This document shows, piece after piece, positions 1 through 64,000 of a stretch of DNA of 64,000 bases. The translations under genes and the position numbers were made by a program. Where the stretch lies: positions 3,038,001 to 3,102,000 of the forward strand of contig NZ_CP098455.1 of the NCBI RefSeq assembly GCF_023702635.1. Reading direction: 5' to 3'. The notes under the pieces were generated by a model. It was not told where the DNA came from and did not search any database. It worked only from the letters and a program-made list of their open reading frames with translations. Position 1 is the stretch's first letter, and the number at the start of each line of letters is the position of its first letter. This DNA comes from Spongiibacter taiwanensis. GTDB taxonomy: Bacteria; Pseudomonadota; Gammaproteobacteria; Pseudomonadales; Spongiibacteraceae.

Positions 1-66
1 TTGTCATAGCCCCAGATCCATATTTTTCTGATGGGCTAAGGGTGGCAGAGATACGGCCTGCCCACT

Positions 67-82
67 TCGTCGTATGCGACAT
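67..82. promoter_or_regulatory. Operator-like palindrome, copy A
   Basis: The sequence is TCGTCGTATGCGACAT, matching the TCGTCG-N4-CGACGA family with one changed base in the outer right arm. It lies 109 nt upstream of the GTG at 192 chosen as start of the first regulator gene. This is the least perfect copy together with copy E. Confidence 0.6.
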
Positions 83-191
83 TTTGGATTGTCCCTCCTT
101 GCTCAAACCGGGCGGGCCCTTGCAAAGCTTTCCTCTTTGTCATGATAATTCGAGCCAAATAATAATCAGCGTCGGGGAGAGGGGAGAGTAC

Positions 192-2846
192 GTGGCAGCA
201 GAAAAAAGAAGCCGGGGCTATATCACGCGCAGTAAGGTATCGCCTCCAGAACTCCCGTCCTTTTTTGTGTCCCGAGCCCGAATCGTCGCCCGTTTCCAGT
301 CGCCCCGACGGGGGCGGCTGGTCAAGCTCAGTGCCCCCGCGGGTTTTGGTAAAACCCTGGCTATGGCCCAGCTTGCCCAGTGCTGTCGGGATGAGGGATT
401 GGCGGTACTCTGGTTAAGCCTGGATAGCGCTGACAACGACATCTCCCGTTTTTTGCAGACCTTTCTTGCCGCCATCAGGGAGCTGCCCGGCGACGGCGGA
501 CCCGTGATAGAGCACGATAGTAATGCGTCCATTGCCGACGGCATTATGGCGTTTTTCGATGCCCTGACCCGTCCTATTGCCGTATTTATGGACGGGTTTG
601 ACAGTCTGGAAAACAACACCGTACGGGATCTGGTTGTGCGGGGTATTGAATCGGTGCCCAAAGGATCTGTAGTGGTGATAGGGACCAGGGTCGAACCTGA
701 GTGGGGGATGTCAGGATTTCGGGCCAATGCCCAGCTCACCGAGATTGGCGTTAACGCGCTGCGCTTTTCCCGGGAAGAAGTATCCCAGCTTCTCCACGAC
801 AAGCTTGGTACCCAGTGGGGCACGGAGCACCTCGATGCCCTCCATCTGCAGACGGAAGGGTGGCCCACTGCACTGTGGTTTGCTTGGCTGGCCATTAGCG
901 ATGGCCGCGACGTGAACGAAGTGCTGAAGGATATTTCTGGGGGCGGCCCCACCCTGGAACGTTTTATCGCCGATGAGGTGCTGGCGATGGCCAGTGCAGA
1001 GGTGCGGACCTTTCTTCTCCAGACCAGCCCCGTGGATGATATTGACCGGGATATTGCTCGGGAGCTGAGCCCCGGCGCTGATGTAACCTCCTGTCTGGCC
1101 GAGAGTGAGCGACTTAATCTGATGTTGCGTTACTACGATGGCGGTGAGCAGGTATTCCGGCTCAACTCCCTGCTACGGGATTCGCTGTATACCCGTTTCA
1201 GGCAGACGGCGTCGGCTGAGGTGGTGGCGGAGGCTCATTCCCGGGCCTGCGACTATTTTATCCGCAGAGGCCGCTATGCGCCGGCAATTCGCCAGGCAAT
1301 TAGCGCGGGGCGTTACGATACCGCCACCGTATTGCTGAGGGAACAGCTTTACCCCCTGCTGGCCAGGGGGCGGATGCGTTTTTTGGCGGAGGTATTCGAA
1401 CAGCTGGCGGCGGCGGGAGAGTTGAACGATTCACTGCATGTGGTGCTCCACGCGTGGTGCGTGAATTTTACTCAGGGGCCTAGTGTCGCCTATGACATGA
1501 TTTCGTCGCTGGACGATCGGGGCATGGGGGAAGAGGCCCGGGATTCTCTCTTGGCACTGCGCCCCATGATTCTGGCTATGCAGGACCAGGTCGCGGAGGC
1601 GGAGGCTGCTTCCAGGGCCGCATTGGACCAAATAACCGGGCGCTACCCCTATGCCAGTGCCATGCTGTATCAAGTGAATTGCCAAACCAATATTATCCTG
1701 GGTCATCATGACGCGGCCCGGAAAGCTGTCAATTTGGCCCGTGATGCGGCGGTAAACGGCAGTGGCGCCTTCGGCATTGTGCTGGCAGAGTCAGCCGAGG
1801 TGATGCTGGACATGATGAGCGGTCGTCTGCTTCAAGCGGCCACTCGTGTTCAGATTGCCGAAGAAGGGTTTAGAAAGAGCCGTATGCATCCCGGCCACGG
1901 CATTGCCATTTCATCGGTCTTTCACGCCGAAGCGCTATACGAATCGGGGAAGCTTGCTGAGGCGCGGGCTCTGTTGGAGCGCAATATTTCCATGATGCGG
2001 GATATTGGCCCGCCGGATGCCCTAATAACCGCCCACACACTGATGAGTCGCCTGGCTCACCGGGCGGGGGAGTTTGATACCGCGCTGGAAATTCTGACGC
2101 AACTGGAAGCCGACGGCTTTCGTTTAAAACTACCTCGGGTTATCGCCAGTGCCAAGCTGGAGCTAGCTAATCTGCGAATTCAGCTGGAGGATTACCCCGG
2201 TGCCGCCGCCAAGCTTGAGGAAGCGCAGCAGGTTTACGACTGGAGCGACAGCGAGCGTCAGTGGTGGGTGGCCAATGATACTTTGTACCCCGCACTGATT
2301 AATGCCCGCCTGTTATTACGACGGGGCCGGGCGGCGGTGGCCATTGCCGATCTGAAGGAGGAGTTGAAAGGGGCAGAGCGCTCGGGGCGGGAACGGCGGG
2401 TACTCAAATTGCGGATTCTCTTGGCCGAGGCTCAGTTTCTCACCGGCGAAAAGCGCGCTGCCCTGCGCACAATGTTGCGGGCGGTTCGCTTTGCCATACG
2501 GGAAGGGTTTATCAGCACCTTTCAAGAGGAGGGGGCGATTGCCAATTCGCTGTATAGCGAGGCTCAGAAAAGTCTGGAAGAGGAGCTTGGCAGCGTCGAA
2601 GTGGATGAGCTTCCGGCTGGTCCGGCTTCCCCCTATATCAACCACATGGGCGAAAAGTTTACGCCAAAGGAGCTGGCAGTGCTGCAACATTTGGCAAAGG
2701 GCTTGTCCAACGCCCAGATGGCCGCAGCCATGTTTGTGTCAGAATCAACAGTGCGCAGCCATTTGCGCAGCATTAACGTCAAGCTCAAAGCCAAAAACCG
2801 CACCCAGGCCCTGGTGATGGCGCGGGAATTGGGAATCGTCAGTTAG
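192..2846 (+). CDS. MalT/LuxR-type ATP-dependent transcriptional regulator
   Basis: A large signal-transduction ATPase of the MalT/LAL type, about 884 residues. A Walker A motif (APAGFGKT) sits near residue 48, a long helical TPR-like middle follows, and a C-terminal LuxR helix-turn-helix occupies roughly the last 65 residues (from FTPKELAVLQHLAKG to the end). Such proteins usually bind an inducer and ATP and then activate catabolic promoters. The frame is open back to a GTG at 42, but GTG 192 is preferred: it follows a strong GGGGAGAG ribosome site, homology to the second regulator (27408-30071) begins there, and operator copy A would otherwise lie inside the gene. A long hairpin and operator copy B follow the stop. 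The ligand is unknown. Confidence 0.9.
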   Translation: MAAEKRSRGYITRSKVSPPELPSFFVSRARIVARFQSPRRGRLVKLSAPAGFGKTLAMAQLAQCCRDEGLAVLWLSLDSADNDISRFLQTFLAAIRELPGDGGPVIEHDSNASIADGIMAFFDALTRPIAVFMDGFDSLENNTVRDLVVRGIESVPKGSVVVIGTRVEPEWGMSGFRANAQLTEIGVNALRFSREEVSQLLHDKLGTQWGTEHLDALHLQTEGWPTALWFAWLAISDGRDVNEVLKDISGGGPTLERFIADEVLAMASAEVRTFLLQTSPVDDIDRDIARELSPGADVTSCLAESERLNLMLRYYDGGEQVFRLNSLLRDSLYTRFRQTASAEVVAEAHSRACDYFIRRGRYAPAIRQAISAGRYDTATVLLREQLYPLLARGRMRFLAEVFEQLAAAGELNDSLHVVLHAWCVNFTQGPSVAYDMISSLDDRGMGEEARDSLLALRPMILAMQDQVAEAEAASRAALDQITGRYPYASAMLYQVNCQTNIILGHHDAARKAVNLARDAAVNGSGAFGIVLAESAEVMLDMMSGRLLQAATRVQIAEEGFRKSRMHPGHGIAISSVFHAEALYESGKLAEARALLERNISMMRDIGPPDALITAHTLMSRLAHRAGEFDTALEILTQLEADGFRLKLPRVIASAKLELANLRIQLEDYPGAAAKLEEAQQVYDWSDSERQWWVANDTLYPALINARLLLRRGRAAVAIADLKEELKGAERSGRERRVLKLRILLAEAQFLTGEKRAALRTMLRAVRFAIREGFISTFQEEGAIANSLYSEAQKSLEEELGSVEVDELPAGPASPYINHMGEKFTPKELAVLQHLAKGLSNAQMAAAMFVSESTVRSHLRSINVKLKAKNRTQALVMARELGIVS

Positions 2847-2864
2847 CCCGTCCCCTTCATCTGC

Positions 2865-2902
2865 GCGGGCCGGTTTCGTCGCAACGGACGAAACCGGCCC
2901 GC
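2865..2902. terminator. Perfect 16-bp-arm hairpin containing operator copy B
   Basis: Arms at 2865-2880 and 2887-2902 are perfectly complementary around the loop GCAACG. No T-run follows on either strand, so it is not a classical intrinsic terminator. The TCGTC/GACGA ends of operator copy B form the top of the stem. It sits 18 nt after the regulator stop and 60 nt before the next start, so it could end one transcript, regulate the next, or both. Confidence 0.5.
2876..2891. promoter_or_regulatory. Operator-like palindrome, copy B
   Basis: TCGTCGCAACGGACGA, 71 nt upstream of the acyl-CoA dehydrogenase ATG at 2963. It is nearly identical to copy D (one base different) and to the reverse complements of copies C and G, and is embedded in a larger hairpin. 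Confidence 0.7.
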
Positions 2903-2962
2903 CAAGCTCTTCGATAAGCTCCCCCAAGTAATTGTCACTGACAAGGTGCTTTGGAGCTGTGC

Positions 2963-4123
2963 ATGTCTGTTTTTCTCGATCTTGACGATCTCTATTTGAG
3001 CGATGAGCTGAAGTCGATGCGGCGCCTGATCCGGCGTTTTGTCGAGGAGGAGATTGTTCCCAATGGCGAGGCCTGGGAAGAGTTGGGCACCATGCCCCGG
3101 GCCTATTGGCACAAAATGGGTGACCTAGGGCTACTGGGCATGTCCTATCCCGAGGCCTACGGCGGTACCAGCTTGGGGCCGCTCGCCTCCCTAGTGCTAG
3201 CCGAGGAACTGGGACGTTCTACCTTTGGCGGGGTGATGTCCGGCGTTGGCGTGCACACCGATATGTCTGGCTTGCACATCGCCCGGCATGGCAGTGACAC
3301 CCTCAAAGCTAAGTATTTGCCCGAGGTGGTAACCGGGCGCAAGATCTGCGCGGTGGCAGTGACCGAACCGGACGCGGGTTCCGATGTGGCAGGGATAAAA
3401 ACCACAGCCGTGCGAGAAGGCGATAGTTACCGGCTCAACGGCGCCAAAATGTTTATCACCAATGGCGTGCATGGCGACCTTTATATGCTGGCTGCCAGAA
3501 CCGATCCGGCGGCCAAGGGCAGCCGAGGTATCTCCCTGTTTGTAGTTGAAAAAGGCGCGGCTGGTTTCAGTGTCAGCAAACCCCTAAAAAAAACCGGCTG
3601 GTTGTCCTCAGACACTGCCCAGCTATTCCTCGATGATGTGGTTGTCCCCGCAGGAAACCTGATCGGAGAGGAAAACAAGGGCTTTTATTACATTATGGAA
3701 GGCTTTCAGCTAGAGCGGATTTGCATTGGCGGCCACTGCATTGGCCAGGCTGAAAAGGCCATCGAACTGACGCTGGAATGGCTAAAGGGACGCCGGGCCT
3801 TCGGTAGTACCCTCTGGGATATGCAGAATATCAAACTGGATATGGCAGCCCTGGTGGCAGAGGTGCAGGCGGCTAAGCAACTGGCCTACTACACCGCCCA
3901 CCTGGATGCCCAAGGATGTGACGCCAGTGCCGGGGCTTGTATGGTCAAGGCGCACTTTCCCGAACTCCTCAACAAGGTCATGTATCGCTGTGTGCAGTTT
4001 CACGGTGGCATGGGGTATATGCGGGAAACGCCGGTGGAGAGAATGTCCCGGGATGCCCGTATCCTCGCCATCGGTGGCGGGGCGACCGAGGTTATGTGCC
4101 TGGAACTGGCGAAAAAAATGTAA
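2963..4123 (+). CDS. Acyl-CoA dehydrogenase
   Basis: FAD-dependent acyl-CoA dehydrogenase that would introduce a 2,3-double bond into an acyl-CoA and pass electrons to ETF. It is about 386 residues, the usual family length, with all three domains. The FAD/substrate motif CAVAVTEPDAGSD is present. The catalytic Glu appears to be the isovaleryl-CoA/long-chain type in the LERICIGG segment, because the usual C-terminal YEG position reads IGGGATE. ATG 2963 is preferred over the upstream TTG at 2951 because GGAG lies 6 nt before it. It begins a five-gene plus-strand run ending at 6975. It is not a close copy of the two 383-residue dehydrogenases at 12246 and 24968. Substrate unknown. Confidence 0.92.
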   Translation: MSVFLDLDDLYLSDELKSMRRLIRRFVEEEIVPNGEAWEELGTMPRAYWHKMGDLGLLGMSYPEAYGGTSLGPLASLVLAEELGRSTFGGVMSGVGVHTDMSGLHIARHGSDTLKAKYLPEVVTGRKICAVAVTEPDAGSDVAGIKTTAVREGDSYRLNGAKMFITNGVHGDLYMLAARTDPAAKGSRGISLFVVEKGAAGFSVSKPLKKTGWLSSDTAQLFLDDVVVPAGNLIGEENKGFYYIMEGFQLERICIGGHCIGQAEKAIELTLEWLKGRRAFGSTLWDMQNIKLDMAALVAEVQAAKQLAYYTAHLDAQGCDASAGACMVKAHFPELLNKVMYRCVQFHGGMGYMRETPVERMSRDARILAIGGGATEVMCLELAKKM

Positions 4124-4211
4124 CCCCGGTACGGCTGGGGTTGACGGTATGTAATACAAGGGCGGACGCGGCGAGGAAGTCAGATTCCGCCATCGTTAGC
4201 GAGGATAAAAT

Positions 4212-5504
4212 ATGTACGATGCAGTGGTAGTTGGTGCGGGCGCAGGTGGATTGGCCGCGGCCGCCAGAATGGTGGCAGCGGGCAGGAAAGTAATGGTTGT
4301 GGAAGCCCGGGACAGAGTGGGAGGACGCGCCAGCAGCGAGGTCATCGATGGCTTCACCGTGAACATCGGCGCCATCGCCATAGAATTGGGAAGCATTTTT
4401 GAAGAGACCATGAGCCTGGTGGAGATGCCGGTAGATGTCCGGGAGCCATCACCAGCGACGGTCTTTTATATCGACGGCAAGGTGATAAATCCCCAAAAGG
4501 GCGGCTGGGGTCTGTTGCTCGGGGGGATTACCAAGTCTGCCGCCAAAATTGCCACAAAATTTGCTGATGCCCGCAAAGGTGAACTGCCTGAGGAACATAT
4601 CTCCACCAAGGAGTGGTTGGAGGGGTATACCAAAAATGAAACTGTCCACGCTCTGTTCCGCAACTTGTGCGCGGCTATTTTTGCCGCCAATGCCGATGAG
4701 TTACCCGCCCGTGCATTTCTGATTTACTTTGCCACTAAAGGGGCATTCAAGCGTTTTGGTTTCTGTCCCCGGGGCACCCTTGGCGTTTGGCAGGATATGG
4801 CCAAGGGCATTGAAAATAAAGGTGGTGAAGTGCGCCTTAATACTGCCGTTAAAAAAATTCACGTTGAGGAAGGGCGAGTGACTGGCCTGACTGTGGAGTC
4901 GGCGGGGAAGGAAGTGTTTATTGCCAGCCGTTTGGTGATTAGCAACGCCGGCCCTGCCCATACAGTTGAGCTGGTTGGCGAGACCCATTTTGGGGCGGCC
5001 TATGTCGACCAAATGCGCAGCACGTTAAAGCCCGCGGCAAATATCGTGATTAATTTCGCCACCCGGGAGCGGCTGATTGATTTGCCGGGGCTGATTACCT
5101 TTGGTAAAACCCGGCGTATTTGCAATATGGGCGAGCTCACCTACACCTGTCCTGAACTAGCACCGGCAGGATGGCACCAGTATGTGGCCTACGCGGTACC
5201 CCGGCCGGCCATTGGGGATTTTGATGAAGAGCAGGAAATCGAACTGGCCCTGGAGGATCTTCGTGAGCAGTTCCCCGGCTTTCGGGATGCCAAGATGCTC
5301 TCCATCCGGGTGATGCGGGACAATTGGCCTGCGCAGCGGTCCTGTTCCGGATACGATATGCCTCAGACCACGCCGATTGCCAACTTGTGGAACGTAGGCG
5401 ATGCGGTCAAAGACTACGGTGATGGTGGAACCCAGGCGTGTGCCGTGAGCGCAAAAAGCGTCGCCGCCTTAGCCCAGGCCTATCTTGCCGAGCAAGGCGT
5501 TTAA
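4212..5504 (+). CDS. Phytoene desaturase/amine oxidase-like FAD oxidoreductase
   Basis: A 430-residue flavoprotein with an N-terminal dinucleotide-binding motif GAGAGGLAAAARM (about residues 8-20), then the VVEARDRVGGRASS segment typical of the amine oxidase/CrtI superfamily. The C-terminal FAD signature is NLWNVGDAVKDYGDGG. Relatives desaturate or oxidise isoprenoids, retinoids or amines. A GAGG site lies 7 nt before the ATG. The stop is only 4 nt before the likely start of the next gene, so they are probably co-transcribed. It is one of three CrtI-like flavoproteins here (also 7087-8388 and 36447-38060). Family confident, substrate not. Confidence 0.85.
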   Translation: MYDAVVVGAGAGGLAAAARMVAAGRKVMVVEARDRVGGRASSEVIDGFTVNIGAIAIELGSIFEETMSLVEMPVDVREPSPATVFYIDGKVINPQKGGWGLLLGGITKSAAKIATKFADARKGELPEEHISTKEWLEGYTKNETVHALFRNLCAAIFAANADELPARAFLIYFATKGAFKRFGFCPRGTLGVWQDMAKGIENKGGEVRLNTAVKKIHVEEGRVTGLTVESAGKEVFIASRLVISNAGPAHTVELVGETHFGAAYVDQMRSTLKPAANIVINFATRERLIDLPGLITFGKTRRICNMGELTYTCPELAPAGWHQYVAYAVPRPAIGDFDEEQEIELALEDLREQFPGFRDAKMLSIRVMRDNWPAQRSCSGYDMPQTTPIANLWNVGDAVKDYGDGGTQACAVSAKSVAALAQAYLAEQGV

Positions 5505-5508
5505 CGCT

Positions 5509-6225
5509 GTGAAGGTATTTGTTGTATTTGCACACCCCGAGGCTCAGTCCTTTGGCGCCGCCATGTTAGCCCGGGGTGTAGCGGCGCTCGAGGCGGCTGG
5601 CCATGAGGTTGTGGTTTCTGACCTTTATCAGATGGGCTTTAACCCCATTGCCAGTAATGAGGACTTTCTGCAACGGCGTTTCCCGGAGCGCTTGCAGTAT
5701 GATCGGGAGCAAAAGTACGCCGCCACGCAGGGCCAGTTCAGTAAAGATATAGAAACTGAACTGGAGAAGCTTTTCTGGTGTGACCATTTGGTGCTCCAGT
5801 TTCCGCTGTGGTGGTTCTCCGTTCCCGCAATCATGAAAGGGTGGATAGACCGGGTCTTTGTTAACGGCAAGGTTTATGGGGCTGGCTTGCGCTGGGAAAA
5901 CGGCGGTTTAAAGGGCAAGCGAGCCAGTCTGGCCATGACCACCGGCTGTTTCGAGGAGATGGTGGCTGAAGATGGGATTCTCGGCAGTCTCGACGTTATT
6001 CTCTGGCACCTCCACGCGGGCGTTTTCCACTACTCGGGGCTGGAGGTGCTGCCGCCATTTGTATCCTACGCAGCTCGTTATACTCAAGAACAGTGCCTGG
6101 ATGACACTCTGGAGAGTTATGCGCGCTACCTAACCGACCTGAACCGGCACGCAGCACTGGCCTTTCATCCTAGTGATGCGTTTGAAAACTGGAGGTTGAA
6201 AACCGAGATAAAGAGCGAGCAATAA
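5509..6225 (+). CDS. NAD(P)H:quinone oxidoreductase-like flavodoxin-fold protein
   Basis: The protein begins KVFVVFAHPEAQSFGAAM and contains QFPLWWFSVPAIMKGWIDRVF, both hallmarks of the NQO1/MdaB/KefF flavodoxin-like family. These proteins bind FAD or FMN and reduce quinones by two electrons. About 238 residues. The frame is open to a TTG at 5485 inside the preceding gene, but GTG 5509 gives the normal family N-terminus and avoids overlap. It may detoxify quinones made during oxidation of the substrate, or recycle reduced cofactor for the adjacent flavoprotein; both are inference. Confidence 0.85.
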   Translation: MKVFVVFAHPEAQSFGAAMLARGVAALEAAGHEVVVSDLYQMGFNPIASNEDFLQRRFPERLQYDREQKYAATQGQFSKDIETELEKLFWCDHLVLQFPLWWFSVPAIMKGWIDRVFVNGKVYGAGLRWENGGLKGKRASLAMTTGCFEEMVAEDGILGSLDVILWHLHAGVFHYSGLEVLPPFVSYAARYTQEQCLDDTLESYARYLTDLNRHAALAFHPSDAFENWRLKTEIKSEQ

Positions 6226-6246
6226 TTTAATGGCTATGGGGTGGAT

Positions 6247-6975
6247 ATGAATAATTACCAGGACAAAAAAGCAATGACATGGAAGTTTTGTGCATGGTCT
6301 GGCGTAATTTATTTAGTAGGATCGCTAATCGGTTGGGCAATTATCGCAGGCTTTATACCACCGCCGAGGTCGGAATGGGGTGCTGCAGAAATGGCGAGTT
6401 TCTATCGGGAAAATAACACTGCGATTAAAGTTGGTCTTGTAATAGCGTTAAATTTTCAGCTCTTTTATGTTTTCTTTTCTATCGGTATTGCAAAAGTTAT
6501 TGACTATATTGAAGGGGAGGGTGGACTCCTCAGTAAATTGGAGCTTTATTGCGGATATACCAATTTTCTCATAACCATTGCAGGTTTGTTTTTTTGGCTT
6601 TCGGCTGCATTTAAAGCGGAAACACGGCTAGATCACGATATCTTATTGGCTAATGACATGGGGTGGATGTGGATTGAGACTATGTTTTTGGCCACCCTCC
6701 TGCAGTATGTTTTTGTCGGAATCGCTGTGATTTTTGACAAACGGAAATCAAAAATCTATCCAGGATGGTTCGCTTGGTACTCATTTGCCACGGCATTCGC
6801 GATGTGGCCGGTGTCTCTCATTCCCTTTTTGTATAGCGGCCCGTTTGCTTATCACGGTTTGATTAGTTTATATCTGGTCTATGGAATGTATTTTCTCTGG
6901 ACAGGGGTGGCAAGCGTTTACACCGTAAAAGCTATAAATCGTATCGTCACGTCCAATAGATTGGGCACTGAATAA
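6247..6975 (+). CDS. Polytopic membrane protein, paralogue of 8430-9170
   Basis: A 242-residue integral membrane protein with about six hydrophobic segments. I do not recognise a characterised family. It aligns along its length with the minus-strand protein at 8430-9170: both have W..IAGF.PPP near residue 40, a central G.MW(I/F)(E/D)T segment, and a C-terminal KAINRI. The start may be ATG 6247 or GTG 6241; the ribosome site is weak for both. It closes the first plus-strand gene run. Its A+T content looks higher than its neighbours (for example around 6400-6600), which could reflect membrane codon use or separate origin. Function unknown. Confidence 0.75.
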   Translation: MNNYQDKKAMTWKFCAWSGVIYLVGSLIGWAIIAGFIPPPRSEWGAAEMASFYRENNTAIKVGLVIALNFQLFYVFFSIGIAKVIDYIEGEGGLLSKLELYCGYTNFLITIAGLFFWLSAAFKAETRLDHDILLANDMGWMWIETMFLATLLQYVFVGIAVIFDKRKSKIYPGWFAWYSFATAFAMWPVSLIPFLYSGPFAYHGLISLYLVYGMYFLWTGVASVYTVKAINRIVTSNRLGTE

Positions 6976-7086
6976 AGTTTTATGGAATAGCTGCTGTGCT
7001 TGAGAGGAATGGCGAAGCGCAGCGCAAGGATGGGGTGTGAAATTGGACAGCTGCGGCCCGATTGTCGTTGGATCAACCGTTGGTCT

Positions 7087-8388
7087 CTAAAAGCACTTCG
7101 CTACTTCATTTGCTGCCCGTTCACCCGCGATGACGGCTGCCTCGATCCCCGCATGGGCAAAGTAATCCCCGGCGAGAGCCAGCCGGGGCGGCAGGCGGCT
7201 GCTTACGGTGGTCATATTTCGATAGTGGCCTGGGGCGGGTACCGTCAAGCCCCGTTTATAGCGGAAGACCTGTTCAAAATCCGGCGCTACTGCCACCGCG
7301 CCCAGCAAGCGGTCGCGGTAACGGCGGGCCAAGTCGATCAGCTCAGCGTCGCTGCTGCCGGTCAGGGCCTGACTGTTGTAGTAGAAGCCCAGGCTTTGAG
7401 CGCCTTTGGGCACCGATGCCGGGTTGCGTTTGCTATGCAATACCAAGGCATTGACGGGGTGAAAGTTCTTGCCGACAGGAACCAGCATGCTATTTGTTTC
7501 GTCGGGCCAGGGGTCCTGGGTATAGGTCATGGTGGTTTGGGCGTATTCGATATAGGGCGTTTGGCTCAGAGTGTCGATCAGACTATCGTCGACCTGACCC
7601 TGTAATAGCGTGGCGGCGCTATGGGCGTCGGTTGCTACGATGAGCGCATCGCCCTGGAAATCTGCATTTTGCCCTGCGCAGTGTACGCTTACTCCCTGAT
7701 GCCTCCGATATTCAATCTGTGTAACGGGGTGATTCACGTACAGATCTAACTGTTCGGACAAAGCGCGGCAGAGTGTCCCCATGCCACTGCTGGGTACGGC
7801 CAGAGAAAAGCCCCAGGCTGCTTGCATGGTCGCGCGCTGAAACGCTGGCGATAGCAAACAGGGGGGCAGGGCATAGAGCATGTCGTGATTGGGTTTAACC
7901 ACGTATTCATAGGCCGTGTTGCCAAGGGTGCAACGCGCCCAGTCTTCCAGATTTTCGCCGTTATCGATGCTGGCCAAGTCGTCGCCATTAAAGGCGTTCA
8001 GCGACGGTTCGAGCAGTGCAGCAATACCTGCTTTGATAATTTTAAATTTGTCAGCCAAGGACACACAGGGCAGTAATAAATTACTCAATGGCTGGTCGTA
8101 ACGTAGCGAGAAGCGGCGGTCACCCTCAACTAATTGGGTATGGGCGTGCCAGGGTTGCAGGCGGGATTCAAGCGCCAGCTCCCTGAGCAGCGCCCAGGTT
8201 CGATGGTAGGTGCTCATGGTAAAAATGGCCGCGGTGTCGATCAGGAAACCGTCTTTTTCCAGGGTATAGGTGCGGCCGCCGGGCACCGTCGCTGCTTCCA
8301 ACACCTGCACAATGTGCCCCCGCTGTTGCAGTCGATAGGCAGCGGTGCAGCCAGCCGGACCAGCGCCAATCACCAGAATTTTCGCCAT
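7087..8388 (-). CDS. FAD-dependent oxidoreductase (CrtI/protoporphyrinogen-oxidase-like)
   Basis: A 433-residue flavoprotein. It opens with ILVIGAGPAGCTAAYRLQQRG, then VLEAATVPGGRTYT, the FAD-binding signature of the NAD(P)-binding Rossmann/amine oxidase superfamily. The C-terminal FAD contact is RLALAGDYFAHAGIEAAVIAGE. It is the last gene of the minus-strand operon starting at 13397 and follows a membrane protein and the CoxIV/CoxIII pair. Substrate unknown; an isoprenoid or polyene desaturation or isomerisation is plausible from the superfamily and neighbours. Confidence 0.83.
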   Translation of the reverse strand: MAKILVIGAGPAGCTAAYRLQQRGHIVQVLEAATVPGGRTYTLEKDGFLIDTAAIFTMSTYHRTWALLRELALESRLQPWHAHTQLVEGDRRFSLRYDQPLSNLLLPCVSLADKFKIIKAGIAALLEPSLNAFNGDDLASIDNGENLEDWARCTLGNTAYEYVVKPNHDMLYALPPCLLSPAFQRATMQAAWGFSLAVPSSGMGTLCRALSEQLDLYVNHPVTQIEYRRHQGVSVHCAGQNADFQGDALIVATDAHSAATLLQGQVDDSLIDTLSQTPYIEYAQTTMTYTQDPWPDETNSMLVPVGKNFHPVNALVLHSKRNPASVPKGAQSLGFYYNSQALTGSSDAELIDLARRYRDRLLGAVAVAPDFEQVFRYKRGLTVPAPGHYRNMTTVSSRLPPRLALAGDYFAHAGIEAAVIAGERAANEVAKCF

Positions 8389-8429
8389 GTAAACCTGCTT
8401 CCAGAATCGTTTTTATCGGTAAACGCCTT

Positions 8430-9170
8430 TCAAGCGCTATGGCCTGGCTGACTAATTTTTTCATGGTCGATGCGGTTAATGGCTTTGCCCACGTAATAGG
8501 TCACCAGCACAATCCAGATAAAAAAGTCGAACAGGCCGAGGTAATAGCAGAGAAAGCCATGCCAGGAGAAAGGACCAGTTTCAAAGAAGGGGATCAGACA
8601 GGCAAGTAGCAGGGAAAGGCCCATGGCCAGGGAGAACCAACCGAGCCAGCGGGGGAAGAGGGGCTGTTGGTTTTTGTCGATCAGGCACACCAGACCGAAG
8701 GCGACAAACTGGGTGACGGACACCATGACGGTCGTGTCAAACCACATCCACGCATGATCTGACAGGGTTTTGATGTCCTGGGCGGTTTTCAATTCCGGCA
8801 AATAAGCGGAAGCTTCCCAGGCGACACAGGAGCCCCAGGTCACCACCACGGTGCCGAAGGCGCCCATCAGCTGAATCATCGACAGGGTGCCCTTCGGGCC
8901 TTCGACATATTGCATTGCCCGTGATACCGCCGCACCCCAGACATAGTACAACGGGGTCACCAGAAGGGTGAGAAGCATGCCCAGACGAATGCGGAAGCTG
9001 TTGTCGATATAGTATTGATGAACCTCCTCGGTATTGAGGTATTGCTGGGGTGGCGGCAGGAAGCCGGCAATAACGCCCCAGGCCAGCACGATGGTGATGC
9101 AATAGCCGTAACCGGCGTAGTTGCCCCAGCGCCAGCTGGCGAAGTGGGGTTGGGTGGGTACGTGGTACAT
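8430..9170 (-). CDS. Polytopic membrane protein, paralogue of 6247-6975
   Basis: About 246 residues with six or so membrane spans. The frame extends upstream to 9239, but the ATG at 9170 has an AGGAG site 6 nt before it and gives an N-terminus (MYHVPTQPHF) matching the paralogue. Shared landmarks are GVIAGFLPPP, a W.WFDT segment and the final GKAINRID. It lies between the CoxIV-like gene and the FAD oxidoreductase in one operon. It has no haem-copper oxidase histidine pattern, so it is not a hidden subunit I. Function unknown. Confidence 0.78.
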   Translation of the reverse strand: MYHVPTQPHFASWRWGNYAGYGYCITIVLAWGVIAGFLPPPQQYLNTEEVHQYYIDNSFRIRLGMLLTLLVTPLYYVWGAAVSRAMQYVEGPKGTLSMIQLMGAFGTVVVTWGSCVAWEASAYLPELKTAQDIKTLSDHAWMWFDTTVMVSVTQFVAFGLVCLIDKNQQPLFPRWLGWFSLAMGLSLLLACLIPFFETGPFSWHGFLCYYLGLFDFFIWIVLVTYYVGKAINRIDHEKISQPGHSA

Positions 9171-9213
9171 GGTGTCTCCTTGTCGCGGTGTAGGTGTGGT
9201 TGTATGTCTGGTT

Positions 9214-9495
9214 TTAGCTGCTGGCCAGGTTGAGGCCAATTAGCAAGGCGAGGCTGACCAGTGCGATCCAGCCATTGAAGGCCCACTGCCAGGGGCTGGG
9301 CATGCTGCGTACATGCATGAACTCATAAATCACCAACCGAACTTTGATGGCGGCGATGGCAACGATGGCAGCGCGGCTGGCGAAACTAATATGGTCAATA
9401 TGTCGGGTGTCGCCCCCCATCAGCCAGGTAGACAAGGTGGCGCCAACCAATAGCAGCCAGATCAGGGTGTCCCGGGAAAATATGAAGGTGCTCAT
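9214..9495 (-). CDS. Cytochrome c oxidase subunit IV-like small membrane protein
   Basis: A 93-residue protein with three hydrophobic segments and the central KVRLVIYEFMHVR motif of the prokaryotic CoxIV/CyoD/NorF-like family. Only 3 nt separate it from the CoxIII-like gene upstream, the usual pairing. No oxidase subunit I or II occurs anywhere in the window, so this pair is an orphan. It has a second copy at 34551-34835. Confidence 0.8.
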   Translation of the reverse strand: MSTFIFSRDTLIWLLLVGATLSTWLMGGDTRHIDHISFASRAAIVAIAAIKVRLVIYEFMHVRSMPSPWQWAFNGWIALVSLALLIGLNLASS

Positions 9496-9498
9496 GGC

Positions 9499-10092
9499 CT
9501 ACCTCAATACGTACAGCAGCGGAAAAATAAAGATCCACAACAGATCAACCATGTGCCAATACGTGGCGGCACTCTCCAGCCCGAATAGGCCTGAGCGGCC
9601 AGTGCGGATGCGGAAAAACAGGGTGCAGAGCACGATGATGCCAATGACCGTGTGGACAAAATGCAGGCCGGTCATCATGTAATAAAACATGAAGAAGTCA
9701 TTGGTCTTCATGGTGATGCCGACGCTGAGCTTATCGTGGTATTCGACCAGTTTGGCCGCCCCGAACAGGCAGCCGAGGGTGATGGTGGCTGCGAGAAAAA
9801 ACAGGGCGGTGGGGCGCTTTCCTCGGGCCAGGGCCTTGATGGACAGTACCACTAGCCAAGAACTGGTGAGCAGTATCAGGGTATTGGCGGTGCCCACCTC
9901 AAAGGACAGCAATGTCTGGGAGGCGTTGTATAGAGCCGGGTCTTTCAGGCGTTCAAACAGGTAGGAAACAAACAGCCAGAAGAACACCATGATGTCCACC
10001 AGCACAAAAATGAATACGCCTTGTTCGCCGGGGATGGTGGTCTTGTTGGAAATGGTGTGATTCATATTCAGGTGTCGCTTTAGCAGAGGCAT
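9499..10092 (-). CDS. Cytochrome c oxidase subunit III-like protein (NorE-like)
   Basis: A roughly 197-residue, five-span member of the haem-copper oxidase subunit III family. Signature segments are PGEQGVFIFVLVDI, NTLILLTSSW, FYYMMTGLHFVHTVIG and YWHMVDLLWIFIFPLLY. Short five-helix forms include NorE and CyoC types. Start is uncertain between ATG 10092 and ATG 10065, neither with a good ribosome site. It is coupled to the CoxIV-like gene and flanked by a CrtC/AttH-like gene and a desaturase-like flavoprotein, not by oxidase genes. It might assist a terminal oxidase encoded elsewhere or serve a membrane flavoprotein chain. Confidence 0.86.
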   Translation of the reverse strand: MPLLKRHLNMNHTISNKTTIPGEQGVFIFVLVDIMVFFWLFVSYLFERLKDPALYNASQTLLSFEVGTANTLILLTSSWLVVLSIKALARGKRPTALFFLAATITLGCLFGAAKLVEYHDKLSVGITMKTNDFFMFYYMMTGLHFVHTVIGIIVLCTLFFRIRTGRSGLFGLESAATYWHMVDLLWIFIFPLLYVLR

Positions 10093-10149
10093 AAGGATGT
10101 CGGCGGACGCAGGACTTGATTGCCTATCCGCCGGTCAGCGTGCGGCTAA

Positions 10150-11097
10150 CTAAGCTTGTGCCTGTTCAATATTCTCCAGGTAGCCGGGCGGCCAGCCACA
10201 TTCCACCCAGGCCATGGCCGCCTGACCGGCGATGGTGGCGGTGGCGGCGCCTTCCCGCAGATGCCAAAGAGGGGAGGGGCGCAGGGTGTAGTGGGTGTAA
10301 AAGTCGGCGCTGATGTCGACGCTGCGCCCCAGCTCATCTGTAATTGTGCTGCTCAGTTGTTGTTGATACAGGGTGTCGTCGTAGCGCATGTCACTCTCCA
10401 CCCCGACGATTTCTGCCATGGTGCCGTCTTTACACAGGTAGCCCCGGATAATCTCCCGCCCCAATGCCAGGCAGCGCCAGTAGTGAATGGCAGTGTTGCC
10501 GTCCAGGGATTGGCCGTGGAACCAGTTGTAGTGTTGAAAGTAGCGCCAGTCACGGGTGCCCCAGCTGTGATCTCGGTGGGCGAAGGTATCGAAGGTAATT
10601 TCTTCCCGGCCTGGCATTACGATCCGGCCGCGGCAGCGGCCAGCTTGTTCGATGCGATCAAAGGCGGCATAGGGTGGGCAGCCCTCGGCGTGGCTTGAGT
10701 AGGCATAGGGGGGGTGAATTGCCTCGAAATCAAATTCCAGCAGCACATCGGGGCTTTCCCAGCGCACCGCGGCGGTATCAAATTTCAGGTCCTGGCGCAT
10801 CTGGAAGCCGTCAATCTGCCAATTTGTGTAATCCATGGTGTCCGGCAGTTTGCGATCGGGCAGCAGCTGCTCAATCGGTTTGTCGCCAATGCCCGGGCCG
10901 GAAAGCGCCATTGCCGCGCCCGCTTCGTTTTTGCTGTTAACCCAGGTGTAGGTCAGGCCAGCAATTTGCAGTGCAGGAATGTGGAAGGTGTAAGGAATGG
11001 ATTCCCGGGCGGTGTCCAGATCCGGCAAAGGGTGGCGGTTGTCGTGCACCGGGTCGATATACAGGTTTTCCCGGGCCAGGGTAATGTGTTTGAACAT
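10150..11097 (-). CDS. CrtC/AttH-like (lipocalin-like) protein of unknown function
   Basis: A 315-residue soluble protein rich in beta-strand sequence, resembling the hydroxyneurosporene synthase (CrtC)/AttH-like group. The most distinctive segment is FAHRDHSWGTRDWRYFQHY near residue 175. No signal peptide. ATG 11097 is preferred over the longer frame to 11193 because AAGGAA lies 8 nt before it and the upstream extension looks non-coding. Relatives bind or hydrate hydrophobic isoprenoids, and the neighbouring flavoproteins make such a substrate reasonable. Family assignment is moderate and the reaction unproven. Confidence 0.7.
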   Translation of the reverse strand: MFKHITLARENLYIDPVHDNRHPLPDLDTARESIPYTFHIPALQIAGLTYTWVNSKNEAGAAMALSGPGIGDKPIEQLLPDRKLPDTMDYTNWQIDGFQMRQDLKFDTAAVRWESPDVLLEFDFEAIHPPYAYSSHAEGCPPYAAFDRIEQAGRCRGRIVMPGREEITFDTFAHRDHSWGTRDWRYFQHYNWFHGQSLDGNTAIHYWRCLALGREIIRGYLCKDGTMAEIVGVESDMRYDDTLYQQQLSSTITDELGRSVDISADFYTHYTLRPSPLWHLREGAATATIAGQAAMAWVECGWPPGYLENIEQAQA

Positions 11098-11110
11098 GGG
11101 CAGTTCCTTA

Positions 11111-12184
11111 TTATTCGTCGATGAGGGCGAGGCTATTGAGGTCGGCTGCCATATCGGCGTAGCGCAGGGCGGTCTGGATAAACATCTGGTCACCCCGTTC
11201 GGTTTGTGGGACTTTTACGGCAAAGGCGCAGAGCAATACGCCGTAACAGGCAGCAAAGCGGTAGTCTCGCCACAGTGCCTCCCAGGGGTAATCCACGCCG
11301 AGTTCTGCCAGGTAACGCTGGTAGTGGCGCAGTAGATCTTCCTCGTTAGAGCGTCGCGCTTCGGTAGTGAGGCAGGCGCCAAGGTAGTAAGCCACGTCGA
11401 TCAAGGGCGGTCCCATTTTTACCGTTTGCCAGTCGATGGTGACCATGGGGGGCGCCCCATCGGTGATGGGCAGCAGGATATTGTCCAGTCGGAAATCACC
11501 GTGGGTGAGGGTTAGCGGCGCAGACCAGGCCTGGAACCAGAGGGTTGATCGGGCAAAGACCGTTTCAAATATGGCCCGCTGCCCGGGGGCGAGTGCATGA
11601 CCAAAGCGCTCGATGAAAGCGTCCAGGGCCAAGGGGGGAACATCGTATAGCGGAGCCGCCGAGGCGGGACTTAGCCAGGGTTTGCTCTGCCAGTCAGGAC
11701 GGTTCCAGAAGGGTGCCTGCAGCTTGGCCAGTTCGCCCAAGGCATGCCGGGCCTGGTCCGGGGTGCCACCCTTGAGCACATCACCCTGGGCGGATTCTCC
11801 GCTCAGATCGGCCAACACAATGGTCAGCCAGCCCTCGTCGTCTACCGCTGAAAACAAACAGGGCGGTAGGGTCATCTCGGTCAGGGGCGCAATCTCATTG
11901 TAGAAGTTTACCTCTGCCTGGAATATCCCCAGTGCCAGTCCGGTTTGCCGGGCGGTGGCGTCGGGAGAAGCCAGTTTGATAATCAGGGAGCCCGGCCCGC
12001 CGTGGCCGTCGCCGCTGAAAGTCAGGACGGCCCGGACTACAAAGCCCATTTGGCCGGTGCCGATGGGGTGGACATCAGCCTGCTCCAGCTGGGCGGCGGC
12101 ATCGCCGTTACCAATATGCTTCAGCAGATCCTTGAACCAGGCCGTATTCAGGTCTTGTTGGGTTTTGGCCAGTGTGAAGGGCAT
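11111..12184 (-). CDS. Aminoglycoside/ecdysteroid-kinase-like phosphotransferase
   Basis: A 357-residue APH-fold kinase. The catalytic loop HGDFRLDN (H228, D230, N235) and the metal-binding IDWQ (D251) are intact, and an ATP-site Lys lies in SLIIKLAS near residue 70. Members phosphorylate small-molecule hydroxyls (aminoglycosides, choline, ecdysteroids) or activate acyl-CoA dehydrogenase partners. It is 61 nt downstream of an acyl-CoA dehydrogenase gene and 13 nt before the CrtC/AttH-like gene, so a role on a hydroxylated pathway intermediate is likelier than antibiotic resistance. Confidence 0.85.
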   Translation of the reverse strand: MPFTLAKTQQDLNTAWFKDLLKHIGNGDAAAQLEQADVHPIGTGQMGFVVRAVLTFSGDGHGGPGSLIIKLASPDATARQTGLALGIFQAEVNFYNEIAPLTEMTLPPCLFSAVDDEGWLTIVLADLSGESAQGDVLKGGTPDQARHALGELAKLQAPFWNRPDWQSKPWLSPASAAPLYDVPPLALDAFIERFGHALAPGQRAIFETVFARSTLWFQAWSAPLTLTHGDFRLDNILLPITDGAPPMVTIDWQTVKMGPPLIDVAYYLGACLTTEARRSNEEDLLRHYQRYLAELGVDYPWEALWRDYRFAACYGVLLCAFAVKVPQTERGDQMFIQTALRYADMAADLNSLALIDE

Positions 12185-12245
12185 GGCTTGGTCTCCGTGT
12201 AAAGTGGCTTGCCGTTACCGAAAGTGGCTCGGTGAAATGGGTCGC

Positions 12246-13397
12246 TTATAGATTGCGGCCGATCATGTCCTTCAGGGCCTCATTGGCACCGGCGTAAATA
12301 GGTTCGATGCGGGCATCGGCGTACATGCGGGCGATGGGGTATTCCATGATGTAGCCGTGGCCACCGAACAATTGCAGGCAGCGACTGACGATTTCGCACT
12401 GGCGGTCGCTGTTCCACCACTTGTTCATGGAGGCGAGATCGGAATCTAGGGTGCCATCAATTCTGCGAGAGACCACATAGTCCGAGAACACCCGGCCGAT
12501 GGTGGCAATGGTTTTGATTTCGGCCAGTTCCATGCGGGTGCTTTGCAGGTCGATCAGTTTTTTGCCGAAGATATCCCGGTCCTTGGTGTAGTCCACGGTG
12601 ACCCGGTAGGCGTGCTCCATCACCGCTGCGCAGTTCACGCCGCCCAGGGCGCGTTCGTAGGTGAGGTCTTGCATCATCTGGTAAAAGCCCCGGCCCTCCA
12701 CTCCGCCGAGTAGGGCATCGGCGGGCACGCGGCAATCTCCGAAGAACAATTCGCAGGTATCGGAGCCGTGCAGGCCGATTTTTTTCAGGCGTTTGCTTAC
12801 TTCGAAGCCCGGTGTGTTGGTCTCAAAAATGAAGAGCGATACGCCCTTGGCCCGCTGACTGGGATCAGTCTTGGTGACCAGGACGATGATGTCAGCAATG
12901 GAGCCATTGGTGATGAAGGTTTTGGCGCCGTTGATGACGTACTCATCGCCATCGCGAATGGCTTTGGTGCGGGTGTTTTGCAGGTCGGTACCACCATTGG
13001 GTTCGCTCATGCCCATGGCGGCAATAATTTCACCACTGCACATGCCGGGCAGGTACTTCTGCTTTTGTGCTTCTGTGCCGTAGTTGGCGATGTAGTGGGC
13101 GGCGACAACGTGAATCTGCTTGCCGGCGCGCCAACTGGTATCGCCGGCCAGGCACAGCTCCTGGGCAACGATCGCCTCGTAGGCAAAAGTGCCGCCGGAA
13201 CCGCCGTATTCTGCCGCAATGTCGGGGCACAAAATGCCCAGCTCGCCAGCCTTGCGCCACACCTCACGATCCGTTGCGCCGGCCTCCCACCACTGTTCCT
13301 GTTTTGGGCTTACTTCTTCCTCCACAAAGCGCCGCACCATGCGTTGCAGTTCGGCCAGTTCATCGGTCATCCAAGAGGGGGTGTAGTTGTCAATCAT
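12246..13397 (-). CDS. Acyl-CoA dehydrogenase (383-residue type)
   Basis: First gene of the seven-gene minus-strand operon. 383 residues, normal length, with IIAAMGMSEPNGGTD at the FAD site. The catalytic Glu is probably in LTYERALGG, since the alternative C-terminal position reads IYAGANE. It is a close paralogue of 24968-26119: both begin MIDNY.P.WM.DEL and end GANE.LKD.IGRN. Operator copy C lies 61 nt upstream in the divergent promoter region shared with the enoyl-CoA hydratase gene. Confidence 0.93.
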   Translation of the reverse strand: MIDNYTPSWMTDELAELQRMVRRFVEEEVSPKQEQWWEAGATDREVWRKAGELGILCPDIAAEYGGSGGTFAYEAIVAQELCLAGDTSWRAGKQIHVVAAHYIANYGTEAQKQKYLPGMCSGEIIAAMGMSEPNGGTDLQNTRTKAIRDGDEYVINGAKTFITNGSIADIIVLVTKTDPSQRAKGVSLFIFETNTPGFEVSKRLKKIGLHGSDTCELFFGDCRVPADALLGGVEGRGFYQMMQDLTYERALGGVNCAAVMEHAYRVTVDYTKDRDIFGKKLIDLQSTRMELAEIKTIATIGRVFSDYVVSRRIDGTLDSDLASMNKWWNSDRQCEIVSRCLQLFGGHGYIMEYPIARMYADARIEPIYAGANEALKDMIGRNL

Positions 13398-13458
13398 GAT
13401 TTGTTCCGGTGCTAGGGTTTACGCCTCGAATGGTAATGAGGCCGTTGGTGCAGGGGTT

Positions 13459-13474
13459 TCGTCCTTAGCGACGA
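13459..13474. promoter_or_regulatory. Operator-like palindrome, copy C
   Basis: TCGTCCTTAGCGACGA, in the region between the divergent acyl-CoA dehydrogenase (start 13397) and enoyl-CoA hydratase (start 13597). Its reverse complement, TCGTCGCTAAGGACGA, closely matches copy B. It could control both directions. Confidence 0.68.
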
Positions 13475-13596
13475 ATCGTGAAGTGCCCAGAGTGGGGAAA
13501 TGGGGGCGAATGGGGGATTCCTTGTCTCTTTGGACGAAGTGGCTGCCGCCGTATTTCGCCATGCTGGCGGTCTTGGTAACAGTATGGATAGTAGTC

Positions 13597-14376
13597 ATGA
13601 GTGGGGCGGCAAACGTCGATTGGAAAGACGAGGGTGTTAGTTACCGGGTCGAGTCGGGGCTGGCCCTGGTGCGTCTTGCCCGGCCGGAACGGGGTAATGC
13701 ATTGAGCTACCGGCTGCGGGCTGCCTTGATGAGGGCGGCGAGCCGGGCTATTGCCGACCCCCAGGTAAAAGTGATCTGTCTCGGTGCCGACGGCAGCCAT
13801 TTTGGCGTCGGCGCGGATTTGGCCGAAATGGCCCGGATCAAGGAAGACGTGCGGGAGGCGGTGGAGCTGGAAATACGCCCCTTTGTTGCCAGATTGCGGG
13901 GCTGCGGTAAGCCGGTATTGTGCGCCATTAATGGTGTTTGTGCAGGGATGAGTATCGGCGTTGCCCTGGCCGCAGACCTAGTGGTAATGGCCGCGGATGC
14001 TCGGTTGGTGTTGCCCTTTGCCCAGATCGGCCTAGTGCCTGACAGCGGGGTTTCCTGGCATTTGCTCCATGGTTTGGGTTACCGCCAGGCTTGCGCCCTG
14101 GCCTTTGAGGGCGGGGAGCTTTCAGCGCAACGCTGTTTAGAGCTGGGGTTAGTCAATCAGGTGGTGCCACCGGAGGCGCTGTGGTCGGCGTTGACCGACT
14201 GGGCCGCGCGCTTGGTCGCGCAGCCGGAGGTCTTCTTGGCCAGTGCCAAGCAGCTGATGGTGCGTACATTAGAGGCATCGCTGGAGCAGGCCATCGGTAT
14301 AGAAGGGGAGTTCCAGGCTCGCTGCATTGCCAGCCCGGACTTTGATGCGGCGGTGGCCCGGCGTCTTGCTCGCTGA
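13597..14376 (+). CDS. Enoyl-CoA hydratase/isomerase family protein
   Basis: A 259-residue crotonase-fold protein. The oxyanion-hole segments are HFGVGADLAEM and INGVCAGMSIGVALAADLVV, and the LPFAQIGLVPDSG region follows. The second oxyanion segment has CAGMS where many hydratases have CLGGG. In the acid/base region, A-Q-I replaces the usual P-E-(V/I/T), so the first catalytic Glu of true hydratases is missing and it may be an isomerase or other crotonase activity. The frame opens at 13387, but ATG 13597 gives the normal family length; the upstream extension includes operator copy C. It is followed by a thioesterase and P450. Confidence 0.88.
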   Translation: MSGAANVDWKDEGVSYRVESGLALVRLARPERGNALSYRLRAALMRAASRAIADPQVKVICLGADGSHFGVGADLAEMARIKEDVREAVELEIRPFVARLRGCGKPVLCAINGVCAGMSIGVALAADLVVMAADARLVLPFAQIGLVPDSGVSWHLLHGLGYRQACALAFEGGELSAQRCLELGLVNQVVPPEALWSALTDWAARLVAQPEVFLASAKQLMVRTLEASLEQAIGIEGEFQARCIASPDFDAAVARRLAR

Positions 14377-14556
14377 GGATTGTCGCTGGTTGCGACATGA
14401 CCAGGTCGTCATTGCGCATCTGTCCGTTCGGACGACGTGCTCGCCGCACATCGGGAGTAGGTTTGGCGCGCAACACAAGGCGTGCTTAAGCGCTGACCGA
14501 GGGCTTGCCGTCGAAGGGCGGCGGCGAGCGGAGCAATAACCGGGAGACAAACCACA

Positions 14557-15414
14557 ATGTCGCAATGGGACCCTGCAACACTCAGTACCCTGTCGCCGTA
14601 TTCCCGTACCCTCAACCTCCGCTACCGGCCAGTGGTCGGCTCCAAGGGGTGTGTGCAGTTGGTGCCCTCAGCCTCAAACCGCGGGGCGGGCAGTGGCGAG
14701 CTGGATAGGCGCTGCATCGTGGGGCTGATAGACCATGCCATGGGGTATACGCTTCAGGCCTCTGGTGCCGGGCTAATGCCCGGTGCAACCCTGAATTTGC
14801 GAGTGGATTTTGAATCATTTGAGTCCATCGAGGGTGGGCTGGAAGCCGTTTGCCGGGTTCGCCAGCGTCATTCAGGGGGCGCCCTGCTGGTGGCGGAGGT
14901 CTCCACCGGGGCTGGGTTGCCGGTGGCCCTGGGCACGTCCTTTTTTACCCAGCGGACCTTTCCCGGTAAGGTGGGGCTGGAAGAGGCCCGCCTGAGCGAT
15001 TATCAGCCGGGGCCGGAAATTCACTGTTATGCCCAGGGTATTGGTCTGAGCGCACTGAATGGATGCTGGCAGTTGGCTGGTGGTCATCTGGGGGCGGTGG
15101 GTTGGGAGCCCGGCAATACTTTCCACGGAGGCGCGGTGGGCAGTTTGTTGGTGGCCAGCGCGGAAGCTGTGCTGGCTGCCGACATGCGCATCGTGTCCCT
15201 GTCGATTTCCTATCTGCGACCCAGTCGCGCTGATCTGCCATTGCAGGCTCAGTGTCGGCCGGTGCGCCTGGGGGGGAGCGCGAGTTTCTATACCGTCCAA
15301 TGTTATCAGCAAGATCAGAGAAAACCGGTAGCCGTGGCGGAGGTCTGCTGCGTCCGGGAGGCCTTGAACGATTCTGCCAGTGGGGCAGGAACAATAATAA
15401 GGAGGAGCACATGA
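14557..15414 (+). CDS. Tandem-hotdog acyl-CoA thioesterase-like protein
   Basis: A 285-residue protein with two PaaI/4HBT-like hotdog halves. The first is around residues 25-130 (DRRCIVGLIDHAMGYTL) and the second around 150-270 (NTFHGGAVGSLLVASAE, then SLSISYLRPSRADLPL). Such proteins hydrolyse acyl-CoAs. GGGAGA precedes the ATG. The stop overlaps the P450 start in ATGA, which implies translational coupling. The 180 nt upstream contain two short inverted repeats weakly resembling the operator motif. Substrate unknown; hydroxylated or ring-containing acyl-CoAs would suit the context. Confidence 0.8.
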   Translation: MSQWDPATLSTLSPYSRTLNLRYRPVVGSKGCVQLVPSASNRGAGSGELDRRCIVGLIDHAMGYTLQASGAGLMPGATLNLRVDFESFESIEGGLEAVCRVRQRHSGGALLVAEVSTGAGLPVALGTSFFTQRTFPGKVGLEEARLSDYQPGPEIHCYAQGIGLSALNGCWQLAGGHLGAVGWEPGNTFHGGAVGSLLVASAEAVLAADMRIVSLSISYLRPSRADLPLQAQCRPVRLGGSASFYTVQCYQQDQRKPVAVAEVCCVREALNDSASGAGTIIRRST

Positions 15415-16712
15415 GCAGCGTTAGCAAGCGGGACGTGGGAGAATTTGCACTGGCGACGGATGATGCCGCGATATTGGTGGATCCGACGGCCTATGCCGAT
15501 GGCCGGGTCCTGCGTTTGTATCGTCGTCTGCAGCAGGACAATCCTGTGGCCTGGGCGGCACCGCCGGGCTACTCCCCCTTTTGGGTGTTGACCCGGTTTG
15601 AGGATATTGAACGGGTCAGCATGGATCACCTGCGTTTCCCCTATGGTGACCGGCCCTCGGTGCTGTTTGATGCGGCTTCTGAGGCGTTGATGCGGGCCAC
15701 CACCGGCAAGCCCTATGCGGTGCGCACTTTGGTGACGGTAGACGAACCGGATCACTGCCTACTGAGGCAGATTACCCAGTCCTGGTTTATGCCCAGAAAC
15801 CTGCAGGCACTAGGGCCAAGGATTCAGGCTATTGCCGATGAAGCCTTGGCCGCCATGATGACCAAGGGGCCCGTCATCGATTTTGTCGAGGAGGTGGCCC
15901 TGCACTACCCACTGCGCATCATCATGGAAATTCTCGGTGTCCCAGAGGCGGATTATCCGTTGATGCTCAAGCTTACCCAGGAAATTTTTGCGCCCGCTGA
16001 TCCCGACAGCGTCCCCGAAGGTGTGGACTGTAACGACCCCGCCTTTTTTGCTGCGGCGCTGCAGTCCTCCGCTGAAAAAATCAGCCGTTATTTTCGGACC
16101 TTGGTGGAGGCGCGGCGCCGGCACCCGCAGGACGATATTGCCACTCTGTTGGCCACGGCCAGTATTGAGGGACGGCCGTTAAGCGACGAGGAGCTGGCGG
16201 GCTACTTCATCATTATTGCCACTGCGGGGCACGATACCACCTCGTCAACCACAGCTGCGGTAATGTACGCCCTGGCTACCCAGCCGGGCCTGCTGGCCCG
16301 GGTCCAGGGCGATATGTCCCTAGTGCCCGCCTTGATAGAGGAGGCCATACGCTGGGGCTCACCGGTAAAGACTTTTATGCGTTCGGTTAGCGAAGACATG
16401 GTGTTTGGTGGTCGGCAGTTTCGCACCGGGGACTGGCTCATGCTGTGCTATGCCGCTGCCAACCGTGACCCGGCTATTTATGAAGAGGGCGAACGCTTTG
16501 ATTTGGCCCGGGGCAATGCCCGCCATCTGGCCTTTGGCAAGGGCATTCACATGTGTTTGGGGCAGCACCTGGCGAGACTGGAGATCAAGGCGTTGTTCGA
16601 TCGCCTGATTCCCCGGCTCGCCTCGGTGGCGCTTTGTGGCGAGGTGACCATGAGCAACTCCTACTTCGTCAATGGCTTTAAGCACTTGCCTGTCCGCATT
16701 CGCTATCTCTAG
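15411..16712 (+). CDS. Cytochrome P450 monooxygenase
   Basis: A 433-residue soluble bacterial P450. The I-helix oxygen-activation motif AGHDT (residues 272-276), the ExxR pair E311/R314 and the haem loop FGKGIHMCLG (Cys382) are all intact. The C-terminal NGFKHLPVR resembles P450s acting on steroid side chains and long-chain terpenoids (CYP124/125/142-like), but this is only a resemblance. A consensus AAGGAGGAG lies just before ATG 15411, which overlaps the thioesterase stop. No ferredoxin gene is adjacent; the nearest is at 61575. Confidence 0.93.
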   Translation: MSSVSKRDVGEFALATDDAAILVDPTAYADGRVLRLYRRLQQDNPVAWAAPPGYSPFWVLTRFEDIERVSMDHLRFPYGDRPSVLFDAASEALMRATTGKPYAVRTLVTVDEPDHCLLRQITQSWFMPRNLQALGPRIQAIADEALAAMMTKGPVIDFVEEVALHYPLRIIMEILGVPEADYPLMLKLTQEIFAPADPDSVPEGVDCNDPAFFAAALQSSAEKISRYFRTLVEARRRHPQDDIATLLATASIEGRPLSDEELAGYFIIIATAGHDTTSSTTAAVMYALATQPGLLARVQGDMSLVPALIEEAIRWGSPVKTFMRSVSEDMVFGGRQFRTGDWLMLCYAAANRDPAIYEEGERFDLARGNARHLAFGKGIHMCLGQHLARLEIKALFDRLIPRLASVALCGEVTMSNSYFVNGFKHLPVRIRYL

Positions 16713-16780
16713 CAGAGCCATGTCCCCGGGGCTGCGTGCCCTGAGCTGGTCACCTCAATATCCCAAGGTGAATGCCCATT

Positions 16781-16796
16781 TCGTCGCAACAGACGA
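16781..16796. promoter_or_regulatory. Operator-like palindrome, copy D
   Basis: TCGTCGCAACAGACGA, 96 nt upstream of the thiolase GTG. One base differs from copy B. It sits in a 180-nt gap between the P450 and thiolase genes, so the thiolase block probably has its own promoter. Confidence 0.68.
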
Positions 16797-16892
16797 GGGG
16801 GGCATTTGCAGCCAGTGCTAAGGTTCAGTTCTGAATAATTTGCCGGGCCGCTAGGCCGTGAGCTTTTTTGCAATAAACATGGTGACCTCACT

Positions 16893-18095
16893 GTGACTCA
16901 AGCATTTATTTATGACGCGGTGAGAACCCCGCGCTCCAAGGGCAAGCCCGATGGCGGCTTGAACGAAGTCAAACCCGTTGATCTGGCCGCCGGTCTGTTG
17001 ATTCATCTGCAGCGCCGTTTTGATCTCGATACTAGTCTGGTGGGGGATGTGATCCTGGGCTGTGCTGACCCGCTCAAAGCTCAGGGCGGCGCCATCGGCA
17101 AGACGGTGGCGATGCAGGCGGGATGGGCCGAGACCGTGTCGGGGCTACAGCTGGATCGCTACTGCGGTTCCGGTCTGGAGGCGGTCAATATCGGCGCGAT
17201 GAAAGTCATTGCCGGGGTTGAGGATATGGTAGTCAGCGGCGGGGTAGAGTCCATGTCCCAGGTGCCCATTGCCAGCGGCGGCAGCGCCTGGGTTTCCGAC
17301 CCGGCGATCAATATCAAAACCGGCTACTTGCCCCAGGGCATCGGTGCGGACCTGATCGCCACGTTGGATGGCTACAGCCGAGAAGATGTGGATGCCTTTG
17401 CTTTGCAGTCCCAGCAGAGAGCCGCTAAAGCCCGGGCCGAGGGCTACTTCAAAAGTGTGGTGCCAGTAACCGACATGCACGGTCGGGTGATTCTTGCGGA
17501 AGACGATTTCATCAAACCCGATAGCACTATGGCGATTCTGGGCTCGCTGAAACCGTCCTTCGCCCAGATGGGTGCGATGGGTATGGATCAGATTGCCCAG
17601 AAGCGCTATCCCGAGGTGGAGAAGATTGATCACGTGCACACCCCGGGTAATTCTTCCGGCATCGTCGATGGCGCCAGCGCGGTACTGATCGGCAGCGAGC
17701 AGATTGGCAAAGATCTGGGCTTAACGCCCCGGGGCCGTATAGTCGCCATGGCCAACGTGTCTACCGAACCCACCATCATGCTTACAGGGCCTGCCCCGGC
17801 CACCATGAAAGTGCTGAAAAAAGCGGGCCTGAGTATTGATGACATCGATCTGTTTGAAGTGAATGAGGCCTTTGCCTCGGTGGTGATGCGCTTTATGCGC
17901 GACACCGGCGCACCGGCAGAAAAGGTTAATGTCAATGGCGGCGCTATCGCCATGGGTCACCCCCTGGGTGCCACTGGCGGCATGTTGGTCGGCACCGTGT
18001 TGGATGAACTGGAGCGGAGAGGTGGTCGTTACGGCCTATGCACCCTCTGCATTGGTGCCGGCATGGGCATCGCCACCATCATCGAGCGCGTATAG
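16893..18095 (+). CDS. Thiolase (acetyl-CoA acetyltransferase family)
   Basis: A 400-residue type II thiolase for the last step of beta-oxidation. The acyl-accepting Cys91 is in LDRYCGSG, His356 in [13 protein letters not shown], and Cys386 in LCIGAGMG, so the catalytic triad is complete. Its start is GTG with only a weak ribosome site. The bifunctional hydratase/dehydrogenase gene starts 17 nt after the stop, the usual FadA-FadB pairing but in fadA-fadB order. Chain-length preference cannot be read from sequence. Confidence 0.93.
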
Positions 18096-18112
18096 CTTTT
18101 GGGAAGACAGTG

Positions 18113-20266
18113 ATGACAGCAAATACAGGATTTACCTATCAGGTCGACAGCGATGGCATTGCCCTGGTCACCATGGATATGCCCGGCCAGGCGGTGAATA
18201 TTATGAACAGCGATTACCTGCATTACATGGACCAGACCCTGGCAGCCATTCGTGCGGACCTCGGCCGCCTGAAGGGCGTGGTGCTGGCTTCGGCAAAAAG
18301 CACTTTCTTTGCCGGTGGTGATATCAAGACCATTATGCAGAGCAAACGCGATCAGGATTGGGATGCCGCCTTTGCGATGAACCTGCGGATCAAGGCCCAG
18401 TTGGCCGAGCTGGAAACCTTGGGTATTCCGGTGGTGGCGGCGATTAATGGCGCGGCCATGGGTGGCGGTTTCGAAATCTGTCTGGCATGCCACCACCGCA
18501 TTGCCCTGGACAGCAAGGCGGTGGCCATTCAATTGCCTGAAGTGAATCTGGGGCTGTTGCCGGGGGCGGGCGGGGTGGTGCGCACTGTGCGTCTGCTCGG
18601 CATTCAGAAGGCCTTTCCAGTGTTGATCGAAGCCAAAAAATATTCTGCCTCAGCGGCGCTGGAGGCGGGCCTGATCCATGAAACCGCCAGCTCTCCTGAG
18701 GATATGTTGGCCAAGGCCAAGGCTTATATTCTGGCTAACCCTGAGGCCTGCCAACCCTGGCTGGCCAAGGGCTACCGGATTCCCGGCGGCGATATGTACC
18801 ACGGCGCTAACGGTATGATGCTGGCCGGTGCTCCTGCCATGATTCAAAGTAAGACCCGGGGCCTGCTGCCCGCGCCGGAAACCATCCTCAAGGTGATGGC
18901 AGAAAGCAGTAACGTTGGCTATGAAGCGGCGATGAAGATAGAGGGGCGCTATTTCGCCGAGCTGCTGCGCAGCCCCGAGTCCACCGCGTTGATCAGCACC
19001 CTGTACTTCCAGATGAACGAAATTGCTGCAGGTGCCAGCCGTCCGACTGCGATTGCCCACAAGCAGATTGCCAAGGTGGGTGTACTCGGTGCTGGCATGA
19101 TGGGGCGGGGTATCGCCTACTCCACTGCCCTGTCCGGGACGGCCGTCGTGCTCAAGGATGTTTCTATTGAGAACGCCGAGAAGGGTAAGGACTACAGCCG
19201 CAAACTGCTGGCAAAACAGGTGGAAAAGGGGCGCAAGAGCCAGGAACAGGCGGATCAGATTCTTGCCCTGATTCAAACCACGGCAGATAACCAGGATTTG
19301 TCTGATTGCGATTTGATTATCGAGGCGGTGTTTGAAGATATCGAGTTGAAGCACAAGCTGACTCGGGAGATTGAGCCCTTCCTGAAACCGACCTGCGTTT
19401 GGGGCAGCAATACCTCAACCCTGCCCATCGGCCTGCTGGCCGAAGCATTCAGCGACCCCTCGCGATTTATCGGTGTGCACTTTTTCTCGCCGGTAGACAA
19501 AATGCCGCTGGTGGAAATTATCCGTGCCGAGCACAGCAGTGATGACACCCTGGCGCTGGTCTACGATTACACCCGCCAGATTCGCAAGTCGCCCATTGTG
19601 GTTAATGATGCCCGGGGCTTCTATACCTCCCGGGTGTTTGGCTGCTACGGCGATGAAGCCCTGCACCTGCTCACTGAAGGCGTGAAGCCCATTCTGATCG
19701 AGAATATGGGCAAGTTTGCCGGCATGCCAGTTGGCCCGCTGGCGATTATGGATGAAGTCGAAATCGAGCTGATGCGTAAAGTTGGTGAAACCAACAAGGC
19801 CCTGGACGAACGTCTGGGTGATGATTTTCACAGTGTGCATAGCAAACTTCAAGACCTCTCTGGCGAGATGTGTCGTATGGGGCGCACGGGTCGCGGCTGT
19901 GGCAAGGGCTACTATGATTATTTCGCAGACGGTTCCAAGGTGTTGTGGCCTGGCTTAAAAGATAAATTTGGCGGCGAAACAGAGATGCCGCTGGAGGATA
20001 TTCGCGACCGGTTAATGTTTCGCCAGGTGGTGGAAGCACTCGACTGTATTCATCGGGGTGTGGTCCGTTCCGCCCGCGATGCCAATATTGGGTCGCTATT
20101 TGGCTGGGGCTTCCCCACCCATACCGGCGGCGCCTTTCACTTTATTGAGTGGTTTGGTGGTGAGCAGGCTTTTAGCCAGCGAGCGGCCGAGCTGGCCAGT
20201 AAGTACGGTAGTCGTTTTGCCCTGCCGGCCAGTATTGCAGATATAAAATCAATGATGGTGAGTTAG
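18113..20266 (+). CDS. Bifunctional enoyl-CoA hydratase/3-hydroxyacyl-CoA dehydrogenase (FadB/FadJ-type)
   Basis: A 717-residue multifunctional beta-oxidation protein. The N-terminal crotonase domain has FAGGDIKTIM, NGAAMGGGFEICLACHH and LPEVNLGLLPGAGG with its catalytic Glu. The central Rossmann domain starts at KVGVLGAGMMGRGIAYSTAL, with the dehydrogenase signature GVHFFSPVDKMPLVEI and GFYTSRVFG. A C-terminal HAD domain extends to the end. ATG 18113 with GGGAAG upstream is preferred over the longer open frame that overlaps the thiolase gene. It pairs with the thiolase. Confidence 0.94.
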   Translation: MTANTGFTYQVDSDGIALVTMDMPGQAVNIMNSDYLHYMDQTLAAIRADLGRLKGVVLASAKSTFFAGGDIKTIMQSKRDQDWDAAFAMNLRIKAQLAELETLGIPVVAAINGAAMGGGFEICLACHHRIALDSKAVAIQLPEVNLGLLPGAGGVVRTVRLLGIQKAFPVLIEAKKYSASAALEAGLIHETASSPEDMLAKAKAYILANPEACQPWLAKGYRIPGGDMYHGANGMMLAGAPAMIQSKTRGLLPAPETILKVMAESSNVGYEAAMKIEGRYFAELLRSPESTALISTLYFQMNEIAAGASRPTAIAHKQIAKVGVLGAGMMGRGIAYSTALSGTAVVLKDVSIENAEKGKDYSRKLLAKQVEKGRKSQEQADQILALIQTTADNQDLSDCDLIIEAVFEDIELKHKLTREIEPFLKPTCVWGSNTSTLPIGLLAEAFSDPSRFIGVHFFSPVDKMPLVEIIRAEHSSDDTLALVYDYTRQIRKSPIVVNDARGFYTSRVFGCYGDEALHLLTEGVKPILIENMGKFAGMPVGPLAIMDEVEIELMRKVGETNKALDERLGDDFHSVHSKLQDLSGEMCRMGRTGRGCGKGYYDYFADGSKVLWPGLKDKFGGETEMPLEDIRDRLMFRQVVEALDCIHRGVVRSARDANIGSLFGWGFPTHTGGAFHFIEWFGGEQAFSQRAAELASKYGSRFALPASIADIKSMMVS

Positions 20267-20317
20267 GTGCTGGTTTTAGCCTGACTCATTGATGGCGGTG
20301 GAGACACGCGGGAAACG

Positions 20318-21865
20318 ATGAACCTGACGACCGCGCTGCACAAAGGGGCGAAAAATTTCCCTGACCGAATCGCAACGGTCTTCGCTGGTCGCCAGCGAAG
20401 TTTCGCGCAGCTGCAGGACAGGGTGGCGCGACTGGCGGCGGTATTTGCGGCCAAGGGCGTGGCGCCGGGGGATCGGGTGGCCGTTATTTCCCCAAATAGT
20501 GACCGGCTGTTTGAAATTATTCTGGCCACACTGTGGCTGGGTGGGGTGGCGGTTCCCCTCAATACCCGTTGGGGGCAAAGTGAGTTTGTCGCTGCGCTGG
20601 CAGACGCCGAGCCGACGTTGTTGTTGCTTAGGGAGCATTTTGCCGATGTCGCTACAGGGGAGGGCTTCGCGAGGCTTGTGGCCAAACCCCAAGTCATGAT
20701 GTTTCGCTTACAGGATGATTGCGATCTTGAGGATCTGATGGCGGTCACCGAGCCAATTTCTGATCAACGCTGTGGCGGTGATGCGCTCGCGTTCATCCTG
20801 TTTACCGGTGGTACTACCGGCCGGGCGAAAGGCGTGATGCTGAGCCATAGCGCTTTGCTGACGGCGGCCTTGAACCAGACAGCGGCGGGCTGCGGCTGCT
20901 CAGGCAGTGTGTATGCTCATGTTGCGCCCTTGTTTCACATGGCGGATTTACAGCTGATGGCTACCCAGCTTTTGGCGATGGGTACCCATGTTTTTGTTGC
21001 CAGTTTTAATCCGCCTGAGTTGCAAGCCCTGGTGGCAGAACTGGCAGTGAGCGATATTCTACTGGTGCCGGCGATGCTCCACGCAGTGCTGGCCCATCCT
21101 GATTTTGATGCCAGCAAGTTGGCAGGCCTGAAGCGGATCTTCTATGGCGCCGCGCCAATGTCAGCTGCGTTGCTGGATCGGGCGCTGGCGCTGCTGCCCG
21201 GCTGTGAGTTTGTGCAGGGCTATGGCATGACCGAAACCTGCCTGGCCACCATGCTGCCAGCTTCCTGCCACGTCTCTGGAGCAGAGGGGCGGGCGGCAGC
21301 GCGCTTACGCTCAGCGGGCCTCGAGCTGCCAATGATGGAGATACGTATCGCTGATAAGTGTGATCAGCCTTTGCCAGCAGGCCAGGTTGGCGAAATCCAG
21401 ATTTGCAGTCCGGCACTAATGCAAGGTTACTGGCGCAACCCAGAAAAGACCCGCGAGGTAATTCGGGGTGGTTGGATGTGCACCGAGGATCTGGGCTATC
21501 AGGATAATGATGGTTTTCTGTATGTAGTGGATCGCCTGAAGGACATGATCATCTCTGGTGGAGAGAATGTGTATTCCTCCGAAGTGGAAAGCGTGATCAG
21601 TCGTTATCCTGGTGTCGCCCAGTGTGCCGTCGTAGGGCTGGCCGATGAACACTGGGGAGAACGGGTTCACGCTGAGCTGGTATTGCAGCCGGGTGTAAGC
21701 TTCAGTCAGGCGGATTTTGAGGATTTTTGCCGAGGCCAGATGAGCGCCTATAAGGTTCCTCGCTCTGTTAGCGTAGTTGCTGCGCTGCCGCTGTCGCCAG
21801 CGGGAAAAATATTGAAAGTGGCAATCCGTGAGCGGCACGCTCAAGGTCGGCAGCCAGAGCCTTAA
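20318..21865 (+). CDS. AMP-dependent acyl-CoA synthetase
   Basis: A 515-residue ANL-superfamily ligase activating a carboxylic acid to its CoA thioester. The P-loop LFTGGTTGRAKGV, YGMTETC, the hinge/adenylate motif YVVDRLKDMIISGGENVYSS and the C-terminal catalytic Lys in LSPAGKILK are all intact. GGGAAA precedes the ATG. It follows the bifunctional protein by 51 nt in the same direction. It is only distantly related to the next synthetase, so the two probably accept different acids. Confidence 0.92.
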   Translation: MNLTTALHKGAKNFPDRIATVFAGRQRSFAQLQDRVARLAAVFAAKGVAPGDRVAVISPNSDRLFEIILATLWLGGVAVPLNTRWGQSEFVAALADAEPTLLLLREHFADVATGEGFARLVAKPQVMMFRLQDDCDLEDLMAVTEPISDQRCGGDALAFILFTGGTTGRAKGVMLSHSALLTAALNQTAAGCGCSGSVYAHVAPLFHMADLQLMATQLLAMGTHVFVASFNPPELQALVAELAVSDILLVPAMLHAVLAHPDFDASKLAGLKRIFYGAAPMSAALLDRALALLPGCEFVQGYGMTETCLATMLPASCHVSGAEGRAAARLRSAGLELPMMEIRIADKCDQPLPAGQVGEIQICSPALMQGYWRNPEKTREVIRGGWMCTEDLGYQDNDGFLYVVDRLKDMIISGGENVYSSEVESVISRYPGVAQCAVVGLADEHWGERVHAELVLQPGVSFSQADFEDFCRGQMSAYKVPRSVSVVAALPLSPAGKILKVAIRERHAQGRQPEP

Positions 21866-21973
21866 TGAATAATTATCACGCCAATAATATGGCTAAACTT
21901 TGCTATAAAGCTGAGCTAGGTTACCTAGCCAAGCGACTGTTTTTGCCAAGCTATTATCTTTTGAGAGGTGACT

Positions 21974-23521
21974 GTGGAACAACAACGCAAACTTTATCCC
22001 ACGGCCTGGCTGCCGGAATTTGCCGACAAGCCTGCGGTAATCATCGCGGAAACGGGCGCCAGCCTCAGCTATGGCGAGCTTGATGCCCAAGCCAATCAGT
22101 TGTGCCGTTTTTATCTGCATGCTGGATTGGAGGCTGGTGAGCACGTGGCTTATATCACTGAGAACCGGCTCGAGTGCATGCCCATACAGTGGGGCGCGCA
22201 CTACGCCGGCCTCTATTACACCTTTATCAGCACCCGGCTGACTGGTGGTGAAGCGGCCTATATTGTTGGCGACTGCGACGCCAAGATTGTCGTGGTAACG
22301 GCAAAAACGGCGCCCGTGGTGTTGGAAAGCCTGAACAATATGGAAAACCCGCCGCAGATTTTCTGTCTCGATCCGGTGGCTGGATTGCCGCTGTTAGGTG
22401 AAGCGATCAAGGGTTTTGACCCAACTCCGGTTGAGGGGACGCTGGAGGGTAGCGATATGCTGTATTCTTCTGGCACAACCGGCAAACCCAAGGGTGTTAA
22501 GCCTGTCCTGACCGGTTTGCCGCTGGGTTCGACATCGCCCATTGCGGGTCTGCTGCAGAGAGGCTTTGCGGCAAATGAGAACTCGGTATACCTGTCGCCC
22601 GCGCCTTATTACCATGCTGCGCCGCTGAAGTGGTCATTGGCAATTACCGTGCTCGGCGGCACGGTGGTTATGACCGAGCGCTTTGATGCGGAGGCGGTGC
22701 TGGCCTACATTGAGAAGTATAAAGTGACCCACAGTCAGTGGGTGCCGACCATGTTTCACCGCCTGCTGGCGCTGCCGGACGAGGTCAAGGCCAAGTACGA
22801 TACCTCGTCACAAAAGGTGGCAGTGCATGCTGCGGCGCCCTGTCCGATCGCCACTAAGCAGGCGATGATCGATTGGTGGGGACCGATAATTTTTGAATAC
22901 TACTCCTGTACCGAGGCCATTGGCATGACCTTTACTGACAGCCAGGCCTGGCTGTCACACCCGGGTACGGTAGGGCGACCCTTGTTGGGGGTGCCCCATA
23001 TTCTGGATGAAGAAGGCAACGAACTGCCGGCGGGGCAGGACGGTTTGGTCTACTTCTCCGATGGCGTTCCATTTACCTACCACAACGACCCTGGCAAAAC
23101 GGCGGAAGCTCACAATTCCAAGGGTTGGGCAACAGTGGGTGATGTTGGTCACCTGGACGCCGAGGGCTTTCTGTATTTGACCGACCGCAAGAGCAATATG
23201 ATTATTTCTGGGGGGGTCAATGTGTATCCCCAGGAAACGGAAAACCTGTTGGTCACCCATCCCAAGGTCTTTGATGTGGCTGTGATTGGCATTCCCAACG
23301 AGGATCTGGGCGAAGCGGTCTGTGCCGTGGTTCAGTTGGAGCAGGGGATTGAACCTTCCGACGAGCTGGCTGATGAGCTCAGCCGTTTTTGTCGGGCCCA
23401 GTTGTCGTCGATTAAATGCCCCCGTCGCATAGACTTCCGTGAAGCCTTGCCGCGAGAGCCCAATGGCAAACTGTTGAAGCGATTGTTGGTGGATGAATAT
23501 CGAAAAGCGGCTCAACAATAG
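21974..23521 (+). CDS. AMP-dependent acyl-CoA synthetase
   Basis: A 515-residue ANL ligase with P-loop LYSSGTTGKPKGVKPV, acyl/AMP motif YSCTEAIGMTF, hinge YLTDRKSNMIISGGVNVYP and catalytic Lys in REPNGKLLKRLL. GTG 21974 is preferred over the GTG six nt earlier because GAGG is 5 nt upstream. The truncated gene at 26356-27351 is its paralogue. A terminator-like hairpin follows the stop. Substrate unknown. Confidence 0.92.
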   Translation: MEQQRKLYPTAWLPEFADKPAVIIAETGASLSYGELDAQANQLCRFYLHAGLEAGEHVAYITENRLECMPIQWGAHYAGLYYTFISTRLTGGEAAYIVGDCDAKIVVVTAKTAPVVLESLNNMENPPQIFCLDPVAGLPLLGEAIKGFDPTPVEGTLEGSDMLYSSGTTGKPKGVKPVLTGLPLGSTSPIAGLLQRGFAANENSVYLSPAPYYHAAPLKWSLAITVLGGTVVMTERFDAEAVLAYIEKYKVTHSQWVPTMFHRLLALPDEVKAKYDTSSQKVAVHAAAPCPIATKQAMIDWWGPIIFEYYSCTEAIGMTFTDSQAWLSHPGTVGRPLLGVPHILDEEGNELPAGQDGLVYFSDGVPFTYHNDPGKTAEAHNSKGWATVGDVGHLDAEGFLYLTDRKSNMIISGGVNVYPQETENLLVTHPKVFDVAVIGIPNEDLGEAVCAVVQLEQGIEPSDELADELSRFCRAQLSSIKCPRRIDFREALPREPNGKLLKRLLVDEYRKAAQQ

Positions 23522-23551
23522 CGAAATCTGGAAGCTGGCTTCGAGATTTCG
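23522..23551 (+). terminator. Terminator-like hairpin after the acyl-CoA synthetase
   Basis: The arms CGAAATCT (23522-23529) and AGATTTCG (23544-23551) enclose a second stem, GAAG/CTTC, with a single G-G mismatch. It begins at the base after the stop codon and is followed by a T-rich TTAGTATTAATTTTA. Confidence 0.6.
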
Positions 23552-23999
23552 TTAGTATTAATTTTAGCATCTTTGAGCTACAGCCTGGGGCGGTAATTCG
23601 ACCTGCCTGAGCCGCCGCCAGGTCAACGCTGGTTGGCTTAAAGTCGGCGCTTTGGGCTACCAAGTTTTGCTTTCTACTGGAGCCGAAAAGGCGTGCCGGA
23701 CCCTGATGATGTCTGGCCACGCCCCCACTCCCGTAAGATTTTCTGCGCCATCTTGGCCCGTTAACGCATTGCTTCCAGCGTTCGGACTTCCATTGTGTCA
23801 CCATCTGTTCCTACTCGGGGAGAACCTGGTCTGGTCATTGTTTTGCTGAAGTATATCAGCAGCTCATAATGACCTGGCTTGCCGACGGCAAGGCGCCTAA
23901 AGGGTCGTAGTATTTTGCGGCGAGGACGTTATGTAACCAGCCGGTTTGTGGAGGGTGAACTTGCCTGCGCTATGATCACTGAACTTCCCTCATGGACCG
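23552..23999. other. Gene-poor stretch between convergent genes
   Basis: About 450 nt between a plus-strand synthetase stop and the minus-strand SDR stop. The short open frames here show no ribosome site or family motif, so I call no gene. A small hairpin CTTGCC-GAC-GGCAAG lies at 23878-23892 without a T-run. I see no RNA gene, repeat or insertion sequence. Confidence 0.5.
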
Positions 24000-24767
24000 C
24001 TAGCGCTTTTCCAAGATATGAACGGCGCCCCAGAGGGTTTGGGGGAACCAGCGCCTCAGGCGGTAGGTCATTGGGGTCAGTGGACCAGGAAAAACCCATA
24101 ACCCTTTGCCTTTGAGCTTACGTTCAATGGCTTTGAGGACAACTTCGGGTTTTAGTGGCGGAAATACGTCAAAGAGTTTCGGCCAGCAGCTGCGGGCCTG
24201 ATCCAGTAATGGCGTTGCCACTATCGGCGGACAGACACAGACTATTCGCACCCCACTGTTACGGGTTTCATGGAAGAGCACTTCGGTGTAGGCCGCTACC
24301 GCGTGTTTGGAGGCATTGTAGGCGCCCATATAAATAATAGGCCAGTGTCCGGCCATGGAGGCGTAGCTGACGAACTCACCTTGGCCACGCTCTAGCATCA
24401 GTGGCAAGGCTGCCTGACTGACGTTGACCAGGCCACCATAATTGATGGCCATAATTTTATTGATGAGGTGGGGCCCCTGATCCAGAATTTCGGCCAGTGG
24501 CATGATGGCAGCGGCATTGACCAGCCGAAAAATGGGGCCAAGTTCTGCTTCGCAGCGTGAGACCGCCGCAGTGACGGCTTCTTCATCGGTTATGTCACAG
24601 GGCAGTGCCAGTAAATCCGGGGAATCGCCAAGTTGGCCCAGCCCTTCGAGGTTAATATCGACGGCGGCAACGCGCCACCCTTCTGCCAGCGCCTTTTTGG
24701 TGCTAAGCAATCCCAGGCCGCTGCCGGCTCCAGTGATGAACATGACTCTTTTTGAGGTATTAACCAT
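24000..24767 (-). CDS. Short-chain dehydrogenase/reductase
   Basis: A 255-residue classical SDR oxidising or reducing an alcohol/ketone with NAD(P). The cofactor motif TGAGSGLG is at residues 12-19, D37 in AAVDIN suggests NAD preference, and the catalytic Ser137, Tyr150 and Lys154 (YNASK) are correctly spaced. The tail (PLTPMTYRLRRWFPQTLWG) resembles membrane-associating SDRs. Operator copy E lies 64 nt upstream, so it is probably transcribed separately from the acyl-CoA dehydrogenase behind it. Confidence 0.9.
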   Translation of the reverse strand: MVNTSKRVMFITGAGSGLGLLSTKKALAEGWRVAAVDINLEGLGQLGDSPDLLALPCDITDEEAVTAAVSRCEAELGPIFRLVNAAAIMPLAEILDQGPHLINKIMAINYGGLVNVSQAALPLMLERGQGEFVSYASMAGHWPIIYMGAYNASKHAVAAYTEVLFHETRNSGVRIVCVCPPIVATPLLDQARSCWPKLFDVFPPLKPEVVLKAIERKLKGKGLWVFPGPLTPMTYRLRRWFPQTLWGAVHILEKR

Positions 24768-24831
24768 AGCTGGATTTGAATGTTAGGTGAAGTTGAAGTG
24801 ACGATGCTAAACCGCTTGCGACAGAACACTT

Positions 24832-24847
24832 TCGTCGCAAGCGACTA
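24832..24847. promoter_or_regulatory. Operator-like palindrome, copy E
   Basis: TCGTCGCAAGCGACTA, 64 nt upstream of the SDR start. The last arm deviates by one base. A second inverted repeat overlaps it: CGCTTGCGAC (24813-24822) pairs perfectly with GTCGCAAGCG (24834-24843) across 11 nt, so the region can form alternative palindromes. Confidence 0.6.
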
Positions 24848-24967
24848 ATTTAGATTGAGCAGCCCCTTTGAATTTGGAGGCGTGGTGCTTTGACTTCGTC
24901 AAGGACGGCGCCCACGGTTGGAAGCGAAGTTTGTTCACGATGGCGGATTATTCGCTTCCAGAGCAGC

Positions 24968-26119
24968 TTAAATGTTGCGCCCGATCAGGTCCTTAAGTAC
25001 TTCGTTGGCGCCAGCGTAAATTGCCTCAATTCGTGCATCTACATACATGCGGGCGATCGGGTATTCAAGAATATAACCGTGGCCGCCAAAGAGCTGTAAG
25101 CAGCGGTTAATCACATCGGCATGGGTGTCGCTCATCCACCACTTGCTCATCGACGCCAGGTCGCTGGTGATATTGCCGCTGATCATCTGCTCGATGGTGA
25201 AATCGACAAACACCCGGGCGATGGTGGCGTGGGTTTTGACTTCGGCCAGTTCCAGTCGGGTGTTTTGCAGGTCGATCAGTTTGCCGCCGAACATGCTGCG
25301 GTCCTTGGCGTAGTCGCTGGTGACTTTAAGTGCATGTTCCATAACGGCGGCGCAATTGACACCGGACAGCACGCGCTCATAGGTCAGGTCTTTCATCATC
25401 TGATAAAAGCCTTGGCCCTCTACCTCGCCCAGCAAACGGTCGGCAGGGACAACGCAGTCGTCAAAGAACAGCTCGGCGGTATCCGAGCCGTGGAGGCCGA
25501 TTTTTTTGAGGCGCTTGCTGACCGCAAAGCCTGGGGTTTTGGTTTCAAAGATAAACAGCGAGACCCCTTTGGCTCTTTGGCTGGGGTCGGTTTTGGCGGC
25601 CAAAATCAGTATGTCGGCGGTAGAGCCGTTGGTGATAAAGGTCTTGGCGCCATTGATCACGTAGTTGTCGCCATCGCGAATGGCTTTGGTGCGCATGTTT
25701 TGCAGGTCGGTACCGCCGCTGGGCTCGGTCATGCCCATGCCGGCGATCAGTTCACCACTGCAGATGCCGGGCAACCAACGGTGCTTTTGGGCTTCGGTGC
25801 CGTAGCGCTCAATGTAGTGGGCGGCGATCACGTGGATCTGCTTGCAGGTGCGCCAGCTGCTGTCGCCGGCGACACAGAGTTCGTGGCCGATAATGGCCTC
25901 GTGGCCAAAGTGACCGCCGACACCGCCGTATTCGGCCTTGATGTCTGGGGCGAGCATGCCCAGTTCCCCGGCTTGCAGCCAGACCTCCCGGTCGGTGTAG
26001 CCCTGCTCAAACCAGCGTTCCTGGCGAGGCATGATTTCTTCGGCAACGAAGCGTTTGGCCATGTCCCGCACGGCGTCGAGTTCGTCGTCCATCCAGTGGG
26101 GGCGATAGTTGTCAATCAT
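24968..26119 (-). CDS. Acyl-CoA dehydrogenase (383-residue type)
   Basis: Same length and architecture as 12246-13397, with long stretches of near-identity (for example VNCAAVMEHA and RLKKIGLHGSDT). It carries LIAGMGMTEPSGGTD at the FAD site and a probable catalytic Glu in LTYERVLSG, and reads YAGANE at the C-terminal position. It probably arose by duplication within this locus. Operator copy F is 60 nt upstream. Both copies appear intact, so they may act at different steps or form a heteromeric enzyme. Confidence 0.93.
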   Translation of the reverse strand: MIDNYRPHWMDDELDAVRDMAKRFVAEEIMPRQERWFEQGYTDREVWLQAGELGMLAPDIKAEYGGVGGHFGHEAIIGHELCVAGDSSWRTCKQIHVIAAHYIERYGTEAQKHRWLPGICSGELIAGMGMTEPSGGTDLQNMRTKAIRDGDNYVINGAKTFITNGSTADILILAAKTDPSQRAKGVSLFIFETKTPGFAVSKRLKKIGLHGSDTAELFFDDCVVPADRLLGEVEGQGFYQMMKDLTYERVLSGVNCAAVMEHALKVTSDYAKDRSMFGGKLIDLQNTRLELAEVKTHATIARVFVDFTIEQMISGNITSDLASMSKWWMSDTHADVINRCLQLFGGHGYILEYPIARMYVDARIEAIYAGANEVLKDLIGRNI

Positions 26120-26179
26120 TGAAAATGTCCAGCGTGGGATTGTTGAGTTAAAGTCTAGAAAACCCCTATTTCGATGTTA

Positions 26180-26195
26180 TCGTCGCTTCCGACGA
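26180..26195. promoter_or_regulatory. Operator-like palindrome, copy F
   Basis: TCGTCGCTTCCGACGA with perfect six-base arms, extended by one A-T pair. It lies in the 236-nt divergent region between the acyl-CoA dehydrogenase (start 26119) and the truncated synthetase (start 26356). Confidence 0.72.
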
Positions 26196-26355
26196 TTCCC
26201 TTTTTGCGTGGTCTTTCAATAATTCGACTATCAGCTAAACCGCCGTGAAATGTGTGCTTTAAGTTCATGCAGGCCTATGTCATTGGCCGCCGGTGGTGTT
26301 GGCGTGGCTTAGGCGCAGGGCACATTTCCGTCATGCGCAGCAGACGGAGGGCGGC

Positions 26356-27351
26356 ATGAACCTTGCGCAAAAAAAACTCAAGGTGGGGGTTCTATATCCC
26401 GGTGCGCTGCTGCCTGAGAAAGCTGACAAGCCCGCTGTGATTATGGCGGATAGCCGTCATCAACTAACCTACCGACAGTTGGATGCCTTCGCCAATCGGC
26501 TGGGGCGGCTGTTTCAATGGCGGGGCCTAAAGGCTGGCCAGCAGGTAGTGTATTTATGCCGTACCCGCCTGGAATGTCTCTGGTTGCAGTGGGGTGCCCA
26601 CTACGCGGGGCTGCGCTATACCTTTATCGATCCCAATCTGGCGGTTGATCGCCTTCGTACCCTGCTCAGTGATTGCGCCGCCAATGCGGTGGTTGTTGAT
26701 GGGCAGACGCCGGCTGAGGTGATCACCGCACTGCGCAGCATGGCGAATTCCCCCAGGGTCTATTCCCTCGACCTGGTTGCTGGCCTGCCGTTGCTGGAAG
26801 ACGAAATCCTTGCCTTCGACACCGCGCCGCTGGGCAATGCACTGGAAGGGATGGCCATGGCTTGCCAGATGGCAGCGGGTGACGGGCCAAGAGCTCTCAG
26901 GGGTGATCAACGGCCTTTGCCCCTTGGTTCAACCTTGCCGCCATTTAGCCTGCCAGCGTCGGCCGCTGATCTCAGTGATGAGACGGTTTACCTGTCGCTG
27001 CTCCCCCATCACCGCTATGAGACGGTGAAGTGGTGTCAGGGGGTCTCTGCTCTCGGCGGCACGGTGGTGATGATGACGCAAGATGCGCCAGAAACCATCC
27101 TTGCCACCATCAATCGTTATCGGGTGAGCCACGGTGTGTTTGACGAAGGGACCTTCCGCGGCTTACTGGCGCTGCCGGCCAGCGTGAGAGCCCGCTATGA
27201 TGTCAGCAGCCTCCGTGCTGCGGTTCACTGTGCCGGTTTGGGGTCGAGTCAACTGGCTGGGGCAATGATGCAGTGGTGGGGCCCGGTGCTTTACCAGGAT
27301 CAGGCCGCTGTCACCGAGGCCGCTGTCACCCAGGAGATGGGGGCAGTCTGA
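26356..27351 (+). CDS. Truncated, probably inactive acyl-CoA synthetase-like protein
   Basis: A 331-residue paralogue of the N-terminal two thirds of the synthetase at 21974-23521. Matching segments include LPEKADKPAVIMADS, LQWGAHYAGLRYTFI and DLVAGLPLLE. The P-loop is destroyed: the SSGTTGKPKG position reads AAGDGPRALRGD. The protein ends where YSCTEAIGMTF should be, so the hinge and the C-terminal catalytic domain are absent. Yet the frame is open throughout, and GGAGG lies 5 nt before ATG 26356. It could be a decaying gene or a retained pseudoenzyme that binds acyl ligands or a partner. Confidence 0.75.
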   Translation: MNLAQKKLKVGVLYPGALLPEKADKPAVIMADSRHQLTYRQLDAFANRLGRLFQWRGLKAGQQVVYLCRTRLECLWLQWGAHYAGLRYTFIDPNLAVDRLRTLLSDCAANAVVVDGQTPAEVITALRSMANSPRVYSLDLVAGLPLLEDEILAFDTAPLGNALEGMAMACQMAAGDGPRALRGDQRPLPLGSTLPPFSLPASAADLSDETVYLSLLPHHRYETVKWCQGVSALGGTVVMMTQDAPETILATINRYRVSHGVFDEGTFRGLLALPASVRARYDVSSLRAAVHCAGLGSSQLAGAMMQWWGPVLYQDQAAVTEAAVTQEMGAV

Positions 27352-27407
27352 GGCGCTTGGGTTAGGGGATTAATTTCTTCGGGTGTGGAATTCAACTGCC
27401 CAGGGCA

Positions 27408-30071
27408 TCAAATAATCAGCCCCAGTCGTCGGGCAATCACCACGGCTTCGGTGCGATTACCGGCCTCCAACTTCAGGTTGATGCTGCGCAAGTGGGTGCG
27501 CACGGTGGACTCGGAAACAAACAATCGCTCGGAAATCGCAATATTTGACAGGCCCTCGGCAAGCAGGCTCAGTACCTGCAGCTCCTTCGGGGTGAGGGGG
27601 TCGTTGGGCATATTGGCGGTGGGGATTTCTCCTGCAATTGCAAACCCGGCCTTGCCGGGGGGCTGGGCTGGCGCGGGAGTGGACTGAGTCGCAGCTTGGG
27701 CGTGCTCCGGTTGCAGTTCGCGGATCAGCCCCTGTAGCTTGGGCCCCTCTTCACGCAGGGTGGAGACAAAACCTTCTTGATCGACAACTTGCAACGCCCG
27801 GCCCAAGGTTCGGCGCGCCAGATTGCGCTGCTTATCATCCTGCAATGCTTCGGCCAGTAGCAGCCGTAGCTTGAGGGCGCGGCGCACGTGCTGGGTGCGC
27901 TCGGCCTCTTTAAGCGCATCGCGTAACTGAGGGATTACCTGGCTGCCGCGGCCGCTGCGCAGGGCCAAACGAAGGCGGCTTATTTCGGGTGTCAGGGTGT
28001 CGTTGCCGACATACCAGCGGTGGTTCATGTCGGGCCACTGATAGGAATTTTCGGCGCTGCGAATGTCTTCTTCGGCGGCGTCGATATCGCCGCTATCCAG
28101 GCGAAACTTGGCCCGCTGCAAACGGGCTGATGCCACCACTCTCGGTAACTGGAGAGCGTGGCCCCGGTCTTCAAGCTCGCGCAGCAAATCCAGCGCCGTA
28201 TTCTGATCTGCCCCCCACATAATGCGGGCGTGCACGGTGTGGGCGCTGATTAATGCATCAGCCGGGCCGATGTCTCTCACCAGGGGCGTGTAGGTCACCA
28301 GCAATTTTGCTGCTTCGTCGAGCTCGCCGGCCTCATAGAGGGCCTCGGCAAGATATATGGCGGCCAGGGTGATGCCCCGGCGATCTTGTTTGCGGGAGGC
28401 AGCAAAGGCCGCCATCGCATGGCGCAGGCGACCGGTGGCCAACTGCAGGTGGCCCTTCATCAAGTCCATCAGGCCTTCGGCAGACTCTGCCAGCACCGCG
28501 CCAAAGGTGCCTGCGCCCTGGGAAAACCGGCCTCGGGCGTTATCCACGAAGCGTCGAGCGGCGTCGTGGTCGCCGGTAATAATACTGGTCTGGGTCAGTG
28601 CCTGGGCCAGCATCGCGTTGGCGAAATAATGTCCCTCCTTGAGTTGCTCAAAGGCCTTGAGCCCCAGCTCGTGGGCCGTGTCAATCTCATCGACCATGCC
28701 CAGCAGCATGGGGCGTAGCACCAGAAGATTGGCTTGCTCCTCCGCGGAACCCTTATCCGGGTCCAGGCTGTCGATCAGGGTGAGCGCTTCGCGTGGGCTG
28801 CGGGTAAAGGCTACACACCACACCCGAATCAATTGCAGACTTTGTCGCTGCAGTACTTCCTCCTGAGGTAGCTCATCAATAAACCGCAGCAGCAGTCGCA
28901 ATCGGCCGTCGTTTAACAGGGTGCGCAGATTCTCAAGCAACAAGTCGATGGCGGCCGCGCTTTGCCCTGCCTTAATGCGGTGACCAATCGCCGGTACCGC
29001 CCGCCCTTGGCTGACATAGGCGTCGGCGGCTCTGGCGTGCAGCCGCCTGCGGTGATCTGGGTCCTGGTCCTCGAGTTGTTTGGCGAGGAAATCCTGAAAC
29101 AGGGCGTGAAAGCTGTATTGTTGGGAATGCTCGTCAACGACCTGAACAAACAGGTTGTGACGGTAGAGTTCTTGCAGCAAGGCCGGGCCATCTTCGCATT
29201 GGGTGACGGCCTCACACAGCTCGGGGTATATCTCATTGAGGATGCTGATATCCAGCAGGAATTGCCGCAGCCGCTCCGGGAGCTTGGCTAGCACATCTTC
29301 GGCCAGGTAGGACGCGACTGCCGCATTCGAGCCAGAAAACTGACTGATGGTGGCATCGGGGTCGGCATTATTTTGCAGAGCAACAGAGGCTAACCACAGT
29401 GCTGCCGCCCAGCCATCGGTGGAGTCGTGCAGTCGCTGGATCTGGATTTCGTTCAATGTCAGCTTTCGCTGCCCGAGGAGATAATCCTGGGTTTCGGTCA
29501 GGCTGAAGCGGAGGTCGTTGGCGCCAAACTCGATGAGTTCGCCGCGGGCTCTCAGGCGTGCCAGATTGAGATCGGCCTGGCGACGGGTGCCAATGACCGC
29601 CCGCGATCCTGGCGGCAGCGAATGAGTGCCACTCATGATCAGGTCGATGACCACCGGGTTGCGCAGGGCCTCGAAATTGTCAAAGTAAACGCTGGTGCAG
29701 TGCTCGGAGGATTCAATGGCGCCAATGATCCAGTCAGCCAGATCGGCGTTGCGTGAACCCTCCTCGGTAGGCGGTGCGGTGTGTATCTGGGCCTGGCTCA
29801 ATGCCAAACTGAATACCCGTAAAAAACGCGACACGTCGTTGTCGTCAGGGTCGAGGGTGATCCACACTACGGCGTTGCCCATCCGCTGATCAGCCTCGGC
29901 CAGTTGCATCATTGCCGTGGTTTTGCCGAAACCGGCGGGCGCCTCGACAATGACCAGGCGTGCGCTATCCAGTTCGCTTTCGCGGCTGGTGATGGTCTGT
30001 CGACACAGTGTATTCGCGGCTTTACGCGGTCTCACCACTTTGGCTTTGGCGATTCGGGTGGGACTGGACAA
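27408..30071 (-). CDS. MalT/LuxR-type ATP-dependent transcriptional regulator
   Basis: An 887-residue homologue of the regulator at 192-2846. Walker A APAGFGKT is at residues 44-51, followed by an NB-ARC/STAND-like ATPase, a TPR-like helical middle and a C-terminal LuxR helix-turn-helix (LTPKELQVLSLLAEGLSN). The best start is a TTG at 30071, since no upstream ATG or GTG exists in frame and the Walker A offset then matches the first regulator. A 12-bp palindrome ATTCGGCCGAAT (30102-30113) lies just upstream. No TCGTCG-type operator precedes it. Inducer unknown. Confidence 0.9.
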   Translation of the reverse strand: MSSPTRIAKAKVVRPRKAANTLCRQTITSRESELDSARLVIVEAPAGFGKTTAMMQLAEADQRMGNAVVWITLDPDDNDVSRFLRVFSLALSQAQIHTAPPTEEGSRNADLADWIIGAIESSEHCTSVYFDNFEALRNPVVIDLIMSGTHSLPPGSRAVIGTRRQADLNLARLRARGELIEFGANDLRFSLTETQDYLLGQRKLTLNEIQIQRLHDSTDGWAAALWLASVALQNNADPDATISQFSGSNAAVASYLAEDVLAKLPERLRQFLLDISILNEIYPELCEAVTQCEDGPALLQELYRHNLFVQVVDEHSQQYSFHALFQDFLAKQLEDQDPDHRRRLHARAADAYVSQGRAVPAIGHRIKAGQSAAAIDLLLENLRTLLNDGRLRLLLRFIDELPQEEVLQRQSLQLIRVWCVAFTRSPREALTLIDSLDPDKGSAEEQANLLVLRPMLLGMVDEIDTAHELGLKAFEQLKEGHYFANAMLAQALTQTSIITGDHDAARRFVDNARGRFSQGAGTFGAVLAESAEGLMDLMKGHLQLATGRLRHAMAAFAASRKQDRRGITLAAIYLAEALYEAGELDEAAKLLVTYTPLVRDIGPADALISAHTVHARIMWGADQNTALDLLRELEDRGHALQLPRVVASARLQRAKFRLDSGDIDAAEEDIRSAENSYQWPDMNHRWYVGNDTLTPEISRLRLALRSGRGSQVIPQLRDALKEAERTQHVRRALKLRLLLAEALQDDKQRNLARRTLGRALQVVDQEGFVSTLREEGPKLQGLIRELQPEHAQAATQSTPAPAQPPGKAGFAIAGEIPTANMPNDPLTPKELQVLSLLAEGLSNIAISERLFVSESTVRTHLRSINLKLEAGNRTEAVVIARRLGLII

Positions 30072-30101
30072 GGGCTTGGCTTCCGCTGAAAGGCGTTTAT
30101 G

Positions 30102-30113
30102 ATTCGGCCGAAT
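30102..30113. promoter_or_regulatory. 12-bp perfect palindrome upstream of the second LuxR-type gene
   Basis: ATTCGGCCGAAT lies 30 nt upstream of the proposed TTG start. It could be an operator or part of the promoter. A single perfect 12-mer palindrome is weak evidence. Confidence 0.3.
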
Positions 30114-30201
30114 GCAATTGAATTTGCCTCGGGGTTGTTATCGTTTGCCAGAGTTTTTCAGAATCACCAGCGGGGGTCAATGGCGCATCTCATTCCGGCA
30201 T

Positions 30202-30807
30202 TCAGTGGGTGCTTGAGCGAATAAAATCCATCACCGCATCGATAAATGGCCTCCGGTCGCTGGAGTTGCCGATGGTCAGATCACCCTTGATGTGACCGAT
30301 GACGGGCGTCATGGTGACGAAACCCAGGATCATCGCGAAGATGGCCAATGGGGTAATACCGTCACCCTTGCCCGGATGGTAAAGATTTAACAGTTGGCGC
30401 AGCTCATCCACGACCACTTGCAGAGACGTTTCTACCAGAAAAATCTGGTTTTCCTCCCAGCCGTCGACCAGATTGCGCTGCAGCAATTTACGGTAGTCGG
30501 GGTTGTTGTCCAAGCGCTCAAACATGGCGTTAATAAATTTGATCAGCCGATGCTCGGGAGTGGCGTCGGCCTGGATTTGGTCGAGGAGCTTTTGGGCGTG
30601 GGCGCTGTACATCTCCAGTTCGACAGCCTTGAACAGGTCTTCTTTGTTGCCGAAGTGGTGATAGATAGAGGGCATGGAAAAGCCACTGGACTGGGAAATC
30701 TGTCGCATGGTGACCGCATCAAAGCCCTGGTTGGCGAATAGCTGGGTGGCAACATCGAGAATGGTTTGGCGGGCATTTTGGCCAGCAGCGGGTTTTCTGG
30801 CGCGCAA
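30202..30807 (-). CDS. TetR-family transcriptional regulator
   Basis: A 201-residue TetR regulator. The N-terminal helix-turn-helix runs from ARQTILDVATQLFANQGFDAVTM to MPSIYHHFGNKEDLF, and an all-helical ligand domain follows. The frame begins at TTG 30807, with AGGA upstream. It is divergent from the WS/DGAT gene, and operator copy G lies between them. TetR proteins usually repress their own and neighbouring genes by binding 15-20 bp palindromes, so it is the leading candidate to bind the TCGTCG-N4-CGACGA sites. The ligand would probably be an acyl-CoA or the pathway substrate. Confidence 0.92.
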   Translation of the reverse strand: MRARKPAAGQNARQTILDVATQLFANQGFDAVTMRQISQSSGFSMPSIYHHFGNKEDLFKAVELEMYSAHAQKLLDQIQADATPEHRLIKFINAMFERLDNNPDYRKLLQRNLVDGWEENQIFLVETSLQVVVDELRQLLNLYHPGKGDGITPLAIFAMILGFVTMTPVIGHIKGDLTIGNSSDRRPFIDAVMDFIRSSTH

Positions 30808-30900
30808 ATCGACAGTCCTGTTTTTATTTCGACACGCGACTGATTTTAACTGAATTTGTTTGGTATTGCTGGTGAAATCGATCGGGTAAACCGGTTGAAT

Positions 30901-30916
30901 TCGTCCTTTGCGACGA
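30901..30916. promoter_or_regulatory. Operator-like palindrome, copy G, in the TetR-WS/DGAT intergenic region
   Basis: TCGTCCTTTGCGACGA, 93 nt upstream of the TetR start and 79 nt upstream of the WS/DGAT start. Its reverse complement TCGTCGCAAAGGACGA resembles copies B and D. A site here would allow autoregulation by the TetR protein. Confidence 0.72.
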
Positions 30917-30995
30917 GCCGATCGGTTTCAGACGCCGCGAAGATAATGTCAAACAGAATCGCGCCCCAAAGCGCGTTGGAAACGGGGAAGATTTG

Positions 30996-32417
30996 ATGAC
31001 AACAGTGCCCATACCCGCTATGGATGCGGCCTGGCTCTATGTGGAAAAAAAGGCCGCACCCGCCCATTTTGGTCCGCTGCTGTTTATGCGTTGCCCCGAG
31101 GGCGAGCCGGACTTTGTACAGACGCTGTCGACCCATTGGCGGCGCCATCGTCAGTTTGCCCCGCCATTTAATTACTGCCTCGCCGATAGTCTGGTGCCGC
31201 GTTGGCAGGTGCTCGCCGACAGCGAGCTGGATATGGAGTACCACTTTCGTCACAGCGCATTACCCGCACCCGGCGGTGAGCAGGAGCTGGGGATTTTGGT
31301 GTCCCGCCTGCATTCCCAGCCCCTCGACCGCAGCCGACCCCTGTGGCAGTGTTATCTGATTGAGGGGCTCGCCGGTAATCGCTTTGCCATTTATCTCAAA
31401 TTGCACCACGCCCAGATCGATGGCATGGGTGCGGCGAAACTGATGGCGCGGTGCTTTACCACCGACCCCGCTGCACGCAATATGGCGCCGCCCTGGAGTG
31501 TCGGCCCGCGCGGGGCGAGAACCGAATCGGTCAAACCGAATCCGCGTGACAAACCGCGACCTAAGTTAACCGAGTTGCTGGGCTCGGGGGCGCGTCAGGT
31601 CAATCAGGTGTCGACTGCGCTGCGGACGTTATCGCTGCAAGCCTATCTCAAGCGCAAGCACGATCTGTACGCGCCGTATCAGGGGCCAAAATCGGTATTG
31701 AACGCCCGAATTTCGCTGCACCGCCGCTATGCGACCCAGCGTTTTGCGCTGGCGGATCTGAAGGCGGTGGCCAAAGCAGGGGATGCCAAAGTCAACGATG
31801 TTTTTCTGGCCGTGATCGGCGGTGCACTGCGTCGCTATCTACTGGAGTTTGCCCTGCTGCCGAGGCTGTCGTTGGTGGGCCAAATACCGGTCAACATCCG
31901 TCCCGCCGACGACGATGGCTTGGGTAACGCCCTGAGTTTTGCCTACGCGCCGTTGGGAACGGACATTGCTGACCCGGTCGAGCGTCTGCGCGCAGTGGAA
32001 CGGTCAACTGCGTCCTCTAAGGTGTTGCAAAGCCATATGGGCAGGGACGCGCTGCAAGCCTATACGGCCATTGTGTTGGCGCCTTATATCACCGAAGCGG
32101 TGTTAAATTTGGGCGGCCACTTTCGTCCCGCGGCGAATCTGGTGATCTCCAATATTCAGGGGCCCGACAAATGGCTCTATTTCAATGGCGCCAAAGTCGA
32201 GCATATCTATGGACCTTCGGTGCTGTTTCATGGACAGGCACTGAATATCACCCTGGCCAGCTATGTTGATGAAGTAAATATCGGTTTTACCGCCTGCCGG
32301 GATCGTCTGCCGTCGATGCAGAAAATTGCGGTGTACACCGGTGAGGAGTTAACCCTGCTGGCGCGGCAACTAAAGTGTTCTCTCCCCTCAGCGAAAGAGA
32401 AAGCCACAAAGTCTTAG
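30996..32417 (+). CDS. Wax ester synthase/diacylglycerol acyltransferase (WS/DGAT)
   Basis: A 473-residue bifunctional WS/DGAT family acyltransferase, which esterifies acyl-CoA to fatty alcohols or diacylglycerol for storage. The active-site HHxxxDG is HHAQIDG at residues 137-143. Other family segments are SRPLWQCYLIEG and the C-terminal NLVISNIQGP. GGGGAAG precedes ATG 30996. It may also esterify an alcohol group of the catabolic substrate. Its stop is only 5 nt from the stop of the convergent membrane-protein gene. Confidence 0.9.
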   Translation: MTTVPIPAMDAAWLYVEKKAAPAHFGPLLFMRCPEGEPDFVQTLSTHWRRHRQFAPPFNYCLADSLVPRWQVLADSELDMEYHFRHSALPAPGGEQELGILVSRLHSQPLDRSRPLWQCYLIEGLAGNRFAIYLKLHHAQIDGMGAAKLMARCFTTDPAARNMAPPWSVGPRGARTESVKPNPRDKPRPKLTELLGSGARQVNQVSTALRTLSLQAYLKRKHDLYAPYQGPKSVLNARISLHRRYATQRFALADLKAVAKAGDAKVNDVFLAVIGGALRRYLLEFALLPRLSLVGQIPVNIRPADDDGLGNALSFAYAPLGTDIADPVERLRAVERSTASSKVLQSHMGRDALQAYTAIVLAPYITEAVLNLGGHFRPAANLVISNIQGPDKWLYFNGAKVEHIYGPSVLFHGQALNITLASYVDEVNIGFTACRDRLPSMQKIAVYTGEELTLLARQLKCSLPSAKEKATKS

Positions 32418-32422
32418 CCGGC

Positions 32423-33232
32423 CTAGACGTCAGTCTCCTTGCGCCGGGGAATGCCCTGCATTTCCATGACAACCCACACGATCATGATCGAAAACGCGAT
32501 GCTGGCCACACTGGCCAGTGGCAGCAAGCCGTCGGGGGCGTTGACAGTGTCGATGCCCAAGGCGTTGTACATCGGCCAACCCGATGCGGCATGGCCCATA
32601 AACGCCCCGCAGGGCATGATCGCCGGTACCAGCAGGGATCGCAGGCCGGTCAGTTTTGGCATTAACCCGTAGATTAGCAGGAAGGGCACCAGCACTGCAG
32701 CCGTGTTCGCGAAGCACCACCAGGCGGGAATATAGCCGATTTTGAAGGGCTGCTCGCCGTAATAAATCCACACGCCGAAATGCAGGGGAATCTGCTCCAC
32801 CAGCGCTGCCGAAAGCACCACTGCGGCAAAACTCTTCCAGACAAAGGCCTGATTCAGGGTGCGCTGCTTCATCATCGAATAGCACATCAGGGGCAGGGCG
32901 GCGAAATACCAGATATAGCCTACCAGTACCGCCAGCGGTACAGGGTGGCCGTTAGTTGTAAGCACGTTGTACTGGCCTTCCACCGGGTGCATGGCGTTAC
33001 CCAGGACATCGACGATGGGTTCGAGATACAGGGTAGTCATTGAGCCGAACAGGAGGAGCAAGGGCAGGGCGCTGCGTTCCCGTTTTGCCAGTACGATGGC
33101 GTAGGCAACAAAGACCAGCCCCGCCAAGCCGTATACCACGGTGGTGACCAGTTGGGCAGTGGCTGGCATCACCGTACCCTCAGGCGGCAGGGTATGGGTC
33201 AGGTCGAGTGCGCTCGTTGTGAGAAGAGGCAT
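32423..33232 (-). CDS. Polytopic membrane protein, distantly AveC-like
   Basis: A 269-residue protein with about seven membrane spans. Spacing of VEQIPLHFGVWIYYGEQPF and the following YIPAW segment parallels IMEIPGTATQAYIYYGD in 35573-36403 and IAESIIIRLGAYAW in the AveC-like 43322-44287, so the three look like one superfamily. AGGAG lies upstream of ATG 33232. It is the last gene of the minus-strand run that includes FadL and the second CoxIII/IV pair. Function unknown; AveC itself is a spirocyclase/dehydratase in avermectin synthesis. Confidence 0.7.
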   Translation of the reverse strand: MPLLTTSALDLTHTLPPEGTVMPATAQLVTTVVYGLAGLVFVAYAIVLAKRERSALPLLLLFGSMTTLYLEPIVDVLGNAMHPVEGQYNVLTTNGHPVPLAVLVGYIWYFAALPLMCYSMMKQRTLNQAFVWKSFAAVVLSAALVEQIPLHFGVWIYYGEQPFKIGYIPAWWCFANTAAVLVPFLLIYGLMPKLTGLRSLLVPAIMPCGAFMGHAASGWPMYNALGIDTVNAPDGLLPLASVASIAFSIMIVWVVMEMQGIPRRKETDV

Positions 33233-33261
33233 GGCGATGTGCTCCTGTATGCACCCTTGTC

Positions 33262-34524
33262 TCAGTGTTGGCTGAGGGTGATGTGAATGGAAAAGGACTC
33301 GTTTACCGCGGTAGAGCGCCCAAAGGGCAGGCCCGGGTTGTTATAACTTTCGCTGGTGCGGGGTTGATAGGCAAAAGCGATATCAAACCGAAGACCTTGT
33401 CGCAGTGGCGTGCCGAAACCGATCGACAGATCGTGCTGGGGAACCAGGGCAAAGCTGGGTGACAGGCTGTTACGCTCCAGCACCAGATCGTGATAGGAAT
33501 AGCCGGCCCGGATCACCTTGTTCCCCGGCAGAGACTTTCCTATTCCTACGCTGTAAACCACCTCGCTACGCATGGTCAGGGTGGAGCGCTGGCGAAGGTT
33601 CTCGGCGCCCGCTGGCACAGGGCCGTCGGGATTGCTTGCCGTGAGGGTCAGCCCCCCGGTGGCGCGATGCCAGTCAAACCAGTTGGCCTCCAGGTGCAGG
33701 CGCAGGTCGGGGCGCGCTGTCCAGGCCAGGCCGGCACCAAGCTCCTGCGGCAGTTCCAGTCCGCCCATTTTGGCGTCGTTGTAGGTTACCCGGCCAAGGT
33801 TGATGGCCTCATAGTTGACCTGTAAATGGCCGCCATTGAGATCAATGTGAGACTCGGAGGTGTAATTGATGCCGAAAAGCAGATCGTCGTTGATCTGGTA
33901 TTGCAGCCCCAGTTTAATATCGCCGCCCCAGCCATCGAGATTGCGCACCTTGATACCAAAAAAGGCTTGATCTTGATTTGCTACCGAGGTGTTGGCGTAG
34001 AAATCCTGCTCTGCGCTGGCGTAGTTGGTTGCCACCGCCAGGCCTACCCGCAGGCGTTCGCTGACATTCCAACTGCCGCCGAGGGAGAATTTAAACAGGG
34101 AGAACAGGGAGGCAAGGTTATCCCGGTTGCCAAAGGGCGTATTCAAACCGTTGTAGACAAACCCAAGCCCGCCGGCAACATTGACTGCCGCGCCAATAAC
34201 AAGCGCATTGTCGACGCGCCAGCCGCCGCCCCAACCGAGAATAACGCCATTTTCATTGGCAAGTCGGGTTGATTTATTGAACTCGTCTTTGTGGGTAATG
34301 CGATCAATTGAAAAGGCCGACAGCGTGTAGTCCTGGCGATGCCGGCTGATGTTGCCGAGACCGGCAGGGTTGGCGATGAGCGCATTCCCCCCGGCCACGT
34401 GGGAGATATCTGCGCCGCCCAGACCCGTCGAAGTGGCTCCATAGCCCGTCAGATAAATTCCATTGGCGGCGTGGCAGAGCGGCGCTGTCAGCGCGGCGAA
34501 GAGACCAATGCAATATTTTTTCAT
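33262..34524 (-). CDS. FadL/OmpP1/TodX-family outer-membrane hydrocarbon transporter
   Basis: A roughly 420-residue outer-membrane beta-barrel for passive uptake of fatty acids or hydrophobic compounds. The signal peptide MKKYCIGLFAALTAPLCHA ends at residue 19 of the ATG at 34524, and the mature protein starts ANGIYLTGYGATSTGLGGA, the family hallmark. The plug motif ALIANPAGLGNI follows. The frame runs upstream to 34614, but the signal peptide fixes the start. It sits 26 nt after the CoxIV-like gene. Confidence 0.92.
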   Translation of the reverse strand: MKKYCIGLFAALTAPLCHAANGIYLTGYGATSTGLGGADISHVAGGNALIANPAGLGNISRHRQDYTLSAFSIDRITHKDEFNKSTRLANENGVILGWGGGWRVDNALVIGAAVNVAGGLGFVYNGLNTPFGNRDNLASLFSLFKFSLGGSWNVSERLRVGLAVATNYASAEQDFYANTSVANQDQAFFGIKVRNLDGWGGDIKLGLQYQINDDLLFGINYTSESHIDLNGGHLQVNYEAINLGRVTYNDAKMGGLELPQELGAGLAWTARPDLRLHLEANWFDWHRATGGLTLTASNPDGPVPAGAENLRQRSTLTMRSEVVYSVGIGKSLPGNKVIRAGYSYHDLVLERNSLSPSFALVPQHDLSIGFGTPLRQGLRFDIAFAYQPRTSESYNNPGLPFGRSTAVNESFSIHITLSQH

Positions 34525-34550
34525 CTTGTTATGTAATGCTTCTGTTTGCT

Positions 34551-34835
34551 TCAAGTTGCAAAGTAGCCGCTGCCTGAAACGATAATTATGGCGCAGCTGC
34601 CCAACACCCAGCATTCACAGGACAGTCGCAGGGTGGTTGGCGCACCTGCCACTTCCATAAAGTGGATAATCACCAGGCGTGCTTTGTAAAAGGCCAGCAG
34701 CATAATGGTGCTCATTTCAAAAAAGGCACTGTCGGCCACCAGCCCGTGGTGGGTACCCAGTACCCAGGAAGCCAGTGTGATCAGCATCAACGCCAGCCAC
34801 ACCACGGACTCTTTGCAGAAAATAAGTTCGCGCAT
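34551..34835 (-). CDS. Cytochrome c oxidase subunit IV-like small membrane protein (second copy)
   Basis: 94 residues, three hydrophobic segments, and the KARLVIIHFMEVAG motif matching KVRLVIYEFMHVR of the copy at 9214-9495. Six nt separate it from the CoxIII-like gene ahead. No catalytic oxidase subunit is nearby. Confidence 0.78.
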   Translation of the reverse strand: MRELIFCKESVVWLALMLITLASWVLGTHHGLVADSAFFEMSTIMLLAFYKARLVIIHFMEVAGAPTTLRLSCECWVLGSCAIIIVSGSGYFAT

Positions 34836-34841
34836 GGTTCC

Positions 34842-35465
34842 TCAGGGCAATAGGTAGATGAGGGGAAAGATTACCAGCCACAGCAGGTCGACCATATGCC
34901 AGTAAATGCCGCCGCACTCGAGATTGCTGATGTCCTGCTCGTTCAGCTTTTTGGCCCGGCGCAGGCTGAAAAAAAAGTACAACAACAGCGGCACACCGAG
35001 CAGCACATGGAAGTAGTGCATGCCGGTGACCAGATAATAGAAAATCCAGAAATCGTTGGTCAGGAAGGTAATGCCGAGCTCGGTTTTGTCGACGTATTCC
35101 ATTCCCTTCAGCCACAGAAAGCCGCTGCCAAGGAGGGTGGCCAGCAGCATCAGCCAGGAGCCCTGACGGAGCAGACCGCGCTTGGCGGCGCGCAGGGCCA
35201 GTGCCACCATCCACGAGCTGCACAACAGCAGGATGGTATTGGCGGTGCCTGCCTGCACATCCAGCAATGCCTGGGCTTGCTGAAATACCGCGGCATCATT
35301 CACTCGGTAGTAGGCAAAGAAGCCGAAGAACAGCGAGAAGCAGCACATGTCACCGAGGATAAACATCCACACCAGTTCATCGCCGGGAAGATGGCGTGTT
35401 TTCTTGGTAACGGGTTCTAATGGAATTTCGTTGGCGCTGTTCATATCTGACGCTTGTGTGATCAC
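34842..35465 (-). CDS. Cytochrome c oxidase subunit III-like protein (second copy)
   Basis: A 207-residue five-span subunit III relative. It shows PGDELVWMFILGDM, NTILLLCSSWM, FYYLVTGMHYFHVLLG and YWHMVDLLWLVIFPLIY. The frame begins at GTG 35465 with GAAGG upstream; an internal ATG at 35444 is possible. It is paralogous to 9499-10092, and both pairs are beside a CrtI-like flavoprotein and polytopic proteins. A bidirectional hairpin separates it from the membrane-protein gene upstream. Confidence 0.88.
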   Translation of the reverse strand: MITQASDMNSANEIPLEPVTKKTRHLPGDELVWMFILGDMCCFSLFFGFFAYYRVNDAAVFQQAQALLDVQAGTANTILLLCSSWMVALALRAAKRGLLRQGSWLMLLATLLGSGFLWLKGMEYVDKTELGITFLTNDFWIFYYLVTGMHYFHVLLGVPLLLYFFFSLRRAKKLNEQDISNLECGGIYWHMVDLLWLVIFPLIYLLP

Positions 35466-35511
35466 ATCGGCTACCTTCGCAGGCGGCCGATGTCAGAATT
35501 GAAAACCGGAT

Positions 35512-35546
35512 AATGAAAGCCCCGCCGCAGTCGGCGGGGTTTCATT
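35512..35546. terminator. Bidirectional intrinsic terminator
   Basis: CCCCGCCG (35520-35527) pairs with CGGCGGGG (35532-35539) around CAGT. The stem extends through AATGAAA/TTTCATT with one bulged G. It lies 26 nt after the stop of the minus-strand gene 35573-36403 and would end that transcript before the CoxIII gene. Confidence 0.75.
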
Positions 35547-35572
35547 ATGATTGGCGCTTCAGGCCTCGCCTA

Positions 35573-36403
35573 TTAGGCGTGAGCCAACTTGCTGCGCAGG
35601 GCGCCAACCGGATCATTGGCCGGGGCAGAGGCAACCAGCGCGGCCGCAAAGCGGACCACCATCAGGCACATTACCAGCGACAGCAGGGTCAGCAGGCGGG
35701 TCGCGATCCAGGGCATATCCCAGTTGAGGGACATAAAGTAGGGCCAGGCGGTCATGCCGTAGGAGGCGCCCATGGCCACGATGACCGAGGGTATGAGGAA
35801 CAGCCGGTTCCAGCCTTTCAGGTAGGGCTCAATCAGGTAGACCAGTACACCCACCATCAGCATCGAGGTGCCATTGAGCCAGCCCCAGGCCAGCGGGAAG
35901 CCAAAGATTTTGAAGGAGGCGTCGCCGTAGTAGATGTAAGCCTGGGTGGCGGTGCCGGGGATTTCCATAATGACATCGGTCATGGAGATCAGCAGCCAGG
36001 TAATGAACAGACCTTTTACGTCCAGGCCGGCCTTCATCCGGGTATAGGCCCAGTAGCCAGTCATGGCGATAAAGAAGACATAGCAGGGCGGAATCAGGTA
36101 GGGAATGTTCAGGTCATAACCGACAAAGGACGGTCCGGGCAGGTTGGTGGGCCACCACAGATGACCGAGGTGATCGAGCATGGGCTCAAGCAGGGAGCAG
36201 ATGAAGCCGCCGATGATGAGCAGCAGCGGGATATCGTTCTGCTTCTTGAAATAGCAGTACAGGGCCCAGGGAATCACGGCGATACCGAAGCCGCCGGCCC
36301 AGATGGTGAACAGGTTGCCCACCAGTTCGTTGGCCATGTAGTCCTCGGGCACGGGGAGAATCTCTCCCGGCACGGTTTGCATCATTTTATCGACAAATGA
36401 CAT
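35573..36403 (-). CDS. Polytopic membrane protein, distantly AveC-like
   Basis: A 276-residue protein with about seven spans. It shares the E-x(9-10)-YIYYG layout with 32423-33232. Its N-terminal 25 residues are soluble (SFVDKMMQTVPGEILPVPED). GGAAAG precedes ATG 36403. It follows the CrtI-like gene by 43 nt, and the pair is probably co-transcribed and ended by the hairpin at 35512-35546. It may form a membrane partner for the flavoprotein. Function unknown. Confidence 0.72.
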   Translation of the reverse strand: MSFVDKMMQTVPGEILPVPEDYMANELVGNLFTIWAGGFGIAVIPWALYCYFKKQNDIPLLLIIGGFICSLLEPMLDHLGHLWWPTNLPGPSFVGYDLNIPYLIPPCYVFFIAMTGYWAYTRMKAGLDVKGLFITWLLISMTDVIMEIPGTATQAYIYYGDASFKIFGFPLAWGWLNGTSMLMVGVLVYLIEPYLKGWNRLFLIPSVIVAMGASYGMTAWPYFMSLNWDMPWIATRLLTLLSLVMCLMVVRFAAALVASAPANDPVGALRSKLAHA

Positions 36404-36446
36404 GGTTACTTTCCTCTTTATTGCTGTTCGCTAGGCGATTTGGGTG

Positions 36447-38060
36447 TTATCGGAAATTTTTAACTGCTGTGAGTGCGGCGTTACGTCCCGGCATACCGCA
36501 GATCCCGGCGCTGGGGTGGGTGCCCGAGCCGCTCAGGAAGAGCCCCTTCACAGGGGTCTTGTAGCCGCCCAGTCCATAGGCCGGACGGCCGGGACCAAAA
36601 CGGGTGACATAGGGGTCAACGTGGTAGACGCTGCCATCAATAGCGTGGAAGCGCTTTTCAATATCCGGCGGCGCCAGCGGGCGACGGGCGATCTCCAGCT
36701 CTTCAATACCCTCGTAATACTTGTTGGAATCGGCCACTACCATATTGGTGATCTGCTCCCGGGCCTTTTCCCAGCCGATGCGGGGGTTGAAGGGCACCAG
36801 GCCGGACCAGAACCAGTAGGTGTCGTGACCCTCGGGGGCCATCTTGGGATCAAAGGCGGTGGTGACCTGGCCGAGACCGGCGATGATTTCCGGAATTTCG
36901 CCGCGCACACAGTCCTGATAGGCCTGAATACCCTGCTTGTAGGTGGCCCACTGCAGGGTCGGCAGGCGCAGGTCGGCATCCCAGCCCCGCTTTTTGCGCC
37001 ACTCGGAGTGACGGCGCGGCTCGATGCGGCCCTTCAGGGCGATGTTCAATTTGTAGTCGGCAATACCCCGATTGCTGGTGGGGATGTGCTTGGCTTTGTT
37101 GGCCATCGGCGCGTCCAGCGTGCCTTCGGGTAGCAGATGGTTGAGCACCATTTTCGGGCTGAAGCCGGTGACCACGCCGTGCTTGGCGAAAATTTCCTCA
37201 CCACCGATCAGACGCACTCCGGCGGCGCGGCCGTCCTTAACGATAATCTGCTCAACTTTGGCGCTGGTGCGCACGCTGCCGCCGGCATCTTCCAGGCAGC
37301 GGATCAAGGCCTTGGGAAAGGCGCCGGTGCCACCCTCAAACATGGTGATGCCGGTGCTCTGCAGGGCCGACAGATAAATCATGCAGAACGCGCTCAGGTC
37401 TGAGCGAAACTCCATGAACGGCAGCCCGGTAAGCAGGCAGGCCCGGACAATGTCGGACTCAAACATCTCTTCCAGCACTTCCGCGTGACCCTTGGTCATC
37501 AGGCGAACGATGGCGGGAATATGCCGGGCGTGGCGGATGGCGCCGCCCATGGTGCGCAGCACCGCCGAGGGAGCCGGGCGGTAGCAGTTGGTGTTCATCA
37601 GCGGCAAGCCAATGCGCATGGCCCGGTCGATGGTGTTGGACAGGTCCAGCCAGGCCTGGGCGTCTTTCTTGGAGAAGTATTTAATCTCTTCTGCGGTTTG
37701 CAGAGGGTTGTTCCACATGCCGATGGACTCGTCACCCTCGGAATTGAGCTGGACGTGGCAGGGGTCGATGCGGCGCTGGCGCAGCCCGTATTTGGTCTCC
37801 AGCTCCAGCTCCTTGGCAATCGGTGACAGACGGAACAGAGAGGCGTGGATGGAGGCTTCATTGATCATATGGTCCGGGGCTTCCGGCGCCATAGGATTGG
37901 TGGCGGTCATGCCGCCGGCGGTTTCGTGGGCCTCAACCACCAGGGTTTTCAGGCCCGCCCGGGCCAGGTAGCAGGCGGCTACCAGGCCGTTGTGGCCGGC
38001 GCCAGCGACAATCACATCAATATCTTTCATCGCCGGAGAGGCTGTTTGATCGGCTTGCAT
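36447..38060 (-). CDS. Phytoene desaturase-like FAD oxidoreductase
   Basis: A 537-residue flavoprotein resembling CrtI/retinol saturase/PYROXD2 proteins. VIVAGAGHNGLVAACYLARAG is at about residues 17-37, followed by VVEAHETAGGMTAT. The C-terminal FAD signature is GLFLSGSGTHPSAGICGMPG. It is longer than the other two flavoproteins, close to the CrtI norm. GAGG precedes ATG 38060. A promoter region with direct GTTATAG repeats and operator copy H lies upstream, shared with the first TonB receptor gene. Confidence 0.88.
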   Translation of the reverse strand: MQADQTASPAMKDIDVIVAGAGHNGLVAACYLARAGLKTLVVEAHETAGGMTATNPMAPEAPDHMINEASIHASLFRLSPIAKELELETKYGLRQRRIDPCHVQLNSEGDESIGMWNNPLQTAEEIKYFSKKDAQAWLDLSNTIDRAMRIGLPLMNTNCYRPAPSAVLRTMGGAIRHARHIPAIVRLMTKGHAEVLEEMFESDIVRACLLTGLPFMEFRSDLSAFCMIYLSALQSTGITMFEGGTGAFPKALIRCLEDAGGSVRTSAKVEQIIVKDGRAAGVRLIGGEEIFAKHGVVTGFSPKMVLNHLLPEGTLDAPMANKAKHIPTSNRGIADYKLNIALKGRIEPRRHSEWRKKRGWDADLRLPTLQWATYKQGIQAYQDCVRGEIPEIIAGLGQVTTAFDPKMAPEGHDTYWFWSGLVPFNPRIGWEKAREQITNMVVADSNKYYEGIEELEIARRPLAPPDIEKRFHAIDGSVYHVDPYVTRFGPGRPAYGLGGYKTPVKGLFLSGSGTHPSAGICGMPGRNAALTAVKNFR

Positions 38061-38115
38061 TGCGTGTCCTCGTGGAGCTACCCCAATGGCTTTTTGCGCT
38101 ATTTGGCCTGTCGTT

Positions 38116-38136
38116 CCCGCCCGGGGCGAGGGCGGG
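38116..38136. repeat. 7-bp-arm GC hairpin upstream of the desaturase-like gene
   Basis: CCCGCCC (38116-38122) and GGGCGGG (38130-38136) are separated by 7 nt. In the minus-strand gene it would fall in the leader or promoter, 56 nt before the start. No T-run follows. Confidence 0.35.
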
Positions 38137-38142
38137 ATCGCT

Positions 38143-38170
38143 GTTATAGGTTATATAGCGTTCGTTATAG
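38143..38170 (-). promoter_or_regulatory. AT-rich promoter-like element with direct repeats
   Basis: GTTATAG occurs at 38143-38149 and again at 38164-38170, exactly 21 bp (two helical turns) apart, with TTATATAG between. On the minus strand these read CTATAAC and CTATATAA, resembling -10 elements. They sit 83-110 nt upstream of the desaturase-like gene in otherwise GC-rich DNA. Confidence 0.4.
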
Positions 38171-38264
38171 TGGCGAAAGTGTAGCTAGCATGCCGCGCCA
38201 AAGTCAATGGCGGGTCTCCTCATTTTCGCGAGAGTTATGGTGCGCTAAGGGGTGGCGGGAAAAA

Positions 38265-38280
38265 TCGTCGGAACCGACGA
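38265..38280. promoter_or_regulatory. Operator-like palindrome, copy H
   Basis: TCGTCGGAACCGACGA, perfect with seven-base arms around AA. It lies in the 355-nt divergent gap, 135 nt upstream of the TonB receptor ATG at 38416 and 204 nt upstream of the flavoprotein start at 38060. The rest of the gap holds the two elements above and no gene. Confidence 0.72.
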
Positions 38281-38415
38281 GCAGCCAAATTCATCCGTCG
38301 ACAAGAATGGGTAACTTCTAAAAAAAGCGTTTGTCCTGCCCGGTATGGCTGTGATGGTTTTCGGGATGGAGGGCTGCTACCCAATATAATAAGTCAGTCT
38401 AGGAGCCTTTGCGGA

Positions 38416-40734
38416 ATGCCCAATCTCAACAAAATCTACCTCTGCCTAGTTGTTAGCAGTGTGCCAATGGCCGGTGTTGCCCAGCAACCGGATGAGGGTG
38501 AGCGCCGGGCCAACCGGATGCTTGAAGAGGTGGTGGTGACGGCCCAGAAACGGGAGGAAAAGGCCCAAGAAGTGCCCATCGCGATTCAGGCCTTCAGTGC
38601 TGAAAAGCTGGATGCGGTGGGCATTGAAAGCGCTCAGCAGCTGGAAAAGATCACGCCGGGACTGACTATTACGAATGCTGCCGGCTTCAATATCGCTTAC
38701 TTGCGCGGTGTGGGTACCGATGCCTTCCTGCCCGGTGCTGACCCCAGTGTTCCGTTTTATCTGGATGGTGTTGCCATGCTGGCGGCCCAGGGGACGACAG
38801 ATACCCTGGGTCGAGTAGAGCGGGTGGAGGTGCTGAAGGGACCCCAAGGTACTCTGTTTGGCCGCAACGCTACCGGCGGCGCCATTAATATCGTCACCCC
38901 TGAGCCCAATCAGGAATTCTTGGTCGATGTGAAGCTGGAGAAAGCGGATTACGGCGAGAAGAACGCCCAAGTCTATTTTAACGTTCCGCTGGGCGAGACC
39001 TTTGCGGCCACCCTGAGCTACTTTGATACCCGCCGCGACAACTACTACAGCAATGACGCCGGCCCGGTGATTGATGTGTATTCCAGGGGCGGACGGGCCA
39101 AGCTGCGCTGGGACATCAGCGATACCCTGACGCTGACCCTGGCGGGCTCGAAACAGGAGGGCGCCAACAACGGCGGCCTGTCCTTTGAAAATACCCGGGT
39201 GTCGCCGGCCTTTTCGGCGGTGTTGCCCCAGGACCCCAAGGCAGACCGCAAGGTGAGCCTGGACTCCATGGCAGGTTCCGAGTTTGAAAGCGAACTTTAC
39301 TCGGCTACTCTGAATTGGGTCACCGGTCTGGCCGACTTGAAACTGATTCTGTCCGACCAGACGGTGGCAGCACCCTTTGTGCGTGCCGACTTTGATAAGA
39401 GCGCCCTTCCCATCGTCAATATTGAGTCGATTGTGCAAGAGTCCCTGCAGGAAACCGCCGAGCTGCAAATCTTATCCAACGCCGAGTCCCCTTTTGCCGA
39501 GCACATGGAGTGGGTTGCCGGGCTTTACTACATTGAATCCTCGGGTGGTTTTGATCCCATTGCCTTCGACGTCTTGCCGGGTGCCTTCACGACCCTGCCG
39601 ATTCCGCTGGGTGCCGAACTCGGCGGCCTGCTCGATACGATCACTAACCTGGTGGGTGTTCAGGACCTGTCAGACGGTGCCCGGGTATTGGCTTACGGCG
39701 TGCTGGCCAGCGAGGCCTATTCGGCCTACGCCCAGGCGACCTATTTCGTCTCGCCGGAAGTTGATCTGACCGTCGGGCTGCGCTATCAGGAAGAGACCCG
39801 TAATCTGGAAAATGCCAAGGCAGAAGTACAGGGCGAGAATGGCAATAATATCCTCATCCGAGAGGACAATCCGCCAGAGCTTGAAGCCGAACAGTTATCG
39901 CCGAAAGTTGCTTTGCAATGGCGCCCCGGAGGTGGTGACAACCAGATTTACGCGTCCTGGGCCCGAGCCTTTAAAAGTCCGACATACAACACGGTTAATC
40001 TGTTAGATGCGCCGGAAAAGGTCGACGAGGAGCAAGTGGATTCCTACGAGCTGGGCTTTAAAAGTCAGTGGTTTAACGGCGGGCTTACTCTCAACGGTGC
40101 CATCTTTCTGATTGAGCAGGAAAATTTGCTAACCGGCTTTGTGGCACTGGCCTCCGGTGGCGTGGTGAACTACGACAACGCCGGCAACTCGGAAATTCGC
40201 GGGGCTGAATTCGATTTTACCTGGGCACCGATGCCGGATTGGAACCCAGGGCTGGTGTTATTTGGTGGTGCTACCTATCTCGATTCCGAGTACACCGAAT
40301 ACAAAGAGGGTCGTGGCTATGATGAGGATACCGGCCTGGCCTTTGGTAACGGGGGTACCTTCCCACTGCCGGCACGGGACTTCAGCGGCAACAAGATTGT
40401 TCGCACGCCAGATCTCACCTATACCTTTGGCTTTAACCAGAACATTTACATTGGCGGCGGCTCCGCAATCGAAGTGGGCGCCGACATTTATTACAACGAC
40501 GGCTTTTTCTTTCTGCCGCAGAATTCGGATCTTTACGCACGTGAGTCCTACAGCTTGGTCAATGCTCGGGTGAGCTACTTCTATGAGCCATGGCGGCTGC
40601 AGTTGACCTTGTTTGGCGAGAACGTGGCGGATGAAACTTACAATGAGGTGGTGTTTGTTGACGACTTTGGTCGTAACCAGGTACTCAACTCGCCGGCGAT
40701 TTATGGTGCTCGGGTTAAGTGGAGCTTTGAGTAA
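38416..40734 (+). CDS. TonB-dependent outer-membrane receptor
   Basis: A 772-residue receptor for energy-dependent uptake. The signal peptide probably ends at AGVA (residue 22), followed by a TonB-box-like EEVVVTAQKREE. The plug domain includes LKGPQGTLFGRNATGGAINI, and the barrel ends in VKWSFE, near the usual terminal aromatic. Members of this type carry siderophores, vitamins or, in degraders, hydrophobic compounds. It is highly similar to the partial receptor at 61950 in the N-terminal region. A second receptor and an AveC-like gene follow. Confidence 0.93.
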   Translation: MPNLNKIYLCLVVSSVPMAGVAQQPDEGERRANRMLEEVVVTAQKREEKAQEVPIAIQAFSAEKLDAVGIESAQQLEKITPGLTITNAAGFNIAYLRGVGTDAFLPGADPSVPFYLDGVAMLAAQGTTDTLGRVERVEVLKGPQGTLFGRNATGGAINIVTPEPNQEFLVDVKLEKADYGEKNAQVYFNVPLGETFAATLSYFDTRRDNYYSNDAGPVIDVYSRGGRAKLRWDISDTLTLTLAGSKQEGANNGGLSFENTRVSPAFSAVLPQDPKADRKVSLDSMAGSEFESELYSATLNWVTGLADLKLILSDQTVAAPFVRADFDKSALPIVNIESIVQESLQETAELQILSNAESPFAEHMEWVAGLYYIESSGGFDPIAFDVLPGAFTTLPIPLGAELGGLLDTITNLVGVQDLSDGARVLAYGVLASEAYSAYAQATYFVSPEVDLTVGLRYQEETRNLENAKAEVQGENGNNILIREDNPPELEAEQLSPKVALQWRPGGGDNQIYASWARAFKSPTYNTVNLLDAPEKVDEEQVDSYELGFKSQWFNGGLTLNGAIFLIEQENLLTGFVALASGGVVNYDNAGNSEIRGAEFDFTWAPMPDWNPGLVLFGGATYLDSEYTEYKEGRGYDEDTGLAFGNGGTFPLPARDFSGNKIVRTPDLTYTFGFNQNIYIGGGSAIEVGADIYYNDGFFFLPQNSDLYARESYSLVNARVSYFYEPWRLQLTLFGENVADETYNEVVFVDDFGRNQVLNSPAIYGARVKWSFE

Positions 40735-40865
40735 AGCAGGTGAAAGGGAGCATCTTCAGCCATGTGGCGGAGTCAGTCTCCCCAGATAGCCAGCTCCTGA
40801 CCCTGAGTTTTATTTGGACAGCAAGATAAAAAATACGCACGTACGATGTTTTTGGGGTGAAAATT

Positions 40866-43277
40866 ATGAAACGCGAAGTAACAGTAGCGGTGCTTCTTTC
40901 GGCTATCTCGGCGGGATGGTCTGCCGCTGTATTGGCGCAAGCTGAAAAGGCTGTGCCGCTGAATTCGGCCAATCAAAGCGGCAGCGCAGCGCCGAAGAAA
41001 AATCGTCTTTTGGAAGAGGTCGTAGTGACGGCTCAAAAGCGCGAGGAGCGCTTACAAGATGTGCCAATCGCTATTCAGGCCTTTAGCCGGGAAAAAATGG
41101 AAGCACTGGGTATTCAGACGGTACAGGACATTCAGCTTGCCACTCCAGGATTCACGGTGACCAATGCAGCTGGCTTTAATATCACCTTCCTGCGTGGCGT
41201 TGGATCCGATGCCTTTTTGCCTGGGGTCGATTCCAGCGTGCCATTCTACCTTGATAGTGTGCCTCTGCTAGCGGGCCAGGGTACTTCAGATGCACTTGGC
41301 CGTGTGGAGCGAGTTGAGGTTCTAAAGGGGCCCCAGGGAACGCTGTTTGGCCGTAATGCCACCGGGGGGGCAATCAGTATTGTTACGCCAGATCCAGACC
41401 AAGAGTTTTATGGTGACCTAAAGCTTGAAGGTGGAAACCACGATATGTACGGCGGTACGGGCTTTATCAATGTACCGATAACAGACGGCATCGCCTTCAA
41501 TGCGTCGGCATTTCACAGTCGTCGAGATCAATTCCTAAGTAATAACAGCACCGGTCGTTTGCCGCCCTATCTGGAGTCCAAAGGTCAGCGCATAAAAGTG
41601 CGTTTTGATCTGACTGATACCCTGTTCTTAACGGTACATGCTTCTAAGCAGTTTATAACCAGTAATTGTGCATTGGCGTTCCAAAATCTCAAGCCCGCAG
41701 TCATTATTGGCGGGGATGCGGCGGTCGACAAGGATGAACGATTTGATCGCACGGTGACGCTGGATGGCGATGCCGGGTGCGAGAACGAGAACTATATGTT
41801 TGGCGGTACACTGGAATGGGACGCTGAGTACTTTACCAGCAAATTGATTACCTCGCGCCAGAAGGTAACCGCGCATCGGGTAGATGGACCTTTTGACGGC
41901 ACCGGTGTGGCGATAGCGGATGCCCATGGGGGGCGTCAAGGCGAATTTGGTAGCGACAATTACATTGAGCAGGATACCGCTGAGCTGCAGTTTGTCTCCA
42001 ACGAAAATTCGCCGTATGCACAGTATGTGGATTGGGCTGCTGGTTTTTTCTACCTTAAATCGCTGGGCGGGTTTCGGCCGATTGTTTTTAATGTGGCGCC
42101 GAATATTTTGAACGAACTTTTGCCTTCAATCGGCGGGGCAGTGACCAATCCCCTAAATGAAATATTGGCGACGCTCAATCTGCCACCGATATTGGGTGAA
42201 ACTGGCGTGCAGCTGGCGAACTACGGCTTGATGTATAGCGAATCATTTTCTGTTTACGCGCAGCCGACCTTTCACTTGACCGATACGCTGGATTTGACCA
42301 CTGGTGTTCGTTATCAAAATGAAGTTCGTGAACTAGAAGGCTCTCGCACCAGTTATCTGTTGGACGATGGTACTGAGGTGGAGCTGCCATTACCCCAGGG
42401 CGCTCAGGAGCAGCTCACACCAGAACAAGTGTCACTTCGCTTTGCGCTGCAGTGGCGACCTTTTGATGATGACACCCAGATTTATACCTCTTGGGCGAGG
42501 GGGTGGAAAAACCCGACCTACAATACGGTTAACTTGCTGGGTGATTTGTTTGGAACGATGGTCGCTCTCGAAGCTGAACGGGTTGATACCACCGAACTCG
42601 GTATTAAAACCAAGTTGTTTGATAACGCCTTGTCACTCAATGGTGCGATTTTTTATACCGAACAAAAAGACCCACTGGTCAGTAATGTATCTATTCCCTC
42701 CGGCGGGGTGGCTAACTTTACCAACGCAGGTGGTGCAAGAATCACCGGTGTTGACGGTGATTTTCTCTGGGTGCCATTGCAAGAAAGCAATCCTGGCCTG
42801 GTGGTTACGGGCGCGTTCTCCTATCTTGACGCCTTCTTTACCGATTTTAAGAATGGCCGTGGGTATGACGATGACACCGGCCTTGGGTTTGGTAATGGTG
42901 GCGCCAATCTGCCGCCCCGTGATTTGAGCGGAAATCGTATCCCGCGAGTGCCCAAATTTGAGTACAACCTTGGGGTGAGCCAGCGCATTGATTTCAATAT
43001 TGATCATGCTGTAGAGGTCGGAGCCGATATGTCTTACAGCAGTGGCTTCTTTTTCTTGGCCCAGGAGTCAGAATTGTCTAAACGGGAGGAGCTTTACCTG
43101 GCGAATGCGAGGATGTCTTACTTCTACCAGCCGTGGGATTTCGAGCTGACTGCCTTCGTGAACAATATTGAAGACAAGCTCTACGTCGACAATGCCTTCG
43201 TCACCGATTTTGGTTCCGCAGTCATGGCGAATGACAACGTCCGCTTGTATGGCCTGCGTGCCAAAGTGTCCTTCTAA
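40866..43277 (+). CDS. TonB-dependent outer-membrane receptor
   Basis: An 803-residue receptor. ATG 40866 is preferred to GTG 40857: GGGGTGA is 5 nt before it and it yields a clean signal peptide ending AVLA. The TonB-box-like EEVVVTAQKREE is near residue 50, and LKGPQGTLFGRNATGGAISI is in the plug. It ends RAKVSF with a terminal Phe. It differs from the first receptor mainly in extracellular-loop regions. It follows that receptor by about 130 nt and precedes the AveC-like gene by 44 nt. Confidence 0.93.
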   Translation: MKREVTVAVLLSAISAGWSAAVLAQAEKAVPLNSANQSGSAAPKKNRLLEEVVVTAQKREERLQDVPIAIQAFSREKMEALGIQTVQDIQLATPGFTVTNAAGFNITFLRGVGSDAFLPGVDSSVPFYLDSVPLLAGQGTSDALGRVERVEVLKGPQGTLFGRNATGGAISIVTPDPDQEFYGDLKLEGGNHDMYGGTGFINVPITDGIAFNASAFHSRRDQFLSNNSTGRLPPYLESKGQRIKVRFDLTDTLFLTVHASKQFITSNCALAFQNLKPAVIIGGDAAVDKDERFDRTVTLDGDAGCENENYMFGGTLEWDAEYFTSKLITSRQKVTAHRVDGPFDGTGVAIADAHGGRQGEFGSDNYIEQDTAELQFVSNENSPYAQYVDWAAGFFYLKSLGGFRPIVFNVAPNILNELLPSIGGAVTNPLNEILATLNLPPILGETGVQLANYGLMYSESFSVYAQPTFHLTDTLDLTTGVRYQNEVRELEGSRTSYLLDDGTEVELPLPQGAQEQLTPEQVSLRFALQWRPFDDDTQIYTSWARGWKNPTYNTVNLLGDLFGTMVALEAERVDTTELGIKTKLFDNALSLNGAIFYTEQKDPLVSNVSIPSGGVANFTNAGGARITGVDGDFLWVPLQESNPGLVVTGAFSYLDAFFTDFKNGRGYDDDTGLGFGNGGANLPPRDLSGNRIPRVPKFEYNLGVSQRIDFNIDHAVEVGADMSYSSGFFFLAQESELSKREELYLANARMSYFYQPWDFELTAFVNNIEDKLYVDNAFVTDFGSAVMANDNVRLYGLRAKVSF

Positions 43278-43321
43278 TAAGACCTAAAAGGCCTTTTATC
43301 AAGATCATAGAGGAGAGTAGC

Positions 43322-44287
43322 GTGAAGACTTCCACACCTCACTACAGCGCGCCGGTCGCGGCGTCTTCCCAGGCCGGCGTGGCGCCCATTGTTTGGTGGG
43401 CCGCTGCGGGCGCGATTTGCTTCGCGTTTTCTGCCTATGTATTCGGGCAATGGTTTCTTTCCGACACCGCCTTTGCTGCGGTGCCAATTGGCCCGGAGGA
43501 CGCGATTTCTGATGCCGCTCTTTTGAAAATTCGCGCGGTGGAAGTCGTCAGCACCCTGGTCGCGCTGGCGGCGCTTTACTGGTACTGCCTGCGCCCGGTG
43601 TTGGGCGGTCAGAAGATGACCATGGAGGGCCTGTTATTGTTGGGCGCCCTAGTTAGCTATGTGCTCGATACTAGCATTAACTATTTTGGCTACTACATGG
43701 CTTGGAATAAACACGCGATTAATTTCGGTACCTGGGGCGGTTTCTTTCCCGGACACGTGGGTCCAACAAACTATGCCGAGGCCTGGTTCTGGGGGCCGCC
43801 GATGTATATCTACTTTGGGGTGGCGCTGGCCAGTATTCAGTTGGCGGCAATGGGGGCGATTCGACGCCTGTCGAACTGTGGTTTTCTGATTGCGATGCTG
43901 CTGTCCTTTCCCATCGTATTCTTGTTTGACCTGATTGCCGAATCCATCATCATTCGCCTGGGGGCATACGCCTGGCCAGAGACTGTGGGCGCGTTAACCC
44001 TTTGGAAGGGGGAGATCTATCAGTTTCCCCTCTATGAGTCGTTTCTTGTTGGGGTGTATGCCTGTATGTACAGCGCCCTGATGCACTACCGGGACGCACA
44101 GGGCCTGACCTGGATCGAGCGAGGAGTGGATCGCTTTGCGGGCGGTCTGCAGCTGCCGCTGCGCTTTTTTGCCGCCTGTGGCTTCGCCTTCTTGTGCACG
44201 TTTATCTACTTTTTTGGCTTCAACCTGTTTTCAGCTTTCGCCGATAACACGGTGACAATGCCCTCTTACCTGATGTATGCCGACTAA
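43322..44287 (+). CDS. AveC-like (spirocyclase-family) membrane protein
   Basis: A 321-residue protein with about seven membrane spans after a 25-residue soluble N-terminus. Segments such as NFGTWGGFFPGH and the IAESIIIRLGAYAWPET run resemble the spirocyclase AveC family, whose best-known member acts in avermectin spiroketal formation. GAGGAGAG precedes GTG 43322. It is downstream of two receptor genes and followed by a strong terminator. Two shorter, more distant relatives are at 32423 and 35573. Homologues outside antibiotic clusters are uncharacterised, so the reaction is not claimed. Confidence 0.65.
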   Translation: MKTSTPHYSAPVAASSQAGVAPIVWWAAAGAICFAFSAYVFGQWFLSDTAFAAVPIGPEDAISDAALLKIRAVEVVSTLVALAALYWYCLRPVLGGQKMTMEGLLLLGALVSYVLDTSINYFGYYMAWNKHAINFGTWGGFFPGHVGPTNYAEAWFWGPPMYIYFGVALASIQLAAMGAIRRLSNCGFLIAMLLSFPIVFLFDLIAESIIIRLGAYAWPETVGALTLWKGEIYQFPLYESFLVGVYACMYSALMHYRDAQGLTWIERGVDRFAGGLQLPLRFFAACGFAFLCTFIYFFGFNLFSAFADNTVTMPSYLMYAD

Positions 44288-44310
44288 GTTGGCAATCCTG
44301 TTGCCGGGCC

Positions 44311-44343
44311 AAAAAAAACCGACTTAAGAAGTCGGTTTTTTTA
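44311..44343. terminator. Strong bidirectional intrinsic terminator
   Basis: ACCGACTT (44318-44325) and AAGTCGGT (44329-44336) form a stem with loop AAG, flanked by an A-run and a T-run. It serves both the AveC-like gene (stop 44287) and the convergent gene ending at 44368. Confidence 0.88.
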
Positions 44344-44367
44344 TTTTCAGCATTGGCAGAAAGTTGC

Positions 44368-45051
44368 TTATAAGCCGAGGATTTGCCCCACTTGCGCGTC
44401 AAACAGCAAGGCACCACCGAGTAAACCATCGATCAGCGGGCGGCCGGCATCGCCGAGCGCCAACAGGTCGCCGACCGGAATGGCGTCAACCCCCAGCCCG
44501 AGGATAGGCCCGACCGGCGCTAACAGAATCTCAGTGGGGTTAACGTCACCACCGGAAAAACCGCCGTCAGAAAAGCTCGAAGCAAAGCCACCCGCTGACA
44601 GGTCGGGGAGATCAAACTGCACAAAGGATACTGCCAAATTTGGCACAATGGACACGACGGGATTCAATGCTGCCAGTCCATCTCCCGCGGGTAGCGTGCC
44701 CAACAAAATTTCAATGAAAGGGCCACCCAGGGCGACCAGATCACTGACGGGCAGTGCGTCCAGGCCGGGAATGCCGCTCTCCAGACCGGGGATGCTGCCG
44801 GTAAGGTTGGGTAAGCTGCCGAAGCTGGTGAGCCCTAAACCACCCAGGTCGAGGGCATCCAAGGCCAGTCCATCCAGGGCAAGTGTATCGAGGGGCAGTG
44901 CGCCGAGACTCAGTGCATCAAGGCCAAGAGAAAGCCCGCCAGAGGCGCCGAGCAAGCCATCGAGGCCCGGAATTTGTGCCTCGCTCATTGGGGTGGCGGC
45001 CACGCCAAGCCCGAATGCCAAGGCCATACTACATTTTTTCATTGAGATCAT
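44368..45051 (-). CDS. Secreted Leu/Gly/Asp-rich repeat protein of unknown function
   Basis: A 227-residue protein with an N-terminal signal peptide, probably cleaved after SEA (about residue 25). Residues about 43-72 form tandem pentapeptides of the pattern [DG]-x-L-x-L, for example DALSL, GALPL, DTLAL, DGLAL, DALDL, GGLGL. A longer imperfect repeat follows (LPVSDLVALGG and IPVGDLLALGD). It has a single Cys, in the signal peptide, almost no Lys or Arg after the signal, and is strongly acidic. GGAG lies 6 nt before ATG 45051. Operator copy I is upstream. I recognise no family; a periplasmic or cell-surface lipophilic binder is only a guess. Confidence 0.75.
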   Translation of the reverse strand: MISMKKCSMALAFGLGVAATPMSEAQIPGLDGLLGASGGLSLGLDALSLGALPLDTLALDGLALDALDLGGLGLTSFGSLPNLTGSIPGLESGIPGLDALPVSDLVALGGPFIEILLGTLPAGDGLAALNPVVSIVPNLAVSFVQFDLPDLSAGGFASSFSDGGFSGGDVNPTEILLAPVGPILGLGVDAIPVGDLLALGDAGRPLIDGLLGGALLFDAQVGQILGL

Positions 45052-45160
45052 GGTGCGCTCCGAAATAGCCGGCGTTGCCCGCGTTATGCGGTGCCGTTTG
45101 ATTATTTTTAGATGTGATACTGCCGCTATGGGTTTTCGTTATTCTGTCGTTGAGTGTACG

Positions 45161-45192
45161 CCCCCTCATCGTCGGATTCGACGATGAGGGGG
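45161..45192 (+). terminator. Perfect 14-bp-arm hairpin with T-run, containing operator copy I
   Basis: CCCCCTCATCGTCG (45161-45174) pairs perfectly with CGACGATGAGGGGG (45179-45192) around GATT, and a T6 run begins 3 nt later on the plus strand. Flanking genes are both on the minus strand, so a plus-strand terminator would have no obvious gene. It may be mainly an operator. Confidence 0.5.
45169..45184. promoter_or_regulatory. Operator-like palindrome, copy I
   Basis: TCGTCGGATTCGACGA with perfect arms, 117 nt upstream of the secreted repeat protein start and inside the larger hairpin. Confidence 0.7.
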
Positions 45193-45312
45193 CCATTTTT
45201 TGCTTGCAGGGGTAGAAATGAGACCTGTATCTCTCATTGCTGCGCCACGCTGTAAATTGAGATTCAGCGGGACTGCCGTGGCCATTATTTTCTCTGCTGC
45301 CACTGGTGGGCA

Positions 45313-47673
45313 TCAGAAGCTCCACTTCGCTCTAACCCCATATTTGCGCGGCGGCGCCAGCGTTCGGCCGGGCCCGAAATCGAGATTGACCGCACTGGCA
45401 TAAAAACGCTCGTCGGTGAGGTTTTCACCGTATAGCGTGATTTGCAAACCGTATGGGTCGTAGAAATAGGCGAGCCGAGCGCCAATGAGCTGAAAGGAGG
45501 GTTGTTCTACCAGCGAGGTATTCTGGGCACTGAAGAAGGACCCGGCGTTGTAGTAGACATCGGCAGCCAATTCCAATGCGCCCCAATTATCGGGCAGGGG
45601 AAGGTACTGAACGACGGTGGCCGAGGCTGTCCAGTCGGGAGTGTTGACGATGTCGTTGCCGGAAAAATCCCGGGCGGGCAGGCTGATGGCATCGGGGCCA
45701 AAGGGTAGACCGGTGCTTTCGTCAAAGCCTCTGCCGTCGGCGTAGTTTTCGTATTTTGCGTCCAGGTAGGTCGCCCCGGCGATCAAGGCCAGCCCGGGGT
45801 TCAGCTCTGGTAAGGGCTGAATCTGGGCGCTGATTTCGGCCCCTTTGATCTTGCCGTCGCCGCCGTTATAAAAATTGACGGCACCGCCCGAGGCCAGTGA
45901 GGTAATGGCGGTGATGATGTCTTTGCGTTCGGTGTAGAAGAGGGCGCCTTCCAGACTGAGGGTATCGTCAAGCCAACTGCCTTTGAATCCCAGTTCGTAG
46001 GCCCGGTCCTCTTCCTGGTCAACAAAGGTCGGGGCAACCAAGAAATTGACCGTATTGTAGGTCGGGCTCAAATAGCCAACCGCATAAGAGGTGTAGATTT
46101 GCCCCTGATCAAAATTCCATTTGAGAGAAACCCGGGGGCTGACCCGCTCGGTGGTTGCCTCGGGCACCTCGAAATTGATAATGGGGAGCAGCCCACCTTC
46201 ATCTGGCAATACGGCGCTCAAGCGTGACCCTGCTACATTGCGGCTTTCGGTGTCGTAACGCAGGCCGAGGCTAAAATCCAGTGACCAGGGAAGCATCACT
46301 GTGCCCTCGGCGAAGGCGGACAGAGACTCCGTTTCCAGCACGCCATTGGAGGACAGCGCCAGATCCTGATCCAGCAACTCGTTTAGCGGTGTTGGCAAGG
46401 TGATCGGCAAGGGCAGGCCATTCTCCAGGAGGTTGCTGCCAAATCGCAGGTAAAGTGGGTCATAACCACCCGCAGACTCCAGATAATACATGCCAGCCAC
46501 CCAGACCAGATGATCGGCCCAGGGGGAGTCCGCGTTCGATTCTATCCGCATCTCCAGGGTTTTTTGCTCTACGAACTGGCGCTGTACCTCGGCAACGAAA
46601 AGGGGGCTGCTGGTGTAATCGAGATCACCGATGCCGTAGGGCACGATCAACTCCTGGTCTGATGCCAGGGCAATGAAATTGAAGGCCGGCAGGGTCCAGT
46701 CCATTCTGGCGGAAACGAGGGTTCGCTCGGATTCGAAGCCGGAATCGGTGTTGTGGGCCACGTGATAGTCGAATTCTGGATCAGGGCTGCATACAGCGCA
46801 GAGCAGGTAGGGGTTGGCTCCTTCCGAGGTGAGTCCCCCGGAAGATTGCCCCGACTCTTTCGCCGCCGCGAAGCTGATGGCGAGATCCTCGTTCGCCCAC
46901 CACTTGAGTTTTATGCGCCCGGCGGTCAGTTCCTCATCATAGACCTCTCCGCCCAGGTCATTGGTGTAGATCGGCTCTTGATTGCGGTAGGTGCCAGAGA
47001 CGGTCGCCGCCAGACCTTCCACAATGGGCAGGTTGAGGAACAGACTGGTGGAGATTGCCTCGGCGTCGACTAGATTGAATTGTCCCCGGTCCAGCTTCAG
47101 CTCGCCAAAAAAGCCGGATTCGTCGGGCTCGGGGGTAATAATGCGAATTGCGCCGCCGAGGGCATTACGACCGAACAGCGTGCCCTGTGGACCTTTCAAG
47201 ACCTCCACCCGCTCAATGGCCACCAGCGAGTCGATGGAGCCTTGCGCGGCGAGTTGATTGATGTCGTCAACATAGATTGGCACGCTGGGATCTGCCGAGG
47301 GTAAAAAGGCCTCGGAGCCGATGCCGCGCAGGAAGGCAATGTAGTAGCCAAAGGTATTGGCGAACACCAGTCCCGGTGTGATTTTGGTCAGACCCTGGGC
47401 CGATTCCACACCTGCGGCATCCAGCTTTTCAGCCGAAAAAGCAGCGATTGCAATGGGTACGTCCTGAGCATTTTCTTCGCGCTTTCTGGCGGTCACCACC
47501 ACCTCTTCTACCATGCGGTTACCGCGAGCTTTTTCTGCGGGCTCAGGCGTCGCCTTGGTCTGGGAAAGGGCTCCGGGCGATGCAAGGAGAAAAGCGTAAA
47601 AGCTGAATGCGACACATGCCGTCCTGAACTGCGGCTGTGGTATGTGGCGTCGGCGATTGGGTCCAGAATTCAT
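45313..47673 (-). CDS. TonB-dependent outer-membrane receptor
   Basis: A 786-residue receptor. After a basic N-terminus (SGPNRRRH) a signal peptide runs to about residue 37. The EEVVVTARKREE element and LKGPQGTLFGRNALGGAIRI plug follow. The barrel ends GVRAKWSF. GGAAGG precedes ATG 47673. It is the most divergent of the four receptors (ARKREE and NALGGA instead of AQKREE and NATGGA). Operator copy J lies 81 nt upstream. Confidence 0.93.
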   Translation of the reverse strand: MNSGPNRRRHIPQPQFRTACVAFSFYAFLLASPGALSQTKATPEPAEKARGNRMVEEVVVTARKREENAQDVPIAIAAFSAEKLDAAGVESAQGLTKITPGLVFANTFGYYIAFLRGIGSEAFLPSADPSVPIYVDDINQLAAQGSIDSLVAIERVEVLKGPQGTLFGRNALGGAIRIITPEPDESGFFGELKLDRGQFNLVDAEAISTSLFLNLPIVEGLAATVSGTYRNQEPIYTNDLGGEVYDEELTAGRIKLKWWANEDLAISFAAAKESGQSSGGLTSEGANPYLLCAVCSPDPEFDYHVAHNTDSGFESERTLVSARMDWTLPAFNFIALASDQELIVPYGIGDLDYTSSPLFVAEVQRQFVEQKTLEMRIESNADSPWADHLVWVAGMYYLESAGGYDPLYLRFGSNLLENGLPLPITLPTPLNELLDQDLALSSNGVLETESLSAFAEGTVMLPWSLDFSLGLRYDTESRNVAGSRLSAVLPDEGGLLPIINFEVPEATTERVSPRVSLKWNFDQGQIYTSYAVGYLSPTYNTVNFLVAPTFVDQEEDRAYELGFKGSWLDDTLSLEGALFYTERKDIITAITSLASGGAVNFYNGGDGKIKGAEISAQIQPLPELNPGLALIAGATYLDAKYENYADGRGFDESTGLPFGPDAISLPARDFSGNDIVNTPDWTASATVVQYLPLPDNWGALELAADVYYNAGSFFSAQNTSLVEQPSFQLIGARLAYFYDPYGLQITLYGENLTDERFYASAVNLDFGPGRTLAPPRKYGVRAKWSF

Positions 47674-47754
47674 GGTGCCTTCCCTAGCTTGTTCTTATAG
47701 AGGGTAGCCAGATTATGGTGATTGGCATCTTCTCTCTGGGCCGCAGAAGATACC

Positions 47755-47770
47755 TCGTCGAATGCGACGA
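47755..47770. promoter_or_regulatory. Operator-like palindrome, copy J
   Basis: TCGTCGAATGCGACGA with seven-base perfect arms when the flanking C and G are included. It is 81 nt upstream of the TonB receptor start and the last copy seen in the window. Confidence 0.72.
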
Positions 47771-47811
47771 GTTCATCGGCAGTAGTGGCAAATCCCGATA
47801 ATTGCTGACCG

Positions 47812-48294
47812 CTATGCGGTTGCCAGCGAGCGATACTTACCGCGGGAGAAAATCAGCGGCTCTTCCTGCGCACCGGGGTAAATCCCCTTGATCTCGCCAA
47901 CCAGAATGGTGTGATCGCCGCCGGGATACGGTTGCCAGAGGCGGCATTCAATGCTGGCCAGGGCGTCGCGAATCAAGGGCGTTCCGGCAGCGCTTTGAAC
48001 GACATGGTCCGGCCTGAGAAGGTGGTCGCCTTTTTGGGCGTAGAGGCTGGAGAGTTCGCTCTGCTCGCAGCTCAGAAAATTGATAGCGTAATGCTCGCAC
48101 TCGGTGAAGTGAGTGAAGCACTCGGAGTTATTCTGGATGCTCCACAGCACCAGTGCAGGATCGAGGGACACCGACGAAAAGGAGTTTGCTGTCATGCCAA
48201 GGCCGCTGCCGTCGGCTGTTCGGGTGGTAATAACGCAGACCCCAGTGGCGAACTGGCCAAGAATATCGCGAATGGTGCGGGTATCAGCTTCCAT
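47812..48294 (-). CDS. Flavin reductase (FMN-binding split-barrel)
   Basis: About 160 residues, the usual size for HpaC/HsaB-type reductases that supply reduced flavin to two-component monooxygenases. Motifs are GQFATGVCVITTRTADG, GMTANSFSSVSLDPALV and HTILVGEIKGI. The frame extends to TTG 48330, but ATG 48294 fits the family. It could serve the group D monooxygenase-like protein at 59015-60217, some 11 kb away. It stands alone between receptor and Nudix genes. Confidence 0.9.
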   Translation of the reverse strand: MEADTRTIRDILGQFATGVCVITTRTADGSGLGMTANSFSSVSLDPALVLWSIQNNSECFTHFTECEHYAINFLSCEQSELSSLYAQKGDHLLRPDHVVQSAAGTPLIRDALASIECRLWQPYPGGDHTILVGEIKGIYPGAQEEPLIFSRGKYRSLATA

Positions 48295-48561
48295 CGTGGT
48301 GTCGCTCTCATCATTTTTTATTTGCGACAAGTGTAATGACCGGCGGCCCGTCAGACACGTTGTTCAGGCTATAGCTGTTATAGATAAATAAGCGCCAGGG
48401 TCAGTCGGCATATTGGCCGCTGTGATACAGGCTATTGGCAAACTTTCTGGTTTTCAGGCGGCTTCCCGGTCATATTTCAATATAGGTTCCAAAGCGCGTC
48501 CGTCGCGACAGCGGCGCGTTTTATCGCAATACTGAAAACAATAAGATGGCGAGACTCAACG

Positions 48562-49128
48562 ATGACCGGCTTTTGTTATGTCTGCGGCGCATCAATGACC
48601 CTGGCGACCCCGTTAGGGGATGTTGTCCCGCGAGAGCTGTGCAGCCAGTGCGGGTACATTCATTACTGCAACCCCAAAGTCCAGGTTGCGGTGTTGGTCA
48701 GCGATGGCGATCGCCTGTTGTGGATGCGGCGGGCCATGGCGCCCCGGGCGGGCTTCTGGGAAATTCCCGGTGGTTTTATGGAGCTGGGAGAGACGATGAA
48801 ACAAGCCGCTGTGAGAGAAACCTTTGAGGAAACCGGTGTAAGGATTGCGCCTGGCTCACTGCAGCCCTGGCTGGTGGGTAGTATCGAAGCCATTGATGAG
48901 GTGCACGTGATTTTTCGGGCCGAGGCGGAGCAAGCGACCATTGCGCCGGGCAGCGAGGCCCAGGCGGCGGGGTGGTTCACCGCGCAAGAGGCACCCTGGG
49001 CCGATATGGCTTTTCCCGAAGCCGAGCCGGGTTTGCGGCAATTCTATGGGGAACTGGCTGAGGGGCGTTTCGGAATGCACTACGCCGAGCAGCAATTACA
49101 GCAACTGGTGTTTGAGAAGGTCTTATAA
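48562..49128 (+). CDS. Nudix hydrolase with zinc ribbon
   Basis: A 188-residue Nudix protein. An N-terminal Cys4 ribbon (C5, C8, C27, C30) precedes the Nudix box GGFMELGETMKQAAVRETFEETGV-type segment at about residues 71-94, with all key acidic residues present. It resembles NudC-like and ADP-ribose pyrophosphatase families that hydrolyse NADH, nucleotide sugars or CoA. In a CoA- and flavin-heavy locus, housekeeping of cofactors is plausible. The 267-nt gap upstream has only a GTCGCGAC palindrome near 48502. Confidence 0.88.
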   Translation: MTGFCYVCGASMTLATPLGDVVPRELCSQCGYIHYCNPKVQVAVLVSDGDRLLWMRRAMAPRAGFWEIPGGFMELGETMKQAAVRETFEETGVRIAPGSLQPWLVGSIEAIDEVHVIFRAEAEQATIAPGSEAQAAGWFTAQEAPWADMAFPEAEPGLRQFYGELAEGRFGMHYAEQQLQQLVFEKVL

Positions 49129-49176
49129 GGGCGGGCGCGCTTCGCGTTTAACCGCGATCAGCCCGCTTGTTTTGAG

Positions 49177-49776
49177 TCACCACAAACCTTCGGTCGAGCC
49201 GAAGCTGGCCAGCTCCCGGCTGGGCTTGCGTTGGCGCGGGGCAAGCTCGCGGCTGGCCAATGATTCGGGGATTTCTGCTTCGGCAAGCTGGTAGCCGATG
49301 GCCATAATGGCGACGGCTTTGTAGTCCTCGGGAATGGCAAAGGTCTGGCGCAGTTGCTCCGGGTTGAAACCGGCCATCTGATGGGTCATCAGACCGTCGT
49401 GCCGGGCTTGCAAGCAGGCACTGAGGGCAGCGGCGCCGCAATCGTACTCAAACCAGGGGTTTGCTGCGTTGTTATGGGTAAAGACCCGCTTGCCGATCAC
49501 CGCCATGAGCACCGGCACGGCTTCGCACCATTGCTGATTTTTCTCCACCAGACTGTCAAAAATGCCCTGCCAGCAGGCCGGGTGCGTGTGCCGGTTGCCC
49601 ACCAGTAGCCTGGCGGGCTGTTCATTAAAACAAGAGGGCGCCCAGCGGGCGGCTTCAACAAGCCGTTCGAGGGCGGCTGGATCGACCTGCCGCTCTCGAT
49701 CAAAGGCAACACCGCTCCACCGCTTGGCAATGAGCTCGTGAATGTCGGCGTTCAATTCTGTGGCTTTGTCGAACAT
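49177..49776 (-). CDS. Nitroreductase-family flavoprotein
   Basis: A 199-residue FMN enzyme of the nitroreductase superfamily. RWSGVAFDRERQVDP at the N-terminus and ARWAPSCFNEQPARLLV are the family FMN contacts, and the C-terminal half carries AIMAIGYQL. Members reduce nitro groups, quinones or enones with NAD(P)H. It is the last gene of a four-gene minus-strand run with the DRE-TIM, VOC and SnoaL-like genes, 52 nt after the DRE-TIM stop. Enone reduction on the pathway is a reasonable guess. Confidence 0.87.
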   Translation of the reverse strand: MFDKATELNADIHELIAKRWSGVAFDRERQVDPAALERLVEAARWAPSCFNEQPARLLVGNRHTHPACWQGIFDSLVEKNQQWCEAVPVLMAVIGKRVFTHNNAANPWFEYDCGAAALSACLQARHDGLMTHQMAGFNPEQLRQTFAIPEDYKAVAIMAIGYQLAEAEIPESLASRELAPRQRKPSRELASFGSTEGLW

Positions 49777-49828
49777 GGGGCGCTCTCACTGTTGTCGGTT
49801 GGCGGTGCCTGCTTGCGCATTCGCCGGT

Positions 49829-51079
49829 TTAGAGGATTTTCTCGCAAAGCCCGCGGAACTGGGATTCAGATAGCAGGCGGCGCTGGATACGGCCCTCTTC
49901 CTTGACCCGTTCGGTGAGCTCGGCGATCTGGTCATCATTGGCGCTCAAGCCGAGTTTTTCAAGGAAATAGCAGATGGTTGAGCGGCCACTGTTTTTACCG
50001 AGTACCGGGGTGCCCTCAGACTGACCGACCATTTTCGCGGCATAGGGCGCCGTGACTTCGGGTACGGTAAAGCCAATGGCATTGAACTTGCGCATAATGT
50101 CCACACCAATACCGGACTCCATATCGAACAGTCCGCGACCGACAATGGGCTTGTTGCGGGGGATCGTCTGATTGGTCAGGTTAGCCAGCAGGATCGAGGT
50201 TTCCATCAATTTATTGAGGTTGAGGCCGGTGTCTACACCCGCCAGTACCTCCAGCATCATGGCGACCTCTTCGGTGGCGGCGTTGCCGGTGCGCTCACCG
50301 AGCCCATTGATTGAGGTATGGACGGTGTCGGCGCCGGCGGCGACGGCTTCCACCACCCCGCCAATGGCCAGGCCAAATTCATTGTGGTTGTGATATTCAA
50401 TGGACGCTGTGGGGAGCCACTCCTTGAACTGCTTTACCAGGTAGCCAGCCGACCGGGGCAGGGCGCAACCGAGGGTGTCTACCAGGATGATTGAGGCGGG
50501 CTCGCAGCTTTCGAAAATCTGCTTGTAAACGTCCTCGAGAAAATCCGGGTCGTCACAGCGGGTCATGTCCCAGCCCATGAAGGAAGTCTTCAGGCCCTTT
50601 TCCTGGGCGTAGCTGATCACGTCGATGCAGTTGTCGATGACCTGTTGTTTCTCCAGACCATAGGCTTGCTGAATCATGTAAGGGTTAACGATGTGCTCGA
50701 CGATGACGGTCTTAACACCGCACTGCTCGGCCAGATCCACATCGAGGCGGTGAGTACGGCAAAAGCCGACAACTTCCGAGTCCAGCTGCATATCCACCAT
50801 TTTGCGGATGCCCTGGCGAACCTCTTCGGAGATGATCGGCATGCCCGCTTCGATGCGGGCAACCCCCAGCTCATTGAGGGCTTCGGCGATGCGCAGCCGG
50901 TCAGACAGGCTAAAGGCGAGATTGGAGGTTTGTTCCCCGTCGCGCAGTGTCACGTCGTGAATGTTGACCTTGCGCCCTGCCATGCCCTGATTGTTCTCGG
51001 GCAGGAAGTTCAGCGGCGAGCCCCAGAATTTGCCCTCTTTGAAATGGGCCTGCTTTTTTAATCGCTCGATATCATACAT
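49829..51079 (-). CDS. DRE-TIM metallolyase (isopropylmalate/homocitrate synthase-like)
   Basis: A 416-residue TIM-barrel lyase or synthase. The family motif HDVTLRDGEQ is near residue 41, and the metal-binding HNHNEFGLA near residue 230 is followed by NGLGERTGNA. No C-terminal LeuA regulatory domain is present. Members condense acetyl-CoA or acyl-CoA with 2-oxoacids, or cleave the products. Its place between a dioxygenase-like and a nitroreductase gene suggests a catabolic aldol or Claisen reaction rather than leucine synthesis, and a 2-oxoacid product would suit the pyruvate dehydrogenase genes on the other strand. Confidence 0.88.
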   Translation of the reverse strand: MYDIERLKKQAHFKEGKFWGSPLNFLPENNQGMAGRKVNIHDVTLRDGEQTSNLAFSLSDRLRIAEALNELGVARIEAGMPIISEEVRQGIRKMVDMQLDSEVVGFCRTHRLDVDLAEQCGVKTVIVEHIVNPYMIQQAYGLEKQQVIDNCIDVISYAQEKGLKTSFMGWDMTRCDDPDFLEDVYKQIFESCEPASIILVDTLGCALPRSAGYLVKQFKEWLPTASIEYHNHNEFGLAIGGVVEAVAAGADTVHTSINGLGERTGNAATEEVAMMLEVLAGVDTGLNLNKLMETSILLANLTNQTIPRNKPIVGRGLFDMESGIGVDIMRKFNAIGFTVPEVTAPYAAKMVGQSEGTPVLGKNSGRSTICYFLEKLGLSANDDQIAELTERVKEEGRIQRRLLSESQFRGLCEKIL

Positions 51080-51104
51080 AACGTTCAGCCTTATTTATGA
51101 GGGG

Positions 51105-51680
51105 TTACACAACGGGCAGGGCGTTGGGGTCAGCCGCTTCTTCTGCGGCGGCGAGCATGTCGGCTTCGCTCATGCCTTCTTCAAAGCAGGACAGCAGCAC
51201 GTTGGGTTCGAAGGGTTTGCCAATGGGGTTACTGAAGTAGGCTTCGGAAGAGAAATACGCCTTGCATGCCTCGGGAGTGCGAAAGTTGTCGTATTGAAAC
51301 TCCAGTTCATTACCGTCGGGATCGGCGTAGTAAAAGGAGGTGGTAATGCCGTGGTTGATACACCAGCGCGGCAGAATACCCTCACCTTTTAGTCGGGCGT
51401 AGGTTTGTACCAGGTCGTTCATTGAGGCATATGAATAGGCAGTGTGGGCAATGCCGGGTGCCATTGGGTTCTTGTCTTCCGGGCATTGCGGAGGCAGGTT
51501 CAAAAAGGCAAAGCGGTGGTGTTCATCGTCGTAGGTGACAAAGGTCAACTTGTCGCTTTCAAAGACGGGCTCGGTTTGGAATACCGTGGCGTACCAGTTG
51601 ATCATCTCCTGGTAGCGACGGGTTTGGATGACCAGGTGGGCCATGTAGGCAGGCCGAATGTATTGGGCAGGTGTGCTCAT
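51105..51680 (-). CDS. VOC-fold protein, extradiol dioxygenase-like
   Basis: A 191-residue vicinal oxygen chelate protein. Candidate metal ligands are His15 (AYMAHLVIQT), His79 (PGIAHTAYSY) and Glu127 (YADPDGNELEF), the 2-His-1-carboxylate pattern of extradiol dioxygenases and glyoxalases. It is a single VOC module, shorter than two-module catechol dioxygenases of about 290 residues. It lies 25 nt upstream of the DRE-TIM gene. It may cleave or isomerise a ring intermediate, or be a non-oxygenase VOC enzyme. Confidence 0.8.
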   Translation of the reverse strand: MSTPAQYIRPAYMAHLVIQTRRYQEMINWYATVFQTEPVFESDKLTFVTYDDEHHRFAFLNLPPQCPEDKNPMAPGIAHTAYSYASMNDLVQTYARLKGEGILPRWCINHGITTSFYYADPDGNELEFQYDNFRTPEACKAYFSSEAYFSNPIGKPFEPNVLLSCFEEGMSEADMLAAAEEAADPNALPVV

Positions 51681-51704
51681 AAAAGCCTCGTCAAATGTCG
51701 GGTG

Positions 51705-52130
51705 TTATTTGGTGTAAATCAGAACCGGGACTGCTTTGCGGTGGGCAATTTTCCAGCCGCTGGCGCCCCGTACGAAGGTGTCATGAAATTCAACAATCCC
51801 CATTGGGCCAGCCACCTGGGCGATGGGCGCGCCCTCCGCTTTTTCGGCTTGGTAAAGGGTTACCTGGGTAACGGCGCGGGCCGTGCCGGTAGAGGTCTCC
51901 AGAAAATGGGGTCGATGGCATAGGTGGCGGGTGACATGATTGGGGGAACGCCCCGACCAGAAGGATCGCATTTCTCCGTGGCCAGAGAGCGCGCCATCGG
52001 GGCGCTCAAACACGGCGTCATTCGCGAATTGATCGATGGCCAAGTCGAATTCGTGGTGATCAATGTGGTAGGCGAAATTAAAGATTAGCGCCTCACAGGC
52101 CGCTCGCGTATCGGCAGTGCTGTCAGCCAT
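51705..52130 (-). CDS. SnoaL/NTF2-like protein
   Basis: A 141-residue small cone-fold (SnoaL-like) protein. CEALIFNFAYHIDHHEFD and QFANDAVFERPDGALSGHGEM are typical, and the C-terminal GASGWKIAHRKAV is the family ending. No signal peptide. ATG 52130 with GGAG upstream is preferred over GTG 52157. Members isomerise, dehydrate or hydroxylate polyketides and steroids; it heads the four-gene minus-strand run. Confidence 0.85.
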   Translation of the reverse strand: MADSTADTRAACEALIFNFAYHIDHHEFDLAIDQFANDAVFERPDGALSGHGEMRSFWSGRSPNHVTRHLCHRPHFLETSTGTARAVTQVTLYQAEKAEGAPIAQVAGPMGIVEFHDTFVRGASGWKIAHRKAVPVLIYTK

Positions 52131-52413
52131 ATCATTGCTCCAGACAGGGCAGCGCACCCTGGCGGCGGCCGCGATTCATTATTGGTATTCGAGGAGTATT
52201 GCCAGCGGGCTGAGCGGGAGCAATAAAATATTGTGATCGGCGCCATGCCTTTTTTTGAACTGGCGACCGGCTGAGGCTGGGGGGCTGCTGAGGTTCAAGA
52301 ATGGGTTGATTGGCAAGAGTTTCTATAACGGCTATCGGTCAGATTTGTCGTGCAGTGAACAGCAGTTGTGCAAGATATCGCTCCAATAATAATTTACTTG
52401 GCAGCTGATCACG

Positions 52414-55089
52414 ATGAACCAAGCCGCACTCGATATTGCAGAAACCCTTCAGGACGTCAGGCAGGACTGGCTTGAATCCATTCACTATATTCTCGACGCC
52501 TACGGCGAAGAGGGGGTTCGGGAGGTGCTGCGCAGTGTGCAGAATCACGTCTTGTCCCTCGGGGTTCCCCTCAACGAGGCGACCCTAAATACACCCTACA
52601 TCAACTCTATTCCCCTGGCTCGGCAGCCCATGTATCCCGGGGACATCGAACTGGAGAAGCGAATTGAAAATATCATTCGCTGGAATGCCATGGCGATGGT
52701 GTTGCAGGCTCAGGATCAGCAGTCCGGAGTGGGCGGGCATATCGCCACCTATACCTCGGCAGCGACCATGCTGGAGGTGGGCTTTAATCATTTCTTTCGC
52801 TGTCGCTCAGAGGAATACGGCGGCGATCTGGTGCTGGTCCAGCCCCATGCGGCGCCCGGTGTTTATGCCCGGGCCTTTCTGGAGGGGCGCCTGAGCGAAC
52901 AACAGCTGGCCAATTTTCGCCGGGAGCTGCAGCCCGGGGGCGGCTTGTGCTCGTATCCCCATCCGCGTTCGATGCCGGAATTCTGGCAGATGCCCAATGC
53001 CTCAATGGGCTTGTCCACTCCGTCGGCCATCTATCAGGCGCGCTTTGCCAAGTACCTTGAGGCCCGGGGCCTGAAGCCGGCTAACGGCGGCAAAATCTGG
53101 TGTTTTATTGGCGATGGTGAGGCCGATGAGCCCGAGGTGATGGGCACCATCAATATCGCCGCCCGAGAAAATCTGGATAACTTAGTGCTGGTGGTCAACT
53201 GTAATCTGCAGCGCCTCGACGGCCCCGTTCGCGGCAATGGCAAGATCATTCAGGAACTGGAGCGCAGCTTCCGCGGTGCCGATTGGCAGGTAATCAAAGT
53301 GATCTGGGGGAGCGGCTGGGACGGCTTACTGGCCAGTGACCGCAAGGGCGTATTGCGCCGCCGAATGGAAGAGTGCGTAGACGGTGATTACCAGTACTTT
53401 TCCATTTTGCCCGGCAATGTTCAGCGCGAGCATTGGGTAGAGAACAACCCCGAGCTCAAGGCAATGATGAATACCCTGACTGACGACGAGATTCGCGATA
53501 TCAAGCGAGGTGGTCAAGACCCGAAGAAAGTCTATGCCGCCTTTGACCGCGCGGGTAAATCCTCAGGCAAACCCACGGTGATTCTGGTCAAAACCGTGAA
53601 AGGTGACGGCATGGGCAAGGCGGCCCAGGGCCGCAATACCGCGCACCAGAAGAAGAACCTCGACGAGAGCGAACGACTGGAGTGCGCTCGAAATTACGGT
53701 ATCCCGCTTCCTGAAGAGGACGCTAGGAAGGCGGCGTTTTATCTGCCGCCAGAGGACAGCCCCGAGCGGGAGTACCTGATGCGCCGACGGCAGGAGTTGG
53801 GTGGCCATCTGCCTGCCCGGGTAGTGGATTGCCCTGCCATCGAGGCGCCGAGCCGAGAGGAGTTTGCCGAGTTTGATGCGGGTAGCAAGGGGCGTGAGGT
53901 GTCTACCACCATGGTGGTGGTGCGCATTCTGTCGCGGCTGCTCAAGAGCAAATCCCTGGGTAAGTTCATTGTGCCCATTGTGCCGGATGAGGCCCGTACC
54001 TTTGGCATGGACGGCCTGTTCGGCCAGGCCGGTATCTATTCGCCCCAAGGGCAAAATTACACCCCGGTAGATAGCGACAGCCTGATGGTCTATCGGGAGG
54101 CAAAAGATGGCCAGATTCTGCAGGAAGGGATCTGCGAGACCGGTGCCATCGCCTCGTTTATGGCCGCCGGTACCGCCTACGCCGTGCACGGTGTGCCGAT
54201 GATTCCCTTTTATATTTTCTACTCCATGTTTGGCTTTCAGCGGGTTGGCGACATGATCTGGGCCTGCGGCGACATGATGTGCCGGGGCTTTCTGCTCGGC
54301 GGCACCGCCGGTCGCACCACCCTCAACGGTGAGGGCCTGCAACATCAGGATGGCCACTCGCCCTTGTTGGCAGCCACCGTACCCAACATGAAGGCCTACG
54401 ATCCTGCCTTTGGTTTTGAGTTGGCAGTGATTATTCGTGACGGCATTGACCGCATGTATCGTCAGGGTCAGAACCTGCTCTACTACCTGACGGTGTATAA
54501 CGAGAATTATCCGATGCCGGCCATGCCCGATGCTGAAAATATCGAAGAGGGCATTCTGCGCGGCGCCTATTGCTACCGCCGTGGCAGTGGCGACGGCGCC
54601 CGGATTAACCTGCTGAGCAGTGGCGCGATTATGCAGCAGGCCCTGGCGGCGGCAGAGCACCTGGAGGGCTTGGGCTATGCCGTGGCGATCTACAGCGTGA
54701 CCAGCTTTATCGAGTTGAGCCGGGAGGCAGAGGATTGCGACCGCTGGAACCGACTGCACCCGGAGGCAGAGCTGCGGCGCTCCTGGCTGGAGCAGCTGCT
54801 CGCGAACGAGGAAGGGGTGTTCGTCAGCGCGACTGATTATATGAAGTCCCTGCCCAATATGATCGCCAAGTGGATTCCCGGCCCCTACACCACCCTGGGC
54901 ACCGATGGCTATGGCGTGAGCGAAGCGCGGCCTGAGCTGCGCCGTTACTTTGAAGTGGCCAGCGCAGACATCAGCTTTGCCGCCCTCAGCGCCCTGTATC
55001 GCCAGGGTGATATCGATCTGGTCACCCTTGAGGCTCAGCGAACGGCGCTGGATATCGACACAGATAAATTCAATCCGGTATCGCGGTGA
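52414..55089 (+). CDS. aceE: Pyruvate dehydrogenase E1, homodimeric AceE type
   Basis: An 891-residue E1 matching AceE in length and layout. The thiamine-diphosphate motif GDGEADEPEVMG runs to CNLQRLDGPVRGNG, and GLQHQDGHSPLLAATVPN is in the second half. It decarboxylates pyruvate (or a small 2-oxoacid) and acylates E2 lipoyl groups. Ten nt separate it from the E2 gene. No lipoamide dehydrogenase gene is in the window. It sits in a catabolic cluster and could be a second, dedicated complex; that needs the rest of the genome. The 283-nt gap upstream shows no operator copy. Confidence 0.93.
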   Translation: MNQAALDIAETLQDVRQDWLESIHYILDAYGEEGVREVLRSVQNHVLSLGVPLNEATLNTPYINSIPLARQPMYPGDIELEKRIENIIRWNAMAMVLQAQDQQSGVGGHIATYTSAATMLEVGFNHFFRCRSEEYGGDLVLVQPHAAPGVYARAFLEGRLSEQQLANFRRELQPGGGLCSYPHPRSMPEFWQMPNASMGLSTPSAIYQARFAKYLEARGLKPANGGKIWCFIGDGEADEPEVMGTINIAARENLDNLVLVVNCNLQRLDGPVRGNGKIIQELERSFRGADWQVIKVIWGSGWDGLLASDRKGVLRRRMEECVDGDYQYFSILPGNVQREHWVENNPELKAMMNTLTDDEIRDIKRGGQDPKKVYAAFDRAGKSSGKPTVILVKTVKGDGMGKAAQGRNTAHQKKNLDESERLECARNYGIPLPEEDARKAAFYLPPEDSPEREYLMRRRQELGGHLPARVVDCPAIEAPSREEFAEFDAGSKGREVSTTMVVVRILSRLLKSKSLGKFIVPIVPDEARTFGMDGLFGQAGIYSPQGQNYTPVDSDSLMVYREAKDGQILQEGICETGAIASFMAAGTAYAVHGVPMIPFYIFYSMFGFQRVGDMIWACGDMMCRGFLLGGTAGRTTLNGEGLQHQDGHSPLLAATVPNMKAYDPAFGFELAVIIRDGIDRMYRQGQNLLYYLTVYNENYPMPAMPDAENIEEGILRGAYCYRRGSGDGARINLLSSGAIMQQALAAAEHLEGLGYAVAIYSVTSFIELSREAEDCDRWNRLHPEAELRRSWLEQLLANEEGVFVSATDYMKSLPNMIAKWIPGPYTTLGTDGYGVSEARPELRRYFEVASADISFAALSALYRQGDIDLVTLEAQRTALDIDTDKFNPVSR

Positions 55090-55099
55090 GGGCCTGGTG

Positions 55100-56428
55100 A
55101 TGAGTAATGCAACCGAGATTATTTTGCCGGCGCTGGGCGACAGCGACCGTATTACTGGAGAGATTGTCCGTCTGGCAGCCGTAGGGGAAGCCCTCAGCGC
55201 TGGCGACATCTTTATGGAAGTCGAAACCGACAAGGTGGTGGTGGAGATTCCGGCGCCCAGCAGCGGTGTGATCGACAGTCTATCGGTCAGCCTTGGCCAG
55301 CAGGTTTGCGGCGGCGATGTAGTGGGCTATTTGCGCAGTGAGGGGGATGCCGCGAATGAGGAGACTCCCGCCGCCGACACGGCTGAGTTTGCGGAGCGTA
55401 TCGAGAATGACGAAGAGGCTCCGGCCCCACAGACACCTGCCTCGGCGAATCCGCCAGCCATGGAGAGTACAGCTCCAGCGGCTGAGCAAGCCGCTGTTGC
55501 CGGTATGCAAGAGAGTGAGCCCGCTGGTGAACTGAATGTCTATCCCGCCGGCCCCGCCGCTCGCCAGTTGGCGCGCACGCTGGGTGTGGACCTTGGCGAT
55601 ATCACGGGCACCGGCGCCCGGGGGCGAATCACCAAAGAGGATGTCATCCGGCATACCCGCCAGCGTTTGCGCCAGCCCGAGGCGCAGGGGGTCTCCGCCG
55701 CGCCAGCGCTGCCGGATATCTCGCGTTTTGGTGAAGTAGCGTCACGCTCCCTGAGCGGTATTGGCAAGGCAACGGCGCGCAATATGACCATTGCCTGGCA
55801 ACAGATTCCCCATGCCTGGGTTCAGGAAGAGATTGATATCACCGAGCTGGAAGCTCTGCGCAAGCGCTTTAAGAACGAAAGCAAAGATAATCCGCCGCTG
55901 ACCGTTACCGCGCTGTTGTGCAAGATTGTAGCGCTGGCCCTGACCCGCTTCCCCGACTTCAACAGTGTGTTGGATGCGCAGGCCCAGCAGGTCTTACAGC
56001 GCAAGTACGTCAATATCGGGGTGGCGGTGGATACACCTCGGGGTTTGGTGGTGCCAGGGATTCGCGATGCCGAGAAAAAATCGGCTCTGAGCATTGCCAT
56101 TGAGTTGAAACAAATCAGCGAGCGGGCAGTGGCTGGAAAGCTCACCGCAGCGGAATTAGAAGGTAATGGTTTCACCATCTCCAATCTCGGCGGCTTGGGT
56201 GTGTCGGGCTTGTTTCCAGTAGTCAACTGGCCAGAAGTGGCCATTTTGGGTGTGGCATCGAGCCGCAGCCGCTGTGTGATGGATGACGGGGCGGTGAGCA
56301 ATCGGCTGATCATGCCGGTGACCCTGGGCTTTGACCATCGGGTGATTAACGGCGCCGATGCGGCGCGCTTTCTGGGGTTTTTGCGCCAGTGCCTGGAAGA
56401 GCCGGGCCTGGCGTTGATCGTCGCCTAA
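55100..56428 (+). CDS. aceF: Dihydrolipoamide acyltransferase E2
   Basis: A 442-residue E2. One lipoyl domain (Lys45 in VETDKVVVEI), a long Ala/Pro/Glu linker, a peripheral-subunit-binding domain (GPAARQLARTLGVDLGDI), and a C-terminal catalytic domain with DHRVINGADAARF. The Asn after HRVI, where many E2s have Asp, is known in gammaproteobacterial acetyltransferases. Having a single lipoyl domain instead of two or three is shorter than classic enterobacterial AceF. ATG 55100 follows GAGG; the longer open frame overlaps E1. Confidence 0.92.
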   Translation: MSNATEIILPALGDSDRITGEIVRLAAVGEALSAGDIFMEVETDKVVVEIPAPSSGVIDSLSVSLGQQVCGGDVVGYLRSEGDAANEETPAADTAEFAERIENDEEAPAPQTPASANPPAMESTAPAAEQAAVAGMQESEPAGELNVYPAGPAARQLARTLGVDLGDITGTGARGRITKEDVIRHTRQRLRQPEAQGVSAAPALPDISRFGEVASRSLSGIGKATARNMTIAWQQIPHAWVQEEIDITELEALRKRFKNESKDNPPLTVTALLCKIVALALTRFPDFNSVLDAQAQQVLQRKYVNIGVAVDTPRGLVVPGIRDAEKKSALSIAIELKQISERAVAGKLTAAELEGNGFTISNLGGLGVSGLFPVVNWPEVAILGVASSRSRCVMDDGAVSNRLIMPVTLGFDHRVINGADAARFLGFLRQCLEEPGLALIVA

Positions 56429-56521
56429 AAAATAGCAATAGCCGCCATAGGCTCAGCTGGCTTGTGGGCGGCTGAGTGAGGTGGAACACTCCCTTCATTA
56501 AAAAAATAAGTGAAAGACAGC

Positions 56522-58162
56522 ATGACGAACTCAGAAAAAATCGGTCCCGTTTTGATCGCTGGTGGTGGCCCGGTCGGCATGACCCTGGCGCTGGAACTTG
56601 CCCGCCATGGTGTGGCAAGCACCCTTGTTGAGCGCAATAGCACCACCACCCGTCATCCCAAAATGGATTTGACCAATGGCCGCAGCATGGAGTTGTTTCG
56701 CCGTCTCGGCATTGTCGATGCGGCCCGGGCGGCAGGAGTGCCGGAGGATCAGGATCTCGATATTACCTACGCCACCAGTGCGACTGGCTATCTGTTGCAT
56801 CGCTTCAACTACGGCCCGCCAGCAGAGTTTCGCACCCGCAGTCGGGAGCTGAACGACGGCACCATGACCCTGGAACCGCCAATGCGGGTGTCCCAGGTGA
56901 TGCTGGAGCCGGTGCTGAAAGCGGCCATTGATGCCGAGCCCTTGATCGATGTGATGTTTGGCTGGGCCTTTGACAGCTTCAGCCAGGATGCCGACGGGGT
57001 CAGCTCGGATATTGTGAATCAGAACAGCGGCGAGCGCCGGACACTGCGCAGCCAGTATCTGGCGGGCTGCGACGGTGGTGGCAGTCGGGTGCGCAAGATC
57101 GCGGGTATTGGCCTGGAAGGGGACTTTGGCATTGTGCCGATCTACATGGTCCATTTCCGCTCCGAGGCATTGGATGTGCTGGCAAAATTTGGTGCTGCCT
57201 ATCACCTGCAGACGGGGGTGGGCACCCTGATCAGCCAGAACGGCCGGGATATCTGGACCTTACACGCGGTGCTGCCGCCGGGCAGCGACCTGGACAACGT
57301 CGATGAAGCCGACCTGCTGCGCCGCTTTGCCGGACAGGATTTCGACTTCGAAATTCTGGTGGCCAATCACTGGACGCCCCATCAGGTGGTTGCCGATCGC
57401 TACCGGGAAGGGCGCGTGTTCTTGGCCGGGGACGCCGCCCATCAGTTTATCCCCACTGGCGGTTACGGCATGAATACCGGAGTGTGGGATGCCGCCGACC
57501 TGGGTTGGAAGCTATCTGCGGTGATCAACGGCTGGGGCGGTGAAGCCCTGCTTGAGAGCGTCGAGGAACGGCGCAAAATTGCGCTGCAAAACCGCGATGC
57601 TGCCGCCAGCAATATGGGCGAGCGCTTTGCCATTGAAGGGTTTATTCAGCAGCAGCGTGAGCAATTCGACTTGGAAGCTGCTGACAACCAGTCTGTGCGA
57701 GATGCTATCAGCGCTGAAATCCAGCGTATCGGCAATGCTGAAAACGAGAGCTACGGCATTGAGCACGGTTACCGCTATATCGACTCGCCGGTGATTTCCT
57801 ATGATCAGCCCGACACCCTGGCGCCGGTCTTTGATCGTCTTAGGGTTCAGCCCTCGGCGTATCCCGGTTGTCGTCTGCCCCATTTCTATCTGGGCGATGG
57901 TAGCGCCTTGTATGACCGTCTTGGTCGGGAGTTCACCCTGATTACCCTTGGCACCGCCGATGGCAGTGCGCTGTTAGCCGCCGCCGAAGAGCAGGGCATT
58001 CCGGTGGATCTGCTGGCCCTGGGTGATGAACCCTCACTGCGCCGCCTCGGCTACGACTTCATATTGGTTCGCCCAGATCACCACATTGCCTGGAGCGGCA
58101 CCGCGATGCCTAACGATTGTGCCGGGGTGCTGGCGCGGGTCGCCGGTCACATATCGCCTTAA
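56522..58162 (+). CDS. FAD-dependent aromatic-type monooxygenase
   Basis: A 546-residue class A flavin monooxygenase of the PheA/TfdB/MhpA type. GGGPVGMTLALELARHG near residue 13 binds FAD, LAGCDGGGSRVR is the DG motif, and FLAGDAAHQFIPTGGYGMNTG is the second FAD signature. A C-terminal thioredoxin-like domain ends at about residue 545. It hydroxylates phenols or polyketide-like rings with NAD(P)H. It lies 93 nt after E2 and 34 nt before the exported SnoaL-like gene. The substrate is unknown, but a ring-containing compound is implied. Confidence 0.9.
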   Translation: MTNSEKIGPVLIAGGGPVGMTLALELARHGVASTLVERNSTTTRHPKMDLTNGRSMELFRRLGIVDAARAAGVPEDQDLDITYATSATGYLLHRFNYGPPAEFRTRSRELNDGTMTLEPPMRVSQVMLEPVLKAAIDAEPLIDVMFGWAFDSFSQDADGVSSDIVNQNSGERRTLRSQYLAGCDGGGSRVRKIAGIGLEGDFGIVPIYMVHFRSEALDVLAKFGAAYHLQTGVGTLISQNGRDIWTLHAVLPPGSDLDNVDEADLLRRFAGQDFDFEILVANHWTPHQVVADRYREGRVFLAGDAAHQFIPTGGYGMNTGVWDAADLGWKLSAVINGWGGEALLESVEERRKIALQNRDAAASNMGERFAIEGFIQQQREQFDLEAADNQSVRDAISAEIQRIGNAENESYGIEHGYRYIDSPVISYDQPDTLAPVFDRLRVQPSAYPGCRLPHFYLGDGSALYDRLGREFTLITLGTADGSALLAAAEEQGIPVDLLALGDEPSLRRLGYDFILVRPDHHIAWSGTAMPNDCAGVLARVAGHISP

Positions 58163-58196
58163 AAATTACTGCCTAACGACAATAACAGAGGTTCTT

Positions 58197-58865
58197 ATGA
58201 AGAAATTGCAATCCTTGATTCCCGCCGTCTGTCTGGCTCTGAGCTGCGCGTTGACCTCAGCCTGTGTATCGGCGGGAGATGTGATGACCGAGCGCAAGTG
58301 GGAAGCGCCCAAAGCGCTGTTTGGCACCGACCCTAAAGTCATGGCGGAGATTGTCGCCATGGAGAAGGCTGTTGAGAAGAACTACAACGAAGAATTCATT
58401 AAAGACCCGGATAACCCGCTGCGCTACTACGCCGACAGCGAGGATATCAGCTTTATCGACATTCTTGCGCCGGGCCAGTACCACGGCGAAGACGTGCGCA
58501 ATTGGTTTAACTTCATTGGTCCAAAATTTGTCGGTGACCTGTATTTGAAAAACATGCATGTCTACGCCAAAGGCACCACGGGCTTTGTGTACATGAATCA
58601 GATCTACAAGATTCCCGGACCGAACAACACGCCCATTTACTGGGTCATGCGTCAGACCGATGTGGTCGAAAAAATTGATGGCCAGTGGAAAATTTTGCAC
58701 ACCCACTTGTCTTTCGCTGCTGATCCCGTGGATCTCAACCCGGCGACCTGGGTGCTGGATTACGACATGACCCCGCGTGAAATGCCCTGGGTGACCGGCT
58801 ATGGCGGCTGTGACCCCCAATGCCTGCTGGAAAAGTCGAACCCCCAGGTAGATGAGTCCAAGTAA
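58197..58865 (+). CDS. Exported SnoaL-like protein
   Basis: A 222-residue protein with a signal peptide; the LTSAC sequence could be an imperfect lipobox, or cleavage may follow VSA. The mature part shows a nuclear-transport-factor-2/SnoaL layout with VDVVEKIDG-like and WKILHTHLSFAADP segments. AGAGG precedes ATG 58197; the longer frame overlaps the monooxygenase. An exported SnoaL-type protein next to a cytosolic monooxygenase is unusual. It may bind or modify substrate in the periplasm. Confidence 0.78.
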   Translation: MKKLQSLIPAVCLALSCALTSACVSAGDVMTERKWEAPKALFGTDPKVMAEIVAMEKAVEKNYNEEFIKDPDNPLRYYADSEDISFIDILAPGQYHGEDVRNWFNFIGPKFVGDLYLKNMHVYAKGTTGFVYMNQIYKIPGPNNTPIYWVMRQTDVVEKIDGQWKILHTHLSFAADPVDLNPATWVLDYDMTPREMPWVTGYGGCDPQCLLEKSNPQVDESK

Positions 58866-59014
58866 AAAGGTCCGATCAAAAAAAACCAATAGGGCTTATA
58901 GCGTGTTGCTGGTTTCTAAGTGCAGAGCGATTTCGTACTTTGGTAGCTGGCAAGTGAGCCGAAAGAAATAAGAATGCGCGCCGCTGTGCGCGCCTCGATA
59001 ACGGAGTTACACCT

Positions 59015-60217
59015 ATGGCGGTTGCTTCCCCAAATTTGCAACAAGACTTACCTCTGAGTTTTGATCAGGACGCCGAAGCAGCCGCGATGGCGGCGGCCAA
59101 GGCGATGCGTCCCTTGTTGCGTAAACACACCCAGACCCACCATAAAATCGGTGAAATGGTGGCCGAGGTCGTTGCGGCAGTCACCGAGGCCAAATTGCAC
59201 GGACTATCGGTGCCAAAGCGCTGGGGCGGCGGCAATCTTTCGTCGGTGGGTTTGGCGCGGGTATCGGCAGAGGTGGCGCGGGGCTGTCCGTCAACGGCAT
59301 GGAGTGTGTCCATCACCAATTCTGTGGCGTGGATGGCTTCGCAAATGAAGGACTCGCTGCAAAAGGCCGTGTTCAGTAAAGGCATTCCGATGATGACCAG
59401 TCCCCAGAATGGCGCGGGGACTTTGTCGGAGGTTGAGGGCGGCTACTTGCTTAATGGTCGCTGGGCCTATGGCTCCAACTGCCACCACGCCAAATACGCG
59501 CTGCTGCAAGGCATGTTGGGTGAGCAGCCGATTATGTGTCTGGTAGGAATCGACGAAGTCCGGCGGCTCGATACCTGGGATGTGGTGGGTATGCGCGGCT
59601 CGGGCTCCGATACCCTGGTAGCTGAAAATGTGTTTGTTCGCACAGACCACACCACCAAGATGGCGGGTGTTTCCAGTGGCGAACCCCATACCTTTACCAT
59701 GGAGTCCAGCGATTACTGGGTTGCCTTCCCGCTGCTGCGAGCCAAGGCCCTGGGTGTATTGGTTGGCGCCGTAGAGGGTCAGCTGGATGCGGTGGTGGCG
59801 GGCAAGGAAAAGCCGGTTCTGTACACCAATTATCCACAACGGCAGGATTCTGGCGCGTATCGGGCATCCATCGGTGAAGCGGCAACCAAGATACGCTCAG
59901 CGCGTTGTATTATGGATTCAACCAACAAAATGGTGGACGACGCTGCGCTTGAAGCACGCTATTTCACCGTTGAAGAAAGTCATCATATTCGCGCCGAAGT
60001 GGCGCTGGCGATCAAGCTGTTGAGCGATGCCTCCTCCATGTTGATGGACTTAGCCGGGTCGTCCGCCTTCAGCGAGTCGAATCTGTGTCAGCGCTACTGG
60101 CTGGATTTCAATGTTGGTTCGCGCCATGTGATTTTTAATCAATGCATAAGCTATGAAGCCTATGGCGATTTTGTTCTCGATCGGGAATTGAGTGTGATGA
60201 ACCCGCTATTTGTGTAG
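59015..60217 (+). CDS. Group D flavin monooxygenase-like (acyl-CoA dehydrogenase fold, HsaA/HpaB-C-like)
   Basis: A 400-residue acyl-CoA dehydrogenase-fold protein whose C-terminal third resembles the type 2 dehydrogenase/HsaA oxygenase domain rather than beta-oxidation dehydrogenases. SARGCPSTAW-type (VARGCPSTAWSVSI) and GGYLLNGRWAYGSNCHHA segments are characteristic. Members use reduced FMN or FAD from a partner reductase to hydroxylate aromatic substrates. The reductase at 47812-48294 is a candidate partner. GGAG is 8 nt before the ATG, and the P450 follows. Confidence 0.86.
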   Translation: MAVASPNLQQDLPLSFDQDAEAAAMAAAKAMRPLLRKHTQTHHKIGEMVAEVVAAVTEAKLHGLSVPKRWGGGNLSSVGLARVSAEVARGCPSTAWSVSITNSVAWMASQMKDSLQKAVFSKGIPMMTSPQNGAGTLSEVEGGYLLNGRWAYGSNCHHAKYALLQGMLGEQPIMCLVGIDEVRRLDTWDVVGMRGSGSDTLVAENVFVRTDHTTKMAGVSSGEPHTFTMESSDYWVAFPLLRAKALGVLVGAVEGQLDAVVAGKEKPVLYTNYPQRQDSGAYRASIGEAATKIRSARCIMDSTNKMVDDAALEARYFTVEESHHIRAEVALAIKLLSDASSMLMDLAGSSAFSESNLCQRYWLDFNVGSRHVIFNQCISYEAYGDFVLDRELSVMNPLFV

Positions 60218-60245
60218 AGTGCTGTCGGCCAACGGTTAAATAATT

Positions 60246-60260
60246 GAGCGGCTTCCGCTC
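60246..60260 (+). terminator. Small hairpin downstream of the monooxygenase
   Basis: GAGCGG-CTT-CCGCTC, six perfect pairs, 28 nt after the stop and 60 nt before the P450 start. No T-run, so attenuation or processing is as likely as termination. Confidence 0.35.
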
Positions 60261-60321
60261 GAAAACCTTTGCCAAGCGCTATTAACTAGAAAAATAAACG
60301 CAACAATAGATTGGTATTTTT

Positions 60322-61515
60322 ATGGAGCAGAGCATTCCAGCACATGTCCCTCAGGATCGCGTACGGGACGTGGATATATACAATATTCCCGGCGGTGAGG
60401 TAGACCCCTTCGCCGCATGGAAAAGCATTAAGGACGCATCCCCGGACATGTTTTATACCCCCCACTACGGTGGCTACTGGGTGGCTAACAGTGCCGAACT
60501 GGTGCATCGTATTCTCACCGATACCGAGACTTTTACTTCCCGTCAGGCGGTGCTGGTACCCGATATGCCGCCAGGCACGCCGGATTTTCCGCCCTTGATG
60601 ACGGATCCGCCGGAGCACCGCGCCTTTCGCCATCCCTACAATATTGCGCTGTCGCCAAGCAAAGTGCCCGAGCTGGGTGATCTCGCCCGTGACGCGATTA
60701 ACCGCTGTATTGATACGGTTATTGCCCAGGGGGAGTGCGAATTTATGGCCGATGTGGCGCTGCATGTTCCCATCGTGGTGGTGATGAAATTACTTGGCCT
60801 GCCCTTTGAAGACCGGGAGCGCCTGATTCCGCTGGTGGATGCGGTGACCCACGGCGACAATCCCCAGGCCCGGGGCGAAGCGGCAATGGGTGTGTTTGCC
60901 TACTGCGACGAATGGGTCACTCGCCGTGAACAGGAGCCCGGCGAAGACCTGATTAGCCGCTTTCACCGGATCACCGTGGGCGACCGTCCGGTAAGTCATA
61001 TGGAAGTCACCGCCTCGGTAACCATCTTGTTGCTGGGTGGTCTGGACTCGGTGTCCCACACCATGGGCTTTATGATGAAGTTTTTGGCCGAGAACCCCGA
61101 GCACCGCCGTGAACTGGTTGCCGATCCCAGCAAGATTCCTGTGGCGGTCGACGAAATGCTGCGGCGTTTCTCTATTGTGTCAACGGCGCGCAAAGTGCTC
61201 AAAGACGTCGAGCTGGACGGTGTGACCCTGCGGGCAGGTGAGAAAATCATCGTTGAAATGTGTATGCATGCGCTCGACGAACGAGCCTGGGAAGACCCAA
61301 TGAAGGTTGATTTTGGCCGTTGCCCGAAAAAAGTACCGAGCTTTGGTGAAGGGCCTCACAAGTGCGTGGGCATGAATCTGGCGCGTACCGAGTTGAACGC
61401 ATTGCTGGAAGAGTGGCTCCGCCGCATTCCGGAGTTTGAAATCAAGGCCGCTGAGAAAGTGGTAACAATGACCGGCCAGAACATCGGGATTCACGCATTG
61501 CCGCTGTCGTGGTAA
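60322..61515 (+). CDS. Cytochrome P450, CYP101 (P450cam)-like
   Basis: A 397-residue P450 aligning with P450cam, notably LLLGGLDSVSH, EMLRRFS, MHALDERAW and GIHALPL. The haem loop is FGEGPHKCVG (Cys348), and ExxR is E278/R281. The acid-alcohol pair is Asp242-Ser243 where P450cam has Asp-Thr. The segment TPDFPPLMTDPPEHR aligns with the camphor-contact region but has Pro87 where P450cam has Tyr96. So camphor is probably not the substrate. A ferredoxin gene follows 59 nt later; no reductase is present in the window. Confidence 0.93.
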   Translation: MEQSIPAHVPQDRVRDVDIYNIPGGEVDPFAAWKSIKDASPDMFYTPHYGGYWVANSAELVHRILTDTETFTSRQAVLVPDMPPGTPDFPPLMTDPPEHRAFRHPYNIALSPSKVPELGDLARDAINRCIDTVIAQGECEFMADVALHVPIVVVMKLLGLPFEDRERLIPLVDAVTHGDNPQARGEAAMGVFAYCDEWVTRREQEPGEDLISRFHRITVGDRPVSHMEVTASVTILLLGGLDSVSHTMGFMMKFLAENPEHRRELVADPSKIPVAVDEMLRRFSIVSTARKVLKDVELDGVTLRAGEKIIVEMCMHALDERAWEDPMKVDFGRCPKKVPSFGEGPHKCVGMNLARTELNALLEEWLRRIPEFEIKAAEKVVTMTGQNIGIHALPLSW

Positions 61516-61574
61516 GCGAATTCTGGAAAATAAATTGAACGGTGTGGCCTTGCAGCAAAGGTGGTGGAAACATA

Positions 61575-61886
61575 ATGACAGTATTGATTTTTGAAAATGC
61601 TTCTGGTGAGCAGACGCGGGTAGAGGCCACGGCAGGCAATAGCGTAATGGAAACCGCGTTGGCAGCCGGAGTGGATGGCATTCTGGCGGATTGCGGTGGT
61701 GGCTGCAGTTGCGCTACCTGTCATTGCTATGTCGACCCGGGCATTTTTCCCGAGGCAGATGGCATTGAACGCGAAATGCTGGAATGCGTGCTGAACCCTC
61801 AGCCGCGCAGCCGCTTGAGTTGTCAATTAGTGGTCAGCGAGGCCATGGGTGAGGTAGTTATTCAACTGCCGGAATCTCAAATATAA
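61575..61886 (+). CDS. Putidaredoxin-like [2Fe-2S] ferredoxin
   Basis: 103 residues. Cluster ligands are C40, C46, C49 and C83 (DCGGGCSCATC and RLSCQL), as in putidaredoxin. An extra Cys44 lies within the loop. The C-terminus ends QLPESQI, where putidaredoxin ends in the functional Trp. It would deliver electrons to the adjacent P450. ATG 61575 is preferred over the TTG-type extension at 61542. A GC hairpin follows. Confidence 0.93.
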   Translation: MTVLIFENASGEQTRVEATAGNSVMETALAAGVDGILADCGGGCSCATCHCYVDPGIFPEADGIEREMLECVLNPQPRSRLSCQLVVSEAMGEVVIQLPESQI

Positions 61887-61901
61887 ATCTGGATCAGGGC
61901 T

Positions 61902-61917
61902 CCCGCCTTCGGGCGGG
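61902..61917 (+). terminator. GC hairpin after ferredoxin
   Basis: CCCGCC-TTCG-GGCGGG, 15 nt after the ferredoxin stop, a very stable UUCG-loop stem. No T-run follows (GCACAATAATAAC), so termination would be partial or factor-dependent. Confidence 0.5.
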
Positions 61918-61949
61918 GCACAATAATAACAATCTTGGAGTGTGGTATC

Positions 61950-64000
61950 GTGGCTCACAATTCGAAATGTGTGATGGCGGGGTTATCCCTTATCTTGGTC
62001 AGCCAAGTGGGTGTGGCGCAGGAAGGCGGCGCGGCGCCCCAGAATGAAAAGCGCGCCAACCGAATGCTTGAAGAGGTGGTGGTAACGGCCCAGAAGCGAG
62101 AGGAAAACCTCCAGGAAGTCCCCATCTCGATCAGTGCCTTTAGTCCGGCGAAACTGGATGCCTTTGGCATTGACGATATTCAGGATCTGGAGCGGATTAC
62201 TCCCGGGCTCACCATTACCAATTCAGCGGGCTACAGCCTGGCGTACCTGCGCGGTGTTGGTACCGATGCCTTCCTTCCCGGTGCCGATTCCTCGGTGCCC
62301 TTTTATATTGATGGGGTTGCGCTGATTGGTTCTCAAGGCAGCCAGGATACGCTGGGTAGAGTGGAGCGGGTCGAGGTGTTGAAAGGCCCCCAGGGGACGC
62401 TATTTGGCCGCAATGCAACTGGTGGTGCAGTCAACATTATTACCCCCAACCCCTCAGATGAATTCACCGGTGATATAAAAGTTGAGCTGGCCGAATACGA
62501 CGAGCAGAATGTCACCGCCTATATCAATGTGCCAATCGTCGACGGAGTTGCCATGTCGGTGGCGGCCTACGATACCCAGCGGGACAACTACATCAAAAAC
62601 ACCGCTGGCCCAGTCATTGATATTTACTCCAAGGGCTGGCGGGCGAAACTGCGCTGGGACATTACCGACCGACTTGCCATTATGCTGTCTGCGTCAAATG
62701 CGGAGACCAGCAACAACGCGGCCATCGCTTTCGAAAATACCTTACCCGCACCTCGTGTTGGCGGTGTCGCCTTAACACCAGCAGATCCCAAGGCCGACCG
62801 GACGATTCAAAACGACGCCTTGTCTGGGGCGCAAAACGAACACGAGCTGTATTCTGCGACGCTGACCTGGAATACCGATTGGGTCGACTACAAGCTGATT
62901 GTGTCTGATCAAACCCTGACTGCGCCGTTTATCCAGGCCGACTTTGATGCATCGGCATTGCCATTGGTGAATTTCTTCTCTGTCAGTCAGGTAGCGGAAC
63001 AGCAGACTGCGGAGCTGCAAATTTTGTCTAACGACGGCACTCCATGGAGCGACAAGCTGGAGTGGGTGGCAGGTTTGTATTACATCGAGGGTTTCGGTGG
63101 CTTTGATCCACTGGGATTGGATGTCGCAGCCGGGCTGCTGTCGGGCGATGATGCGCTGATTCCCATTGGCGACTTGTTGGCCGACGTGGGTGAGGTCATC
63201 GGCCTACCGGCGAATCCCGCCAACATTCGTATCCTCACTGGCGGCCTGCTCGATAGCCAATCCTTCTCAACTTACTTTCAGGGCACCTATGCCCTTGCGA
63301 CAAACCTGGATTTGACCCTGGGCTTACGCTACCAGGAGGAGACCCGGGTACTGAGAAAATCCCGGATGGGAATTGAAGCGGCTGACGGCAGCGAGTTTAT
63401 TCTGCGGGAAGACGATGTGCCGGATCTGACGGCCTATCAATGGTCGCCGCGTATCGCCCTGAGCTGGTTCCCTGGCGGCGGTGATACCCAGATCTACACC
63501 TCCATCGCCCGGGCCTACAAGAGCCCCACCTATAACACGGTAAACCTGACCGAAACACCGTCACCCGTGCAAGAGGAAACGGTGACCTCTGCGGAACTGG
63601 GTTTAAAGACCACCCTGTTTGATGGCGGACTGACCCTGAATACCGCGGTTTTCCACACCAAGCAGGAGGACTTGCTGACCGGGATTGTGGCGGTGACCTC
63701 GGGTGGTATCGTGAGCTACGACAATGCGGGTGAGGCGGAAATATCCGGCTGGGAGATGGACTTTCTGGCGGTGCCAATGCCGAAGTGGAATCCGGGCCTG
63801 GTAGTCACCGGTGCCGTGACCTACCTCGACACCGAGTACACAGACTATCCTGATGGCCGTGGCTTCGATGACGACACCGGGCTGGCCTTTGGTGACGGGT
63901 CCACCAACCTGTTGCCGCCCAGAGATTTCTCCGGCAATCGCATAGTGCGAACGCCGGAACTGACCTACACCATCGGTGTGAACCAGACGATCGATTTGGG
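61950..64000 (+). CDS. TonB-dependent outer-membrane receptor, partial (cut by window end)
   Basis: The frame opens at GTG 61950 with GGAG 9 nt upstream and stays open to the window edge (683 codons). It has a signal peptide ending VGVA, then RANRMLEEVVVTAQKREE, identical in these 18 residues to the receptor at 38416 save for the preceding linker. LKGPQGTLFGRNATGGAVNI follows in the plug. The remaining C-terminal barrel, about 80-90 residues by comparison, lies outside the window. It is downstream of the P450-ferredoxin pair. Confidence 0.92.
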   Translation, partial: MAHNSKCVMAGLSLILVSQVGVAQEGGAAPQNEKRANRMLEEVVVTAQKREENLQEVPISISAFSPAKLDAFGIDDIQDLERITPGLTITNSAGYSLAYLRGVGTDAFLPGADSSVPFYIDGVALIGSQGSQDTLGRVERVEVLKGPQGTLFGRNATGGAVNIITPNPSDEFTGDIKVELAEYDEQNVTAYINVPIVDGVAMSVAAYDTQRDNYIKNTAGPVIDIYSKGWRAKLRWDITDRLAIMLSASNAETSNNAAIAFENTLPAPRVGGVALTPADPKADRTIQNDALSGAQNEHELYSATLTWNTDWVDYKLIVSDQTLTAPFIQADFDASALPLVNFFSVSQVAEQQTAELQILSNDGTPWSDKLEWVAGLYYIEGFGGFDPLGLDVAAGLLSGDDALIPIGDLLADVGEVIGLPANPANIRILTGGLLDSQSFSTYFQGTYALATNLDLTLGLRYQEETRVLRKSRMGIEAADGSEFILREDDVPDLTAYQWSPRIALSWFPGGGDTQIYTSIARAYKSPTYNTVNLTETPSPVQEETVTSAELGLKTTLFDGGLTLNTAVFHTKQEDLLTGIVAVTSGGIVSYDNAGEAEISGWEMDFLAVPMPKWNPGLVVTGAVTYLDTEYTDYPDGRGFDDDTGLAFGDGSTNLLPPRDFSGNRIVRTPELTYTIGVNQTIDL

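Follow-up and report, generated by a model that had tools for sequence, protein, structure and literature searches.

The locus and its repeated palindrome

The window is a stretch of 64,000 nucleotides of the Spongiibacter taiwanensis genome (contig NZ_CP098455.1, positions 3,038,001 to 3,102,000) in which genes for acyl-CoA catabolism lie beside genes for TonB receptors and for regulators of the LuxR and TetR types. Ten copies of a 16-bp palindrome are spread through the first 48 kb; its form is TCGTC(G)-N-WW-N-(C)GACGA. The features are given below in window coordinates, without a strand for the palindrome copies.

67–82: palindrome copy 1 (TCGTCGTATGCGACAT), marginal, between a minus-strand gene start (7) and LAL1; no −10 at +30 in either direction
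192–2846, plus strand: LAL1, MalT-type regulator paralogous to LAL2, recognition helix nearly the same
2876–2891: predicted operator, before acyl-CoA dehydrogenase gene 2963–4123
2915–2920, plus strand: −10-like hexamer TAAGCT, 3.6 bits, offset +31 (site 2876)
13430–13435, minus strand: −10-like hexamer TACCAT, 4.6 bits, offset +31, towards acyl-CoA dehydrogenase gene 12246–13397
13459–13474: predicted operator, between divergent acyl-CoA dehydrogenase (12246–13397, minus) and crotonase (13597–14376, plus) genes
16781–16796: predicted operator, before thiolase gene 16893–18095
16819–16824, plus strand: −10-like hexamer TAAGGT, 3.2 bits, offset +30 (site 16781)
24804–24809, minus strand: −10-like hexamer TAGCAT, 4.6 bits, offset +30 (site 24832)
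24832–24847: predicted operator, before SDR gene 24000–24743 (minus), whose orthologues are also preceded by sites
26152–26157, minus strand: −10-like hexamer TAGACT, 5.3 bits, offset +30 (site 26180)
26180–26195: predicted operator, between divergent acyl-CoA dehydrogenase (24968–26119, minus) and acyl-CoA ligase (26356–27351, plus) genes
26218–26223, plus strand: −10-like hexamer AATAAT, 5.1 bits, offset +30 (site 26180), not of TAnnnT form
27408–30071, minus strand: LAL2, MalT-type LuxR regulator (TPR_MalT, GerE HTH, putative P-loop), proposed binder and activator
30202–30807, minus strand: TetR-1, TetR regulator, cluster member, not the likely binder
30901–30916: predicted operator, between the TetR-LAL2 pair and WS/DGAT gene 31020–32417; no good −10 at +30
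38265–38280: predicted operator, between FAD oxidoreductase (36447–38060, minus) and TonB receptor (38416–40734, plus) genes
45169–45184: predicted operator, before secreted repeat protein gene 44368–45042 (minus)
47755–47770: predicted operator, before TonB receptor gene 45313–47514/47673 (minus); in Z. marina the orthologue, on another contig, has a site before it too

The original prediction had reported these ten copies, and the coordinates and sequences of all of them were reproduced, as were the slips it described in copies 67 and 24832. The pattern TCGTCS-N4-VGACGA occurs exactly at eight places in the window, giving 15 strand matches against a mean of 0.04 and a maximum of 2 in 100 dinucleotide shuffles. 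The repeated palindrome is thus confirmed as real. A matrix built from the ten window sites was run over 164 kb around the window. With leave-one-out scoring, nine of the ten copies rank among the top 14 in this region; copy 67 is marginal, since it scores only 13.1 and ranks 17th. Fifteen sites score at least 16, the ten window copies included, and together they span 100 kb. All 15 are intergenic, in keeping with the earlier claim, while intergenic DNA makes up 12.7% of the sequence according to a home-made gene caller (which misplaced one gene, in locus L318); coding sequence is therefore not matched as often as promoters in this region. The distance from site centre to called gene start is 67–248 nt, close to the 60–205 nt first proposed.

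The statement that no copy occurs after 48 kb is correct for the window itself. Beyond its edges the regulon carries on: four sites lie 25.7–29 kb to its left and one lies 7.5 kb to its right. Genome position 272289 has another, before a cytochrome-oxidase-IV-like gene. The whole genome contains 15 exact matches to the stricter TCGTCS-N4-SGACGA, two of which look like chance matches because one (515203) has a matrix score below 13 and the other (1676384) falls inside a called coding frame. When one mismatch was allowed, the genome scan showed no enrichment, with 77 places for the palindrome and 183 for the reversed control.

Promoter geometry

Sites were oriented on their downstream genes and the positions of −10-like hexamers counted from the palindrome centre, with scores based on E. 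coli frequencies. Of 103 oriented promoters from six species, 42 have a TAnnnT hexamer 29–31 nt beyond the centre, against a mean of 3.3 and a maximum of 9 at 159 other offsets. An independent validation set (genomes G199, G101, G264, G383 and G030) has it there in 13 of 51 promoters, against a mean of 1.2 and a maximum of 6. Three of 77 sites, which fall in coding frames, and loci L002, L003, L146 and L147 were left out of the orientation analysis. When similar promoters were removed, the counts became 39/96 for the six species and 11/36 for the independent set, again with these four loci, and also G142, left out. In the host genome alone, TAnnnT stands at the expected offset in 7 of 24 oriented pairs. 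Counted by site, 41 of the 70 from the six species have a −10 signal in at least one direction, but no more than 12 of the 37 in the validation set do.

The better examples in the window are sites 2876, 13459, 16781, 24832 and 26180 (the last in both directions); in two of these the hexamer is weak (3.6 and 3.2 bits). Sites 30901, 38265, 45169 and 47755 have a weak −10 or none at +30, and the TonB, secreted-protein, TetR and WS/DGAT promoters are poor on this measure. Between +5 and +15, the six-species set has no conspicuous −35-like hexamer (at most 4 of 103 promoters, with a background maximum of 4). In the validation set such a hexamer directly follows the palindrome (+8) in 6 of 51 promoters, a count equal to the background maximum, so a −35 is not absent everywhere. 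Placing the hexamer at −12 to −7 puts the palindrome at −50 to −35 and its centre at −42.5. As far as sequence goes, the sites have the traits of a class II (LuxR-like) promoter, namely a centre near −42, a fixed −10 spacing and a poor −35. This geometry is better suited to an activator than to a simple repressor.

Conservation in the genus and near relatives

The original prediction of a locus-wide regulon is strongly supported, as three congeners, Pseudomonas migulae and Pseudomaricurvus alcaniphilus all keep sites in front of the orthologues. Exact sites number 15 in the whole genome of Spongiibacter thalassae KMU-166, 15 in Zhongshania marina ZX-21 and 12 in Z. aliphaticivorans BC9_2A, of which 10, 7 and 8, respectively, lie in the cluster stretch fetched. 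In these congeners the sites precede orthologues of the thiolase, desaturase-family hydroxylase, Rieske oxygenase, acyl-CoA dehydrogenase/ligase, SDR, TetR/WS-DGAT and FAD oxidoreductase/TonB receptor genes. A large part of this gene set, with sites in front of its operons, is also present in P. migulae NBRC 103157 and P. alcaniphilus; 8 of 17 exact sites lie within ~50 kb in the former and 5 of 7 within ~21 kb in the latter.

Orthologues of LAL2 (60–63% identity) are found in 4 of 18 genus genomes, the host included, and these are the same four that carry 12–15 exact sites; the remaining 14 carry 0–4. The probability of this coincidence by chance is 1 in 3060 if kinship is ignored. Exact sites over whole genomes are no more numerous than matches to the reversed control in P. 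alcaniphilus (7 against 19), G383 (2 against 3) and G142 (1 against 3), and barely more numerous in P. migulae (17 against 13) and G264 (2 against 1). In these genomes it is therefore the clustering at the LAL locus that constitutes the evidence.

Which protein binds the palindrome

Within the genus, the sites are accompanied by three regulators: LAL2, TetR-1 and a second TetR-type protein, TetR-2 (genome 3010550–3011155). For LAL2 and TetR-1 the co-occurrence is perfect, and the two separate only outside the genus. Homologues of LAL2 at E≤1e-120 were found in 14 of the 390 genomes of the order that were searched, ten of them outside the genus. In seven of these ten (G101, G199, G345, G377, G264, G383 and G030), exact sites are adjacent to the LAL gene or within ~6 kb of it. 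The seven are not independent, as the first four belong to one genus and G264 and G383 to another. Two more, G333 and G153, have near-matches only close to the LAL gene (scores 15.0 and 15.2), and G142 has no site near its LAL homologue.

The binder implied by the original prediction was the TetR protein encoded at 30202–30807, which would then repress the cluster. A 16-bp palindrome fits a TetR dimer, and TetR-1 orthologues occur in exactly the four genus genomes with many sites, each with the palindrome before the TetR-1 gene (17.6 bits in two). However, none of the ten LAL genomes outside the genus, the seven with sites beside the LAL gene among them, has a full-length TetR-1 match at E≤1e-12; partial matches cover 58–94 residues, none better than 2.5e-14, and three genomes have none. 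Conversely, in a Robiginitomaculum MAG a TetR-1 homologue is present, but LAL2 at E≤1e-30 and exact sites are both absent; the locus has 42% GC, and the assembly may be incomplete. A second TetR-1 homologue of P. alcaniphilus (locus L146) has no sites within its 20 kb, and its promoter bears a different palindrome, ATAACGTACGTTAT. Presence and absence of the operator thus do not follow the TetR orthologue across the genomes compared, and the constant distance between palindrome and −10 is of the kind used by activators. Both lines of evidence run against TetR-1, and its role as the repressor is very unlikely. TetR-1 relatives were gathered by a contig scan with two peptide patterns, which kept 80 of 446 relatives, and more may exist; on plasmids, identity to TetR-1 is below 30% in the best 20 of 304 records.

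TetR-2 is itself in the regulon, with sites on its flanks, and has orthologues in the same four genus genomes (72–76% identity). P. alcaniphilus, which possesses LAL2, TetR-1 and five clustered exact sites, nevertheless has no TetR-2 match at E≤1e-10, and this largely refutes TetR-2 as the binder, leaving it scarcely credible. LAL1 can be set aside as a necessary binder: only G000 and G017 among the 18 genus genomes have a close relative, and it is not required since G001 and G016 lack LAL1 and yet hold 15 exact sites apiece. In Z. aliphaticivorans, no site is present in the flank of LAL1.

The original prediction had named a LuxR-type gene as a target only; the analysis points instead to a LuxR-type protein of the cluster, LAL2, as the likely binder. 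With high confidence, the palindrome is predicted to be the operator of LAL2 (27408–30071), an AlkS-like LAL activator with an operator of its own.

LAL loci on other replicons

The pairing of LAL gene and sites recurs beyond the order. A plasmid collection yielded seven records with a LAL match covering 80% of the query, of which four were examined. Cupriavidus metallidurans CH34 and the Paracoccaceae plasmid pLA6_001 each have three perfect sites within 15 kb of the LAL gene. All three on pLA6_001 lie between annotated genes, and one of those in CH34 (L315 13597) falls in an open reading frame of the home-made caller; TAnnnT stands at +30 of two of these six perfect sites. The LAL records of C. 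necator N-1 and Cupriavidus sp. EM10 have no sites near.

The cargo near the LAL gene varies: a large acyl-CoA/oxygenase cluster in S. taiwanensis, a TRAP/beta-oxidation cluster on pLA6_001, and an AMP-ligase beside a TRAP-type receptor in G264 and G383 (the receptor was tested in G264). Across three proteobacterial classes, the same protein-site pairing is found next to other catabolic genes. A few regulon sites do lie far from the cluster, at genome position 272289 and on other contigs of Z. marina, as would be expected if the sites belonged to an unlinked global regulator with the LAL gene merely among its targets. Against this, congeners without LAL2 have 0–4 sites only, and in unrelated lineages with different cargo the sites cluster at LAL loci. 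A global regulator is very unlikely. Computation shows the sites to be real, conserved, linked in the genome to LAL homologues and set at a fixed spacing from −10 hexamers.

Recognition helix

The LAL proteins that were read from site-bearing genomes (all but that of G377) share the recognition-helix pattern S-[DE]-S-T-[VIA]-R-[TS]-H-L-R-[NS]-I-N. Lysine forms occur without nearby sites, as VKTHLR in C. necator N-1 and VKSHLR in EM10 and G142. Among the distant LAL proteins of the genus, all 18 that were readable have lysine in the helix and no site in the ~1.4 kb of flank examined; six more, with an unreadable helix, likewise have no site in ~1.4 kb. The exceptions are G333 (VRTHLR, after Q-N) and G153 (VRAHLR), which combine an arginine helix with near-matches only. 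The Arg/Lys rule, as read from these sequences, is a correlation among related proteins.

LAL2 and known regulators

LAL2 is a protein of 887 amino acids with a C-terminal LuxR/GerE helix-turn-helix (PF00196, E=3.4e-18, residues 824–880) and a MalT-like TPR region (PF17874, E=6.9e-20). It scores 321 bits against the MalT model, below the equivalog cut-off of 537 bits, and so is not filed as MalT itself. A Walker-A-like APAGFGKTT is invariant in four orthologues, with nSTAND/AAA matches below their cut-offs. To our knowledge, few LAL proteins have a known operator. No description of this palindrome regulon was found in the part of the published literature covered, where a degenerate motif is not searchable as text.

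The nearest likeness is to AlkS of Pseudomonas putida GPo1 and Alcanivorax, which excerpts of two papers describe as a LuxR/MalT-type protein that activates alkane genes, has an inverted repeat as its operator and is subject to positive feedback (PMC8784404, PMC3664771). By this description the two would share the activation of hydrophobic-compound catabolism by a LuxR/MalT-type protein from an inverted repeat upstream of the promoter; for LAL2, that trait is judged from the position and distribution of the sites. In GPo1 the operator, according to the same excerpts, also stands before one of AlkS's own promoters. A predicted operator (30901) precedes the TetR-LAL2 pair, where there is no good −10, and LAL genes in G057, G264 and G383 have sites in front, while the TetR-LAL pair of P. 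alcaniphilus has none. The excerpts give AlkS a 20-bp inverted repeat before PalkB and PalkS2, in contrast to a 16-bp palindrome in 15 copies spread over 100 kb here. On this comparison by description, LAL2 would be a new member of the LAL activators that works in the manner of AlkS through an operator of its own.

Like MalT of Escherichia coli and TpdR of Rhodococcus jostii TMP1, as portrayed in part of one paper (PMC6099782), LAL2 is large, with a putative N-terminal ATP-binding region and a C-terminal LuxR helix-turn-helix, and its TPR part matches the Pfam MalT model. MalT, and TpdR as its authors propose, are described there as using direct repeats (PMC6099782), in contrast to the strict palindrome found here. 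The lux box, in an excerpted account (PMC7585371), is likewise a dyad-symmetric operator, 42.5 nt upstream of the start site; it differs in its length of 20 nt, and LuxR in binding acyl-homoserine lactones through another N-terminal domain.

Proposed mechanism and significance

In the mechanism proposed, the substrate of the pathway or its CoA ester would be sensed by LAL2, a putative ATPase/TPR protein that may then multimerise, allowing two of its C-terminal LuxR/GerE domains to bind the two arms of the palindrome. Centred at −42.5 and covering −50 to −35, LAL2 would thereby reach the −35 position, which mostly lacks a consensus hexamer, and could bring RNA polymerase to a −10 box lying ~30 bp downstream from the palindrome centre. 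The host genome has 24 counted site-gene pairs, many of which LAL2 may activate. Its putative targets include acyl-CoA dehydrogenases, ligases, thiolases, a Rieske oxygenase, TonB receptors and a hydroxylase of the desaturase family, perhaps AlkB-like, with rubredoxin. The site in front of the TetR-LAL2 pair may also let it activate its own gene. LAL2 would switch on a ~100-kb set of breakdown genes in this marine bacterium.

The nearest solved P450s to the P450 encoded at 15411–16712 are P450terp and 3tkt (CYP108D1), and the nearest solved relatives of the Rieske alpha subunit are various ring-hydroxylating dioxygenases; these relatives suggest that the substrate of the window cluster may be terpenoid or cyclic. 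The desaturase-family protein has no solved relative at E≤0.001.

More broadly, it is somewhat probable that LAL2 represents an undescribed LAL subfamily of Alpha-, Beta- and Gammaproteobacteria with one conserved operator (a 'TCGTC box' at −42.5), which would serve as a transferable plug-in switch for differing acyl-CoA catabolic islands, with arginine or lysine in the recognition helix helping to set specificity. This residue would provide a simple test of specificity. A strict palindrome with a fixed promoter geometry would allow regulons of this subfamily to be predicted from sequence, would supply a ready operator and promoter for a biosensor, and would aid the search for substrates of catabolic clusters, marine or from soil, that are uncharacterised.

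Regulators and their predicted operators

The recognition helix of LAL1, the second MalT-type LuxR paralogue (window 192-2846), is nearly identical to that of LAL2, the proposed binder of the palindrome, and LAL1 might share the predicted operators. Among 18 genomes of the genus, LAL1 was found only in S. taiwanensis itself and in Z. aliphaticivorans. A different palindrome, ATAACGTACGTTAT, lies at L146 9752-9765, upstream of a P. alcaniphilus homologue of the TetR regulator TetR-1; a looser look-alike, recognised by eye, precedes the L145 copy, in its TetR promoter. ATAACGTACGTTAT is a possible operator of this TetR regulator itself.

Genes of the cluster

9499-10092, 34551-34835 and 34842-35444, cytochrome-oxidase III-like gene and relatives
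15411-16712, cytochrome P450
26356-27351, FadD4-like acyl-CoA ligase (profile match), adjoining predicted operator 26180
43322-44287, AveC-like (spirocyclase family) protein, neighbouring TonB receptors

The FadD4-like ligase matched its profile at positions 8-305 of 506 only, and is probably truncated. A COX IV-like gene lies under the distal predicted operator at genome position 272289, and the P. migulae homologue of the AveC-like protein lies beside a palindrome site. The closest PDB entries to the cytochrome P450 are 3tkt (CYP108D1) and P450terp, a proximity hinting at terpenoid substrates for this enzyme.
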